From Actinokineospora baliensis (lineage in GTDB: Bacteria > Actinomycetota > Actinomycetes > Mycobacteriales > Pseudonocardiaceae), in NCBI RefSeq assembly GCF_016907695.1, contig NZ_JAFBCK010000001.1, forward strand, positions 5,010,001 to 5,074,000: a DNA stretch of 64,000 bases, given 5' to 3'. Position 1 is the stretch's first letter. The number at the start of each line of letters is the position of its first letter. Shown here piece by piece: positions 1-64,000 of this stretch. A model generated the notes under the pieces. That model saw nothing but the letters and a program-made list of their open reading frames with translations, was not told the origin of the DNA and made no database searches. A program made the translations under genes and the position numbers.

Positions 1-1
1 C

Positions 2-970
2 CTGCTGACCGACGGGCACACCTTCGGGGTCGACGAGCTCGACCGCGTGCTGCGCCGCTGCGAGTCGGTGTTCAGCTGCGACGCGCGCGGCATCGGCGTC
101 GACTGGCGGCCCGACCAGCTGCTGCGCATCGCCGAGGTGCTGCACGGCACCGCGGACGCGATCCGCCAACCGGCCGACCTCGGCGCGGACTTCACCGCCA
201 TGACCGAGGCCGCCATGGCCAAGCTGGTTCCGGAGCTGCGGATCGCGGTCCGCACGTCCACCGGATCCCGGCTGGACTTCCTGCGCCAGACCCACCCGGT
301 GGAGGCCGAGCTGCGCGGCACCCCGGTCGACGAGCGGACCACGGAGTTCACCACCGGCTCCTGGGGCGCCGAGCGCCGCGAGTTCCACCTGAAGCTGACC
401 GTCGACCCCGACGGCAGGCAGAGCAACACCAACGTCCGCATCGCGCGGGTGGACCTGCGGGTGCGCGCGGCGGGCGAGACCGGGTACCAGTCCGCCGCCG
501 AGCCCCGCGCGGTCATCGCGCACTGGACCGACGACGTCAAGCTCTCCAGCGGGATCGACCCCAAGATCGCCCACTACACCGGCCAGGGGCAGCTGAGCGC
601 CGCCGTGCGCGCCGGGACCGAAGCGCACGACCGCGGTGACCTCGACGGCGCCGCCGCGGGCTGGGGGCGCGCGGTCGCCCTGGCCACGGGGTTGGGCAAC
701 GACGCGGTCCTGCGCAGGCTGCACCGGCTGGTCGAGGTCGTCGGCGACCCCGCGGACGGCGTGGTCAGGGTCAAGGACGACCTCGATGTGGAGGACCTGC
801 TGGCGGCTGCGGTCGGGTCGGCGCTCTCGAGCAGGAGCCCGGACTCCGACGTCGACGCCGACCCGCCGCCGGTCCCGTCAGGACCGGACGTGACCTGCCC
901 GCGGTGCGGGCGGCAATGGCCGAGCGGCTCGGTGTTCTGCGGCGGGTGCGCGACCCGCCTCGACCCGTGA
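2..970 (+). CDS. VWA-domain protein with C-terminal zinc ribbon (5' partial)
   Basis: The reading frame is open from base 2, so the gene starts before the window; 322 codons are visible. The first residues (LLTDGH) look like the central strand and turn of a von Willebrand factor A fold, so the upstream MIDAS motif is probably outside. The middle is a beta-rich region without a recognised motif. The C-terminus holds a treble-clef or zinc-ribbon pair, CPRCG then CGGC about 15 residues later (roughly residues 298-318). Its stop overlaps the next start as GTGA, so it is translationally coupled to the four-helix membrane protein, and the lipoprotein and Trypco1 genes follow. VWA proteins with zinc ribbons are common adaptors in multi-gene actinobacterial conflict or chaperone-like systems; the exact role here is inferred from context only. 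Confidence 0.7.
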   Translation: MLTDGHTFGVDELDRVLRRCESVFSCDARGIGVDWRPDQLLRIAEVLHGTADAIRQPADLGADFTAMTEAAMAKLVPELRIAVRTSTGSRLDFLRQTHPVEAELRGTPVDERTTEFTTGSWGAERREFHLKLTVDPDGRQSNTNVRIARVDLRVRAAGETGYQSAAEPRAVIAHWTDDVKLSSGIDPKIAHYTGQGQLSAAVRAGTEAHDRGDLDGAAAGWGRAVALATGLGNDAVLRRLHRLVEVVGDPADGVVRVKDDLDVEDLLAAAVGSALSSRSPDSDVDADPPPVPSGPDVTCPRCGRQWPSGSVFCGGCATRLDP

Positions 971-2058
971 TCCGCGCGCCCGGGCGGTACCTGGACCGGT
1001 CCACGCCGGGGCTGCTGACCCGGCTGCGCGACGTCCTCGTCGGGGCGGCGCTGCTCGTGCTGGTGGTGGCCTGGTTCGACTTCCGCGACGTCGACTCCCG
1101 GGTGCGCGACGTCGAGACGGCCGCGGCTCCCGCTGTGCTGGGCATCGCCAACGCCCGCGACGCGCTCGCCCGCGCCGAGCTCGCGGTCAACGAGACCTTC
1201 GCCTCCGGCCGTAGTCCGCTCACCGGCCCGGGCGAGGACTACCAGAACCAGATCGCGCTGGCCAGCCAAGCGCTCACCCAGGTCGCCGAGGACAACGTGG
1301 CGGGGGAGCGGGGCCGCACGCTGCTGCGGTCGGTGCAGGGCCTGCTCATCGACTACATCGGACTCATCGAGCAGGCCGACGCCCACCAGGACCGGACGAG
1401 CGGGGTCGTGCCGCCCCTGGCCACCGCCAACCTCTGGTACGCCTCGGGGCTGATGGACGACGTCCAGGCCAGGCTCGTCGCGCTGTCGGGGATGCAGCAG
1501 GAACAGATGCTCGCGGGCAGCCCGGGCGTGTCCGCCCCGGACTGGCCGCCGCTGGTGCTCGCCGTCGCGCTGGTCGCCCTGCTCGTGCTGACCCAGCTGT
1601 GGCTGCCGAAGCGGTTCCGGCGGGCGGTCAACGTCCCGTTGCTGGCCGCCACCGCACTCGCGGTGACGCTGGCCGCGCTGACGGCCGCGAGCCTCGACGC
1701 GCGCGCCGACCTGGGAGCCGCCAGGGGTGGGCTCGACCGCGTCGCCGCACGCCAAGCCGACCTCGTCACCGCCACCAGCGCCCAGGGTGACTTGCGGTTG
1801 CGGCAGTTCCTCGACAAGCAGTGCGCGACCTTCGCCTGCGGTACGGGAATCGACAGGTTCAAGCCACGGGATCCCGGCTCTGGGAAGGGGTCCGAGGCAG
1901 CGGTCGCCGAGGACACCGCGGTCGCCACCGACGCCATCACCGCCGCGGGTATCGGCGGCTGGGAACCGCTGCTCCCGGTCGCCGGTTTGGGCGCCGCCGC
2001 GTTCATCGCCCTGGGTTTCCAACTCCGACTAGCGGACTACCGGTACGAACGACGATGA
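967..2058 (+). CDS. Four-helix membrane protein of unknown function
   Basis: 363 aa. GTG at 967 is chosen because it overlaps the upstream stop as GTGA; an earlier in-frame ATG at 904 would overlap the VWA gene by 67 bases. Four hydrophobic helices are visible: one near residues 15-35, two in the middle (about 200-220 and 230-250) and one near the C-terminus. A polar alpha-helical loop of about 160 residues lies between helices 1 and 2, and a second of about 100 residues between helices 3 and 4. The loop composition (Ala/Leu/Asp/Gln-rich helices) recalls four-helix-bundle sensor domains, but I recognise no named family. It sits between the VWA protein and the lipoprotein with overlapping start and stop on both sides, so the three products are probably made in fixed ratio and may form a membrane complex. 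Confidence 0.75.
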   Translation: MIRAPGRYLDRSTPGLLTRLRDVLVGAALLVLVVAWFDFRDVDSRVRDVETAAAPAVLGIANARDALARAELAVNETFASGRSPLTGPGEDYQNQIALASQALTQVAEDNVAGERGRTLLRSVQGLLIDYIGLIEQADAHQDRTSGVVPPLATANLWYASGLMDDVQARLVALSGMQQEQMLAGSPGVSAPDWPPLVLAVALVALLVLTQLWLPKRFRRAVNVPLLAATALAVTLAALTAASLDARADLGAARGGLDRVAARQADLVTATSAQGDLRLRQFLDKQCATFACGTGIDRFKPRDPGSGKGSEAAVAEDTAVATDAITAAGIGGWEPLLPVAGLGAAAFIALGFQLRLADYRYERR

Positions 2059-3224
2059 GACGACTCGCCGCGCTGCTCGCCGCGCTCACCCTCACGGCCT
2101 CGGTCCTGACGGGCTGCTCCACCCTGGCCGCCACCACCGTCGTGACAATCCTGCACCCGTGGAGCGGCGCCGAGGAGGAAGCCTTCCGCCGCATCCTGGA
2201 CGCGCTCGACGACGGTGAGCCGTACCGGATCGAGCCGGTCGGGACCTCGTCCTACCGGCAGGTGCTCGAACTCGGCCGCGCCCAGGGCGACCCGGTCGAC
2301 ATCGTCGTGCTGCCCAGCCTGGGGGAGTTGGCCGACTACGCCGGCGAAGACCTCGTCCGGGAGGTCACCGCGACCGAGCACCCGTACCCGTGGAACGTGT
2401 GGGAGCGCTTGGGCCGCCAGGGCGGGAAGCGCTACGGGGTGGCGGTCAAGGCGCAGCTCAAGAGCATCACCTGGTCGGACGGCAGCGGGCCGGGGTGGTG
2501 CATGGGGGTCGGTGACGCCTCGGCGCCGGGGTGGCCGGGGACCGACTGGGTCGAGGACATCCTGCTGCGCGACGCGGGCGCGAGCACCTACCGCCGCTGG
2601 GTGGCTGGCCGGGTGCCGTGGTCGGATCCCCAGGTCGTGGCGGCGTGGTCGACCTGGTTGACCGACTACGTCGCGGCCGTGCCCGGCGGGCCGACAGCCG
2701 CGCTGCTCACCAAGTTCGGTGAAGCCTCCGGCCTGCCGTTGCTCGCTCCTGACCGGACCTGCGCCAACGACCGCCGCTCGTCCTACGTGGCCGCAGACTA
2801 CGCCGGGATGCGCCTGAACCGCTTCGACCGCGGTGGCGGGGTCGTGGTCTCCGCGGACTTCGCCGCGCTCGTCACCGGCACACCGGAGGCGGAGGCGGTG
2901 CTGGCCAAGCTGGCAGGCCCGGACACCCAGCGGCGTTGGCTCGACGCCGGGTCGGGCTACCCGCTCGACCCCGCCGTCACCCGGTCCACCGGCACCGAGG
3001 GCGCCATCGAGGGCCAGGTCCGCGACGCCCTCGCCGAGCGGGGTTCGCTGTGCTTCGACGCGTCCGACCTGATGCCCGTCGCCGAGCGGACCGCGTTCGA
3101 ACAGGCCGTGCTCACGGTTCTGGAGGACCCCCGCCGCCTCCCCGACGTGCTCACCCGGCTCGACCGCACCTCGACCACCCCGGTCGACGACCGGCTCGAC
3201 CTGCCCTGCGCCACCGCGAACTGA
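2055..3224 (+). CDS. Extracellular solute-binding-like lipoprotein
   Basis: 389 aa starting at ATG 2055, which overlaps the upstream stop as ATGA. The N-terminus is a lipoprotein signal: MRR, a hydrophobic stretch and the lipobox VLTGC, so the mature protein should be lipid-anchored outside the membrane. The motif TILHPWSGAEEEAFRRIL resembles the first strand and helix of type 2 periplasmic binding proteins of the sugar ABC-transporter class (SBP_bac_1), and the length fits. No permease or ATPase genes accompany it. The neighbours are instead a VWA protein, a four-helix membrane protein and a Trypco1 protein. This suggests the binding fold works as a sensor or receptor in that system rather than in nutrient uptake; that reading is inference. 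Confidence 0.8.
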   Translation: MRRLAALLAALTLTASVLTGCSTLAATTVVTILHPWSGAEEEAFRRILDALDDGEPYRIEPVGTSSYRQVLELGRAQGDPVDIVVLPSLGELADYAGEDLVREVTATEHPYPWNVWERLGRQGGKRYGVAVKAQLKSITWSDGSGPGWCMGVGDASAPGWPGTDWVEDILLRDAGASTYRRWVAGRVPWSDPQVVAAWSTWLTDYVAAVPGGPTAALLTKFGEASGLPLLAPDRTCANDRRSSYVAADYAGMRLNRFDRGGGVVVSADFAALVTGTPEAEAVLAKLAGPDTQRRWLDAGSGYPLDPAVTRSTGTEGAIEGQVRDALAERGSLCFDASDLMPVAERTAFEQAVLTVLEDPRRLPDVLTRLDRTSTTPVDDRLDLPCATAN

Positions 3225-3238
3225 CCCGAGGAGTCGAC

Positions 3239-3613
3239 ATGGCCGTGGAGTACGCGAGGTTCCCGCTCGCCGCGGGCGGATCGGTGCTGGTGGAGGTGGA
3301 CGAGCCCGAGTCGGTCACCAGGGTGGCGCGGCCGGGCCGGGTCGTCGCCGAGGCGCGGGAGGCATTCGACACCGCGGTCGGCCAGGTCCGCGACGCGGCG
3401 GCGGTGGTGCTGGACAAGTTCGCCTCGATGGCCAGCGCCCCCGACGAGGTCGAGTTGAAGTTCGGCATGAAGCTCGACGTGGAGGCCGGGGCGGTGATCG
3501 CCCGCACCGGCGTGCAGGCCCAGTTCGAGGTGAAGCTCAAGTGGCGCCGCGAGGACGTCCCGGTGGAGGAGGTCCCGGTGGTCGAGAGCGCGCCGGACCC
3601 GAGCGGCCCCTAG
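3239..3613 (+). CDS. Trypco1-type (CU044_2847 family) protein
   Basis: 124 aa. ATG at 3239 is preceded by GAGGAG at a good distance, and the gap to the lipoprotein stop is 14 bases, so it belongs to the same operon. The family is recognisable from an N-terminal beta segment with a Gly-Gly turn, a central helix rich in Ala/Val/Phe, then E-L-K-F-G-M-K-L and a final strand pair ending in F-E-V-K-L-K-W. This is the layout of the trypsin-co-occurring domain 1 family described in NTPase-regulated conflict systems. The protein is small and soluble with no signal peptide. A trypsin-fold protease gene lies 1.4 kb downstream, though that one is secreted. The family call is by eye from memory; the function of the family is not experimentally settled. 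Confidence 0.7.
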   Translation: MAVEYARFPLAAGGSVLVEVDEPESVTRVARPGRVVAEAREAFDTAVGQVRDAAAVVLDKFASMASAPDEVELKFGMKLDVEAGAVIARTGVQAQFEVKLKWRREDVPVEEVPVVESAPDPSGP

Positions 3614-3618
3614 CCGCG

Positions 3619-3636
3619 ACCGGGCTCAACCCCGGT
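3619..3636 (+). terminator. Possible weak hairpin after the VWA operon
   Basis: ACCGGG and CCCGGT form a perfect 6-bp stem with a 6-nt loop six bases after the Trypco1 stop. There is no clear T-tract. It could end the operon before the SGNH hydrolase gene, but the stem is short. Confidence 0.3.
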
Positions 3637-3683
3637 AGGTTGATCTTTGGTCTGTACCACGACGGGGTTGGGGGTTCGTGCGG

Positions 3684-4910
3684 ATGAAGAGGCTGCTCGG
3701 GTTGGGGTTGACCGTCGCGGTGGTGTTGGGGTTGGTGGCACCGCAGGCTGTGGCGGAGTCGGGGTGGGGGTGGGCGGCCACGTGGGCTTCGTCGGCGCAG
3801 CGGCCGCATCCGCTGGTCAGTCCGGTGCGGGCGGTCGAGGGGTTCGACAACGACACCGTTCGGCAGGTCGTGCGGATCAGCGCGGGCGGCCCGGCCGTGC
3901 GGGTGCGGTTGTCGAACGCCCACAGCACAACGGCTTTGACGGTGGGCGGAGCGACTGTCGCGCTGGCGGGCGAGGGGGCGGCCGTTCGTCCCGGCACGGT
4001 GCGGCACCTGACGTTCGGCGGCAAGCGGACCGTGGTCATCCCAGCGGGCGGGGAGATCGTGACCGACCCGGCCCTGCTGCCCGTGGCGCCGTTGCAGCGG
4101 CTGAGCGTGACGCTGTACTTCCCCACCAAGACCGGCCAGGTCACCGGCCACACGTTCGCCGACGCGTCGACCTACCACGCCACCGGTGATCATCGGTCGG
4201 ACACGGCGGCAGCCGCCTTCGGTGAGACGACCCAGTCCTTCTACTACCTCAGCGGCGTGGACGTCGTCGCCCTCTCGCCGCGGCGGAACGTGGTGGTGGC
4301 CTTCGGCGACTCGATCACCGAAGGAGCCGGGTCCACCCCGGACGCCAACAACCGCTACCCCGACGAGGTGGCCGAGCGCCTCAAGGGTCGCCTCCCCGTG
4401 GTCAACGCGGGCATCGGCGGCAACCGCGTCCTCAACGACTCACCCTGCTTCGGCCCCAAGGGCGTCGACCGGTTCACCCGCGACGCCCTCGGCCAGCCAG
4501 GGGTGCGCACCGTGATCCTGCTCGAAGGCATCAACGACATCGGCCTGCCCGACGTCGACTTCGAGTGCTCCCACCCCAGGACCCGCGTCACCGCCGCCGA
4601 GGTGATCGCCGGCTACCGCCAGATGATCCACCAGGCCAAGTCCCGCGGCGTCCGCGTCCTCGGCGGCACGCTCACGCCCTTCAAGGGCTTCGGCTACTAC
4701 AGCGCGGAAGGCGAGGCCATCCGCGACCAGATCAACACCTGGATCCGCACCTCCGGGCAGTTCGACGCCGTGATCGACTTCGACCGCACCATGGCCGACC
4801 CCGCCGACCAAGACGCCCTCAACCCCGCCTACGACAGCGGCGACCACGTCCACCCCAACGACACCGGCTACCGCGCCATGGCCAACGCCGTCGACCTGGC
4901 GCTGCTATAG
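3684..4910 (+). CDS. Secreted SGNH/GDSL hydrolase
   Basis: 408 aa from ATG 3684 (a GTG two codons earlier at 3678 is equally possible). A Sec signal peptide with KR, a hydrophobic core and a QAVA cleavage region occupies about the first 26 residues. An N-terminal beta domain of about 180 residues precedes the catalytic domain. Catalytic blocks are visible in order: FGDSITEG (nucleophile Ser), GIGGNR (oxyanion Gly/Asn), EGINDI (block III Asn) and DHVHPN (Asp and His). This arrangement is typical of secreted actinobacterial SGNH hydrolases acting on ester or acyl groups, often on carbohydrates; the substrate cannot be read from sequence. It is separated from the Trypco1 gene by 70 bases with a small hairpin, so it is probably an independent transcription unit. 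Confidence 0.9.
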   Translation: MKRLLGLGLTVAVVLGLVAPQAVAESGWGWAATWASSAQRPHPLVSPVRAVEGFDNDTVRQVVRISAGGPAVRVRLSNAHSTTALTVGGATVALAGEGAAVRPGTVRHLTFGGKRTVVIPAGGEIVTDPALLPVAPLQRLSVTLYFPTKTGQVTGHTFADASTYHATGDHRSDTAAAAFGETTQSFYYLSGVDVVALSPRRNVVVAFGDSITEGAGSTPDANNRYPDEVAERLKGRLPVVNAGIGGNRVLNDSPCFGPKGVDRFTRDALGQPGVRTVILLEGINDIGLPDVDFECSHPRTRVTAAEVIAGYRQMIHQAKSRGVRVLGGTLTPFKGFGYYSAEGEAIRDQINTWIRTSGQFDAVIDFDRTMADPADQDALNPAYDSGDHVHPNDTGYRAMANAVDLALL

Positions 4911-4984
4911 ACCCCATCGGGTGAAACGGAGGCGGGCCCCCTACCGGAGCGCTCCCGCGCGGCGACTACCCATCAACCGAGACG

Positions 4985-6064
4985 ATGGGGGAGCCCGTGA
5001 AGAGGATTCTCGCTGTGCTGGTCGCGTCCGCGCTGGTGGTGTCGCTGGTTGGTCCCGCGCACGCGGACGGTGACCCGGAGGCCGTGTACGTGGAGGTCTC
5101 GGCGCTGGTCGAGGCCAACGGCGCTCTCGGGGTGTACACCGACGAGGCGGGGTTCGTGGTCGTGTTGCCCGCGGGGAGCTCGGCCACCGAGGAGGACTTC
5201 CAGGTGACCGGCGCGCGGGTTCGACTCGTGCGCAGTGCCGTGACCCACGCCCAGGTCGACGCGGTTTCCGCTGACCTGGAGCGCCGGGCCTGGCACCCCG
5301 CGGCGGCGCGGTACTCCTACGGCTTCCACTTCGACGCCGAGACCGCCACCGTGGCCCTGGGCACCGACGCGCCGCCGGAGGTGGTGGCGCCGGTCCTGCG
5401 CGCCCACCCGCGGTTGATCAGCTACCGCCAGGCCGACACCGGACGCGACTCCAGGCAGAACGACGCACCCCCGCACTGGGGCGGCGCCGCGATCACCGAC
5501 GGGGTCAACGCCTGCTCGGCCGGGTTCACCGTGCTCAACGCGGCGAACACCCGGTTCATGGTGACCGCGGGCCACTGCTTCACCCTCGGCAAGACGATCA
5601 CGTCCCCGGTCAACGCGCACGCCTGGGGCACGGTGAAGTTCCGCGAGCCGTTCCCCACCTACGACCTGGAACTCCTCGGCGGCAGCAGCTACACCAACAA
5701 CGTGTACAAGGGCGACACCACCGGCACCCAAACCCGAGTCAAGGGCGCCGCCGACCCCGGCCTCAACTACACCGGCTACTGCCGCAGCGGCATCATGACC
5801 GGCGAACGCTGCGGCAACAAGGTCACCAGCCTCACCGCCACCCTCTGCGACCCGGCCAACTCCTGCACCAAGAACCTCATCGCCTACACCGGCGGCACCC
5901 AATCCATCAAGGGCGACTCCGGCGCCCCCTTCTACGCCTACCACCCCGACGGCACCGGCATCCTGATCCGCGGCCTGCACCTCGGCCACAGCGGAACCAC
6001 CATGTACGCCCACAAGTGGAGCACCGTAGCCGCCCGCTTCGGCGCCACCATCGCCGTCAACTAG
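4985..6064 (+). CDS. Secreted S1-family serine protease (trypsin-like)
   Basis: 359 aa from ATG 4985; GTG 4997, giving VKRIL at the N-terminus, is a credible alternative start. A signal peptide ends near AHA (about residue 27). Residues 28-155 form a propeptide-like region similar in position to that of streptogrisin-type proteases. The catalytic triad is visible: TAGHC (His), TYDLELL (Asp) and KGDSGAP (Ser). Several Cys pairs around the triad fit extracellular disulfides. The product is an exported endopeptidase, probably autoprocessed. No inhibitor gene is adjacent. The gene runs toward the degraded caspase-like gene on the opposite strand, which ends 7 bases away. Confidence 0.9.
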   Translation: MGEPVKRILAVLVASALVVSLVGPAHADGDPEAVYVEVSALVEANGALGVYTDEAGFVVVLPAGSSATEEDFQVTGARVRLVRSAVTHAQVDAVSADLERRAWHPAAARYSYGFHFDAETATVALGTDAPPEVVAPVLRAHPRLISYRQADTGRDSRQNDAPPHWGGAAITDGVNACSAGFTVLNAANTRFMVTAGHCFTLGKTITSPVNAHAWGTVKFREPFPTYDLELLGGSSYTNNVYKGDTTGTQTRVKGAADPGLNYTGYCRSGIMTGERCGNKVTSLTATLCDPANSCTKNLIAYTGGTQSIKGDSGAPFYAYHPDGTGILIRGLHLGHSGTTMYAHKWSTVAARFGATIAVN

Positions 6065-6071
6065 CCGCGGG

Positions 6072-7153
6072 TCACGACTTCTGCTTGACGAGCGCCCACG
6101 CGAGCAACGTACCGACTGCGATGCAGATCAAGAGCATCGCACCCCGCAGAGCTGCTTGGCTGAGCACGCTGGTCAGGGAACCGCTTCGTCCGAACAAGGT
6201 GCTCATCAGCGCCAGCACGCAAGCCACCAGCAAGGGCAGGGTGACGAAGTACGGCCAGCGGCTGACCGGGTCCAGCAACGTCACCCGGACAGCCGCCCCG
6301 GCGCTGTCGTCGTGGCCCGCACGCGCTCGGGCCAGCGGAAACCGGATCAGTCTCCAGAGAACCAGGGACAGCGCCAGCATCACGAACGCGGCGGGCCAGT
6401 CCCGGGGAGAGGCGGTGATGGCGGTCGCGAGGGACGCGAGGAAGGTCGGGAAGGACACGAACATCGCCGCCCACAGGATCGTGGTGGTGATCGCGACCAA
6501 CACCCGGGTCCGGACTGGGCGGAGGTCCTCCTGGTGCGCGCTGATGGTGAATCGCCTGGGCGACACAGGCTCGACGGCCATGGGAACGACCACCGGCTGC
6601 GGTGCGGGGCTGGGGGCGGGCGGCTCCGGGACCTGCGGCCGGGTCTGCGGAACCGGGATCGGCTGGGGTTCGAGCACCGGGGTTGGCGGTTCCGGCGGGG
6701 TGGGAGTGCGGCGCAGGACCAGGTCGCTGCTGGTGTCGGTGCTCTTGAACTTGGGCCGGGGCAGCGTGCGCTGGTTCATCGCCGCGACCAGGGACCGGTA
6801 GAGCTGCCAGGCCGGAGTAGCAGCAGTCCAGGATGAGCAGCTTGGTCCTCGCCGGGCTCTCCTCGATGAGCTCCTTGAGCCAGGTGAACGGCACAGCGGT
6901 GCTGTTGAGCATCGTCGGATCGGTCTGGTGGACCGTCCTTCGAAGACGCCCACTGGCCACCGCAGCTGCTCCACTATCGCCGATGCCGGGTCGGGGTGTC
7001 GAGCACCGCGTAGTTCGACCGGTCGAGGATGCCGCTGACCGGATCGCACAACGCGTCTTCGAGGTCGGTCAGGCTCCGTCGCTCCGCGGTACCGGCGCGT
7101 TACCGACCGCTACCTCGGTCACCCACCTGCTCGATGAGCCTCTCCACGTCCGC
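6072..7153 (-). pseudogene. Broken caspase-like (C14) protein with C-terminal transmembrane region
   Basis: Three minus-strand frames together recall one caspase-like protein. A fragment LTDLEDALCDPVSGILDRSN (about 7010-7071) matches the N-terminal part of actinobacterial C14 proteins. A second frame gives DPASAIVEQLR. A third gives TAVPFTWLKELIEES followed by LLILDCCYSG, the catalytic Cys motif (about 6810-6910). The frame then changes again to LYRSLVAAMNQ, a proline-rich linker and four hydrophobic helices ending at the stop at 6072. The stretch expected between EQLR and TAVPF, which holds the catalytic YYAGHG-type His motif, is missing, as is the part between CCYSG and LYRSL. At least two deletions and three frame changes mark this as a decayed effector. 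The TM part (6072 to about 6800) is still an open frame of roughly 230 codons and could be expressed. Confidence 0.75.
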
Positions 7154-7266
7154 CCCCGCTCCGCACTCTGCGTCACCACCGAATCGGGTGTCATGTGTGC
7201 GGCTCAGTGTCCTTTTCGAACACCCTGCACCAGAGTGGGGTGCTGGACCGGAGGAAGGGGCAGGCC

Positions 7267-7818
7267 ATGGCCAAGGCGAAGCAGGACGTCATCGGGGCGA
7301 AGTTGGGGTTGATGTTCGAGACGGTCGATGCTGATCACAACGGGTACCTGGACTGGTCGGACTACCGGAAGTTGGCCGAGCGCTACGTCGACGCCTACCA
7401 CCTGCGGGAGGGGGATCGGCGGGCCAGGGCGTTGCACGCGTTCTTCCAGGCGTACTGGCTCGAACTGCTGCGGCACGCCGGGGTGGAGGACGACCGGTTG
7501 ACGAAGGAGCAGTTCGTGGTGGCGAGCAGGTTGGCCAGCATCGACACCAGTCGGATCAACATCGCGGACGGGGCCGGGCACGTGATGTTCGACGTGGTCG
7601 ATGTCAACGGGGACAACGAGATCAGCGAGGAGGAGTTCGCCAGGTGCCTGCGCGAGGTGTGGCGGACCGAGGCGCCTGAGGCGATCGAGGCGTTCCGGGC
7701 GCTCGACACCGACCGCGACGGGGCGATCTCGCGCGAGGAGTTCATCGGCGCGGTGCGCGAGCACCTGTTCTCCAACAACCCCGACGCGCCGGGGAGCCTG
7801 TTCTTCGGGCACATCTAA
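7267..7818 (+). CDS. EF-hand calcium-binding protein (calerythrin-like)
   Basis: 183 aa. ATG 7267 is chosen because GGAGGAAGG lies just upstream; an earlier in-frame start at 7195 has no such site. Three good EF-hand loops are visible: DADHNGYLDWSD near residue 20, DVNGDNEISEEE near residue 118 and DTDRDGAISREE near residue 152. A degenerate second hand lies around residues 70-85. Length and hand spacing fit the cytosolic calerythrin/sarcoplasmic-calcium-binding type found in actinomycetes, which buffers or senses Ca2+. There is no signal peptide. It is divergent from the caspase remnant; a link with it is not shown by the sequence. Confidence 0.9.
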   Translation: MAKAKQDVIGAKLGLMFETVDADHNGYLDWSDYRKLAERYVDAYHLREGDRRARALHAFFQAYWLELLRHAGVEDDRLTKEQFVVASRLASIDTSRINIADGAGHVMFDVVDVNGDNEISEEEFARCLREVWRTEAPEAIEAFRALDTDRDGAISREEFIGAVREHLFSNNPDAPGSLFFGHI

Positions 7819-7929
7819 ATGGTGTGGACCACATCGTCAGTGGTGTTCACGACCCGATAGCCGTCCTGGCAACATGTCTGGCACTTCGGCGGGTGGTGCG
7901 GCGCGGCCGCGGCCCGGTTGAGTGGGCGG

Positions 7930-9990
7930 ATGCGAAGAATCACAGCCAGAGTCGTCGGGGGTGTGGCTGTGGTGGGTCTGGCCACCACCCTCACCGCCGT
8001 GCCCGCCGCCGCGGGCGACGAGGTCCTGCTCGGGTTCACCGCCGCGCATTCGGCCGCGCAGCAACGCATCGAGCGGGACTTCATGGCCGCGATCGACCCG
8101 GCGCAGGCCCGGGAGCTGAACACGACGATGTCGTCGCGGCCGCAGTTGGTCGGGACGGAAGGCAATCGCGCGGCGCGGGACTACGCGCTGGGCAAGCTGC
8201 GCCAGTGGGGGCTGCCCGCCCGCCAGGTGCGGTACTCCGTGTACGGGTCCGTCGCCAAGGACATCAAGGTCGAGATGACCGCGCCCACCCGGAAGTCGCT
8301 GAGCGTCAAGGAGAAGCCGTACCCCGGCCAGCGGTACCTGGAAGAGGCCGTGGTCGGCTACAACGCGTACTCGCCCGCCGGTGACGTCACCGGGCAGGTC
8401 GTGTACGTCAACTACGGCCTGCCCGAGGACTACCAGAAGCTGGCCGCACTGGGCGTGGACGTGCGCGGCAAGATCGTGCTGGCCCGCTACGGCGGCAGCT
8501 TCCGCGGCGTGAAGTCCAAGGTCGCCCAGGAGCACGGCGCCAAGGGCGTGATCATCTACTCCGACCCGGCCGACGACGGGTTCGTCAAGGGGCCGGTGTA
8601 CCCGCAGGGGCCCTGGCGGCCCGCGGACTCCATCCAGCGCGGCAGCGTGCAGTACATCTTCGAGTACCCCGGCGACCCGCTGACCCCTGGTGAACCGTCC
8701 GTGCCGGGGACCGACCGGATCGACCCGGAGGACGCGGACAACCTGCCCCGCGTGCCCACCACCCCCATCTCCTACGGAGAAGCCCAGCACCTGCTGCGCG
8801 CACTGGGCGGCCCCGCGGTCCCCGCTGGGTGGCAGGGCGGGCTCGAGTTCCCGTACCACGTGGGCCCTGGGCCGACCGAGGCGCACCTGGGGCTGGACAT
8901 CGAGTACCGCCAGCTGCCGGTGGACAACATCGTCACCGAGATCAAGGGCCGCAGCCACCCCGACGAGAAGGTCATCATCGGCGCGCACCGCGACGCCTGG
9001 GTCTACGGCGGCGGCGACAACACCAGCGGCTGGACGTCGGCCCTGCAGATCGCCTACGGCCTGTCGCGGCTGCAGAAAGCGGGCTGGCGACCCGAGCGGA
9101 CAATCGTTATCGCGGGGTGGGACGGCGAGGAGTACGGCCTGCTCGGTTCGACGGAGTGGGTCGAGCAGCTCGCGCCCGAGCTGCGGCGCGGTGCGGTCGC
9201 CTACCTCAACATGGACGGCACCGCGGGCCGCTCCTTCTCCGCCGCGTCCGTGCCCGCCTTCGACGACCTGCTCACCGCCGTCACCAAGGCCGTCCCGGAC
9301 CCCGAACACGGCACCGTCCACGCCAACTGGGCCGCCAGGGGCACCCCGAAGCCCGGCCGCCTGGGCAGCGGCTCCGACTACACCGCGTTCCTCGACCGCC
9401 TCGGCATCGCCTCCGCCGACCTCGGCTTCAGCTCACCCGGCGGCAACTACCACAGCACCATCGACGACCCGCGCTTCATCGACCGATTCCTGGACCCCGG
9501 CTTCCGCTATCAATCCGTCGCAGCGAAGACCACCGGCCTGACAGCACTACGCTTGGCCCAAGCCGACATCATCCCCCTCAACTACTCCGCCTACGCCCGA
9601 GAAACCCTCGCTTACCTCGCTGACGCGGCCAAACGCGGCGTTGACGTCACCGCTGCGACCAAGGCCGCTCAAGACTGGCTCCGCGCAACAGAATCCCTGG
9701 AGTCCACTCGCGACAGACTTCTCCACGGCAAGGGTGACCACGGCAAGTACGCCCGTCTGAACAGGGCGATCCTGGCCCAGGAACGAGCCCTGACCCGCCC
9801 CGAAGGCATCCCGGACCGCCCCTGGTACCGCCACCAGATCTACGCTCCCGGCACCTACACCGGCTACGCCGTCAAGGTGCTACCCGGCGTCAACGAACCT
9901 CTGGACCACAACGATCCCACCACAGCCACCCGGTGGCTGGCTCTGTTGACCAAGTCCCTCAAAACCGCCACCCAGGCCGCGGGCCATTGA
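7930..9990 (+). CDS. Secreted M28 metallopeptidase (glutamate carboxypeptidase II-like)
   Basis: 686 aa from ATG 7930 (an in-frame TTG at 7918 adds four residues). The signal peptide MRRITARVVGG... ends near AAA. Residues about 120-310 contain a protease-associated domain (KIVLARYGG, HGAKGVIIYSDP). The M28 core follows with the two-zinc ligands: GAHRDAWVYGG (His, Asp), GWDGEEYGLLGS (Glu, Glu), YLNMDG (Asp) and NYHSTIDD (His). The last about 130 residues match the transferrin-receptor-like dimerisation region. The order PA, M28, TFR-dimer is that of glutamate carboxypeptidase II-type exopeptidases, which remove C-terminal acidic residues; the substrate here is unknown. A strong hairpin follows the stop. 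Confidence 0.9.
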   Translation: MRRITARVVGGVAVVGLATTLTAVPAAAGDEVLLGFTAAHSAAQQRIERDFMAAIDPAQARELNTTMSSRPQLVGTEGNRAARDYALGKLRQWGLPARQVRYSVYGSVAKDIKVEMTAPTRKSLSVKEKPYPGQRYLEEAVVGYNAYSPAGDVTGQVVYVNYGLPEDYQKLAALGVDVRGKIVLARYGGSFRGVKSKVAQEHGAKGVIIYSDPADDGFVKGPVYPQGPWRPADSIQRGSVQYIFEYPGDPLTPGEPSVPGTDRIDPEDADNLPRVPTTPISYGEAQHLLRALGGPAVPAGWQGGLEFPYHVGPGPTEAHLGLDIEYRQLPVDNIVTEIKGRSHPDEKVIIGAHRDAWVYGGGDNTSGWTSALQIAYGLSRLQKAGWRPERTIVIAGWDGEEYGLLGSTEWVEQLAPELRRGAVAYLNMDGTAGRSFSAASVPAFDDLLTAVTKAVPDPEHGTVHANWAARGTPKPGRLGSGSDYTAFLDRLGIASADLGFSSPGGNYHSTIDDPRFIDRFLDPGFRYQSVAAKTTGLTALRLAQADIIPLNYSAYARETLAYLADAAKRGVDVTAATKAAQDWLRATESLESTRDRLLHGKGDHGKYARLNRAILAQERALTRPEGIPDRPWYRHQIYAPGTYTGYAVKVLPGVNEPLDHNDPTTATRWLALLTKSLKTATQAAGH

Positions 9991-9998
9991 CCAGACTT

Positions 9999-10034
9999 GG
10001 GTTGCGTCGACCCGCTACTGGGTCGACGCGACCC
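9999..10034 (+). terminator. Strong hairpin terminator after the M28 peptidase
   Basis: Two 15-base arms (9999-10013 and 10020-10034) pair fully, with one G-U pair, around a 6-nt loop, eight bases after the stop codon. No T-tract follows, which is usual for high-GC actinomycete terminators. Confidence 0.75.
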
Positions 10035-10067
10035 ACCCAACCCCGCCGCCGTGACGCGGAGAACGGG

Positions 10068-10925
10068 GTGATCAGGCAACGCGCGGTGGAGGTGATCAGC
10101 GCTCTCACCGCGCTGGGCGCCGTGGTCGTCGCCGGGCTCACGCTCATCGCCACCCAGGACCAGGTGACCGCCGCGCAGGAGCAGAGCAAAGCCGCCCTGC
10201 GCCAGAACGAGGTCGCCGAGCAGGGCCAGTTCACCGACCGCTACACCAAAGCCGTCGAACAGCTCGACCGGACCGGCGCCGACCACCTCCAGTCCAGGCT
10301 CGGCGCCGTCTACGCCCTGGAGCGCCTCGCCCGCGACTCACCCCGCGACCAGCCCAGCGTCATCGAGGTGCTCTCCGCCTTCGTCCGCACGACCTCGCCG
10401 AGACTCGCCCCCGCGGAATGCCCGGACCTACCTCCCGCGGCCGACATTCAAGCCGCGTTGACCGTCCTCGGCCGCCGCGACACCAAGTTCGACCAAACCA
10501 CCAGGATCGACCTGAACAGCACCTGCCTGCGCAACATCAAGCTCAACAACGCCAACCTCGAGTACAGCGACCTGCGCGGCGCCGACCTCTACGACGCCCA
10601 ACTCAACGACGCCACCCTGCGCCACGCCACCCTGGTCGGCGCCGCGCTTGTCGGCGTCGACCTGCGCAACAGCGACCTGGGCTCCGCCGACCTCAGCCAA
10701 GCCAACCTCGGCAACGCGGACTTCAGCTACGCCGACCTGAGCAACGTGGGGTTCCGCAAGGCCAACCTCAGCCACGCCACCTTGGAGAACGCCGAACTCG
10801 GCCTCGCCAACTTCACCAACGCCGACCTCCGCGGCGCCAACCTCACCGCAGCGGTGCACGACGAGATGACCCAAACCGGGGGTGCCCTTGTCGACGGCGC
10901 GACCAAGGGCGAGTGGTGGCGCTGA
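10068..10925 (+). CDS. Membrane-anchored pentapeptide-repeat protein
   Basis: 285 aa from GTG 10068, with GGAG about 8 bases upstream; the longer frame back to 9933 crosses the terminator and the M28 gene end. An N-terminal hydrophobic helix (ALTALGAVVVAGLTLIA) is followed by a coiled region and the conserved block LGAVYALERLARDSPRD, standard for actinobacterial proteins of this type. Residues about 150-270 are a run of some 20 pentapeptide units of the A(D/N)L form (ADLYDAQLNDATL, ADLSQANLGNADF), predicting a right-handed quadrilateral beta helix on the cytosolic face. The function of this family is unknown. It converges with corA, the stops being only 17 bases apart. Confidence 0.85.
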   Translation: MIRQRAVEVISALTALGAVVVAGLTLIATQDQVTAAQEQSKAALRQNEVAEQGQFTDRYTKAVEQLDRTGADHLQSRLGAVYALERLARDSPRDQPSVIEVLSAFVRTTSPRLAPAECPDLPPAADIQAALTVLGRRDTKFDQTTRIDLNSTCLRNIKLNNANLEYSDLRGADLYDAQLNDATLRHATLVGAALVGVDLRNSDLGSADLSQANLGNADFSYADLSNVGFRKANLSHATLENAELGLANFTNADLRGANLTAAVHDEMTQTGGALVDGATKGEWWR

Positions 10926-10942
10926 CCGCCGGGCGGATCTGG

Positions 10943-12031
10943 TCAGAGCCAGCGATTGCGGCGGAACACCCGGTGCAGGACGAAGCTGGAGAACAGGACC
11001 ACGGCGATGGCGATCGGGTAGCCGTACGTCCAGTGGAGCTCGGGCATGTGCTCGAAGTTCATGCCGTACACGCCGACGACCATGGTGGGCACGGCGATCA
11101 CCGCGGCCCACGCGGTGATCTTGCGCATGTCGCCGTTCTGCTGCAGCGCCACCTTTGCCAGTGTCGCGTTGAGCAGGGTGGTGAGCACGTCGTCGTACTC
11201 GGCGATGCGCTCGGTGACGCTGGTGAGCTGGCCGTCGACGTCGCGTAGGCGTGAGCGCACCTGTTGCGGGACAAGAGAGTTGGGCGATTCGGCCAGCGCG
11301 CGCAGCGGGGCGACGAGTGGGGCGATCGCGCGGTGGAGCTCCACGATCTCCCGTTTCATCAGGTACATGTGCTCGGCGCCGACGGGGCTGCGCGGTGCGA
11401 ACACCAACGCCTCGATGTGGTCGATGTCCCGCTCGAACGCCGCGGTGACGGCGAGGTAGTCGTCGACCGCCTTGGCGATCACGGCGTGCAACACAGCGGC
11501 GGGTCCCTGCGCGAGGCGGTCGGGAGTGGCCTCGAGCTCGCGACGCAGCACCCCCAGCCCGGTGATGTCGCGGTGGCGGATGGTGATGATGACCTCCGCC
11601 GCGAGGAACGCGGTGATCCCGCCGGTCTCGACGATCTCGCTGGCGGTGGTCGGGCTCTCGTTGGCGATGTGGCGCACCGTCGCGAGCCTCGCGGAGATCA
11701 AGTCGCGGTGCCCGCGCAAGCCCGGCCGCGGCATGCCGCCCTGTCGTGCCAGCTGGGAGATGCCGACTTCCACCGCGAGATCGGCGAGCTGGTCCTGGGT
11801 CGGTTCGAACAACCCGACCCACACGAACCCGCCGTCGAGCCGGGCCCGCGCGAGCGCCTCACCCGGCGTCCAGGTTCCCGGCACCCGCTCGCCCTCGCGG
11901 TAGAGCGCGCAGTCCACGATCCCCGCGGACGGCCGCGTTCGGGTGGACGGGCCTGTTCCAGCTAAGTCACCGCTGGTCATAACGGTCTCGATAGGAGACT
12001 TGAGGTCAGCACGCGGGCAACCGTGCCACAC
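10943..12031 (-). CDS. corA: CorA-family magnesium/divalent cation transporter
   Basis: 362 aa from GTG at 12031, supported by AGGA about 6 bases upstream; ATG at 11980 is the main alternative. The long cytosolic domain is followed by two transmembrane helices, with the signature YGMNFEHMPEL at the end of the first helix, as required for CorA/MgtE-type Mg2+ channels (GMN). The second helix leads to a basic C-terminus. The usual HPLAVED block near residues 90-105 is shortened to ISQLARQGGMPRPG, so this is a divergent member. It starts 34 bases after kdpD on the same strand and is probably cotranscribed with it, linking K+ and Mg2+ transport genes. Confidence 0.85.
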   Translation of the reverse strand: MWHGCPRADLKSPIETVMTSGDLAGTGPSTRTRPSAGIVDCALYREGERVPGTWTPGEALARARLDGGFVWVGLFEPTQDQLADLAVEVGISQLARQGGMPRPGLRGHRDLISARLATVRHIANESPTTASEIVETGGITAFLAAEVIITIRHRDITGLGVLRRELEATPDRLAQGPAAVLHAVIAKAVDDYLAVTAAFERDIDHIEALVFAPRSPVGAEHMYLMKREIVELHRAIAPLVAPLRALAESPNSLVPQQVRSRLRDVDGQLTSVTERIAEYDDVLTTLLNATLAKVALQQNGDMRKITAWAAVIAVPTMVVGVYGMNFEHMPELHWTYGYPIAIAVVLFSSFVLHRVFRRNRWL

Positions 12032-12065
12032 CCCCCGTCCTGCCGGTGTGAACGCGGACCGCTGG

Positions 12066-14531
12066 TCACCGGGCTCGCGGTAGCGCGATGACGATGGTGA
12101 GGCCGCCGCCGGGGGTGTCTTCGGCGGTGATGGTGCCGGACATCGCCTCGGTGAAGCCCTTGGCGACGCTGAGGCCCAGGCCGATGCCGGGGGTTCGGTC
12201 GCTGAGGCGCTGGAAGGGGGTGAAGACCGGGGCGTTCTTGGGGAGGCCGGGGCCGTGGTCGACTACGCGCAGTTCCACCTGGTCGCGGTGGGCGCTGGCT
12301 CGGATGGCCACCTCCCCGCGCCCGTGCCGGAGGGCGTTGTCGACGACGTTGGCCACCACCCGTTCGAGCAGGCCCACGTCCGCCAGCACCGGGGGCAGGT
12401 GCTCGGGGACGTCCACGGCCACCGCGTCCCGTTCGTCGATACCCGCCAGCGCCCGCGCCACGGCCTCGTCGTAGGTGACCGGCCGCAGCTGCGGTGCCAC
12501 CGCTCCCGTCGCGAGCCGGGAGGAGTCGAGCAGGTTGTCCACCAGCCCGGCCAGGCGGTCAGCGGAGACCTCCACCGTCTCCAGCAGCTCCGCCGTGTCC
12601 TGTTCGGACAGTGCGAGGTCGGGCGTGCGCAGGCTCCCGACTGCGGCCTTGATGGACGTCAGCGGGGTGCGCAGGTCGTGCCCGACCGCCGACAGCAGTG
12701 CGGTCCGCAGTTCCGTGGTCTCGGCCCGTCGCCGTGCCTGCTCGGTCTCGACGGTCATCCGTTGCTGCCGCAGCGCCAGCAGCGCCTGCCCGGCCGCGGC
12801 TTCCAGCGCACGCTGGTCACTGGCGGGTAGGACCCGTCCCCGCAGCGCCAGGCGGACGTCCGCGGTCACCGGCACGTTCACCGTCGCCTCACCGCCCGAA
12901 GAGCCCGCGGCCGCGACCTCGTGCCACTCCCCGTCGCGCTGTTCGAGCAGGGCTACCGACTCGAGGCCGAAGTTCTCCCGCACCTTGGCCAGCAGCCGGT
13001 CCAACGGCTGCGGGCTGGTCAGCACGGTACGGGCATAGGACGCCAGCAGAGCGGCCTCGGTCCGCGTCCGCGCGCCCTGCTCGGCCAGCCGCGCCGCCCG
13101 GTCCACGACCAGCGCGACGAGCACCGCGACGATGAGCATCGCGATCAGCGTGACCAGGTTCTCCGGTGTGTTGACCGCGAGGCTGTAGTAGGGCTCGGTG
13201 AAGAAGTAGTTCAGCAGCCCAGCCCCGAGGAACGCCGTCGCGACCGCCGGGCCGAGGCCACCGACCAGGGCGACGACGACCGTGGCCAGGAAGAACCCGA
13301 TCAGGTCGGTGGAGAACGCCACCTCGCCGCGGGTGAGCAGCCCTATCCCGGTGACCGCGAACGGCAGCACCACCGCGAGCACCCATCCCAGCAGCCGCCG
13401 CGACGGGGCCAACACGTCCCGCTCGACCTTCCACGGCCGCGTCCGCCTGGCCTCGTCGTGGGTGACCATGTGCACGTCGATCGACCCCGAGTCGCGCACC
13501 ACCGCCGACCCGATGCCCTCGTCGACCGCTCGCGCCAACCGCGACCGCCGCGAGGTGCCGAGCACGAGCTGCGTGGCGTTGACCGCCCGCGCGAAGTCCA
13601 GCAGCGCACTCGGCACGTCGTCGCCGACCACGCTGTGGAAGGTCGCGCCGACGTCCCCGGTGGTCTTGCGGGACCGCGCCACCGACGCGGGCGACGGACC
13701 GGCGAGACCGTCGCCACGCATCACGTGCACGACCATTAGCTCCGCACCGGCCCGCACCGCGATCCGCCTGGCCCGCCGGATCAAGGTCTCGCTCTCCGGT
13801 CCGCCGGTGATCGCGGCGACGACGCGTTCGCGTGCCTCCCAGGTGTCGGTGATGCTCTGCTCGGCCCGGTAGCGCTGCAACGCCACGTCGACCTGGTCGG
13901 CCACCCACAACAGCGCCAGCTCGCGCAGCGCGGTCAGGTTCCCGACCCGGAAGTAGTTGCCCAGCGCGGCGTCGATCTTGTGCGCCGCGTAGACGTTGCC
14001 GTGCGCGAGCCGCCGCCGCAGCGCCTCCGGGGTGAGGTCGACCAGCTCGACCTGCTCAGCTCGGCGCACCACGTCGTCCGGCACGGTCTCGTGCTGCTCG
14101 ACCCCGGTGATGCGGGTGACAACGTCGTTGAGCGACTCCAGGTGCTGCACGTTGACCGTGGACAGCACGTCGATCCCGGCCGCCAGCAGTTCCTCGACGT
14201 CCTGCCAGCGCTTCGCGTTGCGGGAACCGGGGACGTTGGTGTGCGCGAGCTCGTCGACCACCGCGACCTCTGGCGCGCGGGCGAGCAGCGCGTCGACGTC
14301 CATCTCGGTGAACTCGCGACTGCGGTGGTGCACCTGAGCTCGGGGCAGCACCTCAAGGCCCGCGACCAGCTGCTCCGTCTTCTCCCGGCCGTGGGTCTCG
14401 ACCAGGCCGACCACGACGTCGGTACCGCGCTCGCGGCGGCGGTGCGCCTCGCCGAGCACTGCGAAGGTCTTGCCGACCCCGGGCGCCGCGCCGAGGTAGA
14501 TCCGCAGTTCGCCGCGCTTGCGCTCGTCCAT
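12066..14531 (-). CDS. kdpD: KdpD osmosensitive K+ channel sensor histidine kinase
   Basis: 821 aa, full length for KdpD. The N-terminal KdpD domain has Walker A GAAPGVGKT (about residue 13) and the block VVDELAHTNVPG, followed by a universal-stress-like domain (about 250-360). Four transmembrane helices lie around 385-490, then a GAF-like region. The kinase has the H-box SAVGHDLRTPLTSI (about residue 597), an N-box ANVVDNALRHG and the G-boxes DHGPGLP and GIGLGLSVAKG. It senses low K+ or turgor and phosphorylates KdpE. The gene lies 54 bases downstream of kdpC, with a strong hairpin in between. No kdpE follows; the next gene is corA-like. Confidence 0.95.
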   Translation of the reverse strand: MDERKRGELRIYLGAAPGVGKTFAVLGEAHRRRERGTDVVVGLVETHGREKTEQLVAGLEVLPRAQVHHRSREFTEMDVDALLARAPEVAVVDELAHTNVPGSRNAKRWQDVEELLAAGIDVLSTVNVQHLESLNDVVTRITGVEQHETVPDDVVRRAEQVELVDLTPEALRRRLAHGNVYAAHKIDAALGNYFRVGNLTALRELALLWVADQVDVALQRYRAEQSITDTWEARERVVAAITGGPESETLIRRARRIAVRAGAELMVVHVMRGDGLAGPSPASVARSRKTTGDVGATFHSVVGDDVPSALLDFARAVNATQLVLGTSRRSRLARAVDEGIGSAVVRDSGSIDVHMVTHDEARRTRPWKVERDVLAPSRRLLGWVLAVVLPFAVTGIGLLTRGEVAFSTDLIGFFLATVVVALVGGLGPAVATAFLGAGLLNYFFTEPYYSLAVNTPENLVTLIAMLIVAVLVALVVDRAARLAEQGARTRTEAALLASYARTVLTSPQPLDRLLAKVRENFGLESVALLEQRDGEWHEVAAAGSSGGEATVNVPVTADVRLALRGRVLPASDQRALEAAAGQALLALRQQRMTVETEQARRRAETTELRTALLSAVGHDLRTPLTSIKAAVGSLRTPDLALSEQDTAELLETVEVSADRLAGLVDNLLDSSRLATGAVAPQLRPVTYDEAVARALAGIDERDAVAVDVPEHLPPVLADVGLLERVVANVVDNALRHGRGEVAIRASAHRDQVELRVVDHGPGLPKNAPVFTPFQRLSDRTPGIGLGLSVAKGFTEAMSGTITAEDTPGGGLTIVIALPRAR

Positions 14532-14551
14532 CTCTGTCCAACTCCCGGGGC

Positions 14552-14579
14552 GGGCGGGTCGCCGGGTGGCGACCCGCCC
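14552..14579 (-). terminator. Perfect 12-bp hairpin between kdpC and kdpD
   Basis: GGGCGGGTCGCC (14552-14563) pairs perfectly with GGCGACCCGCCC (14568-14579) over a GGGT loop. It lies just after the kdpC stop and about 20 bases before kdpD. It may act as a partial terminator or an mRNA processing/stability element that lowers kdpD expression relative to kdpFABC. Confidence 0.6.
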
Positions 14580-14585
14580 AGGCTG

Positions 14586-15128
14586 TCACTTCGCGGACTC
14601 GAGCGCGCGGTTGAGTGCCGTGACGTTCACAGCAGGCTCACCGAGGATGCCCAGGCCACGGCCGTCCGTGCACTCGGTGATCAAGGCGCGGACCACGTCC
14701 TCGGACAGGCTGTGGGCGCGGGCGACCCGGGGCACCTGGAGCTGGGCGTAGGCGTCGCTGATGTGCGGGTCCAGACCCGAGGCGGACGCCGTCACCGCGT
14801 CCTGCGGGACCCGGTCCTCCGAAACCCCCTCACGCTGGGCGACCGCGGTCCGACGCTCGGCGACGACGGCGGTGTAGTCCTCGTTGAGCTCGCCCTTGTT
14901 GGATCCCCCGGACGCCGGGAGGGTCGCCGCCGACGGCCGGGGGAAGAACCAGCCGTCGCCGTCCCGGGTGACCGCGACCAGGGTCGTGCCGGTGGCCTCG
15001 GCGTTGGCCTGCAGCCCCGGCAACCGGGAAACCGCCCACACGGCGGCGGGGTAGAGGACGCCGGTGATGAGCGTGAGCACGAGCAGGACGCGCAGCCCGG
15101 CGAGGGCCTGCTTGGCGAAGGTGGTCAT
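14586..15128 (-). CDS. kdpC: KdpC subunit of the K+-transporting ATPase
   Basis: 180 aa. ATG 15128 is used because it follows the kdpB stop by one base (TGACATG); the frame extends further upstream only inside kdpB. One N-terminal transmembrane helix (LRVLLVLTLITGVLYPAAVW) anchors a periplasmic domain with conserved blocks FFPRPSA, GGSNKG and GLDPHIS, all typical of KdpC. The subunit stabilises the KdpFABC complex in the membrane. Confidence 0.95.
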   Translation of the reverse strand: MTTFAKQALAGLRVLLVLTLITGVLYPAAVWAVSRLPGLQANAEATGTTLVAVTRDGDGWFFPRPSAATLPASGGSNKGELNEDYTAVVAERRTAVAQREGVSEDRVPQDAVTASASGLDPHISDAYAQLQVPRVARAHSLSEDVVRALITECTDGRGLGILGEPAVNVTALNRALESAK

Positions 15129-15129
15129 G

Positions 15130-17139
15130 TCAGCCGATCCCGGGGATGAGTCGCACGAGCAGGTCGATGAGCCAGATCCCGGCGAACGGGGTGACGATGC
15201 CACCGACGCCGTAGACGAGCAGGTTGCGCCGCAGCAGCGCCGAGGCGCTGGAGGGCTGGTAGTGGACGCCGCGCAGGGCGAGCGGGATCAGCACCACGAT
15301 GATCAGCGCGTTGAACACCACCGCCGACAGGATCGCGGTGTTGGGGGAGTGCAGGCCCATGACGTTCAGGCCGCCGAGCTGCGGGTAGATCGCGGCGAAC
15401 ATGGCTGGCAGGATCGCGAAGTACTTGGCCAGGTCGTTGGCCACGGAGAACGTGGTCAGCGCGCCCCGGGTGATCAGCAACTGCTTGCCGATCTCCACGA
15501 TCTCGATCAGCTTCGTCGGGTCGGAGTCCAGGTCGACCATGTTCCCGGCTTCCTTGGCCGCGGAGGTCCCGGTGTTCATCGCCACGCCGACGTCGGACTG
15601 GGCCAGCGCCGGGGCGTCGTTGGTGCCGTCGCCGGTCATCGCGACCAGCCTGCCGCCCTCCTGCTCCGCGCGGATCAGCGCCAGCTTGTCCTCGGGCTTG
15701 GCCTCGGCGAGGTAGTCGTCCACCCCGGCCTCGCCCGCGATGGCCTTGGCCGTCAACGGGTTGTCACCGGTGACCATGACCGTGCGGATGCCCATGGCCC
15801 GCAGCTGCGCGAACCGCGCCCGCATACCCGGTTTGACCACATCGGACAGTCGGATGACCCCGAGCACGAGATCGTTGTCGGAGACCACCAGGGGAGTGCC
15901 GCCCTGGGCGCTGATCCCGTCGACCACGCGCCCGGTCTCCTCGGTCAGGACGAAGCCGCTGGCCGCGCCCTTGCGGATCCGGCGGTCGCCGAGGTCGATG
16001 CCGCTCATCCTGGTCTGCGCGGTGAACGGGACGAACTCGCCGGTCTTCTCCCGGTCGGTCGGCTCGGCGGCGCGCCCGTACTCGGTCACGCACAGCTCCA
16101 CGATGCTGCGGCCCTCCGGGGTGCCGTCGGCCAGGCTCGACAGCCGGGCCGCGTCGACCAGGGTGTCCATCGAGGTGGTCCCGACCGGGATGAACTCGGT
16201 GGCGCGGCGGTTGCCCCAGGTGATGGTGCCGGTCTTGTCCAGCAGCAGCGTGTCGATGTCGCCCGCGGCCTCGACCGCCTTGCCCGAGGTGGCCAGGACG
16301 TTGCGCTGCACCAGCCGGTCCATGCCCGCGATGCCGATCGCGGAGAGCAGGGCGCCGATGGTGGTCGGGATCAGGCAGACCAGCAGCGCGGTCAGCACGA
16401 TCACCGACTGCTCGCCGCCGGAGAAGATCGCGAACGGCTGGAGCGCGACGACGGCCAGCAGGAAGATGATCGTGAGGGTCGACAGCAGGATCGTCAACGC
16501 GATCTCGTTCGGCGTCTTCTGCCGCTGCGCCCCCTCCACCAGGGTGATCATGCGGTCCACGAAGGACTCACCGGGCTTGGTGGTGATCTTGACGATGATC
16601 CGGTCGGAGAGGACGGTGGTGCCGCCGGTTACTGCGGATCGGTCGCCGCCGGACTCGCGGATGACGGGCGCGGACTCGCCGGTGATGGCCGACTCGTCCA
16701 CGGTCGCGATGCCCTCGACCACGTCACCGTCGCCGGGGATCACCTCGCCCGCCTCGACGACGACCAGGTCACCGACCTTGAGTTCGGTCCCGGGCACAGT
16801 CTCGCCGGTGGTGAGGCGCGCGACCGCGTCCTTTTTGGTCCTGCGCAGCGACTCGGCCTGAGCCTTGCCGCGTCCCTCGGCGACGGCTTCGGCGAGGTTG
16901 GCGAACAGGACGGTCGCCCACAGCCACACCGCCACCGCGACCGTGAACACGCTCGTGTCGCCGACGGCGAAGACCGTGACCAGGATCGACCCGACCCAGA
17001 CGACGAACATGACCGGGTTGCGCAGTTGGTGGCGGGGGTGGAACTTGCGTAAGGCGTCCGGGAAGGAGCCGAGCAGCTGATGCGGGCTGAACGCGCCTGC
17101 GGCGACCTGCCTGGTCTCCTCCATGGTTGGGGTTGTCAC
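15130..17139 (-). CDS. kdpB: KdpB, P-type ATPase subunit of the K+ pump
   Basis: 669 aa from GTG 17139, which overlaps the kdpA stop as GTGA; ATG 17124 is an alternative five codons later. The phosphorylation motif [13 protein letters not shown], the TGES actuator motif (AITGESAPV), the hinge [12 protein letters not shown] and the KGAAS nucleotide-binding motif are all present. Seven membrane helices are recognisable. KdpB hydrolyses ATP and delivers K+ received from KdpA to the cytosol. Confidence 0.97.
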
Positions 17140-18758
17140 AGCAGGGCCTCCGCGATGGGACCGAGAGCGAGAGCGGGGACGAAGGTCAACGCGGCGACCA
17201 GCACGATCGCCCCGGTCAACAAGGACGCGAACAGCGGGCCCGTTGTGGGCAGCGTGCCCGCTGTGACGGGGACCTTTCTCTGCTGGGCCAGCGAACCGGC
17301 CAAGCACAGCACCGCGATGATGGGGATGAAGCGGCCCAGCGCCATGCACACACCCAGCGACGCCTGGAACCAGTCGTTGGTCACGGTGATACCCGCGAAG
17401 GCGCTGCCGTTGTTGTTCGAGGCCGACGCGTAGGCGTAGAGGATCTCGGAGAGCCCGTGCGCACCGGGGTTGTTGAGGGCCGCTTGCGTGCTGGGGAGCA
17501 ACGCCGCGATACCGGCGCCGATCAGCAGTACCGTCGGCATCGCCAGAATGGAGATCGCCGCGGCGGTGACCTCGCGCCTGCCCAGCTTCTTGCCCAGGTA
17601 CTCCGGCGTGCGGCCGACCATCAAGCCCGCGAGGAACATCGTGATGATCGCCATCACCAGGATGCTGTAGAGACCAGTGCCCACACCACCAGGCGTCATT
17701 TCGCCGAACAGCATGTTCAGCAACGTCCCGCCGCCGCCCAAACCGGTAAAGCTGTCGTGCATCCCGTTCACCGCGCCGGTCGAGGTGGCCGTCGTGGTGT
17801 TGGCGAACAACGCGGTCGACGGGATGCCGAAGCGCATTTCCTTGCCCTCCAACGGACGCAGCCCGTTGGCCTCGGCGATCCAGATGACGCTGAGCATCGC
17901 CGACCACAGCACACCCATGACGCTGAGCAGGACGTACCCCTGCTTGCGGTTGCCGACCATCGTGCCGAAGGTGCGGGTCAGGGAGACCGGGATGACCAGG
18001 ATCAGGAAGATCTCGATCAGGTTCGACCAGCCGTTGGGGTTCTCGAACGGGTGCGCCGAGTTCGCGTTGAGCACCCCGCCCCCGTTGGTCCCCAACTCCT
18101 TGATCGCCTCCTGCGACGCGACCGGTGCCGTGGCCACCTGCTGTCCGTCCACAGTGACACCCTGCTTGAGACTCATGACGACACCCGTGGCGACCAGCAC
18201 GATCGCGAAGAGGCTCGCCACCGGCAGCAGGATGCGCAAGGTGCCGCGGACCAGGTCGACCCAGAAGTTGCCCAGCCGGTCGGTCTGGTTGCGCGTCAAC
18301 CCGCGTACCAGCGCGATCGCCACGGCCATGCCCACCGCGCCGGACACGAAGTTCTGCACCGTGAGCCCCGCCATCTGCACGGTGTGGCCCATGACGGACT
18401 CGGGCATGTAGGACTGCCAGTTCGTGTTCGTCACAAAGCTGACAGCGGTATTGAACGCCATCCCCGGCGAGACAGCGCCCCGACCGAAGTCGAACGGCAG
18501 AACCGACTGAACCCGTTGCAGGACATAAAGAAGAACCACCCCGACGAACGAGAACCCGATCACCGCCTGCGCATAGGTCCCCCACCGCTGCTGCGATTCA
18601 GGATCCACACGCGCAACCCGGTAGACAACCCGCTCCACCCTAGAGTGCTTGCTACTGTTGTAAACCCGAGCCATGTAGTCACCAAACGGCCGATACACCA
18701 AGGCTAAGGAAAGCAGCAACAACCCGACCTGCCCCAGACCGGCCACAGTAGACGACAT
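17136..18758 (-). CDS. kdpA: KdpA, K+-binding channel-like subunit
   Basis: 540 aa. ATG 18758 overlaps the kdpF stop as ATGA. About ten hydrophobic helices are visible. The selectivity-filter regions of the SKT family are present: [44 protein letters not shown] and [13 protein letters not shown]. KdpA selects K+ in the high-affinity uptake complex. Confidence 0.97.
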
Positions 18759-18859
18759 CAAAACTTCTCCGGCCTAATCAACGCCACGACCAAATACCCA
18801 ACCAACACCAACGCCAACACCCCACCCACAACGTTGGCCAAAACCCCCGTCCCACTCAC
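18758..18859 (-). CDS. kdpF: KdpF small membrane subunit
   Basis: 33 aa from GTG 18859. One transmembrane helix (VVGGVLALVLVGYLVVALI) and the ending RPEKF, the hallmark of KdpF. The start overlaps the stop of the small upstream peptide gene as GTGA, and its own stop overlaps kdpA as ATGA. KdpF is a stabilising peptide of the complex. Confidence 0.9.
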   Translation of the reverse strand: MSGTGVLANVVGGVLALVLVGYLVVALIRPEKF

Positions 18860-18939
18860 AACCGCCCCAACCCCCGCACCGTCAGCGCCAGCAGGAGGAA
18901 CACGCCTATCAGCAGCACCGCGTACCCAAGATCCGCCAC
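18856..18939 (-). CDS. Small single-helix membrane peptide upstream of kdpF
   Basis: 27 aa from GTG 18939, with GGGAG six bases before the start. The peptide is one hydrophobic helix (YAVLLIGVFLLLALTVRGL) with a short N-terminus and ending GLGRL. It overlaps kdpF by four bases (GTGA), so it is the first cistron of the operon. Similar unnamed peptides precede kdpF in other actinobacterial kdp operons as far as I recall; it may be an additional subunit or a translational leader for kdpF. Confidence 0.65.
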   Translation of the reverse strand: MADLGYAVLLIGVFLLLALTVRGLGRL

Positions 18940-19020
18940 AGCCCACTCCCTTCCACCAAGCGACCCACCGCGGATCGCAACGCCGGAAGAGTGCACGCCA
19001 AACCCCCCGATCCACCGCCC

Positions 19021-19077
19021 CCTTGACGCGTCCTTGACACCCCTGACCGGGACCTTTACGCGTTGTTGACACCCCTG
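19021..19077 (-). repeat. Pair of 25-bp direct repeats upstream of the kdp operon
   Basis: Bases 19021-19045 and 19053-19077 match at 22 of 25 positions, each containing ACGCGT and TTGACACCCCTG (plus-strand reading). The 32-bp period is about three helical turns, so both copies would face the same side of DNA. The location, 80-140 bases before the first start of the kdp operon, suits a binding site for KdpE or another activator. Confidence 0.5.
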
Positions 19078-19620
19078 CGACCCACGTCTCGTCGCGGCAC
19101 CCGACAGGGGGGCGGCTGGAAGACTCACTGGACGTGATCAGCTGCGGGCAGCCTTACCACGCAGTCACACTCCTGCACGCAAGCTGAACGGCGATCAGGT
19201 TGACGACCTGATGAAACCAGTGACCCCTACCGTGTCAATGTCATATAGACCCCCGCTGACCAGCGAATATGGCAAGCCCTCCCTGTTCAGGAGCCTGCTT
19301 GTGCCCCGTAGGTGCAAGTTGCATCCCGTTGTCTCTCGTTCTGAGCGCCACCGAAACGCCACATGATCTGAGTTGCAATCAGGCATGGACGGCAGCAAGA
19401 TGGCGCAACTCCATGCAGCCAGGTCCAGTCCGCCGCTGGCGTTGAGCGTTCCTGCCAAGCTCCGCCCGCAAGGCCATGGTCGTACCCAGACACACGTGAG
19501 CTGCACACTTAACCGCGGACGTTCAGGGCCATCCCAGGCTGCCGTCAACAATGGCCGACGTCAACACGAAGCACCGTCGCACAGGCAGATGCGTGCACTG
19601 TCGTAGGTGTCTGCAACCCT
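19078..19620. other. Non-coding stretch upstream of kdp
   Basis: About 540 bases without a convincing gene; the ORFs on the minus strand (such as 19195-19551) have Cys/Trp/Arg-rich, low-complexity composition and no ribosome site. A perfect 7-bp inverted repeat with a 5-bp spacer (ATCAGGT, 19194-19200; ACCTGAT, 19206-19212) is the only other structure I see. GC content looks lower from here to about 22.5 kb than in the flanks. Confidence 0.5.
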
Positions 19621-19626
19621 GTGCGG

Positions 19627-20829
19627 ATGACGGTGGAGACGCTCTTCAGCGGCGGTCATCTCGATGCTCACCTGGTTGATCTTCAGCGTGACATCACCCA
19701 GCACCTCAACGCCCAAGGATGCGAGTCCATGCTGGTCACCCCCGAACCTGAGACGGTGGCACGCTTGGCCGCGCTGGTGTCATTGAAGTGTCCTCGGCTG
19801 GACCGCGACGGCGCCCGACTGCTGCCGGTCAGCGAAGAGCCAAGGCGCTATCACGAGTTCGGCGAGATGCAGGAGCGACGCGTAGCCGTATACACCCTGG
19901 CTGTCCCGATCGCTGGCGACGGCGACGTCCTGCGCCTCAGGCCAAGTCATGAAATCTCCCCACGTCCGCGAGGCTGGATCGGCCCCAGCGAGCTTCGCCT
20001 GTTCAGCGATGGAGATCGACCGGCCGAGCAGATTCGCGCGGACTTCGACCGCGCACTGGACGAAGTCCAGCAGTGCCTGGATTGGGTCCAGGTCGACATC
20101 GATCGCCATGAGCACTGGTTGAAGACCGAGTTGCCCCGACTGGTGGCCGCCAGACGCGCCAAACTGCTGAGGGATCGCGACGTGCAGGCGACGATCGGAT
20201 TCCCTCTCCTGAGGCGGGACGACGCCGACCGGTACGCCGTCCCCATTCGTCAACAAACGATCAGCCTCGCACAACCTTCATCACAACCGGCTTCACGGGA
20301 GCCGTTCTTGGACAGCAGCCACTACGAAGCTGCGCTGGACGTCCTACGGAGTGCCCGCAACGCTCTTGAACGAACGCCATCGGTCGCCGCGGGGCTTGGA
20401 GAGGAGCAGATCCGCGACCTTATATTGATCTTTCTGAACGCACAGTTCAAGGGTGCCGCAGCAGGTGAGGTGTTCAATCGACGCGGTAAGACCGATATTT
20501 TGATTCGTGTCGATGACGGGAATGTCTTCGTCGGCGAGTGCAAGTTCTGGGATGGCTCGAAGAAGTTCACCGAAGCCATCGACCAACTGCTCGGCAATCT
20601 CGTCTGGCGCGATACTAAGGCTGCCCTGCTGCTCTTCATCCGAGCCGCTGACGTCACGCAGGTGACGACAAAGGCTATCGAGGCCGTTCAATCCCATACG
20701 AACTACAAGCGACGCGGCAAGGTCAGCGATGACGAGCGAACTGACTTCATCCTGCACGCGACGGGAGACCCCGAGCGCGAAGTTCAACTTGCTCTGATGC
20801 CTTTTCTGATCCCCAGGAAAGACTCGTGA
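19627..20829 (+). CDS. PD-(D/E)XK nuclease-like protein of unknown role
   Basis: 400 aa from ATG 19627 (GTG 19621 is an alternative). The C-terminal part (about residues 240-395) has a restriction-endonuclease-like core. A helix DLILIFLNAQFKG is followed by GEVFNRRGKTDILI, with the metal-binding Asp, and about 12 residues later GECKFW, the ExK half. KKFTEAIDQLLGNL and a strand follow, as in Mrr/HJR-type folds. The N-terminal half is helical and unrecognised. There is no helicase or methylase next to it. The reverse-strand AlbA_2 gene ends 40 bases away. Codon use includes ATA and TTG/CTT more often than the flanking genes, suggesting horizontal acquisition. A role in defence is inference. Confidence 0.7.
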   Translation: MTVETLFSGGHLDAHLVDLQRDITQHLNAQGCESMLVTPEPETVARLAALVSLKCPRLDRDGARLLPVSEEPRRYHEFGEMQERRVAVYTLAVPIAGDGDVLRLRPSHEISPRPRGWIGPSELRLFSDGDRPAEQIRADFDRALDEVQQCLDWVQVDIDRHEHWLKTELPRLVAARRAKLLRDRDVQATIGFPLLRRDDADRYAVPIRQQTISLAQPSSQPASREPFLDSSHYEAALDVLRSARNALERTPSVAAGLGEEQIRDLILIFLNAQFKGAAAGEVFNRRGKTDILIRVDDGNVFVGECKFWDGSKKFTEAIDQLLGNLVWRDTKAALLLFIRAADVTQVTTKAIEAVQSHTNYKRRGKVSDDERTDFILHATGDPEREVQLALMPFLIPRKDS

Positions 20830-20869
20830 GGCAGCAGCCCATCTCCATACGGATCGGGCAACTCCTGGC

Positions 20870-22123
20870 TTAACAGGAAGGAGGCGAGTGCCGGGCGGCC
20901 ACGCCCAAGGCCCGCAGTAGAGGTGCGATGAGTTTGTCGGCAACTGCGGCTGGGGTGGTGACGAGTTGGTCGGTGGTGGCCGCAGTGACCCGTTCGTACT
21001 GATCTCGGGTGTAGGGATGACCTGGGTAGCCGAGTCCGCTATGCAGGTCGTTCCATGGGCGGACGCCGCGTAGCCGGTTCATGTGGATAGCCAGGTGCCA
21101 TTGCCCCTGGTAGGCGGCATGTCGGTCGGCGAGTTCGCCAGTGAGGCCGACGAAGGAGCGGGTAAGGCCGACCAGCATGGCCGGGAACACGACCGGCGAA
21201 GGGGCTTCATCGGTGTGGAACTGGGAACCCAGGACGTCGGTTCCTCGGCCGCAAGTGAGTCGGAGGCCGCCGTCCTCGCGGACTAGCAAGTCGATCGCCG
21301 AGTTCTCCCCCACGCTGTATTCGTGGCTGAGGGTGGTGAAGGCGTGTCCGTCGGCTCGCCTGATCCGGTTGGGCAGGTTCCGCAGGTCGGGCTCGAACCC
21401 GTCGCCCCCGCGAGCCTTGCGGATCTGGTCGAGGGCTTGGTTGATGACTTGTGGTGCGTCTCCACGGCCGAGGAAGTCGACCATGATCTCGTCGGGTCCG
21501 GCGGCCGGTTGAGCGTAGAGGTAGATGTGGCTGTTGACCCTGCGATCCTCGGGTAGGGGGTCGTCGTCGATCATCAGCCGCAGGTCGGTGAGGACGTCGC
21601 GTTGAGTTCGTGCGCGGTCGGCGAGGATGGCGCGGACCTGTTCGTCGCTGAGTCGGATGTTGGCGCGGTCACCGCGGCCGTAGTACACGTGCTCCACCAT
21701 GTGCGGCGCGAGGGGGCTGGGCGGGATGTGTACGAGCAGGCACCCATGTCCGAGACCGTCCGGATCGGGGATCTCGACACTGCGGACGGTCAAGCGCGGG
21801 TGGATCTTGTCGCGCGCGATCTGGTCGACGCGGTCGGCCAGGCCCGCCAGGTCAACCCCGAGCACCCTGCCCGCGTGACTGTTGTGGTCCTCGATGCCGA
21901 TCACGAGCAGACCCCCGTCAACAGCCAAGGACGCGAGGTCCTTCGCGAGATCGGTGTTGATCGTGGGTTTGCCGCTGGGCAGCTCTTGCTTCAAGTCGAC
22001 CCAGTGCGACTCGTCGAGCAGACCGCCAGCGGCGGCTTCGACGACGCTGGCCCATCCGGCCGGCGCCCAGCGTCCCTTGTCTGCTCCCAGGTAGGCAACG
22101 CTTCGCAGAGGTTCGGCCACCAA
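20870..22123 (-). CDS. AlbA_2 (Schlafen-type) DNA-binding domain protein
   Basis: 417 aa from TTG 22123, or GTG 22120; an in-frame stop lies just upstream. Residues about 33-150 match the divergent AlbA_2 domain: ESHWVDLKQEL, then TDLAKDLASLAVDGGLLVIGIED, then RVLGVD and a segment on the ease of ligand binding. These proteins often act as putative transcriptional regulators or in phage-defence loci. The C-terminal about 260 residues are not recognised. Convergent with the PD-(D/E)XK gene, the two stops being about 40 bases apart. Confidence 0.75.
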   Translation of the reverse strand: MVAEPLRSVAYLGADKGRWAPAGWASVVEAAAGGLLDESHWVDLKQELPSGKPTINTDLAKDLASLAVDGGLLVIGIEDHNSHAGRVLGVDLAGLADRVDQIARDKIHPRLTVRSVEIPDPDGLGHGCLLVHIPPSPLAPHMVEHVYYGRGDRANIRLSDEQVRAILADRARTQRDVLTDLRLMIDDDPLPEDRRVNSHIYLYAQPAAGPDEIMVDFLGRGDAPQVINQALDQIRKARGGDGFEPDLRNLPNRIRRADGHAFTTLSHEYSVGENSAIDLLVREDGGLRLTCGRGTDVLGSQFHTDEAPSPVVFPAMLVGLTRSFVGLTGELADRHAAYQGQWHLAIHMNRLRGVRPWNDLHSGLGYPGHPYTRDQYERVTAATTDQLVTTPAAVADKLIAPLLRALGVAARHSPPSC

Positions 22124-22148
22124 GAGGTTCTACCATTGGTCGATCGGG

Positions 22149-22589
22149 CTAGAGAGGCGACACGTCGGTACGTACTGGTTCACGCATCCTGTTGAGGGCT
22201 TCTGCCTCAGCAAGGAAGAACGCAGCGCAGTCTGCGATTGCACGTCGCTGGCCCTCGTCCTGAGCACGTGCCCAGTACCCAGCGAACGCGGTGGCGCCGT
22301 CGAGGATGGTCAGGCAGGTCCGGCCTGCAGCCTCGAAGTGGTCACCAAGCCGCCCGGCGGTCCCCAGGTACTGCCCGGCGCCATCGCCCTCGTCGTCGGG
22401 GCGAAGATAGTTACCGGCGTGGGCCCGGTTCAGCCTGCTGACCGTGGTGGCCCATCGCACGAAGGGTCTACCTACCGCTCGGGCAATCCTCCGAGCAGAG
22501 CACCCTCCTCTTGCGTTGGCGATCTTGGTACACCTGTTCGTATTCGTTGACGACAGCGTGTAGCGGAGGACGCCGATGCCTCGAACCAA
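22149..22589 (-). CDS. Hypothetical protein upstream of the AlbA_2 gene
   Basis: Open frame of 146 codons, ending 26 bases before the AlbA_2 start and on the same strand. The C-terminal half (from about residue 70: AGQYLGTAGRLGDHFEAAGR, later AFFLAEAEALNRMREP) has the composition of a real helical protein. The N-terminal half is Arg/Cys-rich and less convincing, and it overlaps the start of the NucA/NucB gene. A shorter product starting near 22455 is possible. I do not recognise a family. Confidence 0.4.
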   Translation of the reverse strand: MVRGIGVLRYTLSSTNTNRCTKIANARGGCSARRIARAVGRPFVRWATTVSRLNRAHAGNYLRPDDEGDGAGQYLGTAGRLGDHFEAAGRTCLTILDGATAFAGYWARAQDEGQRRAIADCAAFFLAEAEALNRMREPVRTDVSPL

Positions 22590-23205
22590 GTCCAGGTTGT
22601 TCCTCTCCGTCTTGGTCGTCGTGGGTGCTGTGGCCTACTTCGGTCCGACCGAGGTGCTGGAGGCCGTGACCGGCCTCGTCGGGAACGATGATCCGGTGCT
22701 CATCGAGCAGAACGGGCGCCAGCTCCTGGTCGGTGGTGACGGGGAGTCCAAGGCCAGGAAGTGCACCGTTGAGGTCGCGTTGACCAGGCGCGTCTGTGGA
22801 GATGTGAAGGTAGTGGTGATCGACGCGGGGAAGATGCCGTTCATTGCTCGCAACATCCAACTGGCGTGGGGTGGAGGTCACCCTTCGATCCTGACCCGGA
22901 ACTCCGCCAAGCAGGGCGCCAACCGGGCTGCGGCCTGTGGTTCCTTCGTGCCGAAGTACGGCGGGAGTTGCGACGAGTATGCCTTCGCGACCACCGACGA
23001 GGGTGGTTCCGGCGCCCGGACCGAGGAGGTTCCCTTGCGGGAGCAGCGGTGTCAGGGCGGTGCGATCAGTGCCGGGTACGCCAAGGCCAAGATCGGCCAA
23101 GGGGACAGTTTCCTGGTGGTCATCGCCACCCCGACCGCGGTCGCGGCGACCGCCTACACCGGAGCCGACGAGGCTCAGGAGCAGGTGGAACAATGCGCGC
23201 TGTGA
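22576..23205 (+). CDS. Exported NucA/NucB-type nuclease
   Basis: 209 aa. ATG 22576 has a strong site CGGAGGA six bases upstream. Residues 7-24 form a signal peptide or anchor (LFLSVLVVVGAVAYFG). The C-terminal half carries the hallmark of DNase_NucA_NucB: HPSILTRN, an Asn-Arg-x-Ala-x-Cys segment (NRAAACG) and SCDEYAFATTDEGG, matching the family pattern CDEYPFAST.EGG with the catalytic Asp/Glu. Cys residues at several positions fit extracellular disulfides. The next gene overlaps its 3' end. Family members are secreted sporulation or competence DNases and toxin domains. Confidence 0.85.
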   Translation: MPRTKSRLFLSVLVVVGAVAYFGPTEVLEAVTGLVGNDDPVLIEQNGRQLLVGGDGESKARKCTVEVALTRRVCGDVKVVVIDAGKMPFIARNIQLAWGGGHPSILTRNSAKQGANRAAACGSFVPKYGGSCDEYAFATTDEGGSGARTEEVPLREQRCQGGAISAGYAKAKIGQGDSFLVVIATPTAVAATAYTGADEAQEQVEQCAL

Positions 23206-23753
23206 ACCGCTACACCTGGGCCGACACCGCCTTCGACCTGGCCTGGACCCTCGCGGTCATCACCGACCGACCCGAGCGCGACGTGCTCGCCGCCTACGGT
23301 GTGCGCGACGACGAACAGCCCGTCGACATGGTGTTCCAGGCGGCGCTGGACGAGCGCAACGAGCACTTCGACGACTACGGCTTGGTCCAACTCGCCCGCC
23401 GCGGGGGGCACCTGCTGGTCATCGAACCCAACGGGTGGGTCGGCAACGGCCCGGAACTCGCCCGGGCGTTGTCGCAGCCCCGTGGGCTGTTCGTGTCGGT
23501 CTACTGGAGCGCCAACGGTGACTTGCAGATCGTCCAGGCCCGGGACGGGCAGCTCACCGCCCGGTTCGACCCCACGTTCATCGGCCAACCGGCCGGTGCG
23601 GGCGACATGCTGCCCGGCTGGTGTGAACCCGAGGACTTCCCCCTCGACCATCTCAAATCCGCTAGCCTCGCCGTTGCGGAACGCGTCACTGGGGTGGCCT
23701 TCGAGGAGTCGTGGCTGACGGAACCGCTGCCGACCTACCGCCTCCTGACCTAG
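23193..23753 (+). CDS. DUF6461 family protein, possible immunity partner
   Basis: 186 aa from ATG 23193, overlapping the nuclease gene by 13 bases; GTG 23202 would give a classic GTGA overlap instead. The N-terminus YTWADTAFDLAWTLAVITD and the segment VLAAYGV match DUF6461, a cytosolic alpha/beta family common in actinobacteria and often seen near polymorphic toxins. The central HLLVIEPNGWVGN and later FVSVYWSANGD are also typical. The tight coupling to an exported nuclease suggests it could protect the producer, but immunity function is inference. Confidence 0.75.
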   Translation: MRAVNRYTWADTAFDLAWTLAVITDRPERDVLAAYGVRDDEQPVDMVFQAALDERNEHFDDYGLVQLARRGGHLLVIEPNGWVGNGPELARALSQPRGLFVSVYWSANGDLQIVQARDGQLTARFDPTFIGQPAGAGDMLPGWCEPEDFPLDHLKSASLAVAERVTGVAFEESWLTEPLPTYRLLT

Positions 23754-24182
23754 CCAGTCGCCGCAACCCGCCCAGTACTCCCGTGGAACACTCCAAGCGC
23801 AGCACGCAGGCCGGGGCGTCCAGTTGGAGGGCGATCTGCTCGTCTGGGGTGGCCACCTCTTCGACGCCAAGCAGCGTTTGCGTGCCTGAACCGCAGTGTT
23901 CGGCCGCCTCGGCGGCCCACGCGTCACCGCGGGGCCGCTCACGTATGGCATCGACACGCTCGCATCCTCGGCTTCAGTGCAAGCCACGAGGGTCCTAGTA
24001 GACCACCAGTACGTCCCTGGTTTCCCTTGGTCTGGGTCCGCGGCGGCGGCGAACGTTCGGTTCGGGGATGGCTCAGAAGGTCTGGTTGTGCCGATGCGGG
24101 TCGTCTGGGTGGTCGGTCGGAAGGTTCTGGGCGGGCGGGGGGTTGGTGAAGATCAACGGGTGACCGGACTGGGGGGCGGGGA
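23754..24182. other. Intergenic region before the SARP regulator
   Basis: About 430 bases. A minus-strand stretch (about 23770-23880) reads LLGVEEVATPDEQIALQLDA and resembles part of a GntR/UTRA effector domain, so it may be a gene fragment. A 10-bp palindrome CGAACGTTCG lies at 24050-24059, 124 bases before the regulator start, and could be an operator. No intact gene is seen. Confidence 0.3.
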
Positions 24183-27100
24183 ATGGCTGGGAACAGCGAG
24201 GTGCGCGTTCTGGGACCGGTGGAGGTTCTGGTCGACGGGGTCGTGGTGGGGGTGGGGGCGGGGAAGCTGCGGGCGCTGGTCGGGGCGTTGGCGGTGCGGG
24301 CGGGGGAGTCGGTGTCCACTGGGGAGTTGGTGGGGTGGTTGTGGGGTGATGACGCGCCGGGGAGGCCGCGGCATACGGTGCAGATCTATGTGATGCGGCT
24401 GCGGAGGGTGCTGGGGGCCGAGGCGATCGAGACGACCGCGGACGGGTATCGGTTGGCGGTGGGGGTGGATCTGGTTCGGTTCGAGCGGCTGCTGGAGCGG
24501 GCGAGGTCCGCGGAGCCCGCCGAGGAGGCTGAGCTGCTGCGGGCCGCGGAGGCATTGTGGCGGGGGGAGCCGTTGGCGGACGTTGAGATCGAGGTGGTGC
24601 GGGAACGTGTAGTGCCGCGGTTGTGGGAGCTGCGGCTGGGGGCGGTGGAGCGGCGGGTCGAGTTGGACCTCGTGGCGGGGCGGCACGAGGTGATCGGGGA
24701 ACTCAGGGCGCTGACCGCGGAGCACCCGTTGCGGGAACGGCTGTGGGCACTGCTCGTGCGGGCGTTGTCGCTGGCCGGGCGCGCGGGGGAGGCGATGGCG
24801 GCTTACCACCTGGTCCGGGCGGTGCTCGCCGACCAGTTGGGCGTGGACCCCGGTCCTGAGCTGCGGCAGCTGTTCCAGGACCTGCTGGACGGACCGCCCG
24901 CGCCGACCGCCGCCACTCCCGTCGAGCTGCCGCCCGACCTGCCGGACTTCGTGGGGCGCGATGACCTGCTCGACCAGGTCGCCGAGTTGCTCACGCCACG
25001 GGGCACCGCGATGCCGATCGTGGCCGTCGTGGGTCCGCCCGGGGTGGGCAAGACGGCCTTGGCGGTGCACCTGGCGCACCGGCTGCACGAACGGTTCCCG
25101 GACGGACGGCTGTTGCTGAACCTGCACGGCTACTCGACCCGACCGTCCACAACGGCCGAACAGGCGCTCGCGCACCTGCTCAGGACCCTCGGCGTGGCAC
25201 CGGAACGCGTCCCGCTGGAGGTCGACGCGCAGTCGAACCTGCTGCGGGCCCTGTTGGCGGACAGGCGAGCACTGCTGGTGCTGGACAACGCTTCGGGTGC
25301 CGAGCAGGTCCGGTCGTTGCTGCCGTCTGGTCCCGGGTGCGCGGTGCTGATCACCAGCCGCGACGAGATGCGCGGGTTGGCCGTGACGCACGGGGCGCGC
25401 AAGGTGTCGGTCGGTGTGCTGACCGGCACCGAGGCGCGGCGGTTGCTGACCGAGGTGCTCGGCGCGGCGGTGGCGGCGGAGCCGGACGCGGCGACCATGC
25501 TGATCGAGGCGTGCGGGGCGCTGCCGCTGGCCCTGCGGATCGCCGCGGCCAACGTCGAGGGCAGCATCGATTCCTACGTGCGGGAACTGACCAGGCGCGA
25601 CCGGCTGCGGGCGCTCACGGTCATCGGGGACGTCGCGGTGAGCTCCGCGTTCGACCTGTCCTATGCGGCACTGACCCCCGAGGCGCGACGGCTGTTCCGC
25701 CAGTGCGGGTTGTCGCCGACACCGGACGTCACCGCCGAGAGTGCGGCCGTGCTCGCCGGGATCGATGAGGACGAGGCTGCGGGCCTGTTGCGGGTGCTCG
25801 CCACGAGTCACCTGATCGAGCAGACGTTGCCTGGCCGCTTCCAGTTGCACGACCTGCTGCGCCTGTACGCAGTGGAACGCGCCAAGGTCGAGGACTCCGC
25901 GGGCGACCGCGAGGACGTGGTGCGGCGGTTGCTGACCTGGTACGTCGGGGTCGCCAACCACGCCGCGGACGTGCTCTACCCGGAGATGACCAGGCTGGCC
26001 GCGCCGCGCGTGACCGGGGCGTTCACCGACAACGGGTCCGCACTGTCCTGGTTGGACGGTGAGCGGCTCAACATCGCCGCCGTCGTGTGCCACGTGACCA
26101 CTAATGGCCCGCACCAACCCGCGTGGCTGCTGGCCGACGCGCTGCGCGGGTACTTCCGGGGCCAATCAGACACAACGTCGTGGCGGGCGTCGGCGCGGGC
26201 GGGGTTGAAGGCGGCGACAGTGGCCGGTGACGACGAGGCCGTGGTCGCGATGCGGTTGAGCCTGGGTGCGATGCACGCCAGCCTCGGTGACCACACCAGC
26301 GCCGTCGAGCACTACGACGAGGCGTTGGCGTTGGCGGAGGAGATCGGGTCGGACCGGCTGGTGTCCGCGGTGCTCAACAACCTGGCCTGCACCTTGCAGG
26401 ACCAGGGCGCGCTGGACGAGGCGGTCGACCGCTACGAGCGCGCCATCGTGCTGCAGCGGGCTTCGGGCACGGAGGCGAGGGCGGCGACGATGATGGTCAA
26501 CCTCGGGTCGGCGTACTGGGAACTCGGCAGGCTCGGCGAGGCGCGGGGGATGTTCGAGGAGGCGCTGGTGGTGTCGCGCCGCACCGGGTCGCGGCGGGCG
26601 GAGGCCGAGGTGCTCGACAGCCTGGCCGGGGTCCACCTCGACCGGGGCGACACGGACCGGGCCATCGAGCACGCGGGCCGGGCGCTGCGGCTGGCCGAGT
26701 CGACCGGCCATCCCCGGCAGGTGGCGCAGGCGCACAACACGCTCGGCGCGGCCACGCTGCGCGCCGGGTCACCGGACAAGGCGGTCGAACACCACACGCT
26801 GGCCCTGGCCAAGGCCCGCGACCTGGGGTTCCGCCGGGCGCAGGTGGGCGCGCTGATCGGCCTCGCCGATGCCCACCGCGCGGCCGGGCGCCCGGCGGAA
26901 GCCGTGGAGCCGGGGCGGGAGGCGCTGGCGCTGACGGACGGGGTGGGCTTCCGGGGCCACCGGGGACTGGCCCTCGTGGCGCTGGGGCGCACCTTCCTCG
27001 ACCTCGGCGACCAGGACCTCGCCGGGCGGCACGCGCGGCGGGCCCTGGAGGTCGACCGCGAGACCGGGCACCGGCTCGGGCAGGCGCGTGCGCTGCGGTT

Positions 27101-27224
27101 GCTGGGGGACGTGCTGGCGGTCGACGAGCCGCGCGCGGCCGATGCGCACTGGCGGGAGGCGCTCGGGTTGTTCGCGGGCATGGAGGTCGCCGAGGCGGCG
27201 GAACTGGCTTTGGCGCTGGGCTGA
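24183..27224 (+). CDS. AfsR/SARP-family transcriptional regulator with NB-ARC and TPR domains
   Basis: 1013 aa from ATG 24183. Residues about 6-85 form the OmpR-like winged helix (VRVLGPVEVLVDG, SVSTGELVGWLWG, VQIYVMRLRRVLG). About 92-238 is the bacterial transcriptional activation domain (LVRFERLLERARS through LADQLGVDPGPELR). About 255-560 is the NB-ARC ATPase: Walker A GPPGVGKT near residue 284, Walker B RALLVLDNA, ITSRDE sensor and GALPLAL. The C-terminal third, from about residue 670, contains tetratricopeptide repeats (DHTSAVEHYDEALALAEE and similar). Regulators of this type bind direct heptameric repeats and activate secondary metabolite genes. The siderophore operon starts 5.5 kb downstream, with three unrelated genes in between, so control of it is only a possibility. 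Confidence 0.92.
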   Translation: MAGNSEVRVLGPVEVLVDGVVVGVGAGKLRALVGALAVRAGESVSTGELVGWLWGDDAPGRPRHTVQIYVMRLRRVLGAEAIETTADGYRLAVGVDLVRFERLLERARSAEPAEEAELLRAAEALWRGEPLADVEIEVVRERVVPRLWELRLGAVERRVELDLVAGRHEVIGELRALTAEHPLRERLWALLVRALSLAGRAGEAMAAYHLVRAVLADQLGVDPGPELRQLFQDLLDGPPAPTAATPVELPPDLPDFVGRDDLLDQVAELLTPRGTAMPIVAVVGPPGVGKTALAVHLAHRLHERFPDGRLLLNLHGYSTRPSTTAEQALAHLLRTLGVAPERVPLEVDAQSNLLRALLADRRALLVLDNASGAEQVRSLLPSGPGCAVLITSRDEMRGLAVTHGARKVSVGVLTGTEARRLLTEVLGAAVAAEPDAATMLIEACGALPLALRIAAANVEGSIDSYVRELTRRDRLRALTVIGDVAVSSAFDLSYAALTPEARRLFRQCGLSPTPDVTAESAAVLAGIDEDEAAGLLRVLATSHLIEQTLPGRFQLHDLLRLYAVERAKVEDSAGDREDVVRRLLTWYVGVANHAADVLYPEMTRLAAPRVTGAFTDNGSALSWLDGERLNIAAVVCHVTTNGPHQPAWLLADALRGYFRGQSDTTSWRASARAGLKAATVAGDDEAVVAMRLSLGAMHASLGDHTSAVEHYDEALALAEEIGSDRLVSAVLNNLACTLQDQGALDEAVDRYERAIVLQRASGTEARAATMMVNLGSAYWELGRLGEARGMFEEALVVSRRTGSRRAEAEVLDSLAGVHLDRGDTDRAIEHAGRALRLAESTGHPRQVAQAHNTLGAATLRAGSPDKAVEHHTLALAKARDLGFRRAQVGALIGLADAHRAAGRPAEAVEPGREALALTDGVGFRGHRGLALVALGRTFLDLGDQDLAGRHARRALEVDRETGHRLGQARALRLLGDVLAVDEPRAADAHWREALGLFAGMEVAEAAELALALG

Positions 27225-27225
27225 T

Positions 27226-27241
27226 CCCCGCTATCACGGGG
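27226..27241 (+). terminator. Short hairpin just after the SARP gene
   Basis: CCCCG and CGGGG pair around a 6-nt loop directly after the TGA at 27222-27224. The stem is only five G-C pairs; it may contribute to termination. Confidence 0.3.
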
Positions 27242-27413
27242 TGCGGGCGAACCGATGTCGAGCCGATGGGGGCCGCGGATACCGTCGGAATCGCGTTGCA
27301 GCACAAGCGATCTGGGGGATCGACGGGGGTTCACGACGGCGGCTGCCCCAGCCGACTCTGCTAGTCCACCGCCCCTTCCGTGCCGTCGGGTGGACAACCG
27401 AAGAGGAGTTACC

Positions 27414-28172
27414 GTGAGACTGCGCATGGCGCTCGCCGCCCTGCTCACCATGGTCGCGTCCCTGGGCCTGGTCGGCTCGGCGAACGCGGCACCGACAGCG
27501 ACACAGCCCGAGTTCTCGCCCGCGGCGACGGGCGCCCAGAGCTTCCTGGTCGTCCGCAAGAACGGCGAACTGGTCCGCTGGGACAAGGCCTCCGGCAGCT
27601 ACCAAACACAGCTGATCGGGCCGGGCTGGGTCGAGGACAACACCAAGCTGATCGCGAGCTTGAGCACCACCCAGCTGGTCGAGATCCGCAAGGACGGCAC
27701 GCTGTGGGACTGGAAGTACACGGCCGCGGCCGGGTGGACCGGCTACCGCGTTGGTTCCGGCTGGGAGAACGTCACCTCGATCGCCGGGCTCGCCACTGAC
27801 CGGTTCGTGGCGCTGACCGGTTCCTACACCCTCGAGGAGTGGTATTCCCCGTCGAGCAACCACAACTACTACAGCCAGGGAGTCTACTTCTCGCCATCCC
27901 CGCTCAAGCTGATCACCGGGTTGAGCTCGACGACCTTCCTCAGCATCGACACCTCGGGTGGCGCGCGCAGCTGGGTGCGGGGTACCGGTAGCTACACGAG
28001 CTACCTCATCACCGGCAACTGGAGCGACGTTCGTCTGGCCGCGGGCGTCAGCGCCACGCGGTTCGTGACCGCCCGCACCGACAACAGGCTGGTCGAGTGG
28101 AACCTGTCCGGCGCCAGTTGGTTCAGCACGGTCTACGGCACCGGCTGGGACGACGCCCGGCTGTTCGGCTGA
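27414..28172 (+). CDS. Secreted tachylectin-like repeat protein
   Basis: 252 aa from GTG 27414, with GAGGAG six bases upstream. The signal peptide ends at ANA-AP (about residue 27). The rest consists of five or so imperfect repeats of about 46 residues, each with a pattern of strand, G-E-L-V-R-W or D-G-T-L-W-D-W, an aromatic turn and G-x-G-W (IGPGWVEDNTKLIASLS, VGSGWENVTSIAGLA, YGTGWDDARLFG). This fits a beta-propeller such as tachylectin or FG-GAP/VCBS-like folds that bind sugars. No enzyme motif is visible. It converges with the blaI-like gene across a strong terminator. Confidence 0.75.
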   Translation: MRLRMALAALLTMVASLGLVGSANAAPTATQPEFSPAATGAQSFLVVRKNGELVRWDKASGSYQTQLIGPGWVEDNTKLIASLSTTQLVEIRKDGTLWDWKYTAAAGWTGYRVGSGWENVTSIAGLATDRFVALTGSYTLEEWYSPSSNHNYYSQGVYFSPSPLKLITGLSSTTFLSIDTSGGARSWVRGTGSYTSYLITGNWSDVRLAAGVSATRFVTARTDNRLVEWNLSGASWFSTVYGTGWDDARLFG

Positions 28173-28210
28173 CCCTTCCCGGGCGGTGACCAGGTTCGTC
28201 CTGTGAGGAA

Positions 28211-28239
28211 TGTCCCGGCAGCGCCCCGCTGCCGGGACA
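28211..28239. terminator. Bidirectional terminator between convergent genes
   Basis: A perfect 12-bp stem (TGTCCCGGCAGC, 28211-28222; GCTGCCGGGACA, 28228-28239) with a 5-nt loop, between the stop at 28172 and the stop at 28251 on the other strand. Confidence 0.8.
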
Positions 28240-28250
28240 CCCGGGCGTGG

Positions 28251-28658
28251 TCAGCCGGGGGTGTCGGTGTCGCCGAGGAGGGTGCGGAGGGTTTTTTCGT
28301 CTTTCTCGGTGAGGTTGGAGACGAAGCGGGTGAGGATGGAGGTGCGATCCGGCTCTGCGTCGAGGAGGCGGGTCATGCGCCAGGCTATGAGGGCGGCGGG
28401 GTCGGTGACGGCGGTGTAGCGGTAGGCGCGGCCGGAGCGTTCGCGGGTGACGGCCTTTTTCTCGTGCAGTCGGGTGAGGGTGGTCACCACGGCGCTGTAG
28501 GACAGGGTCCCGGACGGGTCGAGGCGTTCGAGGACTTCGCCGGGGGAGAGGGGCTCGCCTGCTTCGGCGAGGGTATTGAGCACGTGGGCGGCGAGTTCTC
28601 CTGGTTTGCGCCTGGGTGAGCCGCTCGGGTCTTCGTCGTTCACCCGCGCATGGTACAT
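28251..28658 (-). CDS. BlaI/MecI-family repressor
   Basis: 135 aa from ATG 28658; GTG 28643 is an alternative. The winged helix is clear: GELAAHVLNTLAEAGEPLSPGEVLERL, then TLSYSAVVTTLTRLHEKKAV and RAYRYTAV, followed by the C-terminal dimerisation helices. In BlaI/MecI systems the repressor is cleaved through a partner M56 membrane protease. The divergent neighbour is exactly such a protease, with a 74-base shared promoter region, so the pair likely autoregulates. No beta-lactamase gene is nearby. Confidence 0.9.
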   Translation of the reverse strand: MYHARVNDEDPSGSPRRKPGELAAHVLNTLAEAGEPLSPGEVLERLDPSGTLSYSAVVTTLTRLHEKKAVTRERSGRAYRYTAVTDPAALIAWRMTRLLDAEPDRTSILTRFVSNLTEKDEKTLRTLLGDTDTPG

Positions 28659-28732
28659 AGCCCTACCTGCGTCAATGGACTTTCGAGTCGGTACCCGGGC
28701 AGGATGATCCGGTCGTCGATCGAGGGGGCTTT

Positions 28733-29650
28733 GTGTTCGACCACTTCGCCTGGTCCGTGCTCGCCACGCCGGTGTTGGTGTTGGTGGTGTCGTGGTTGTT
28801 GGTCGACCGGTTGCGCCCGGACCTCGCGGCGCGGGTGTTCGCGGGGTCGGCGGTGGTGGCCGCGGCCGCCTCGACGGTCAATCTCGCGGCGTTCGCGCTC
28901 AAGGCGTTGGCCGAGTTGCCGGTGGTGGCGAGCTGGGGCGGTTGGTCGCACCAGCGTGTGGTCGACGACACCGCGCACGTCCCGTGGGTGTCCTGGGTGT
29001 CGCTCGGCTGGTTGATCGCCGTGGTCATCCTGGGGACGCGCGCCTGGCTGGTCCGTAGGCGCCAGTTCCGCGCGGTGAGCGGCGACTGGACGGACAGTGA
29101 CGATGTCGTGGTCATCGATGACCCGAGGGTGGACGCCTTCGCGGTCCCCGGGCGGCCCGGACGCATCGTGGTCACGGCCGGGTTGAGCGAGTTGCTCGAC
29201 GACCGCCAGTTCCGGGCCGTAGTCGCACACGAGCGCGCGCACCTCGACGGCGGTCACCACCGCCTCGTGTGGTGGGCGCGGATCGCCGCGGTCGCGCACC
29301 CGCTGCTGCGGCCGGTCGCCAGGCAGGTCGAGTACCTGGTGGAACGGGCCGCGGACGAGGCGGCCGCCGAGGTGATCGGTGATCGCGAGCAGGTCGGCCG
29401 CGCGATCGGGCACGCCGCGTTGGCCGCGTCGGGGAGTCGCGCTGAACGACCCGGCGGGGCGTTGATGGCCCTGGGCGCGTCCCCGGGGATCGTGCCGCGG
29501 CGGGTCGCCGCGTTGTTCGCTCCTGGCCGCGGTGGTCGGTGGTCCGGGGTGCTGTTGCCGCTGCTGGCCGTGGGCACTGTCGTGTGGACCGGCGAGTGCG
29601 TGTACGACCTGTTCGAGCTGCTCAGCCTGGCCGGGTGGGACGGTCCCTGA
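28733..29650 (+). CDS. M56-family membrane metalloprotease (BlaR1/MecR1 protease-type)
   Basis: 305 aa from GTG 28733, with GAGGGGG upstream. Three N-terminal hydrophobic helices precede the catalytic zinc motif VVAHERAHLDGGHH (HExxH with helix), followed by ERAADEAAAE, which supplies the third ligand. One more helix lies at the C-terminus. It lacks the extracellular penicillin-binding sensor domain of BlaR1, as do most short actinobacterial M56 proteins. It probably cleaves or controls the divergent BlaI-like repressor in response to an unknown envelope signal. The siderophore promoter starts just after its stop. Confidence 0.9.
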   Translation: MFDHFAWSVLATPVLVLVVSWLLVDRLRPDLAARVFAGSAVVAAAASTVNLAAFALKALAELPVVASWGGWSHQRVVDDTAHVPWVSWVSLGWLIAVVILGTRAWLVRRRQFRAVSGDWTDSDDVVVIDDPRVDAFAVPGRPGRIVVTAGLSELLDDRQFRAVVAHERAHLDGGHHRLVWWARIAAVAHPLLRPVARQVEYLVERAADEAAAEVIGDREQVGRAIGHAALAASGSRAERPGGALMALGASPGIVPRRVAALFAPGRGGRWSGVLLPLLAVGTVVWTGECVYDLFELLSLAGWDGP

Positions 29651-29655
29651 GGGCC

Positions 29656-29685
29656 TTGCTTCTACACGTCCGTGGAAGATAGGCT
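29656..29685 (+). promoter_or_regulatory. Candidate promoter of the siderophore operon
   Basis: TTGCTT (29656-29661) and TAGGCT (29680-29685) are separated by 18 bases and could serve as -35 and -10 hexamers of a vegetative promoter. The -10 lies inside the iron box, a typical repression geometry. Confidence 0.45.
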
Positions 29686-29697
29686 AGGCTAACCTCA
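29679..29697. promoter_or_regulatory. Iron box (IdeR/DmdR-type operator)
   Basis: The 19 bases ATAGGCTAGGCTAACCTCA match the DmdR/IdeR consensus TTAGGTTAGGCTAACCTAA at 16 positions, including the core TAGGCTAACCT. It is placed just upstream of the mbtH-led operon, so iron-loaded IdeR/DmdR should repress the whole pathway. The match is by eye against the remembered consensus. Confidence 0.85.
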
Positions 29698-29890
29698 GGC
29701 GATGGGCGTCGCCCGACGACCGGGTTCCGGTCGCGGGGAACGGCGGCCACCTCTTGACGCGCCACCGCGGTCGCACTGTCCCGTTCGGGCGACCCGGTGA
29801 GCGCGACCACCCCCAAGGTGCCAGCCGTGCGCGTTGCCGCGCCCGGCCGATGCCGCCTGCCCGTAGCCAGGAACGCCGAGGAGTGCGCCG
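29698..29890 (+). other. Long leader between iron box and mbtH-like gene
   Basis: About 190 bases without a convincing gene. A 6-bp hairpin GACCGG-GTT-CCGGTC lies at 29718-29732. The leader may be an untranslated region of the siderophore mRNA or hold a second promoter. Confidence 0.35.
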
Positions 29891-30112
29891 ATGTCCACCA
29901 ACCCGTTCGACGACGAGAACGGGACGTTCCTCGTCCTGGTCAACGCCGAGCAGCAGCACTCGCTGTGGCCGGTGTTCGCCGACGTCCCCGCGGGCTGGAC
30001 GGCCGTGTACGGGCCTGCCGACCGCCCGTCCTGTGTGGACTTCGTGGAGCGGGTCTGGACCGACATGCGGCCCGCGAGTCTGGTCGAGCGCATGGCGTCG
30101 GAGCAGGTGTAG
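29891..30112 (+). CDS. MbtH-like protein
   Basis: 73 aa; ATG 29891 is preceded by GAGGAG. The MbtH signature is intact: NPFDDENGTFLVLVNAE, QHSLWPVFADVPAGW and SCVDFVERVWTDMRP, with the conserved Trp residues. MbtH proteins bind adenylation domains and are needed for their solubility and activity. It is the first gene of the operon; its stop TAG overlaps the GTG of the salicylate synthase by one base. Confidence 0.97.
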   Translation: MSTNPFDDENGTFLVLVNAEQQHSLWPVFADVPAGWTAVYGPADRPSCVDFVERVWTDMRPASLVERMASEQV

Positions 30113-31398
30113 TGACCGCCACCGCCCGAGCGGTGGCCGATCCGCTGCTGGTCGCCGCCGCCGTGGCGCGCCGCGCCGAACCCCCGTTCGTGCTCTACGA
30201 ACGCGGCGGCCGGTGGGTGCTCGCGGCGGGAGCGCGGGCCCGGCTGCGGATGGACGGCATCGGCATCACCTGGACCACGCCCACCGGGCGCCGGTCGGTC
30301 CCGCTGGGGCCCGACCCGCTGGGCCAGGTCGCCGAGTTGCTCGCCACCTCGGGCCTGCCCACGTGGCGCGCCTACGGTTGGGCCGCGTTCGAGCTGGCCC
30401 GCCTGCTGCACCTCGGCCGAGCCGACGGTCCCCTGCTCGACCTGGTGATCCCCACCTACGAGCTGGTGATCGGCCCGGACGGCGTGCACGAGCACGGCAC
30501 GGTCCCCGAGGGCCTGCGCGAGGTCGACGACCGGCCGTGGCCCGCGCCCACCGGCGACCTGGTCGACCCGGAGGCGCCGGACGCGGCCTACTCGGCCGCC
30601 GTGGTCGAGACCGTGCGCGCCATCCAGGCGGGCGGTCCGGACAAGGTCATCCTGTCCCGCGTCGTGCCGGTGCCCGTCGAGATCGACTTCCCGGCCACCT
30701 ACGTCGCCGGGCGGCGCGGCAACACCCCGGCCCGGTCGTTCCTGCTCGACCTGGGCGGGCTGCGCGCCACCGGGTTCAGCCCCGAGACCGTGGTCGAGGT
30801 GGACGCGGCCGGTCGGGTCCGCACGCGGCCGCTGGCCGGGACCCGGGCCCTCATCGGGGATCCCGCGCGGGACCTGGCGACCCGGCGGGAACTGCTGGCC
30901 GACCCGAAGGAGATCTTCGAGCACGCGATTTCGGTGAAGCTCGCCCAGGACGAGTTGGCCGGGGTGTGCGCACCGGAGTCGGTCCGGGTTGAGGACTTCA
31001 TGACCGTCAGCGAGCGCGGCAGCGTCCAGCACCTGGCGTCCCAGGTGCGCGGTGACCTGGCCCCCGGCCGCACGGCTTGGGACGCGTTCGCCGCGCTTTT
31101 CCCCGCCATCACCGCGTCCGGCATCCCCAAGGCGGCGGCTGTGGAAGCCATCGCAAAGCACGAGCCGCGCCGGGGCCTCTACAGCGGCGCGGTGCTGGCC
31201 GTCGACTCCGACGGCGGGTTCGACGCGGCCCTGGTGCTGCGCACCGTGTTCAGCTCGGGCGGCCGGACGTGGTTGCGCGCCGGGGCCGGGATCATCGCAC
31301 TGTCCACACCGGAGCGCGAGTGGACGGAGACCTGCGAGAAGTTGCGCAGCATCTCCAGGTTCCTGGTGCCCGCCGAATCGAAGGGAACGGGCAGGTGA
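30112..31398 (+). CDS. Salicylate synthase (MbtI/Irp9 type)
   Basis: 428 aa from GTG 30112. A chorismate-binding enzyme that converts chorismate through isochorismate to salicylate and pyruvate in one polypeptide. Visible motifs: DKVILSR near residue 178, TRPLAGTRAL (catalytic Thr/Gly loop), the block EIFEHAISVKLAQDEL, the motif SERGSVQHLASQVRGDL and ASGIPKAAA, which is the salicylate-synthase form of the C-terminal signature, then GLYSGAV and WLRAGAGI. Length fits MbtI/YbtS (about 430-450). It supplies the aryl cap for the NRPS and is coupled to the next gene by a GTGA overlap. Confidence 0.93.
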   Translation: MTATARAVADPLLVAAAVARRAEPPFVLYERGGRWVLAAGARARLRMDGIGITWTTPTGRRSVPLGPDPLGQVAELLATSGLPTWRAYGWAAFELARLLHLGRADGPLLDLVIPTYELVIGPDGVHEHGTVPEGLREVDDRPWPAPTGDLVDPEAPDAAYSAAVVETVRAIQAGGPDKVILSRVVPVPVEIDFPATYVAGRRGNTPARSFLLDLGGLRATGFSPETVVEVDAAGRVRTRPLAGTRALIGDPARDLATRRELLADPKEIFEHAISVKLAQDELAGVCAPESVRVEDFMTVSERGSVQHLASQVRGDLAPGRTAWDAFAALFPAITASGIPKAAAVEAIAKHEPRRGLYSGAVLAVDSDGGFDAALVLRTVFSSGGRTWLRAGAGIIALSTPEREWTETCEKLRSISRFLVPAESKGTGR

Positions 31399-34300
31399 GC
31401 GCCGTGGACTACGACGCGCTGCTGGTCGCGGTCGCCGAGCTGACCGAGGAGGAGCCCGAGGACATCACCGCGGGCACGAACCTGTTCGAGCTGGGGCTCG
31501 ACTCGATCGCGCTGATGAAGCTCGTCGGCGGGTGGCGCCGGGCAGGGGTCGCGGTCGACTTCGCCGAACTGGCCGCGAACCCCACGCTCGGGGCGTGGGC
31601 CGCGCTGCTGGCCGAGCGGGTCGCGCCGACGCAAGCCGTGGAGAGCGCGCCCGAGTCCGATGAGGACGGTCCGTTCTCGCTCGCGGTGCTGCAGCACGCC
31701 TACTGGATCGGCCGCGCCCCTGGCCAGCGCCTCGGGGGAGTCGCGGCGCACCTCTACACCGAGTTCGACGGCGCCGACGTGGACCCGGCACGGCTCACGG
31801 CCGCCGTCGAGCGGGTGATCGCCCGGCACGACATGCTGCGGGTCGTCCTGTCCGACAACGGGGACCAGCGGATCGCGCCGGAATCCGGGTGGCGGGGCCT
31901 GACCGTGCACGACCTGCGCGCGCACCCTGACCCCGAGGCCGAACTGGCCGCCATCCGCGACGCGAACTCCCACCAGTTGCTCGACATCGAGCACGGCGAG
32001 GTCTTCGCCACCGCCCTGAGCCTGCTCCCCAGCGGCCGCACCCGCCTGCACGTCGATGTCGACATGGTCGCCGCGGACGCGGTCAGCTACCGCGTCCTGC
32101 TCGCCGACATCGCCCGCTTCTACCAAGGCGACACCGACGACACCCAGCTCGACTACAGCTACCGCCGCTACCGGCGAGCAAGCCAGGACGACGAGAAGGC
32201 CGCCCGCTGGTGGCGCGACCGCCTCGCCACCCTCCCCGGCGCCCCCGAGCTGCCCATGGCCGCCCAGGAGTCCGACCGGCCGCGCGTGACCCGTCGCGCC
32301 GTGGTGCTCCCACCGGCCGAACGCGCCACCCTCGCCGAGCGCGCGAAGGAGCGCGGGGTGACCGTGGCGATGGCCGTGGCGACCGCGTTCGCCGAGGTCG
32401 TGGGCCGCTGGAGCGCCAGCGAGCGGTTCCTGCTCAACGTGCCGATGTTCGACCGGGAGCCCGTGCACCCGGATGTCGCCAACCTGGTCGGCGACTTCAC
32501 CAGCTCGATCCTGCTCGCGGTCGACCTGACCGAACCCGCGACCTTCGTGGAACGAGCCCGCCAGGTGCAGCGCCGGGCGCACGAGGACGCCGCGCACGCC
32601 GGGTACAGCGGTGTGGAGGTGCTGCGTGACCTGACCCGCCTGCACGGCGAGCAGGTCCTGGCACCGGTCGTGTTCACCAGCGCGCTGAACCTGGGCGAGC
32701 TGTTCGACGCCCGGGTGCGGGCCAGTTTCGGCGCACCCGTGTGGATCATCTCGCAAGGCCCGCAGGTGCTGCTCGACGCCCAGGTGACCGAGCTCGACGG
32801 CGGCCTGTTGGTCAACTGGGACTGCCGCGACGACGAGGTCGCCGACGGCGTGCTCGACGCCATGTACACCGCGTTCGCCGACCTGGTCCACCTGCTCGCC
32901 GCCGACCAGACCGCGTGGGACGCGCCGGTTCCGGCGACGTTGCCCGAGGCCCAGCAGGTGCGCCGGGACCGCGCCAACGACACGGTTCTCGTGCGCCAGC
33001 GCGGCCTGCTGCACGAGGGCGTGTTCGCCCGCGCCGCCGAGGACCCGCACGCGCCCGCGATCGTCGGCGAGCAGGTGATCTCCTACGGGCAGCTCACCGA
33101 CCGGGCTTTGCGGGTCGCGGGCGAGCTGGCCCGTCTCGGGGTCACGCCCGGCGACACCGTCGCGGTGCGGCTGCCGAAGGGACCGGAGCAGGTCATCGCG
33201 GTGCTGGGTGTGCTGGCCGCCGGTGGCACGTACGTGCCGATCGGGGTCGAGCAGCCGCAGGCCAGGGTGGACCGGATCGTCGCGTTGGCCAAGCCCCGCA
33301 CGGTGATCACCGAGCTCCCGGACGGGGACCCGCTGCCCGAGCCGGTCTTCGTCGACCCCGCGCGAGCGGCGTACATCCTGTTCACCTCCGGCTCCACCGG
33401 TGAGCCCAAGGGCGTCGAGGTCCCGCACCAGGCCGCCATGGCCACCATCGACGACCTCATCGCCCGGTTCGACATCGGCGCTGGCGACCGCACCCTGGCG
33501 CTGTCCGCGCTCGACTTCGACCTGTCCGTGTTCGACCTGTTCGCCCCGCTGTCGGTGGGTGGAGCGGCGGTCCCAGTGACCGACGACCGCCGCGACGCCG
33601 CCGCCTGGGGTGCGCTGGTCGCCGCGCACCAGGTGACGATCGTCAACTGCGTGCCCGCGCTGCTGGACATGCTGCTGGCCTCCGGTGCCGACTGCTCGCC
33701 GCTGCGGCTGGTGCTGCTCGGCGGCGACTGGGTGGGCGTCGATCTGCCCGGACGCCTCGCCGACGCGGCCCCGGGGTGCCGGTTCGTGGCACTCGGCGGG
33801 ACGACCGAGACGGCGATCCACTCCACGGTGTGCGAGGTGTCTGGTCCGGTGCCGCAGGACTGGCGCTCGGTGCCGTACGGAACGCCGTTGGGCGGCGTGC
33901 GGCTTCGGGTGGTCGACCAGCTCGGGCGGGACGCGCCGGACTGGGTGCCGGGTGAGCTGTGGATCGGCGGCGCCGGTGTCGCGGCGGGCTACCGGGGCGA
34001 TCCCCAACGCACGGCCGACCGGTTCGTGATCAGCGACGGAGTGCGGTGGTACCGCACGGGCGATCTGGCCCGTTACCGCGGCGACGGGACCGTGGAGTTC
34101 CTCGGCAGGCGCGATCACCAGGTGAAGGTCAGGGGCTACCGGGTCGAACTGGGCGAGGTCGAGGCCGCGCTGCGGGCGAACCCGTCGATCACCGCGGCCA
34201 TCGCCGTCGCCACCGCTGGCGGCTTGGGGGCGGGTGTCGTCGTCGATGGTCCGTTCGACGCCGATGCCGTGATGGCCGCCGCGCGGGAGTTGTTGCCCGC

Positions 34301-34748
34301 CCACATGGTGCCGGACGTCGTAGTCGCGATCGACGCCGTTCCGCTGTCGGCCAACGGGAAGGTCGACCGTGGCGCGGTTCGCACCTTGGTGGGTGCACCC
34401 GCTGCGGCCGGTGGGCCACCGCCGCGCACCGCGCTGGAGCGGGTCGTGGCGCTCGCGTGGCGGGAGGTGCTGGAGATCGACTTGGTCGGCGTCCACGACG
34501 AGTTCTTCCGCGTCGGCGGCGACTCGGTCCTCGCGACCGCGGTCATCGGGCACCTGCGCACCGCCCTGGACACCACAGAAGTCTCGGTCCGCGCCTTGTT
34601 CGGTGCGCCGACCGTCGAGGGCTTCGCCGCCGCGCTGGCCAGGGGGCAGCGCGAACCGGGGCGCCTCGAAGCGGTGGCCGAGCTGTTCTGGGAGATCGAC
34701 GGGTTGTCCGACGACGAGGTCGCGGGCGAGTGGGCGGAGGCGCGATGA
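31395..34748 (+). CDS. NRPS: aryl carrier-Cy-A-PCP (MbtB-like)
   Basis: 1117 aa from GTG 31395. Residues 1-75 form an aryl carrier domain with ELGLDS (phosphopantetheine Ser37). About 95-510 is a cyclization domain: the Cy motif DVDMVAADAVS replaces HHxxxDG. About 530-1000 is the adenylation domain ([30 protein letters not shown]), followed by a PCP with FFRVGGDS (about 1040). The specificity code read by eye is DLFNLGLIHK, close to the known Cys codes (DLYNLSLIWK), so salicyl-Cys is probably cyclized to a hydroxyphenyl-thiazoline; Ser/Thr would give an oxazoline. The salicylate-AMP ligase gene overlaps at the 3' end (ATGA). Confidence 0.92.
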   Translation: MSAVDYDALLVAVAELTEEEPEDITAGTNLFELGLDSIALMKLVGGWRRAGVAVDFAELAANPTLGAWAALLAERVAPTQAVESAPESDEDGPFSLAVLQHAYWIGRAPGQRLGGVAAHLYTEFDGADVDPARLTAAVERVIARHDMLRVVLSDNGDQRIAPESGWRGLTVHDLRAHPDPEAELAAIRDANSHQLLDIEHGEVFATALSLLPSGRTRLHVDVDMVAADAVSYRVLLADIARFYQGDTDDTQLDYSYRRYRRASQDDEKAARWWRDRLATLPGAPELPMAAQESDRPRVTRRAVVLPPAERATLAERAKERGVTVAMAVATAFAEVVGRWSASERFLLNVPMFDREPVHPDVANLVGDFTSSILLAVDLTEPATFVERARQVQRRAHEDAAHAGYSGVEVLRDLTRLHGEQVLAPVVFTSALNLGELFDARVRASFGAPVWIISQGPQVLLDAQVTELDGGLLVNWDCRDDEVADGVLDAMYTAFADLVHLLAADQTAWDAPVPATLPEAQQVRRDRANDTVLVRQRGLLHEGVFARAAEDPHAPAIVGEQVISYGQLTDRALRVAGELARLGVTPGDTVAVRLPKGPEQVIAVLGVLAAGGTYVPIGVEQPQARVDRIVALAKPRTVITELPDGDPLPEPVFVDPARAAYILFTSGSTGEPKGVEVPHQAAMATIDDLIARFDIGAGDRTLALSALDFDLSVFDLFAPLSVGGAAVPVTDDRRDAAAWGALVAAHQVTIVNCVPALLDMLLASGADCSPLRLVLLGGDWVGVDLPGRLADAAPGCRFVALGGTTETAIHSTVCEVSGPVPQDWRSVPYGTPLGGVRLRVVDQLGRDAPDWVPGELWIGGAGVAAGYRGDPQRTADRFVISDGVRWYRTGDLARYRGDGTVEFLGRRDHQVKVRGYRVELGEVEAALRANPSITAAIAVATAGGLGAGVVVDGPFDADAVMAAARELLPAHMVPDVVVAIDAVPLSANGKVDRGAVRTLVGAPAAAGGPPPRTALERVVALAWREVLEIDLVGVHDEFFRVGGDSVLATAVIGHLRTALDTTEVSVRALFGAPTVEGFAAALARGQREPGRLEAVAELFWEIDGLSDDEVAGEWAEAR

Positions 34749-36331
34749 GCGGACTCATCGACGGTGCGGTCGGCTGGCCGGAGGAGTTCGCCGCCGTCTA
34801 CCGGGAACGCGGCTACTGGCGGGGGGACACCCTCGGCGGGCTGCTGCGATCGTGGGCCGAGCGCTCCGGCGACGACATCGCCGTCGTCTCGGGCGACGAG
34901 CGGATCAGCTACCAGGAACTGGACCACAGGGCGGACGTCCTGGCAGCGGGACTGCTCAACCTGGGCATTGCCCGCGACGCCCGACTCGTGGTCCAGCTCC
35001 CGAACGTGCCTGAGTTCGTGGTGCTGCTGTTCGCCCTGGCCAGGATCGGCGCGGTACCGGTGATGGCGCTGCCCGCGCACCGGCGCGCGGAGATCGCGCA
35101 CCTCGTGGAGCTCTCCGACGCCGTCGGGTACGTCATCCCCGATGTGTTCCAAGGGTTCGACCACCGCACTCTGGCCGCGGAGCTCGACATCGAGCACGTT
35201 CTCGTGGTCGGCGACCCGGGTAAGCACACCGCGCTGGCGGCGGTAGCGGGCGAACCCCGCGAGCTCCCGCCGGTGGACCCGGCAGCGGTCGCCGTCCTGC
35301 TCATCTCCGGTGGCACCACCGGACGTCCCAAACTGATCCCGCGCACGCACGACGACTACGCCTACAACGCGCGCGCCAGCGCCGAGGTCTGCGAGCTCAC
35401 CAAGGCCGACCGCTACTTGGTGGCGTTGCCCGTCGCGCACAACTTTCCGCTCGCCTGCCCGGGAGTGCTGGGGATCCTCGGGGTCGGCGGCACTGCGGTG
35501 ATGGCTCCCGCGCCCAGCCCGGACGTCGCTTTCCCCTTGATCGATCGCGAAGGCGTGACCGTGTCCGCACTGGTCCCGCCGATGGCCCGGATGTGGGTCG
35601 ACGCCACCGAGTGGTCCACAGAGGACCTATCGACCCTGCGGCTGCTCGAGGTCGGCGGCGCCAAGATGGACCCTGACCTCGCCCGCGCGGTGCCGCCCGC
35701 CCTCGGATGCGCCGTCCAGCAGGTGTTCGGCATGGCCGAAGGTCTGCTCAACTACACGCGCGCCGACGACTCGGCGGACCTGGTGGAGCACACCCAAGGC
35801 AGGCCGCTCAGCCCCGACGACGAGGTCCGTGTGGTCGACGCCGAAGGCCACGACGTCGCGCCGGGCGAGATCGGGGAGCTGCTGACCCGAGGCCCCTACA
35901 CCCTGCGCGGCTACTACCGCGCCGAGCAGTACAACGCGACGGCGTTCACCCCGGACGGCTTCTACCGCAGCGGCGACCTGGTGCGGCAGCTGCCCAGCGG
36001 CCACCTCGTGGTCGAGGGCCGGATCAAGGACGTGATCAACCGCGGCGGCGAGAAGGTGCCCGCGGGCGAGCTGGAGGACCTGCTGCTGGCCCACCCCGCC
36101 GTCGCGCAGGCCGCCGCCATCGGGCTGCCGGACGACACGCTCGGCGAACTGGTGTGCGCGGTGATCGTCGCCGCCGGGACCCCGCCCAAGCTCAAGCAGC
36201 TGCGGGCGCACCTCGCCGAACAGGGCCTGGCCAGGTACAAGCAGCCCGACCGGCTCGTCGTGCTCGACGAGTTGCCGCTCACCGCCGTCGGCAAGATCAG
36301 CAAACGCGACCTCGTCGCCCGGCTCGGCTGA
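34745..36331 (+). CDS. Salicylate-AMP ligase (MbtA/YbtE/EntE family)
   Basis: 528 aa from ATG 34745 (ATGA overlap). A stand-alone aryl-acid adenylating enzyme: [16 protein letters not shown] (P-loop), [16 protein letters not shown] and GKISKRDL (A10 Lys). It activates the aryl acid and loads it on the carrier domain of the preceding NRPS. Two pocket positions indicate salicylate rather than 2,3-dihydroxybenzoate: NFPLACPG (Cys where DhbE has Ser240) and EGLLNYT (Leu where DhbE has Val337). This agrees with the salicylate synthase in the operon and the absence of DHB genes. Confidence 0.95.
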
Positions 36332-36412
36332 CCCCGTGCCCAGCACCCCCGTTCCCGTGCCCCCCACCACCAGCGCGGACCAGCCCGACCCGACCACGAG
36401 AGGCACCCGTCC

Positions 36413-39400
36413 GTGAGCACCGACACCCCCGGCCCCGACCGCGTCACCCTGCGCCGCGACCTGCTGCGCAGGCGGCTGGCCGAACGGGGCCTCGCCGAGA
36501 CGCCCGCCGCGGTCGACGGCGGGACGCGCGGCGAGCACCCGCTCTCGCCCGGTCAGCGCCGGATGTGGTCGCTGCAGCAGCTGAACCCCGCCTCGGTCGG
36601 CTACAACATCCGCATCGCGCTCGACCTGGTGGGCGCGGTCGACCACGAGCGGCTGCACGCGGCGGTCCGGGAGGTCGTCGCCCGCCACAACATCCTGCGC
36701 ACCACCTACCGCATGGGCGCCGACGGCGAAGTCACCCAGGTCGTGCACAGCGAGCTGCCGCCCGCGCTCGACCACCACGAGGCGACTGACGCGGCAAGGG
36801 TGGAAGAGCTGTGCCGGTCGGTGTCGGCGAAGGCGTTCGACCTCGCGGTGGACTCGCCGTTGCGGGTCAGGACGATCGCGACGGCACCTGACGCGCTCAC
36901 GGTGGTTGTGGTCGCGCACCACATCGCTTGGGACGACGGCACCTCCGCGGTCTTCTTCGGCGAGTTGATGACCGCCTACCAGGGCGGCACCCTGCCGCCC
37001 GCACGCCAGTTCACCGATCTCGTCCCCACGACCCAGTCCTCCGCCGTCGACCACTGGGTCCAGGCGTTGTCCCCGCTGCCGGACCCGGTCGAGCTGCCGA
37101 TCCTCAGCGCCGCGGGCCCCAGCGCGGGCGGCCACGACCAGTCCAGGCCGCTCATCCCCGGCGCCGCGGGGCGGGTCCGCGAGCTGGCCCGACGCGAAGG
37201 CGCGTCCACGTTCATGGTCATGTTGGCCGCGACCTCGGCGCTGCTGCACCGCTACACCGGCGCTGACGACCTGCTGATCGGCGCGCCCGTGGTCAACCGC
37301 GACCTCGACGGCGGCGACGCGGTCATCGGCTACCTCGGCAACACGATCGCACTGCGCATGCGCGTCGACGCGGCCGACACCTTCACCTCGCTGCTCGCCC
37401 AAGCCCGGCAGGTCTGCCTCGCCGGGTACGCGCACCAGGACGCGGACCTCGACGACGTCGTGCGCGCGGTCGACCCGGACCGGACCCGCGGTGGCACCAG
37501 CCTGTTCAACGTCGTGCTGTCGTTGCGCACCCCCGTGCTGGAGCCGTTCCGCGCCGCTGGGCTGCGCGCGACCCGCAGGCACGTCCCCGGCGACGACGCC
37601 CGGTTCGACCTGACCCTCGCCGTGGAGACCGACGGCGACGACCTGACCGTCGAGGCCAACCACCCCGCCGCCGATGGCGCGGTCGACCTGGTCGCGGGCC
37701 TGCTCGCCCACTTCGACCGGCTGCTCGACCGCGCACTGTCCACACCGGACGTCCCGGTTGGCGACCTCGACCTGCACGACGGCACCGAGCCCGACTGGAA
37801 CGACACCATTGTCCCCGCCACGACCACGCTGCTGCCGGACTGGTTCACCACGCAGGCCCAGCGCACGCCCGACGCGCTCGCGGTGCTGGCGGACGGCGAG
37901 CGGATCACCTACCGCGACCTCGACGAGCGCTCGAACCGCCTAGCCCGCGTCCTGATCGCGCGCGGCATCGGCCCCGAGAGCACTGTCGCGCTGTCCATCC
38001 CGCGCTCGGTGGCCATGGTCGTGGCCGTGCTCGCGGTGGCCAAGGCGGGCGCGGCGTACGTGCCGGTCGACCCCGAGTACCCGGCTGACCGCGTGCGGCT
38101 CATGCTCGAGGACTCCGCGCCCGGCCTGGTGCTGACTGTCACCGGTGCACTGCCCGACGGCCCAGGTCGGCTCCTGCTCGACACCCTTGACCTGTCCGGC
38201 GACTCCGGCGCGCCCGTCAGCGACACCGACCGCGTCTCGCCGCTGGACCCCGACCACGCCGCCTACGTCATCTACACCTCCGGGTCGACCGGTAAACCCA
38301 AGGGTGTCGTCGTATCCCACCGCGCGCTGAGCAACCACCTCGCGTGGTCGCTGCGCCGCTTCAAGGGGCTCACCGGGCACACCCTGCTGCACTCGTCGAT
38401 CTCCTTCGACTTCACCGTCACCCCGCTGCTGGGCACGCTGGTGGCCGGTGGAGCCGTGGAGCTGTGCGCGGACTCGCCGGACGCCATCGCCGAAGCCGTG
38501 GGCGCGGCGACCTTCCTCAAGATCACCCCGAGTCACCTGCCGTTGCTGGCCTCCGTGCGGCTCGCCGAGCACGGCACCCTGGTGATCGCAGGCGAGGCGC
38601 TGCACGGGGCGGCGCTGGCGGGCTGGACCGCGCCAGCCGGGGTCGATGTGATCAACGAGTACGGCCCGACCGAGACCACCGTCGGCTGCCTGCTGCACGA
38701 CGTCGTGGCCCCCGTCGCCGAAGGTGCGGTGCCGATCGGTTCGCCGGTGGAGAACACGACCTGCGTCGTGCTCGACGCACGGCTACGGCCGGTCCCGGTC
38801 GGGGTCGTCGGTGAGCTCTACGTCGGTGGCGTCCAGGTCGCCCGCGGCTACCTGGGCAGGCCGGGGCTGACCGCGGCCAGGTTCGTGGCCGACCCGTGGG
38901 GCGCGCCGGGGGCCCGCCTCTACCGCACCGGCGACCGCGTGCGACGGCTCTCGTCGGGGGCGCTGCAGTTCCTCGGCCGGGTCGACGACCAGGTCAAGAT
39001 CCGCGGCTTCCGGGTCGAACTCGGCGAGGTGGAAGCGGCGCTGCTGCGGCACCCGGCGGTCGACCAAGCCGTGGTGACCGTGCGCGAACGCAGCCTGGCC
39101 GGGTACGTCGTGGGGTCGGCCGACCCGGCGTCGGTGCGCGAGTTCATCGCCGCCGAACTGCCGGAGCACATGGTCCCGGCCACGATCACCGTCCTGGACG
39201 CCTTGCCGTTGTCGCCCTCGGGCAAGGTCGACCGGCGCGCGTTGCCCGAACCCCGGGTCGCCGCGACCGAGTCCCGCGGACCCGCCAACGACGTCGAGCG
39301 CACGCTGGCCGACCTGTTCGCCGAGGTCCTCGGCCACGACGCGGTCGGTGTCGACGACTCGTTCTTCGAACTCGGCGGCGACAGCATCGTGTCCATCCGG

Positions 39401-40867
39401 CTCGTGCGCCGCGCCAGGCAGGCCGGGCTGAAGATCACCCCCCGGGACGTGTTCGCGCACCGGACCGTCGCGAAGCTCGCCGCCGCAGCGGAGGTCGAGC
39501 CGCAGGAGCAGGCGGTCGTCGACGACGGAGTCGGCGTGGTGGAGCCGACCCCGATCATGCGGACCTTCCGCGACCGCGGCCCGATCGGCGACCGGCACCG
39601 GATGTGGCTCGTCCTCGACGGCCCCGAGGTGGACCAGGCGCGGCTCGAGCGGGCCGTCGGCCTCCTGCTGGACCGACACGACTCGCTGCGCGCCATCACC
39701 GACCCGGACCTGAGGTTCCGGCCGGTCGGCGCCGTTTCCGCCGCCGCGGTGGTGCGTCAGGCCGAAGGGGACCTCGACGCCGAGCTGGAGCGCGCGGCGG
39801 GCGAGTTGTCGCTTGTGGACGGTGTGGTGCTGCGCGTGGTGTGGTTCCCGCGCCGGGTGCTGGTCGTGGCGCACCACCTGGTGGTCGACGGGGTGTCGCT
39901 GCGGGTGTTCGCCGAGGACCTGGCCACGGCGTGGCGGGCCGGTCAGCTGCCGCCGGTCCGCACCTCGTTCCGGACCTGGTCGCGGAGCCTGGTCGAAGCG
40001 GCCGCCGCGCGCTCGACCGAGGTCCCGCTGTGGCGTTCGGTGCTCGATGGCCCCAACGCCGTGCTCGGGTCGAGGTCGCCGGACGCGGCGGTCGACACCT
40101 GGTCCACGGTCCGCACCCACACCGTGACGCTGGACTCCGCGACGACCGAGGCCGTGCTGACCGAGGTCCCCGCCGCGTTCTTCGCGGGCGTCGACGACGT
40201 GCTGTTGACCGCGTTCGGGCTCGCCGTCGCCGACTGGTCCGGGCAGCACTCGACCCTGGTGCTGCGCGAGGGCCACGGCCGGGAGGAGCAGGTCGTGCCG
40301 GGCGCTGACCTGTCCCGCACCCTCGGCTGGTTCACCAGCCAACACCCCACCCACCTCGACCTCACCGGCATCGACGTCACGCAGGCGCTCAGCGGGGGAG
40401 CCGCGGCCGGGACCGCGGTGAAGCGGGTCAAGGAACACCTCCGGTCATTGCCGGACCACGGCATCGGCTACGGCGTCCTGCGGCACCTGCACCCGGAACT
40501 CGACGTGCACCCGCAGCTGGGCTTCAACTACCTGGGCCGGTTCGAGGCGTCCGACCAGGACTGGACCCTCGCCCCGGGCGGTATCGGTGCCGCCTACGCC
40601 GACGACATGGCGCTGCCCGCCGGGCTTGTCGTCAACGCCGTCACCGAAGACGGGCCCACGCTGACCGCGCACTGGATGTACGCGGCCGGGCTGTTCACCG
40701 CCGACCAGGTCGCCGCCCTCGCCGAGCGCTGGATCGCCGCGCTCAAGGCGCTGGTGGCGCACGCGAAGGGGCCGGGCGCAGGCGGCCGGACCCCGTCGGA
40801 CGTCGGTTTGGTGTCGTTGGACCAGGGCCAGCTCGACGCCCTCGAGGCAAGGTGGAAGCGTTCGTGA
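36413..40867 (+). CDS. NRPS: C-A-PCP-E, predicted D-Asn module
   Basis: 1484 aa from GTG 36413, with GAGAGG upstream; 81 bases after the ligase. The C domain (about 40-460) starts [11 protein letters not shown], an LCL type, with active site HHIAWDDG. The A domain (about 470-945) has [21 protein letters not shown] and SGKVDRRAL. The code by eye is DFTKVAEVGK, closest to Asn codes (DLTKLGEVGK). The PCP has FFELGGDS (about 985). The E domain (about 1040-1475) has HHLVVDGVS and [21 protein letters not shown]. It therefore adds and epimerises probably D-Asn. A tailoring hydroxylase could act on this residue. Its stop overlaps the next NRPS start (GTGA). Confidence 0.92.
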
Positions 40868-43800
40868 GCTCGATCGAGGACATCCTCCCGCTGTCCCCAC
40901 TCCAGTCGGGGATGCTCTTCCACGCCACCACCGACGAGTCGACGCAGGACGTCTACCTCGCCCAGTTGGTGCTCGACCTCGCCGGTCCGCTCGACGCCGA
41001 GCGACTGCGAGCCGCGGTCCACGGGCTGACCAAGCGGCACTCGGCGCTGCGCAGCGCGTTCGTGCGCGATGTCGGCGACCCGATCCAGGTTGTCCTCGCC
41101 GACGTCGAACCGCCGTGGGTGGAGATCGACCTGACCGGGGCCGACGCCGACCGCCGCGCGGACGAGCTGCTCGCCGCCGACCGCGCCACCCGGTTCGACC
41201 TCGACCAACCGCCGCTGATCCGCGCGATGCTGCTGCGCTTCGCCGCAGACCGGCACCGGCTCGTGCTGACCAACCACCACCTCGTGATGGACGGCTGGTC
41301 CACGCCGCTGCTCATGCGCGACCTGTTCGCCCTCTACGCGGGGGAGACCCTGCCGCAGGCCCGCCCGTTCCGCGACCACCTGGCGTGGCTGGCCAATCGG
41401 GACAAGGCGGAGTCGCTCGTCGCGTGGAAGGACGCGCTCGGCGACCTCGACACCGCCACCTTGCTCGTTCCCGCGGCCGTCCACGCTGACCCGGTCCTGC
41501 CCAGCGAGGTGGTCCTCGACATCCCGGGGCTCACCGCGTTCGCCCGGGGCCAAGGGGTCACGACCAACACGGTCGTCCAGGTGGCCTGGGGCATCCTTGC
41601 CAGCAGGCTGACCGGTCGAGACGACGTCGTCTTCGGCGCCACCGTCGCCGGGAGGCCCGCCGACCTGCCCGGCGTGGAGTCGATGGTCGGGCTGTTCATC
41701 AACACCATCCCCGTGCGGCTGCGGCTGAACCCGGGAGAACGGGTCGACGACCTCCTGGCCCGCGTGCAGGACGAGCAAGCCGAACTCCTGGACCACCAGC
41801 ACGTCGGCCTCGCCGAGGTCCAACGCGCCATCGGCTCCGGGGTCGGTGAGCTGTTCGACAGCCTGGTGGTGTTCGAGTCGTTCCCCTTCGACACCGGGGC
41901 CATCGACGCGGCCGTGGCCTCGACCGGGCTGCGGGTCACCGCCACCAGCCGCCCGATCTCCACGCACTACCCGCTCACGCTGATGGTGATGCCCCACGGC
42001 GACAGCCTGGAGTTCACTCTCAAGTACCGGCCGGACCTCGTCACCGACCCGGAAGGCCTGCTCGGGCGCCTGCGGGACCTGCTCGCCGAGATCGTCGCGC
42101 ACCCGCGTGCGATGGTCGCGGTTCTCGGCAGGGTCACCGTTGAACCGCCTCGTGCGGTGCCAGCGGTGCCCACGCCCGAGTCCACTCTGGTCGAACTCTT
42201 CGCCGCCCAGGTCGCGCGCACGCCCGACGCTCCTGCCGTCGAGTTCCACGGCGACACCCTCACCTACGCCGAACTCGATGCTCGCGCCGAAGCTCTCGCC
42301 GCGCGGCTGCCCGTCGGCCCGGAAGACCTCGTCGCCATCGTCTTGCCCCGCTCGGCCGACCTGGTCATCGCTGCGCTCGCCGTGGTGAAGGCCGGAGCCG
42401 GGTACCTGCCGATCGACCCCGGATACCCCGCCGAACGCATCCAGGCGACCCTCGCCGACGCGGAACCGGTCGCGGTGATCACCGACCTCGACGCGGAGTT
42501 CGTTCTTCCGACAGGTCGCCGTCGCGCGGGTGCGGACAACGTCGCGTACGTGATCTACACGTCGGGATCGACTGGTGCTCCCAAGGGCGTCATCGTGACC
42601 CACCGCGACGTGGTCACGCTGCTCACGGCCGCGCGGCCGCTGGTCGAGTTCGGTCCCGGGGACGTGTGGACCCTGTTCCACTCCTTCGCCTTCGACTTCT
42701 CGGTGTGGGAGATGTGGGCGCCGCTGGTCACCGGCGGCACGCTCGTCGTCGTCCCGCACGAGATCAGCCGGTCGCCAGAGGACTTCCGGGCACTGCTGGC
42801 CCAGCGGCGGGTGACGGTGCTCAACCAGACCCCGTCGGCCTACTACCAACTCGACACCGCCGGGCTGCCCGACCTGCGCGTGGTCATCTTCGGCGGCGAG
42901 GCCCTCGACCCGACCAGGCTCACCCCGGGGCCGCGCCTGATCAACATGTACGGCATCACCGAGACCACCGTGCACGTCACCTTCCGGGAGCTGGATCCCA
43001 CGGTGACCGGCAGCGTCATCGGACTCGGGTTGCCCGGGCTGACGGTGCACGTCCTCGACAGCGCGCTCGCGCCGGTGCCGGTCGGAGTGCCCGGCGAGAT
43101 GTACGTGGGCGGTGGGCAACTCGCTCGCGGGTACCTGGGGCGTCCCGGGCTGACCGCGTCCAGGTTCGTGGCGAACCCGTTCGGGGAAGGCAGGCTCTAC
43201 CGCAGCGGCGACCTGGCGCGCTGGACGGAGTCCGGCGAGCTGGAATACCTGGGCCGCGCCGACGACCAGGTCAAGATCCGCGGGTTCCGCGTCGAGGTCG
43301 GTGAGACCGAAGCCGTTCTCGCCACCGCGCCCGGCGTCACCCACGCCGCTGTCGTGGCCCGCACCGACGGGCCGTCCGGCGTGCACCTGGCCGCCTACAT
43401 CGTCGGAACCTCTGACCTCGACGTGGTCCGTGAGCACCTGCGGGCCCGGCTGCCCGAACACATGCTGCCCGCGGGGTACGTCGTGCTCGACGCGCTCCCG
43501 TTGACCGGGAACGGCAAGCTCGACCGCCGCGCGCTCCCCCCGCTGGACTTCGGCGCCACGACCGGCCGCCCGGCGTCCACCGACACCGAACGGCTACTGG
43601 CCGACCTGTTCGCCCAGGTGCTGGGCCGCGACACGGTCGGCGTCGACCAGTCCTTCTTCGAACTGGGCGGCGACAGCATCATCTCCATCCAACTCGTCGG
43701 CCGCGCCCGAGCCGCGGGGGTCGTGCTCTCGCCCCGCCAGGTTTTCGAGCTGCGCACGGTTGCCGAGCTGGCCGCCGCGGTGGACCGCGTCGCCGACCAA

Positions 43801-46800
43801 GCCGTCCCCTCGGCGGTGGCTGCGGACGGTGTGGGGGAGGTCAACCCGACGCCGATCATGCGCACCTTCCTGGCCAGGGGCGGGCCGTTCGAGCGCTTCT
43901 CACAGGCCGTGTTGGTGCCGGTTCCGTTGGGCGCCACCCGGCCCACCGTGGCCGGCGCACTCCAGACCCTCCTGGACCACCACGACCTGCTCCGAGCCCG
44001 ATCGGTCCTCACCAACGGCCACCAGCAGACCGTCGCCTCGGAGGACGCGGACTCGTTGGTGCACGCGGTCGAGCGCACCGACCCTGACCTGCTGCGGGTC
44101 TCCTCGGTTCTCGGCGACGGTCACGAGGTGACTGTTGCCCCGGCTGGCGCGGACTCGCTGGCGCGCGGGGTCGAGCGCACCGATGACCCTGATCTGCTCC
44201 AGACTCTCACGGTCGCTGACGACGGTCACGAGCTGACCGTCGCCCCGGTCGGCTCGGTCGATGCCGACTCGTTGGTCCACCGGGTTGAGCGCACCGACGA
44301 TCCCGACCTGTTGCGTCGTGAGCACGCCGCCGCCGTCGCTCGGCTTGATCGGGCTGGTGGCGTGTTGGTCCAGCTGACCTGGTTCGATCCCGGGTTCGCG
44401 TTGCTCACTTGCCACCACGTCGCGACTGATGGTTACTCCTGCCAGATCCTGGCCGACGACCTCGCCGCTGCGCTGCGTGGTGAGGAACTGCCGCCGGTGG
44501 TCACCTCGTTCCGTGCCTGGGCGGAGCGGCTCCCGGCCGTCGCCGCCGCGCGGGCCGCGGAACTGCCGTTGTGGCGGGCGATCGTGGATGGTCCGGACCC
44601 CGTTCTGGGCACCCGCAGGCTCGACCCGGCCCGCGACACCAGGGAAACGGTCCGCGAGGTCACCGCTTCGCTGCCGGTCGTAGTCACCGATGCCCTGCTC
44701 ACCACCGTCCCCGCCGCGTTCCACACCGGTCCCGCCGAGGTCTTGATGGCCGCTTTCGGGCGCGCCGTGGCGGTGTGGCGGGGCACCGAGGAGCGCTCGA
44801 CGGTGGTCACCGTTGAGGCGCACGGCCGCGAACAGCACGTCGTCGACGGGGCGGACATCTCCCGCACGGTCGGCTGGTTCACCACCCAGTACCCCGTCCG
44901 CCTCGACGTCACCGGCGACCTCGCCGCGGCTGTGAAGCGCGTCAAGCAGCACGTCGCCGACCTGCCCGACCGGGGCATCGGCTACGGCCTGCTGCGCCAC
45001 TTCACCGACTCCGGACTCGACGCGTTCCCCGAACCGCAGATCCTCTTCAACTACATCGGCCGGGTCGCGCCACCCGTCGACGACCCGCTCGGCTTCGCCC
45101 GGATCGGGTTCGGCGGGGTCGCCCCCGCAGCTGACCTGGGCCTGCCCGCTGCCGCGGCGTTGGTGGTCAACGCGGTCGTCCCCGACGGCGGCGGCTTGGA
45201 GATCCAGCTGCGCTACCCGGCGGGTCTGTTTGCCGAGGACCAGGTGTCCCGGCTGGCCGACCTGTGGGTCGCGGAATTGGCCGTTCTTGCCTCTTACCGC
45301 GGTCAGGGCGGGCGCACGCCGTCCGACTTGCCTCTTGTCGAGGCTTCCCAGGCGGATGTGGAGCTGTGGGAGGAGCGGTTCCCCGCGCTCAGTGATGTGC
45401 TTCCTTTGTCGCCGCTGCAGCAGGGCTTGCTGTTCCACGCGAACTACGACGCCGACGCGGTGGACTTCTACTCGGTGCAGCTCGTCGTCGACCTCCACGG
45501 CCCTGTCGACGTGACCCGCCTCCGTTCCGCTGCCGCTTCTCTTGTCGCACGACACCCTGTGCTGCGGACCGCGTTCTGCGATGAAACGACGACCCCGGCA
45601 CAGGTGGTCCTCAGCGACGTCGCGCCCACGATGGTCCTGCTCGACCTGACCGCCCAGGCCTACGAAGAGTTCCTAGAGGCCGATCGTCGAGCCCGCTTCG
45701 ACCTCACGCGACCGCCCCTGGTCCGACTCACCCTGGTGCGGCTCGCAGACGACGACTACCGGCTCGTAGTCACCAACCACCACCTGGTGCTCGACGGCTG
45801 GTCAACGCCTCTAGTGGTAAGAGACCTGTTCGCCCTCTACGAAGGCCGCGCGTTGGCTGCGCCGCCACGCCCGTACCGGGACTTCCTCGCCTGGTTGACC
45901 CGCCGCGACCACGACACCTCCCTGTCCGCGTGGGCGAACGTCCTCGACGGGGTCGACGAGCCCACCTTGCTCGTCAGCGCGGACCTCGGAGATGCCTCTG
46001 TGCTCCCCGCGGAAGTGGTCGACGCGATCTCCCCTGAGCTGACCGCGCGCCTAACGCGAGCGGCGCGAGCCAACGGAGTCACGCTCAACACGCTGCTGTC
46101 GGCCGCCTGGGGCGTAGTGCTGGGCGCGCTGACCGGCCGGGACGACGTCGTGTTCGGCCTAGCGGTGTCGGGGCGTCCGCCGGAGTTGGCGGGCGTGGAG
46201 TCCATGGTCGGCCTCTTCATCAACACCGTCCCCGTGCGGGTCCGCTGGTCCCCGGGCGACCCGGTGTCGGCACTGCTGACCCGCCTGCACGACGCGCGCA
46301 CCAGCGTGCTGGACCACGAGCACGTCGGCCTCAGCGACATCCAGGCGCTGACCCCGGTCACCGGCAGGCTGTTCGACACGCTGATGGTCTTCGAGACCTT
46401 CCCGCTCGACACCGCCGACCTGCTCGACCCGGCCCGCTCCGGCGACCTCACCGCCCGGGTCGGCTGGTCACGCGGCTACACGCACTACCCGATGACCCTC
46501 ATGCTGATGCCCGACGGCGACCTGCTGCGGATCAAGCTGGAGTACCGCGCCGACGTCTTCGAGCGCGACGCCGTCGCCGAGGTCCTCAACCGAGTGCTCG
46601 CCGTCCTGGCCGCGTTCGCCGACGACCAGGGCACGGAACTGTCCCGAGTGGACGTTCTCGGCGCCGATGAACGCGGCCGGGTCCTGGCGTGGGCCGGTAC
46701 GGACCTGCCCACGCGGGCCGTGACCGTGCCGGATCTCATCGCCGTACAGGCGCCGGACGCTGTGGCCGTGGTGTGCGGGGACGTGTCGCTGACCTTCGCC

Positions 46801-49800
46801 GAGCTGGGCGCGCGGTCCGACCGGCTGGCCGCGCACCTGGTGTCGCTGGGGGTCGGGCCGGAGACGCCGGTCGCGCTGCTGCTGCCCAGGTCGACCGACG
46901 TGGTCGTGGCGATGCTGGCCGTGTGGAAGGCGGGCGGCGTCACCGTCCCGCTCGACCCGACCTACCCGGCGGAACGGGTGGCCGCGGTGTTGGTCGAGGC
47001 CGCCCCGGTCGCGGTGATCACCCACCGCGGCCTCACCGACGAGCCCGCCGTGTTCGCCGACGAGCCCGAGACCTGGACCGGACAAGGGCAACCGCAGGGG
47101 CCCGTCGGGCCCGATTCGGCCGCCTACATCGTGTTCACCTCCGGGTCGACCGGCAAGCCGAAGGGCGTTGTCGCCACCCACCGGGGCGTGGTGAACCTGA
47201 CCGCTGCGCACCGGCAGGCGTTCATCGACCCGGCAGGCGAGCGGCTGGGGCGGCCGGTGCGCGCGCTCAACGTGCTGTCGTTCGCCTTCGACGGCTCGGT
47301 CGACCCGCTGCTGTGGCTGTTCGCCGGTCACGAGCTGCACATCCTCCCGGACCACCTGATCGGCGACCCGCAGGGAATCGTCGACCACGTCCGCACCGCC
47401 GAGATCGACTTCATCGACGCGCCGCCCTCCCTGATGGACCTGCTGATCCCCGCCGGGCTGCTCGACGGGCCGCTCAGCGTCGTCGCCACCGGAGCGGAAG
47501 CGGTCGGGAACCGGCTGTGGGACCAGTTGGCCGCCGCTGAAGTCACCGCCCTGAACCTCTATGGGCCTACCGAGTGCACCGTTGACGCGCTGTGGACCGT
47601 GGTCGACCAAGGCGATCCCCACATCGGGCGCCCAGTCGCCAACGGTCGCGCCTACGTACTCGACTCCGCGCTGCGGCTCGTCCCGGTTGGTGTCCCTGGC
47701 GAGCTCTATATCGCCGGCGCGGGTCTTGCGCGCGGCTACCTGGGGCGTCCTTGGGAAACGGCGGCCCGGTTCGTTGCCAACCCGTTCGGCGCGGGGCGGC
47801 TCTACCGGACCGGCGACATGGTCCGGTGGACCCGGGCGGGCACCGTCGAGTTCCTCGGCCGGGTCGACGACCAGGTCAAGATCCGCGGGTACCGGGTCGA
47901 GCCGGGTGAGGTCGAGTCCGTGCTGAGCGGTCTCCCCGGCGTCGCCCAGGCCGCCGTGGTGGCCCGCGACGGCAGGTTGGTCGCCTACGTGACCGGCCCT
48001 GCCGCGACGGCGGAGCTGCGATCGGAGCTGGCCCGACTGCTGCCCGACCACCTGGTCCCGGCCGCGATCGTGCCCCTGGAGGCGCTGCCGAAGCAGCCCA
48101 ACGGCAAGCTGGACCGCCGCGCGCTGCCCGCCCCCGACTTCTCCGGCCACTCGACGCGGCAGCCCGCTACCGACACCGAGCACCTGGTCCACGGGCTGTT
48201 CGCGGATCTGCTGGACGTGCCCTCGGTCGGCATGGACGACTCGTTCTTCGCCTTGGGCGGACACTCACTGCTCGCGGCCCGACTGGTCGCGAGGCTGCGG
48301 GCCGAGGTCGACGGACCGCTGTCGATCCGAGCCGTGTTCGACACCCCAACCGCCGCAGGTCTCGCCGCGCACCTGGACACGCTCGCAGGCAGCCCCAGCA
48401 GGCCCGTGCTGCGCGCCGCTACCCGCCCCAACCACGTTCCGCTGTCGGCCGCGCAGGCGCGTCTGTGGTTCCACGACAGGCTTAACGGCCCGTCGGCGGC
48501 CTACACGATGCCGTTCGCGTCCCGGCTGACCGGTTCCCTCGACCTCGAAGCACTACGCCGGGCCTTCGACGACGTCGTGGCCCGGCACGAGATCCTGCGC
48601 ACGGTCCTGGAGGAGCACGACGGCGTGCCTCACCAGCGGGTGCTCGAGGCGACTGTGCCTTTCACGGTCACCGACACCGCAGACCCGGAGAAGGACCTCG
48701 CCCGCTCCGCCGCAGAGCCCTTCCGCCTCGACACCGACATCCCGATCCGGGTGAAGGTGTTCCGAGTCGCCGCCGACGAGCACGTGTTGCTGCTGACGAT
48801 CCACCACAGCGCCGCCGACGATTGGTCAACCGGCCCGTTGCTGCGCGATCTCGCTATCGCCTACTCCGCGCGTAAGGCGAGCAAGGCTCCCGCCTGGGCG
48901 CCGCTCCCGCTGCAGTACGCGGACTACGCGCTATGGCAGCAGAAGCTCCTCAGTAGCGTCGCTGCGGAGCAGTTGGCGCACTGGAGCACCGTCCTCGACG
49001 GCGTGCCTAACGCGATCGCCCTGCCAGTCGACCGCCCTCGCCCAGCCACGCCTATCGCCGCTGCCGGTCGAGTGCGCGCGGAGATCCCGGCAGACACAGT
49101 GGCCCGGCTGCGGCCACTGCTCACCGACACCGGTGCCAGCGAGCTGATGCTCGCCCATGCCGCCGTCGCGGTCCTACTGCACAAGCTCGGTGGGGGAGTG
49201 GACATCCCGCTGGGTGCTTTGGTCGCCGGACGTGGTGAGCAGGCAGTCGCCGATCTCGTGGGGTTCTTCGTCAACACCGTGGTCTTGCGGGTCGACCTGT
49301 CCGGCGACCCGACCCCCCGCGAACTGCTGGGCCGGGTCCGCGAGGTGGCGTTGTCCGCCTACGCCAACGCCGACGTGCCTTTTGAGCGGGTCGTGGAGGC
49401 GGTGAACCCCGAGCGTGAGCCGGGCCGCCACCCGCTGTTCCAAACCCTTGTCGACTACTGGAACCCCGACGGTGGCCCCAATGGCCTGCCCGGCCTCACC
49501 ACCACCGTGGTCGATGCCGGTGCACCCGCCGCCCCCAAGTTCGACCTGGCGTTCGGCGTGACGACCGGCGACGGTGCCTTGCTGGTCTCGGCGGAGTTCG
49601 CTGAAGACCTGTTCGACCGCGCCACCGTCGAACGCCTGCTGGACCGGCTGCACTTGGTCGTCGAGGCCATTGTCGCGGCGCCGGACCTACCGCTGTCGCG
49701 GATGAGCGTGCTCGACGAGCGGGAACGTCACCTCGTGTTGGAGGCCTGGAACGACAACGCTGTCGCCGTTCCCGCGCTCACCGCTGTCGACCTGTTCGCC

Positions 49801-52800
49801 GAACAGGTGGCCGCATCGCCAGACGCCGTGGCTGTGGTGGGCGGCGGGTCGGCGACCTTCCGCGAACTGGATGACCTGTCCGATCGGCTCGCCGCGCACC
49901 TGGTGTCGCTGGGCGTCGGTCCGGAGGACCGGGTCGCCGTAGTGCTTCCGCGGTCGGTCAGCGTCGTGATCGCGATGCTTGCCGTGTGGAAGACCGGTGG
50001 CGTTGTCGTCCCCGTCGACCCCACCTATCCAGCTGACCGGATCGCGCTCGTCCTGGACGACGCGAACCCGGCAGTCGTCATCGGCTCAGCTGTACCAGGC
50101 CGAACCGTGGTGACCGCAGACCCGGCTACATGGACCGGGGCGGGAATCCCCGTCGGGGTTGTGGCCCCGGACTCGGCCGCCTATCTGATCCACACCTCTG
50201 GCTCCACAGGACGGCCCAAGGGCGTTGTCGGCACCCACCGGGGGTTGGTCAACCTCGCCTGGTCACACCGCGACGCGGTCATGCCACAGGAGCGACTCCG
50301 CGTGCTTAACGCTGTGTCGTTCGCCTTCGACGCCGCCGTCGACCCAGTGCTGTGGCTGCTGTCCGGCCACGAGATGCACATCCTCCCCCAAGAGGCCATG
50401 GGCGACCCGCGCGCGATCACCCAGTACGTGCGGTCCGCCGCGATCGACTACGTGGACGCACCCCCCTCACTCCTGGAGTTGCTGCTCGACGAGGGGCTGC
50501 TAGAGGGAGATCACCGGCCTAGCGTTGTCGCTACCGGCGCGGAGGCGGTCGGCCCGCACCTGTGGGAGCGCATCGCGGCAGCCGACGTGCTGGGCGTCAA
50601 CTTCTACGGCCCCACTGAGGCAACCGTGGACGCGTCTTGGGCGCGGATCACACCTGACCGCGCGCCACACATCGGCGGCCCTATCGCGAACGCTCGGCTC
50701 TATGTGCTCGACCAGGCTCTATCCCCGGTTCCGGCGGGTGTGCCTGGCGAGTTGTACATCGGTGGTCCCGGTGTCGCGCGTGGCTATCACGGCAAGCCGG
50801 GGGAGACCGCTGCGCGGTTCGTGGCGAATCCCTTCGGCAGTGGTCGGCTCTATAGGACCGGCGACTTGGTGCGGTGGACCGACGCGGGGACCGTGGAGTT
50901 CCTGGGCAGGGTCGACGACCAGGTCAAGATTCGCGGGTATCGCGTCGAGCCAGGTGAAGTCGAGGCCGCTCTTATCGCCCTTGCCGACGTGCGTCAGGCG
51001 GTTGTGGTGGCGCGTGGCGATGCTCTTGTCGGCTATGTGACCGCGCTGCCAGAGACCGATGGCGCCGCAGTGCGTGACGCGGTGGCGTTGGTACTGCCGC
51101 AGCACTTAGTGCCGTCACGGGTCGTTGTCCTCGACGAGTTCCCGCTGCTGCCGAACGGGAAGCTGGACCGCAAGTCGCTGCCGGTTCCGGACGCCGTAGG
51201 TGGTCGTGCTCCGGCCACCGCCACCGAGGAAACCGTGGCACGGGTCTACGCCACCCTGCTGGACCGTGATCAGGTCTGCGCGGATGACTCGTTCTTCGAC
51301 CTCGGCGGCCATTCCCTGCTGGCTGCCAGGCTCATCGCCAAGATCCGGTCCGAACTCGATGTCGACCTCTCTGTGCGGGCCGTCTTCGAGGCACCCACCG
51401 TCGCCGGACTCGCCAGCCTCGTGGACCAAGCAAGTCGGTCCTATAGGCCCACTCTCGTGGCGCGGCCACGCCCGAACCGGGTACCGCTGTCGGCCGCCCA
51501 AGCACGCCTGTGGTTCCTGCACAAGCTCGACGGCCCCTCGGGCACCTACAACGTGCCGTTCGCGGTCCGCCTCGGCGGAGCACTGGATGTCGACGCGCTG
51601 CGCGCGGCCCTGGGCGATGTCATCGCCCGACACGAAAGCCTCCGCACCATCTTCATCGAAGAGAACGGCGTGCCCAGCCAGCACATCCTCGACGAGGTGG
51701 CCACGCCGTTCACGGTCCGCGAAGCGAGCGAATCACTGGTCCAGGCCGAGGCGGACTACCCGTTCGACCTCAGCCGCGAGATTCCGATCCGCGCGACCGT
51801 GCTGCGCCTCGGAGCCGACGACCACGTGTTCGTCCTAGTGGTGCACCACATCGCCAGCGATGAGTGGTCCACCGGCCCGTTGCTGCGCGACCTGGCCGAC
51901 GCCTACGCCGCTCGCCGCGACGGAACAGCCCCTGACTGGGCGCCACTGCCGGTCCAGTACGCCGACTACACGCTCTGGCAGAACGACCTGCTCGACGGCC
52001 TCCTCGCTGACCAACTCGGCTACTGGACGCGGACGCTGAGCGAACTGCCCGAGGCCATCCCGCTGCCGACTGACCACCCGCGCGTACCGAAGGAAACCAG
52101 CCCGGGTGGCGTCGTGCGCTTCACCGTGCCCGCGAACGTCGTCACCGGCCTACGCACCCTCGGGCGTGAGGTAGGCGCGACTGACTTCATGGTGGTCACC
52201 ACCGCGGTCACCGCGCTGCTGCACAAGCTCGGAGCGGGCAAGGACATCCCACTCGGCGCCCTAGTGGCAGGACGCGGCGATGACGCGATCACCGACCTCG
52301 TCGGGTTCTTCGTCAACACCGTCGTCCTACGCACCGACCTTGCCGGTGACCCGACTCTGCGCGACGTACTCGCGCGGGTAAGAGAAGCCGCACTGGGCGC
52401 CTTCGCCAATGCCGACGCGCCCTTCGACCGCGTTGTCGACGCTGTCAAACCTGACCGTGCGATCGGGCGTCACCCGTTGTTCCAAACGATGGTGGACTTC
52501 CGCACCACCGACACGGGTACGGCGACCTTGCCTGGCGTGAGCGCGCGTCCGGTCACCGGAACCCTGGCCGGCGGGGCGAAGTTCGACCTCGCCTTCAACT
52601 TCGCCCCCATGCCCGACGGGTCGTTGGACGGATCGCTGGAGTACGACGCCAGCCTGTTCGAGCACGCCAGCGCACAGACCTTGACCCAGCGGTTAGGGCA
52701 TGTGCTGTCAACCGCCGCTGCGGCGCCCACGACGCCGCTGTCGAAACTGGACGTCCTGGATCCTGCCGAGCGCGAACTCCTCGTGCACGGGTGGAACGAC

Positions 52801-55800
52801 ACCGCTGCCCCAGTAGACGACGTCAGCGTGCCCGCGCTGTTCGCTGAGCAGGTGGCACGCACGCCTAACGCGATCGCGGTGATCAGCGGCGACACGACAC
52901 TCACCTACGCGGAACTGGACCGAGCCGCCTACGCCTTCGCCGCCGCGCTTAAAGACCGAGGAATCGGTCGTGAGGACATTGTCGGGTTACACCTGGACAG
53001 GTCCCCGGAGTTGATCGCGGCCATGCTCGGCACGCAGCGGATCGGTGCCGCGTTCGTGCCACTGGAGCCCTCGTGGCCCGCGCAGCGCATCACCGACATC
53101 CACGGCAGCGCCCGCCTTCGCGCAGTGATCACCGCGACCGGCGTAGGGCTGCCCGCGCTGGATGTGCCGGTCTTGCAGGTCGCTGACCTGCGCTCCGACA
53201 CCGCCATCGCCAATGTGCGGCCACACCCGAACGGGCTCGCCTACGTCATCTATACCTCGGGAACCACCGGAACGCCCAAGGGCGCGATGATCCTGCACAA
53301 GGCCATCGCGGCCCGGCTGCTGTGGCAGAAGGAGATGCTGGGTTTCGGTCTCGGCGACGCGGCCCTCTTCAAGGCGCCGCTCGGGTTCGACATCTCCATC
53401 AACGAGATCTTCCTGCCCCTGGTGACCGGGGGCGCGGTCGTCGTGGCCGCACCGGGCGCCGAACGGGACGTCGAGTACCTGCTGCGGCTCATCACCGACC
53501 ACCGGGTCAGCTTCACCTACCTGGTCGCCTCGATGCTGGACATGCTCCTGCAGCTACCGGGGATCACCGCCGTCACCGACACCCTCAAGCACGTCTGGTG
53601 CGGCGGCGAGGCGCTGACCCCGGAACTGTTCGACCGGTTCCGCCGCACCCTCGGCGCCACGATGTACCACGGCTACGGGCCCGCCGAGGCCACCATCGGC
53701 GTCAGCCACGAGTTCTACCGCGGCGACGCGGTCCGGCGCGGGGTCAGCATCGGCCGACCCAACCCCAACACCCGCATCCACGTCCTCGACCCGGCGCTCA
53801 ACCCGGTCCCCGTCGGCGTCCAGGGCGAGCTGTACACCGGCGGCCTGCCGCTGGGCCGCGGCTACGTCGGCGACCCGGCGCAGACCGCCAGCCGGTTCGT
53901 CGCCGACCCGTGGACCCCCGGCGCCCGGCTCTACCGCACCGGCGATCTCGCGCGCTGGACCGCGGCGGGCACCCTGGAGTTCCTCGGCCGGGTCGACCAC
54001 CAGGTCAAGATCCGCGGCATGCGGGTCGAACTCCAGGAGATCGAGGCCGCACTGGCCGCCCACGACGCCGTGCGGCACGCCGTCGTGGTCACCGTGCGCG
54101 GCCCCAGCGGCGCCACCCAGCTCGCCGGGTACTGCACGGGCACCGGGCTCGACGGCGACGTCCTGCGCGGCTGGTTGGCAGAACGGCTGCCCGAGCACAT
54201 GGTGCCGCCCACGATCCAGGTGCTCGACGCCATCCCGGTGACGCCCTCGGGCAAGGTCGACCGCAAGGCCCTGCCCGCACCGGACTTCACCGCGGGCGCC
54301 CGGCGACCCGTCACCGAGGTCGAGGAACTCGTCTGCGCGCTGTTCGCCGAGGTGCTCGGCCTGCCCAGGGTCGGGGTCGACGACTCGTTCTTCGCGCTGG
54401 GCGGCGACAGCATCGTGTCGCTCCAGCTTGTCGCGAAGGCCCGGGCGGCTGGGCTGGTGATCGCGCCGCGCGACGTGTTCGACAGCCGCACTGCGGGCGA
54501 CCTGGCCCGGCTCGTAGCGGATCGCACCCCGAAAACGATCATGGGATCGACCATCGACGCGCTGGGGGAGGTGCCGCTCACGCCCGTCATGCGAGCCGTC
54601 CTGTCGCGCGATGGTCTGCGGCGCCGATATGCCCAGGCAGCGGTGGTCGCGGCACCTGCGAACCTGGATCCCACCGCGCTCGCGTCCGCTGTCGCCGCGG
54701 TCCTGCGCCACCACGACGCCCTGCGCGCGGTCGTCAGCCCCGACGGTGACGGGTGGCGCTACGTCGTCCCGCCCGCAGGAGACGGCGACGGCGTTCTCCG
54801 GGCAGGTCACGGCGACGTTCGGGCCGAACTTGACGCCGCCGCGGACCGCCTGGACCCAGCGGCCGGGGTCATGCTCCAGGTCGTCTGGTTCCGCGAGGTC
54901 ATTGGCATCGTCGTGCACCACTTCGCCGTCGACGGTGTCTCGTGGCGGATCCTGCTGCCCGACCTCGCCGACGCCTACGCGGCCGCGGTCGACGGCAGAG
55001 CCCCGCAGCTTCCGCCGGTCGGCACGTCACTGCGGGCTTGGGCCGTCGGGCTCGCGGCCGCGAACCGCGAGTATGAAGTGGACTACTGGCGCTCGGTCCT
55101 TGACGGCGGGGACACCCCGTTGGGCCGCGGGCTCGATCCGTCCCTCGACGTGTTGTCGACGGTGCGGGACGTTCGGGTGCAGCTGCCTGTCGACGTGTCG
55201 CGAGCACTGCTCACCGACGTCCCCGACCGGTACTTCGCGCGGGTGGACGACGTCCTGCTCACTGCGCTCGCCGTCGTACTACGCCGCCGCGGTGGCCCTA
55301 CGTTGGTCGAGCTGGAGGGCCACGGCCGCGAGGACGCTGTTGTCGAGGGGGCGGATCTGTCCCGCACGGTCGGTTGGTTCACCAACACCTACCCCGTGCG
55401 GCTGGACATCGACCACTCCGACATCGGTGACGCGCTCAAGCAGGTCAAGGAGACGCTGCGCGTGGTCCCCGACAAGGGCATCGGCTACGGGCTACTCCAC
55501 GAACCGCCCACCCCTGCCCAGATCACCTTCAACTACCTGGGCCGCTATGGCGGCTCGGACGCCACTGGGCCGTGGTCGCAGCTGGGCGACTACGCGGACA
55601 TGGCGGGCATCTCCGATCCCACCGCGCCCGCGCCTAACGCCCTGGAGATCACCGCGCTCACCGAGGACACCGCCGACGGCCCTGTGCTGCGCGCCACGTG
55701 GTGCTACCCCGAGGGCGTTCTCACGCAAGAGGACGTGATGGCGCTCGCCACCGGGTGGGTCGATGCCCTCGCAGAACTGGCTGCTCAGGACGATGCGGGC

Positions 55801-55884
55801 GGCCATACGCCTTCGGACATGCCATTGGTCGCGATCGACCAGGCCAGCCTCGACGCGTTCGAAGAGCAGTGGGGCGACCTGTGA
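40864..55884 (+). CDS. Four-module NRPS: (C-A-PCP-E)(C-A-PCP)(C-A-PCP)(C-A-PCP-E)
   Basis: 5006 aa from GTG 40864 (GTGA overlap). Module 1 (40.9-45.4 kb): DCL-type C, A code DFWNIGMVHK, identical to the canonical Thr code, PCP, then an E domain with internal tandem repeats. Module 2 (45.4-48.4 kb): C, A code DGDDVTLVDK, PCP with LGGHS. Module 3 (48.4-51.4 kb): LCL-type C, A code DADDVTFVDK, PCP. Module 4 (51.5-55.9 kb): C with HHIASDE at the active site, A code DINYWGGIGK as remembered for N5-hydroxyornithine domains, PCP, E with [11 protein letters not shown]-domain types agree with the positions of the E domains. TTA codons occur at 51106, 52693 and 52987. The substrate of modules 2 and 3 is unassigned; acidic residues at two pocket positions could suit a basic side chain. 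Confidence 0.95.
43984..44304 (+). repeat. Tandem repeat inside the epimerization domain of the Thr module
   Basis: Three head-to-tail in-frame copies of 34, 35 and 38 codons: 43984-44085, 44086-44190 and 44191-44304. Each begins DLL and contains GH, a TVA stretch, ADSL and VERTD. A partial fourth ([11 protein letters not shown]) returns to the normal domain sequence. Two copies, about 70 residues, are extra compared with an ordinary E domain; the other two E domains of this operon have a single copy region. Confidence 0.85.
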
Positions 55885-58800
55885 GCCGGTCCAACATCGA
55901 GGAAGTCCTGCCTCTTGCGCCGCTGCAGGAAGGCTTGCTGTTCCACGCCCTCTTAGACGAATCCGACGATGTCTACACCGTGCGAACTGTGGTGGACCTC
56001 GACGGCGACGTTGACTCTGAACGCTTGCGAGGAGCTGCTGAAGCCTTGGTTCAGCGGCACGCAGTGCTAAGAACCGCGTTCACGCAAAGTGCCACCGGGG
56101 CTGTCCAGGTCGTTCTTCGGCGCGTGCGCGTGCCGTGGAGCGAGGTCGACCTGCGCACGACCGCGCAGCCACCACACGAGCCGTTCGTGCTCGACAAGCC
56201 ACCGTTGATCCGGTTCGTGCTCGCTCGCACTGGCGACACCGCCTATAGGCTCATCATCACCAGCCACCACATCCTGCTCGACGGCTGGTCCGGCCCGCTG
56301 CTGCTGCGCGACCTGTTCGCCCTCTATAGCGGAACCTCGCTACCACGCGTGAGGCCATACCGGGACTTCCTGGCGTGGTTGTCCAAGCGGGACAGAGCGG
56401 CTGGCCTCAAGGCATGGGCCGACCTCCTCGACGGAGCAACACCGACCCTGACGGCTCTACCTGCCACAGGGAGGCCGCAGAGGCTGGAACTGGCTGAACC
56501 GGAGGACTTGAGCGCGGCAGTCACCGCACTGGCACGCCGCGCGGGCGTCACGGTCAGCACCGTCCTGCACGCCGCCTGGGGCATCGTCGTGGGCAGCCTC
56601 ACCGGACGCGATGACGTCGTCTTCGGCGCCACGGTGTCCGGTAGGCCCGCCGACCTGCCCGGCGTCGACACCATGGTCGGGCTGTTCATCAACACCATCC
56701 CCGTCCGGGTCAGGCTCAACCCCTGGACTGAGATCCCCGACCTGCTGCGGCAACTCCACCGCGCGCAGACCTCCGTGCTCGACCACCACCACCTCAACCT
56801 CGGCGAGATCCAAGCCGCGGTCGGCGTGGGGGAACTGTTCGACACCCTTGTCGTCGTCGAGACCTACCCCGTGGACGACACCGCGATCGACACGGTCCGC
56901 GAAGCGATGGACGTCCGCGCCACCGGCGTCGACACCGACGACGCCACCCACTACCCGCTCACCCTCACCGCCGAACCCGGCGCCCGGCTCGCCCTGGCAC
57001 TGGAACACCGCCTCGACCCCGACCACGCCACGACCATCGGCGACCTGCTGATCTCCACCCTGCGGGACCTGACCCAGGTCAGTTGTGCGGGCGAGGTCAA
57101 CCGCGTGCCCGCAGCACCCCGCGCCCGGGTCGAGCCGACCACGGCGACTCTGCTGGACCTGTTCGCCGAACACGCCGACTCCGACGGGCCCGCAGTCGTC
57201 TGCGGGCAGGTGTCGCTGACGTTCCGCGAGGTGGACGCGATGTCGACCGACCTCGCGGGATACCTCGTGTCCCAGGGGGTCGGGCAGGAAGACCGGGTCG
57301 CGGTCGTGCTGCCCCGCTCGGTCGACGTCGTCGTGTCGATGCTGGCCGCCTGGAAGGCGGGTGCGGTCGTCGTGCCCGTCGATCCGGCCTATCCGGCGGA
57401 CCGGATCACCGCGACCCTCGCTGCCGCCCGGCCTGTCGTGGTCATCGACGAGACGACCCCCCGAGAGTCATCGCAGCACCGGCTGCCCGGCCCTGTGGGT
57501 CCCGATTCCGCCGCGTACATCGTCTTCACGTCGGGCTCGACAGGACAACCGAAGGGCGTCGTCGCTACACACGGGGGAGTGGTCAACCTCGCGCTCGCGC
57601 ACCGCACCGCCTTCATCGACCAACCCCGCCGGTTCCGCGCCCTCAACCTGCTCTCGTTCGCCTTCGACGGTTCCGTGGACCCGCTGCTCTGGCTCTTCGC
57701 CGGTCACACCGTGCACGTCCTGCCTGACGACCTCATGGGCGACTCGCCCGGCATCGTCGACTACTGCGCACGCCACCGCATCGACTTCGTGGACGCGCCG
57801 CCGTCCTTGCTCGAGCTCCTCATCGCGGACGGCCTCCTCGACACCGGGCTGTCCATCCTCGCGACCGGAGCCGAAGCCGTCAGCCCGCGCCTATGGGACG
57901 AACTGGCCGCGTTCGACGGCGTGGCCCTGAACCTCTACGGACCCACCGAGTGCACGGTCGACGCCACCTGGACCGTCGTCACCCCCGGCCTACCGCACAT
58001 CGGCGCGCCTATAGCCGGGGCCAGTGCCGTAGTGCTCGACTCCGCCCTGCGCCCAGTCGCGGTCGGCGTCCCCGGTGAGCTCTATGTGGCAGGTGCCGGT
58101 GTCGCGCGCGGATACGACAACCGGCCCGGGGAAACCGCGACCCGGTTCGTCGCGGATCCCTATGGCAGCGGAACCCGCCTCTATCGCACGGGTGACCTGG
58201 TTCGCCGGACCAAGACAGGCACCTTGGAGTTCCTCGGCCGCGCAGACGACCAGGTCAAGATCCGCGGCCACCGCGTCGAGCCCGGCGAGGTCGAGGCAGC
58301 CCTCTTAGCCCACCCGGCCGTCCGCCAAGCCGCTGTCATCGCGCGGACCGACGCGGGTGTCACCCGACTCGTCGGCTACGTGACCCCTGCCGACATCGAC
58401 GCAGCCGCTGTTCGCGCGACCCTCGCCAGGACGCTGCCTGACCACCTCGTGCCTGCGGCGGTCGTCGCCCTCGACACCTTCCCCGCCACCCCCAACGGCA
58501 AACTCGACCGCCGTGCGCTGCCCGCACCCCAGTACGCGTCCACGACCACACGTCCGGCCCGCACCCGCGCTGAACGCGTCCTGTGCGACCTCTACGCCGA
58601 GCTCCTCGGCCTCCCCGAAGTCGGCGTTGACGACTCGTTCTTCGCCCTTGGCGGCCACTCGCTGCTCGCGGCCCGCCTCATCTCCCGCGTCCGCGCCGAG
58701 CTAGGCACCGCACCGGGACTGCGCGCCGTGTTCGATGCCCCCAGCCCGGCCGCGCTCGCGGCCCGCCTCGACGGCCCCGAACTGGACACCGCCTACGAAC

Positions 58801-59549
58801 CGCTGCTCCCGCTGAGGCCTATAGGCACGGCTGCACCCTTGTTCTGCGTACACCCGGGCTTGGGGCTGAGCTGGTCTTACGCCGGGCTCCTCGCCCACAT
58901 CGACCCGGACATCCCCGTGTACGGCCTGCAGGCCACCGGGTTCACAGGGCCCGTCACCGTCGACGACATCGCGGACCACTACGCGGCCTTGATCACTGCT
59001 GCCGCCCCCACAGGGCCAGTCCGCCTGCTCGGCTGGTCGCTCGGTGCCGTCCTCGCCCACGCCGTCGCCCGCAGACTCGACCGGGTCACCGCACTGGTCC
59101 TGCTCGACGGCTACCCAGGCGGCGACGAGCCCGAAGAAGAGTCCGGCGGTGGAGCCCGCTTCCTGCACGAATGGCTCCAGCGAGCGGGCTACCTCGTCGA
59201 CGACATCGACCCGGACACGATGACCCCTGACCGCGCCGCCGAACTCGCGGACACAGGCCTCTTAGCCGGCCTCGGCGCTGCCCGCATCGGCGCACTAGCC
59301 GCCAGCATGCGCGCAGTGGCCAACGTCGACACCACCGTCAAACCCGGCCTCTATGTCGGCGACGCCCTCTTGGTGCGAGCAACCCCTGGTGGGGACCCCA
59401 CTTTGTGGGAGCCCTACATCGCGGGGCGGCTCACCACCCACACGGTCGACGTCGAGCACGAGGCACTCATGACTTCCCACGCGCTGCGCGTGGTCGGCCC
59501 GCTCGTCGCGGCCGCGTTGAGAACCCCCCACCCAGGTGGGGACAGATGA
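55881..59549 (+). CDS. Terminal NRPS: C-A-PCP-thioesterase
   Basis: 1222 aa from GTG 55881 (GTGA overlap). DCL-type C domain ([27 protein letters not shown]), matching the E domain at the end of the preceding protein. A domain (about 420-880) has [22 protein letters not shown] and NGKLDRRAL; the code by eye is DGDDLTLVDK, nearly the same as modules 2 and 3 of the giant NRPS. PCP with ALGGHS (about 925). The type I thioesterase (about 975-1215) has [11 protein letters not shown] and [10 protein letters not shown] (catalytic Ser) with a C-terminal VEHEALM (His). It releases the chain by hydrolysis or cyclisation. TTA codons at 55953, 58305 and 59262. Confidence 0.95.
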
Positions 59550-59578
59550 AGCAGTCAGAACCGCAGAAAGGCACGTCC

Positions 59579-60628
59579 ATGGTCGACACCTCCCCGCGCC
59601 CCGCCCGGCCGTTCTCCCGCAGGCTCTTCCTGAGCGGCTCGGCAGCGGGCGCGCTGACCCTGGGCCTCACCGCCTGCGGATCCAGCGAAACCCCCACCCC
59701 CGCCCCGGCTCCCACCAGCGGCGCCGCGGTCGGCGGGTTCCCGCTGACCATCGAGGGCGCCGAGGGCAAGACCGTCATCCCCAGCCAGCCCAGCCGGGTG
59801 CTCACCGTCGGCTTCATGCGCGACGTCGACGAGGCCGTCTCGCTCGGCGTCGTCCCCATCGCCATCACCCCGCAGACCAACTTCGACTCCGGCCTGGCGC
59901 CCTGGGTCGAGGCCAAGCTGGGCGGGGCCGCGAAGCCGCAGCAGATCGAGGTCGAGGACAACCTGCCGTTCGAGAAGATCACCGAGCTCGCTCCCGACCT
60001 GATCCTGGCCACCGACAGCTACACCCTCGCCGACGACTTCGCCAACCTCACGGCGATCGCCCCCACCCTGTCCTACCAGGACGACGTGGCCGAGGACACC
60101 TGGCAGACCAGGGCCAAGCGCATCGGCGCCGCCCTGGGCAAGGCCGACGCCGCCGGGAAGGCCGTCGCCGACGTCGAGTCGAAGATCGCCGCGGCCAAGG
60201 ACGGCAACAAGGCCACCCTCGACGGCAAGACCTTCACCTTCAGCCTGCTCAACGCCGAGGGCCAGCTCGCCACCGTCATCCTGCCGACCGACGCCTCCGC
60301 CCAGTTCCTGTCCCAGCTCGGCCTCAAGCTCTCCGACCAGGTCACCAGCCTGCCGCAGGCCGGTCCCGCTGGCCGCGCGGTGGTCGCCCAGGAGAACACC
60401 AAGCTGCTCGACGCCGACGTCGTGCTGTTCTCCTTCCGCAGCGAGGACGAGCGCAAGCAGGTCGAGGGCGACCGGCTGTTCCAGGCCCTGCCCGCGGTCA
60501 AGCGTGGCGCCTACGTCGCACTGGAGGTCGGCGAGGCGCTGTCGCTGGCGTTCCCGTCCACCCTGAGCATCCCGTTCGCGCTCGAGAAGATCGTGCCCAA
60601 GGTCGTCGCCGCAGCGGCCAAGGCCTGA
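59579..60628 (+). CDS. Siderophore-binding lipoprotein (FecB/FepB family)
   Basis: 349 aa from ATG 59579; ATG 59546 forms an ATGA overlap with the NRPS stop and would add 11 residues. The N-terminus has a twin-arginine-like SRRLFLSG, a hydrophobic stretch and the lipobox LTACG, so it is a Tat- or Sec-exported lipoprotein. The mature part is a class III periplasmic-binding fold (PSRVLTVGFMRDVDEAVSLG, ELAPDLILATDSYTLAD, SIPFALEKIVPKV). It should capture the ferri-siderophore and hand it to the FecCD permeases downstream. Confidence 0.93.
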   Translation: MVDTSPRPARPFSRRLFLSGSAAGALTLGLTACGSSETPTPAPAPTSGAAVGGFPLTIEGAEGKTVIPSQPSRVLTVGFMRDVDEAVSLGVVPIAITPQTNFDSGLAPWVEAKLGGAAKPQQIEVEDNLPFEKITELAPDLILATDSYTLADDFANLTAIAPTLSYQDDVAEDTWQTRAKRIGAALGKADAAGKAVADVESKIAAAKDGNKATLDGKTFTFSLLNAEGQLATVILPTDASAQFLSQLGLKLSDQVTSLPQAGPAGRAVVAQENTKLLDADVVLFSFRSEDERKQVEGDRLFQALPAVKRGAYVALEVGEALSLAFPSTLSIPFALEKIVPKVVAAAAKA

Positions 60629-60659
60629 CCGGCGCCGACGTCCTAAGAGGAGCAACACG

Positions 60660-61574
60660 ATGACGCTGGCCCACACGATCCAGGGTGAAGGACCCGTAGT
60701 CGACAGGATCGCGGCTGACCGCGACGGGCTAAGAGCGAAGCTGGTCGAGCACGGCGCACTACTGCTGCGCGGCTTCGAGATCGGCGGCGCAGACGGCCTC
60801 GCTGACGCGGTGCGTGCGTTCTCAGGGGAACCGCTCACCTACACCGAGCAGTCCTCTCCGCGCGACGTGATCAAGGGAAAGGTCTACACATCGACCTCTT
60901 ACCCCGCGCAGGCCGAGATCCCCCTACACACCGAGATGTCCTACCAAGCGGTCTGGCCGCTGACGCTGTTCTTCCACTGCGTCGAACCGCCTCTTACCGA
61001 GGGTGCCACACCGCTTGCCTCTATCCGCGAGGTCTACGAGCGCATAGACCCGGATGTGCGGGCCGAGTTCGAGCAGCGCCGTTGGATGGTGGTGCGCAAC
61101 TACGGCGAAGACGTCGGCCTACGCTGGTGGACCGCGTTCGGCACGGAGGACCGCGCGCAGGTCGAGAAGCAGTGCGCTGCGGGTGGGCTCACCGCCGAGT
61201 GGGTGGGGTCCGACGGCCTACGCACTAGAGCGGTGCGCGACGCGGTCCACCACCACCCCGTCACGGGGCTGCCGGTGTGGTTCAACCACATCGTCATCTT
61301 CCATGAGAGCAGCCTGCCCGCCGAGGTCCGCGAAGGCATCGCCGAGATCTATGGGCCTGACGGGTTCCCCAACAACTCGTACTACGGCGACGGCAGCGTC
61401 ATCCCCGACGACGTAGTGGCCCACCTGCGCCAGTGCTACCGGGCCGCGTCGACCCGGTTCGACTACCAGCGCGACGATCTGTTGGTAGTGGACAACATGT
61501 CAGCCGCGCACGGGCGGGAGCCGTTCACCGGTCCGCGCAAGATCGCTGTAGCCATGGCGGAATCGTCCGCGTGA
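60660..61574 (+). CDS. TauD/TfdA-family (SyrP-like) Fe(II)/2-oxoglutarate dioxygenase
   Basis: 304 aa from ATG 60660, preceded by AAGAGGAG. Metal-binding motif IPLHTEMSY (HxE form, as in SyrP) and distal His in SAAHGREPF, followed by R for 2-oxoglutarate in GPRKIAVAM. The block GKVYTSTSYPAQ is typical of the SyrP subgroup, which beta-hydroxylates an amino acid tethered to a carrier protein (Asp in syringomycin). In this operon it may make a beta-hydroxy-Asn/Asp or hydroxylate one of the unassigned residues, providing an iron ligand. Which residue is hydroxylated cannot be told from sequence. Confidence 0.88.
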   Translation: MTLAHTIQGEGPVVDRIAADRDGLRAKLVEHGALLLRGFEIGGADGLADAVRAFSGEPLTYTEQSSPRDVIKGKVYTSTSYPAQAEIPLHTEMSYQAVWPLTLFFHCVEPPLTEGATPLASIREVYERIDPDVRAEFEQRRWMVVRNYGEDVGLRWWTAFGTEDRAQVEKQCAAGGLTAEWVGSDGLRTRAVRDAVHHHPVTGLPVWFNHIVIFHESSLPAEVREGIAEIYGPDGFPNNSYYGDGSVIPDDVVAHLRQCYRAASTRFDYQRDDLLVVDNMSAAHGREPFTGPRKIAVAMAESSA

Positions 61575-61629
61575 AGGGGAGTTGCTAGCCTTGCCCGGTA
61601 ACACCGCGCAGAGCGACGAGGGGCCACTT

Positions 61630-62643
61630 GTGCAAGAAAGGCGTCCTCGCAGCGTAAGTGTGCGCCTCTTAGGGTTGATCGGTGCTCTTGTTGCGCTCGC
61701 GGCGGTGTGTGTGTTGAGCATGGTCGTCGGGGCCGAGAACATCGACGTGGGAACCGCGTGGCGCCTACTGTGGCACGACGACGGCAGCGAGATCGCCTAC
61801 ATCGTCCGCGAGTTGCGGTTCCCACGCACAGTCATCGGCCTGTTCGTCGGTGTCGCCCTCGGTCTCGCCGGCGCTCTCATGCAGGCGCTGACGCGGAACC
61901 CGTTGGCCGACCCCGGCCTGCTCGGCGTGGAGATCGGTGCCTCTACCGCGGTGGTGGTCGCGATCTCCGTCTTCGGCATCACCGCGCCCAGCGGCTACGT
62001 GTGGTTCGCGCTGCTGGGCGCGGCGGCCGCCTCCATCGCCGTCTACGCACTAGGCGCCGCGGGCCGCGCCGCCACCCCGGACCGCATGGTCCTCGCCGGG
62101 GCGGCCCTCACCGCGGCCCTCAACGCCATCGTCGGCATCATCCTGGTGGTCGACGCCGCGACCTTCGACCGGTTCCGTTTCTGGGTCATCGGCTCCCTCG
62201 CGGGCCGCGGCGTGGACGTGTTCCTGGAGGTCGCCCCGTTCATCGGAGCGGGCGTACTGGTCGCCCTCTGCCTCGGCCGCCCCCTCAACGCCCTCGCGCT
62301 AGGCGACGAAACCGGCCAAGCCCTCGGCGTCCGCGTCAACCAAGTCCGCCTCACCGGCGCGATAGCCGTAACCCTCCTGTGCGGCGCAGCCACAGCCGCC
62401 ATCGGCCCTGTTGTGTTCGTCGGCCTAGCGGTCCCACACATCGCCCGGCTCATCACCGGCCCCGACCACCGCTGGGTCCTGCCCTATGCGGCAGTCCTCG
62501 CAGGCATCCTCCTGGTCGGCTCTGACGTCCTAGGCAGAGTGCTTGGCGCCCCAGGCGAACTACAAGTAGGAATCGTCACCGCGTTGTTGGGAGCTCCTGT
62601 CTTCATCGCCCTAGCCCGTCGCCGCCGAATGGCCCACCTATGA
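61630..62643 (+). CDS. FecCD-family siderophore ABC permease 1
   Basis: 337 aa from GTG 61630, which has GAGGGG six bases upstream; TTG 61591 or 61582 would lengthen the N-terminus. About ten transmembrane helices; family motifs RELRFPRTVIGLFVGVALG, GALMQALTRNPLADPGLLGV, a segment GSLAGR, and GPVVFVGLAVPHIARLITG (the EAA-like ATPase contact) are clear. It forms a heterodimer with the next gene to import the ferri-siderophore. One TTA codon at 61669. Coupled to the next gene by ATGA. Confidence 0.93.
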   Translation: MQERRPRSVSVRLLGLIGALVALAAVCVLSMVVGAENIDVGTAWRLLWHDDGSEIAYIVRELRFPRTVIGLFVGVALGLAGALMQALTRNPLADPGLLGVEIGASTAVVVAISVFGITAPSGYVWFALLGAAAASIAVYALGAAGRAATPDRMVLAGAALTAALNAIVGIILVVDAATFDRFRFWVIGSLAGRGVDVFLEVAPFIGAGVLVALCLGRPLNALALGDETGQALGVRVNQVRLTGAIAVTLLCGAATAAIGPVVFVGLAVPHIARLITGPDHRWVLPYAAVLAGILLVGSDVLGRVLGAPGELQVGIVTALLGAPVFIALARRRRMAHL

Positions 62644-63671
62644 ACGCCCTCGTGATGCGAGTGGGCCCGTTGTCGGTGCGGCTGCACCGTCGGCCGCTGC
62701 TCGTTGGTGCTGTCCTGTTTGTGGCGTTGGTGGTCGCGGCTGCCCTGAGCCTCACCACCGGCGACTACCCGGCGACCGTGTCCGACATCCTGCGGACCCT
62801 GTTCGGCCAAGGCCCCCCTGGCCTGGAACTCGTGCTGAACCGCTTCCGCCTGCCCCGACTCCTCGTCGCCATCGGCGTAGGTGCCGCGCTGGGCGCCGCA
62901 GGTGCGATCTTCCAGAGCGTGTCCCGCAACCCCCTGGGCAGCCCCGACGTCATCGGCTTCACCACCGGGTCCGCCACTGGCGCCATCCTCGTCCTCCTGA
63001 TCTACCGCGACGCCCAGATCAGCGTCGCCGCAGGCGCTGTCGTCGGCGGCCTGGTCTCCGCGGTCGCCGTCTACCTCCTCGCCTACCGCCGAGGCGTCCA
63101 AGGCTTCCGCCTGGTCCTGGTAGGCATCGGCATCAGCTCAATCCTCGCCGCCGTCAACTCGTACATGCTCAGCCGCGCCTCCATCCAGGAAGCCCGCCTG
63201 GCCCAACTGTGGCAACTAGGCAGCCTCAACGGCCGCACCTGGCAACAGGTCACCCCCCTCTGGACCTCTCTAGCCGTACTGCTCCCCCTGACCCTGCTCC
63301 TCTCCCGCCGCATGCCCATCCTCGCCATGGGCGACCCCACCGCGGCCGCCTTAGGCATCCCCCCAGAACGAACCCGCCTATCCCTAATCCTCACCGGCGT
63401 AGCCCTAACCGCCGTAGCCACCGCAGCGGCAGGCCCCATCAGCTTCATAGCCCTAGCCGCCCCCCAAATCGCGGCCCGCCTAACCCGCTCCCCAACCCCC
63501 GGCATCCTCCCCGCCACCCTCACCGGCGCCGTGCTGCTGGTAACAGCAGACCTAGCAGCCCAACGCTTGATCCCCTCCCTCCAACTCCCCGTAGGCCTAA
63601 CCACCGGCGCCACCGGCGGCGCCTACCTCATCTGGCTCCTGGCCACACAGCTGCGCAAGTCCTCTACTTAA
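62640..63671 (+). CDS. FecCD-family siderophore ABC permease 2
   Basis: 343 aa from ATG 62640. The same family as its neighbour: NRFRLPRLLVAIGVGAALG, GAIFQSVSRNPLGSPDVIG, WQLGSLNGRTW and GPISFIALAAPQIAARLTR. About ten helices. One TTA codon at 63351. No ATPase gene follows; the convergent pentapeptide gene overlaps its 3' end by eight bases, so the operon ends here. Confidence 0.93.
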   Translation: MNALVMRVGPLSVRLHRRPLLVGAVLFVALVVAAALSLTTGDYPATVSDILRTLFGQGPPGLELVLNRFRLPRLLVAIGVGAALGAAGAIFQSVSRNPLGSPDVIGFTTGSATGAILVLLIYRDAQISVAAGAVVGGLVSAVAVYLLAYRRGVQGFRLVLVGIGISSILAAVNSYMLSRASIQEARLAQLWQLGSLNGRTWQQVTPLWTSLAVLLPLTLLLSRRMPILAMGDPTAAALGIPPERTRLSLILTGVALTAVATAAAGPISFIALAAPQIAARLTRSPTPGILPATLTGAVLLVTADLAAQRLIPSLQLPVGLTTGATGGAYLIWLLATQLRKSST

Positions 63672-64000
63672 AGGGATCTTCATCTGGCGACGGAGTCAGG
63701 AGCGGCGCCACCTGTGGTGGCACACCTTGGGCGAAGCGGGTTTCCTCGAACTTGATCAGGGGCATTATCGGGCCAAGGCGAAATCTATCCGGCAATCCCA
63801 ACTTGGCAGGCCACGGGTCGTCAGAGAAGCGAGAATTATCAAAGTTTACTCGGCCAGCGAACGAGGCCTTCGTGAAGTCAACTACGCCCGACCAGCCTTT
63901 ACCCGTGAACCGTACTTGCTGAAAGTTCGCCTCGCGACAGAAGTTGGCACTTCTGAACGAAACTTTCCCCCCGAACCTGGTCGCGTCAAACCATGCCATT
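63664..64000 (-). CDS. Pentapeptide-repeat protein (5' partial)
   Basis: Minus-strand frame running off the right edge; 111 or more codons are visible. The N-terminal visible part has pentapeptide units of the F-rich type (FDATRFGGKVSFRSANF, VDFTKASFAGRVNFDNSRF). The C-terminal tail (QGVPPQVAPLLTPSPDED) is Pro-rich and leads to the TAG at 63664-63666. Composition is lower in GC than the siderophore genes. Many actinomycete pentapeptide proteins of this kind are N-terminally anchored; that part would lie outside the window. Confidence 0.7.
   Translation of the reverse strand, partial: MAWFDATRFGGKVSFRSANFCREANFQQVRFTGKGWSGVVDFTKASFAGRVNFDNSRFSDDPWPAKLGLPDRFRLGPIMPLIKFEETRFAQGVPPQVAPLLTPSPDEDPFK

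What the first reader, a model, noticed from the sequence alone, without database searches (positions are those of the whole stretch)
29679..63671. Salicylate-capped, seven-module siderophore assembly line with mixed ligand chemistry
Seen: domain order and codes read by eye give salicylate, Cys-like (Cy domain), Asn-like with E, Thr (exact code) with E, X, X, N-hydroxyornithine-like with E, X, TE, plus a SyrP-like hydroxylase. Inference: a peptide with a phenolic thiazoline, a hydroxamate and possibly a beta-hydroxy acid ligand, i.e. a hexadentate siderophore. The combination of D-Asn, D-Thr and three unassigned like residues in one chain does not match any siderophore I recall.
Basis: partly seen in the sequence, partly recalled or inferred. 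Interest (0 to 1): 0.75.

Follow-up and report, generated by a model that had tools for sequence, protein, structure and literature searches.

The report
Iron-regulated three-ligand siderophore assembly line
This is a large enzyme assembly line in an Actinokineospora soil bacterium that most likely builds an iron-scavenging peptide with three different kinds of iron-binding group; the line is real and recurs in other bacteria, but its first ring is predicted to be an oxazoline made from serine, not the cysteine-derived thiazoline first proposed.

Summary
At 29679-63671 lies an unbroken cluster: iron box, MbtH, salicylate synthase, aryl-AMP ligase, seven NRPS modules ending in a thioesterase, SyrP-like TauD oxygenase, Fe-siderophore binding protein and permeases. 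The module-1 code (DLFNLGLIH) is not a Cys code; it is that of serine-to-phenyloxazoline modules in madurastatin-type loci. Module 6 (DINYWGGIG) fits N5-formyl-N5-hydroxyornithine; a formyltransferase/ornithine N-monooxygenase cassette lies 3.2 Mb away with two of the genome's ten iron boxes, and its homologues sit beside the same line in Dactylosporangium. I read the line in 12 loci. The Asn-like module, Thr and TauD are in 12 of 12, the hydroxamate module in 11 of 12; the three X modules (acidic pockets, probably basic residues) are missing from three lines and look like spacers. Best reading: a hexadentate siderophore using phenol-oxazoline, beta-hydroxy-Asn (or Asp) and formyl-hydroxamate. 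Kineochelins, the only paper listed for Actinokineospora with siderophore and salicylate, have another module order. MIBiG could not be searched and the frankobactin paper is not held. Residue identities are code-based predictions; no product is shown.

The parts
29679..29697 (+). Iron box (IdeR/DmdR1 type, 3 mismatches to the recalled consensus)
   Evidence: 10 sites in the whole genome, 0 for the reversed pattern
29891..30112 (+). MbtH-like protein
   Evidence: PF03621
30133..31398 (+). Salicylate synthase (true start probably 30109 or 30112, read by eye)
   Evidence: TIGR03494 450 bits, cut-off 325
31395..34748 (+). NRPS 1: ArCP-Cy-A-T; code DLFNLGLIH, predicted Ser closed to an oxazoline
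34745..36331 (+). Aryl-acid AMP ligase, taken as salicylate-specific from its neighbours
   Evidence: TIGR02275 652 bits, below its 2,3-dihydroxybenzoate cut-off of 723.55
36413..40867 (+). NRPS 2: C-A-T-E; code DFTKVAEVG, Asn-like, D
40852..45390 (+). NRPS 3 module 1 (approximate bounds): C-A-T-E; code DFWNIGMVH, Thr, D
45394..48400 (+). NRPS 3 module 2 (approximate): C-A-T; code DGDDAGLVD, X
48430..51450 (+). NRPS 3 module 3 (approximate): C-A-T; code DADDAGFVD, X
51454..55884 (+). NRPS 3 module 4 (approximate start): C-A-T-E; code DINYWGGIG, predicted D-formyl-hydroxyornithine
55881..59549 (+). NRPS 4: C-A-T-TE; code DGDDAGLVD, X; release
59579..60628 (+). Siderophore-binding protein
   Evidence: PF01497
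60660..61574 (+). SyrP-like TauD oxygenase, predicted hydroxylase of the module-2 residue
   Evidence: PF02668; HxE, distal H and Arg in 120 of 120 listed relatives
61582..62643 (+). FecCD permease 1
   Evidence: PF01032
62640..63671 (+). FecCD permease 2
   Evidence: NF007759 345 bits, below its cut-off of 422

Best explanation
An iron-regulated NRPS line that makes a mixed-ligand siderophore. Predicted chain: salicyl-[Ser oxazoline]-D-(beta-hydroxy)Asn-D-Thr-L-X-L-X-D-(N5-formyl-N5-hydroxy)Orn-L-X, released by the thioesterase as a linear acid or macrolactone; X is probably a basic amino acid (Orn, Lys or Arg). Salicylate is made from chorismate, activated, loaded on the ArCP and cyclised with Ser by the Cy domain. 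The TauD enzyme hydroxylates the module-2 residue. A cassette at G000:C1:1862170-1865341 (formyltransferase and ornithine N-monooxygenase) supplies formyl-hydroxyornithine in trans. Iron is held by phenol-oxazoline, the beta-hydroxy residue and the formyl-hydroxamate; X residues are spacers or charge carriers. Shown by sequence: genes, domains, codes, iron boxes, conservation. Inferred: residue identities, hydroxylation site, ligand roles, product.
For: Domains and codes. Oxazoline from Ser: DLFNLGLIH is the code in Actinomadura salicylate loci that also carry Gly, beta-Ala and hydroxyornithine codes, the order of the madurastatins, whose Ser becomes a phenyloxazoline (passages); in the kasichelin study such an A domain was called Cys although the product is an oxazoline (passages). 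Formyl-hydroxyornithine: homologues of the remote cassette lie beside the line in Dactylosporangium (74% and 60%) and a 68% formyltransferase lies in the G066 locus; the cassette has 2 of 10 genomic iron boxes. Residue 2 as the hydroxylated ligand: 7 of 80 salicylate-synthase loci show the DFTKVAEVG code and all 7 of those genomes have a TauD at 69% or more, against 0 of 21 genomes without that code in the locus (best 63%). G066, G119 and S. inusitatus lack X but keep DFTKVAEVG and TauD. DCL domains follow each E domain.
Against: No product, expression or enzyme data. Code-based residues can be wrong, X above all. The cassette may serve mainly the second iron-regulated NRPS line, which has two DINYWGGIG modules. 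Frankia gtarii has the DINYWGGIG module but no formyltransferase above 34% or monooxygenase above 34% in its draft; G119 shows neither in the 40 kb searched. S. inusitatus lacks the hydroxamate module. A TauD 90% like this one sits in a different NRPS locus of A. diospyrosa. Asn is not a usual ligand residue; Asp would be. I did not search for the permease ATPase.
Confidence: 0.65

Rival explanations
1. Module 2 loads Asp and the TauD makes classical beta-hydroxy-Asp, a known hydroxy-carboxylate ligand; the rest as in the best explanation.
For: Beta-hydroxy-Asp is an established siderophore ligand made by related Fe/2-oxoglutarate enzymes (passages). Three bidentate groups would then be classical. 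The code differs from both textbook codes.
Against: Position 322 is E, as in recalled Asn codes; recalled Asp codes have H. Two of five loci of the next TauD group also carry Asn-like codes, DLTKVGEVG and DFTKVGEVG.
Confidence: 0.25
2. One reading: module 1 loads Cys and the product carries a phenolic thiazoline.
For: A Cy domain is present; a published prediction for a similar module also said Cys (passages).
Against: The code differs from the 9 Cys-type codes in the survey and equals that of madurastatin-type loci, which make an oxazoline.
Confidence: 0.05
3. The TauD acts on Thr or X, or serves another pathway; the third iron ligand, if any, is a different group.
For: A TauD 90% identical sits in a different NRPS locus of A. 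diospyrosa; 3 of 5 loci of the 60-65% relatives show no Asn-like code in the stretch fetched. Thr is also in 12 of 12 lines.
Against: X is missing from three lines that keep the TauD. Two Pseudonocardia lines have Thr directly after module 1 but only a TauD of 34-39%.
Confidence: 0.2
4. The product is an already described metallophore or its close relative (frankobactin is the main candidate), and its role may be metal exclusion, for example copper, rather than iron supply.
For: Frankia genomes carry this line, in G012 without the salicylate part in the 52 kb read. The frankobactin cluster is called 'bipartite' (passages), and frankobactin A1 is reported to keep copper out (passages).
Against: From recall, frankobactin has five residues after its oxazoline, not six. 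Frankia sp. EI5c, another strain, has a salicylate line with a Gly module and no TauD match. The iron box and the Fe-siderophore transport genes point to iron.
Confidence: 0.15

Closest known systems
Madurastatin lines (Actinomadura)
   Same: Salicylate synthase; Cy-A module with the same code DLFNLGLIH making a phenyloxazoline from Ser; hydroxyornithine hydroxamates
   Different: Rest is Gly, beta-Ala and two hydroxyornithines, no E domains and no terminal TE reported (passages); here Asn-like, Thr, X, formyl-hydroxyornithine, three E domains and a TE
Kineochelin cluster (kin, Actinokineospora sp. UV203)
   Same: Same genus; salicylate cap; oxazoline; formyl-hydroxyornithine (section read)
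   Different: Thr methyl-oxazoline, Gly, formyl-hydroxyornithine, D-Ser, D-Ser, hydroxyornithine; six modules; ArCP and TE on a separate protein
Amychelin, gobichelin, cahuitamycin
   Same: Named as phenolate-oxazoline mixed-ligand siderophores (passages)
   Different: Not compared sequence by sequence here; a hydroxylated Asn/Asp residue is not part of them as I recall
SyrP-type and siderophore beta-hydroxylases (TBH_Asp, IBH_Asp)
   Same: TauD family, HxE and distal H; two listed relatives are named SyrP-like
   Different: Published profiles could not be run; module 2 carries an Asn-like code and no extra interface C domain
Frankobactin (Frankia sp. CH37)
   Same: Actinobacterial metallophore with a bipartite NRPS cluster (passages); phenyloxazoline from recall
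   Different: Not compared: paper not held

Membership tests
Salicyl-oxazoline/hydroxamate mixed-ligand NRPS siderophore line | Salicylate synthase, aryl-AMP ligase, ArCP-Cy start | tested here: met
Salicyl-oxazoline/hydroxamate mixed-ligand NRPS siderophore line | First A domain loads Ser or Thr (oxazoline), not Cys | tested here: met
   By code comparison only:
Salicyl-oxazoline/hydroxamate mixed-ligand NRPS siderophore line | Hydroxamate residue with its N-monooxygenase | tested here: met
   Code DINYWGGIG; genes 3.2 Mb away, beside the line in Dactylosporangium
Salicyl-oxazoline/hydroxamate mixed-ligand NRPS siderophore line | Iron regulation and Fe-siderophore transport genes | tested here: met
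   Box by pattern; transport genes; expression not tested
Salicyl-oxazoline/hydroxamate mixed-ligand NRPS siderophore line | Product binds Fe(III) | not testable with these tools
   No product data
Kineochelin line | Module order Thr, Gly, formyl-hydroxyornithine, Ser, Ser, hydroxyornithine | tested here: not met
Madurastatin line | Ser, Gly, beta-Ala, hydroxyornithine, hydroxyornithine | tested here: not met
Beta-hydroxy-Asp siderophores | TauD enzyme with HxE...H in the cluster | tested here: met
Beta-hydroxy-Asp siderophores | A domain with an Asp code | tested here: inconclusive
   DFTKVAEVG reads Asn-like
Beta-hydroxy-Asp siderophores | Match to the published TBH_Asp or IBH_Asp profiles | not testable with these tools
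   Profiles not in the libraries used
Frankobactin cluster | Same module order as BGC0002409/BGC0002410 | not testable with these tools
   Record and paper not held

The most novel reading that the evidence does not exclude
A widespread actinobacterial siderophore family that joins three different chelator types in one short peptide: salicyl-oxazoline, beta-hydroxy-asparagine set by its own TauD clade (HxEM signature), and a formyl-hydroxamate whose genes can lie elsewhere, with optional basic spacer modules gained or lost between the ligand modules. A survey of 2,489 complete NRP-metallophore regions counted three chelator pathways only in 42 regions, each with the pyoverdine chromophore (section read), so this would be a non-pyoverdine three-chelator class that such rules miss, because the hydroxamate genes can lie elsewhere and this hydroxylase may fall outside the rule's families (not tested).
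Probability: 0.4. Interest if true: 0.65.

Novelty: new variant of a known kind. Interest (0 to 1): 0.5.

Why it matters
If right, the line adds a third, hydroxylated-residue ligand to the salicyl-oxazoline/hydroxamate siderophores and shows by comparison which modules are ligands and which are spacers. It gives a testable case of one iron-regulated hydroxamate cassette serving two NRPS lines in trans, and a sequence signature (HxEM) by which genome mining could find related lines. It also warns that the DLFNLGLIH code should not be read as Cys.

Tried and rejected
Cys/thiazoline at module 1 (rejected). Kineochelin as the product (rejected). Hand-read X codes (one column off at 299/301; corrected). 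Pattern reading of codes across loci mis-set positions 278-301 and is used only for the other positions. Naming X from solved structures (one search did the same for module 2): no close relative of telling substrate among the sequences listed. A text search for six code strings found no paper. The 60-65% TauD relatives as proof of an Asn substrate: only 2 of 5 loci carry an Asn-like code. Plasmid search with NRPS 1: 2489 records matched, all below 60% identity, not followed. Two other N-monooxygenase genes were not taken as the supplier: the one at C1:4439495 lies with aminotransferase and NRPS genes and no iron box in its 19 kb; the one at C1:7285010 has an iron box nearby and lies beside a gene that I read by eye as a desferrioxamine-type synthetase. 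A fourth, partial match at C1:2739931 was not followed. Two structure jobs and three fold searches were not used.

What I saw of papers: PMC13238742 abstract, passages and two sections; PMC12971057 passages and one section; PMC12305651, PMC10951976, PMC10779116, PMC12701797, PMC11534348 and PMC11877528 passages; PMC7729416 part 1 of 2 of the text; others only in search listings. Recalled, from no call: meanings of the specificity codes, the PheA position numbering, the iron-box consensus, the DCL/LCL names, SyrP and frankobactin chemistry, and G012 as Frankia alni ACN14a by its length (not used as a result).
Full report
WHAT IS THERE. The window is part of a 7,681,387-bp single-contig genome that is grouped in one genus with the A. 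terrae and A. diospyrosa genomes (same match places as). The closest salicylate synthase listed is from A. terrae (91%). From 29679 there is an iron box, then genes in one direction: MbtH, salicylate synthase, NRPS 1, aryl-AMP ligase, NRPS 2, NRPS 3 (5010 aa), NRPS 4, a binding protein, a TauD oxygenase and two FecCD permeases. I did not search for the permease ATPase. The four NRPS frames are unbroken and carry active-site motifs: ArCP LGLDSI, Cy DxxxxDxxS, GGDS in the T domains of the three E modules, GGHS in those of the three X modules, three E domains, thioesterase GWSLG.

C DOMAINS. Pairwise identity sorts the ten C-type domains into one Cy, one that stands alone (NRPS 2, 30% or less to the others), three E (39-47% alike), a group of three (48-52%) and a group of two (55%). 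Each member of the group of three directly follows an E domain, so I call it DCL and the pair LCL. The D/L pattern is then consistent: residues 2, 3 and 6 are D; residues 4, 5 and 7 are L.

CODES. All A domains were aligned to the Thr domain: DLFNLGLIH, DFTKVAEVG, DFWNIGMVH, DGDDAGLVD, DADDAGFVD, DINYWGGIG, DGDDAGLVD. Position 517 was assumed, not read. D235 is kept in all seven, which fits alpha-amino acids. Meanings of codes are recalled.

MODULE 1 IS SER RATHER THAN CYS. In 80 salicylate-synthase loci (of 102 confirmed) I extracted 130 A-domain segments: DLFNLGLIH 25 times, DMFNLGLIH and DLFNIGLIH once each, against 9 Cys-type codes (DLYNLSLIW 5, DLWNLSLIW 2, DLFNLSLIW 1, DLWNMSLIW 1). A Cy label was printed for the eight DLFNLGLIH-type rows shown; the Cys-type rows shown had none, but my Cy pattern is crude. 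Actinomadura loci carry this code with Gly, beta-Ala and hydroxyornithine codes, the order of the madurastatins, whose Ser is closed to a phenyloxazoline (passages). In the kasichelin study the Cy-linked A domain was predicted as Cys, yet the product is an oxazoline (passages).

MODULE 6 AND THE REMOTE CASSETTE. The genome has three near-full-length ornithine/lysine N-monooxygenase matches and one partial, none near the cluster. One, at C1:1864004-1865341, lies with a formyltransferase gene at C1:1862170-1863117 and an unknown gene between them. A genome-wide iron-box scan found 10 sites, and none for the reversed pattern: one at this cluster and two at the cassette (C1:1861564 and 1863952). 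In Dactylosporangium sp. AC04546 the homologues (74% and 60%) lie about 1 kb and 2 kb upstream of the MbtH gene of the same line, with an iron box between them. In G066 a 68% formyltransferase lies in the locus. Against: the cassette may be shared with, or mainly serve, a second NRPS line at C1:3454486-3496507, with iron boxes at C1:3453333, 3501030 and 3502752 and two DINYWGGIG modules. F. gtarii has the DINYWGGIG module, yet its best formyltransferase and monooxygenase matches are 31-34% (a fragmented draft). In G119 neither was found in the 40 kb searched.

RELATED LINES. I read the line in 12 loci: window, A. terrae, A. diospyrosa, Actinosynnema sp. ALI-1.44, Actinokineospora sp. NBRC 105648, G035 (contig length of Alloactinosynnema sp. 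L-07), Dactylosporangium sp. AC04546, S. inusitatus, Frankia G012, G066 and G119, and Frankia gtarii in pieces. DFTKVAEVG is in 12 of 12 and a Thr code in 12 of 12. DINYWGGIG is in 11 of 12 (S. inusitatus has DVWHLSLVD and DVWILGAVN instead). The module-1 code is in 11 of 12 (none found in 52 kb of G012). TauD is in 12 of 12 (in F. gtarii on another contig, with the binding protein). X-type A domains: three in seven of the 11 lines; two in Dactylosporangium, which also shows a C-T stretch with no A domain found; none in S. inusitatus, G066 and G119. X in F. gtarii was not fully read. So the salicyl-oxazoline, the DFTK residue with its TauD, Thr and the formyl-hydroxamate are the constant parts, while X comes and goes. 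That is why I place the three bidentate ligands on cap, residue 2 and residue 6. S. inusitatus, without the hydroxamate module, is the exception.

RESIDUE 2 AND THE TAUD. By position 322 (E) the code reads Asn; Asp is not excluded. Co-occurrence: 7 of 80 loci show DFTKVAEVG, and all 7 genomes have a TauD of 69-96%. Of the other genomes, 21 were searched (4, 17) and none has one above 63%. The relatives listed are the best 120 of 2453; H, E, distal H and Arg are kept in 120 of 120. The first 40 by rank read LH[TN]EMSY; of the other 80, 79 have N and one T in place of M. The node joining P0001-P0039 holds 39 leaves (support 0.91; midpoint-rooted quick tree). All 12 lines have M and an iron box within 4 mismatches; five loci of 60-65% relatives have N and no box in the 40-60 kb read (0 reversed-pattern hits in the 10 loci tested). 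Only 2 of those 5 loci carry an Asn-like code. The exception to the pattern is A. diospyrosa C8: an M-type TauD (90%) with no box, beside other NRPS genes. In the family 5 of 150 sampled genomes, this one included, have a TauD at E <= 1e-140; in the genus 5 of 16, this one included, have one at 78% or more.

X. All X codes read keep D239, D278 and D331. By charge matching (recalled: K239 in Glu codes, E239 in Lys codes) a basic side chain is most likely: Orn, Lys or Arg. This is the weakest residue call. The second line of this genome has three DADDGGFVD modules, so X is not special to this cluster.

KNOWN OR NEW. Kineochelins, from another Actinokineospora, have a different order (section read). 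Paper searches for Actinokineospora, siderophore and salicylate (one paper: kineochelins), for hydroxyasparagine with siderophore and for related terms listed no title or abstract that I recognised as this product; most listed papers were not opened. Subscription papers are mostly not held, and MIBiG could not be searched. The eLife survey reports three chelator types in only 42 of 2,489 regions, each with the pyoverdine chromophore (section read), and mentions unexplored hydroxylase clades (passages). On that basis I rate the line a new variant of a known kind, with frankobactin the main unread check.

Noticed in passing
G000:C1:3453333-3507286 (L125-L127): A second large NRPS line with iron boxes nearby, codes for Gly, Ser, formyl-hydroxyornithine (twice), Thr and three DADDGGFVD modules, and genes that look like dihydroxybenzoate supply at its end.
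   Followed up: partly
28251-29650: A divergent pair just upstream of the cluster: a BlaI-like repressor (by likeness to two homologues that match PF03965) and an M48 peptidase. Homologues of the peptidase lie beside the line in A. terrae, A. diospyrosa, ALI-1.44, NBRC 105648 and Dactylosporangium, and beside the A. auranticolor remnant.
   Followed up: partly
L004:8114-11940: A. auranticolor keeps MbtH, salicylate synthase and a 227-aa frame that begins like the ArCP of NRPS 1; no NRPS A domain was found in the 21 kb read: a remnant of the line.
   Followed up: partly
L098/L099 (G002:C8:430000-464999): A. diospyrosa has a second TauD (90%) next to another NRPS and genes that look by eye like diaminopropionate synthesis, followed by genes like those downstream of this window's cluster.
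   Followed up: no
44015-44248: A tandem repeat (102-bp unit, 2.3 copies) lengthens the E domain of the Thr module: 250 residues from the T to the HH motif, against 182 in A. terrae and 171-194 in five others measured.
   Followed up: partly
48352-63671: Third-position GC falls from 0.92-0.94 in the first half of the cluster to 0.79-0.92 in the later parts, with 0.97 in the binding-protein gene.
   Followed up: no
G012:C1:4505001-4557000 (L112, L113, L135): In one Frankia genome modules 2-7 and TauD are present, but no salicylate synthase or module 1 was found in the 52 kb read: a split line.
   Followed up: partly
L082 (G000:C1:4439495-4449721): Another N-monooxygenase gene with an aminotransferase, genes that look by eye like homoserine acyltransferase and aspartate kinase, and a one-module NRPS with TE; no iron box in the stretch.
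   Followed up: no
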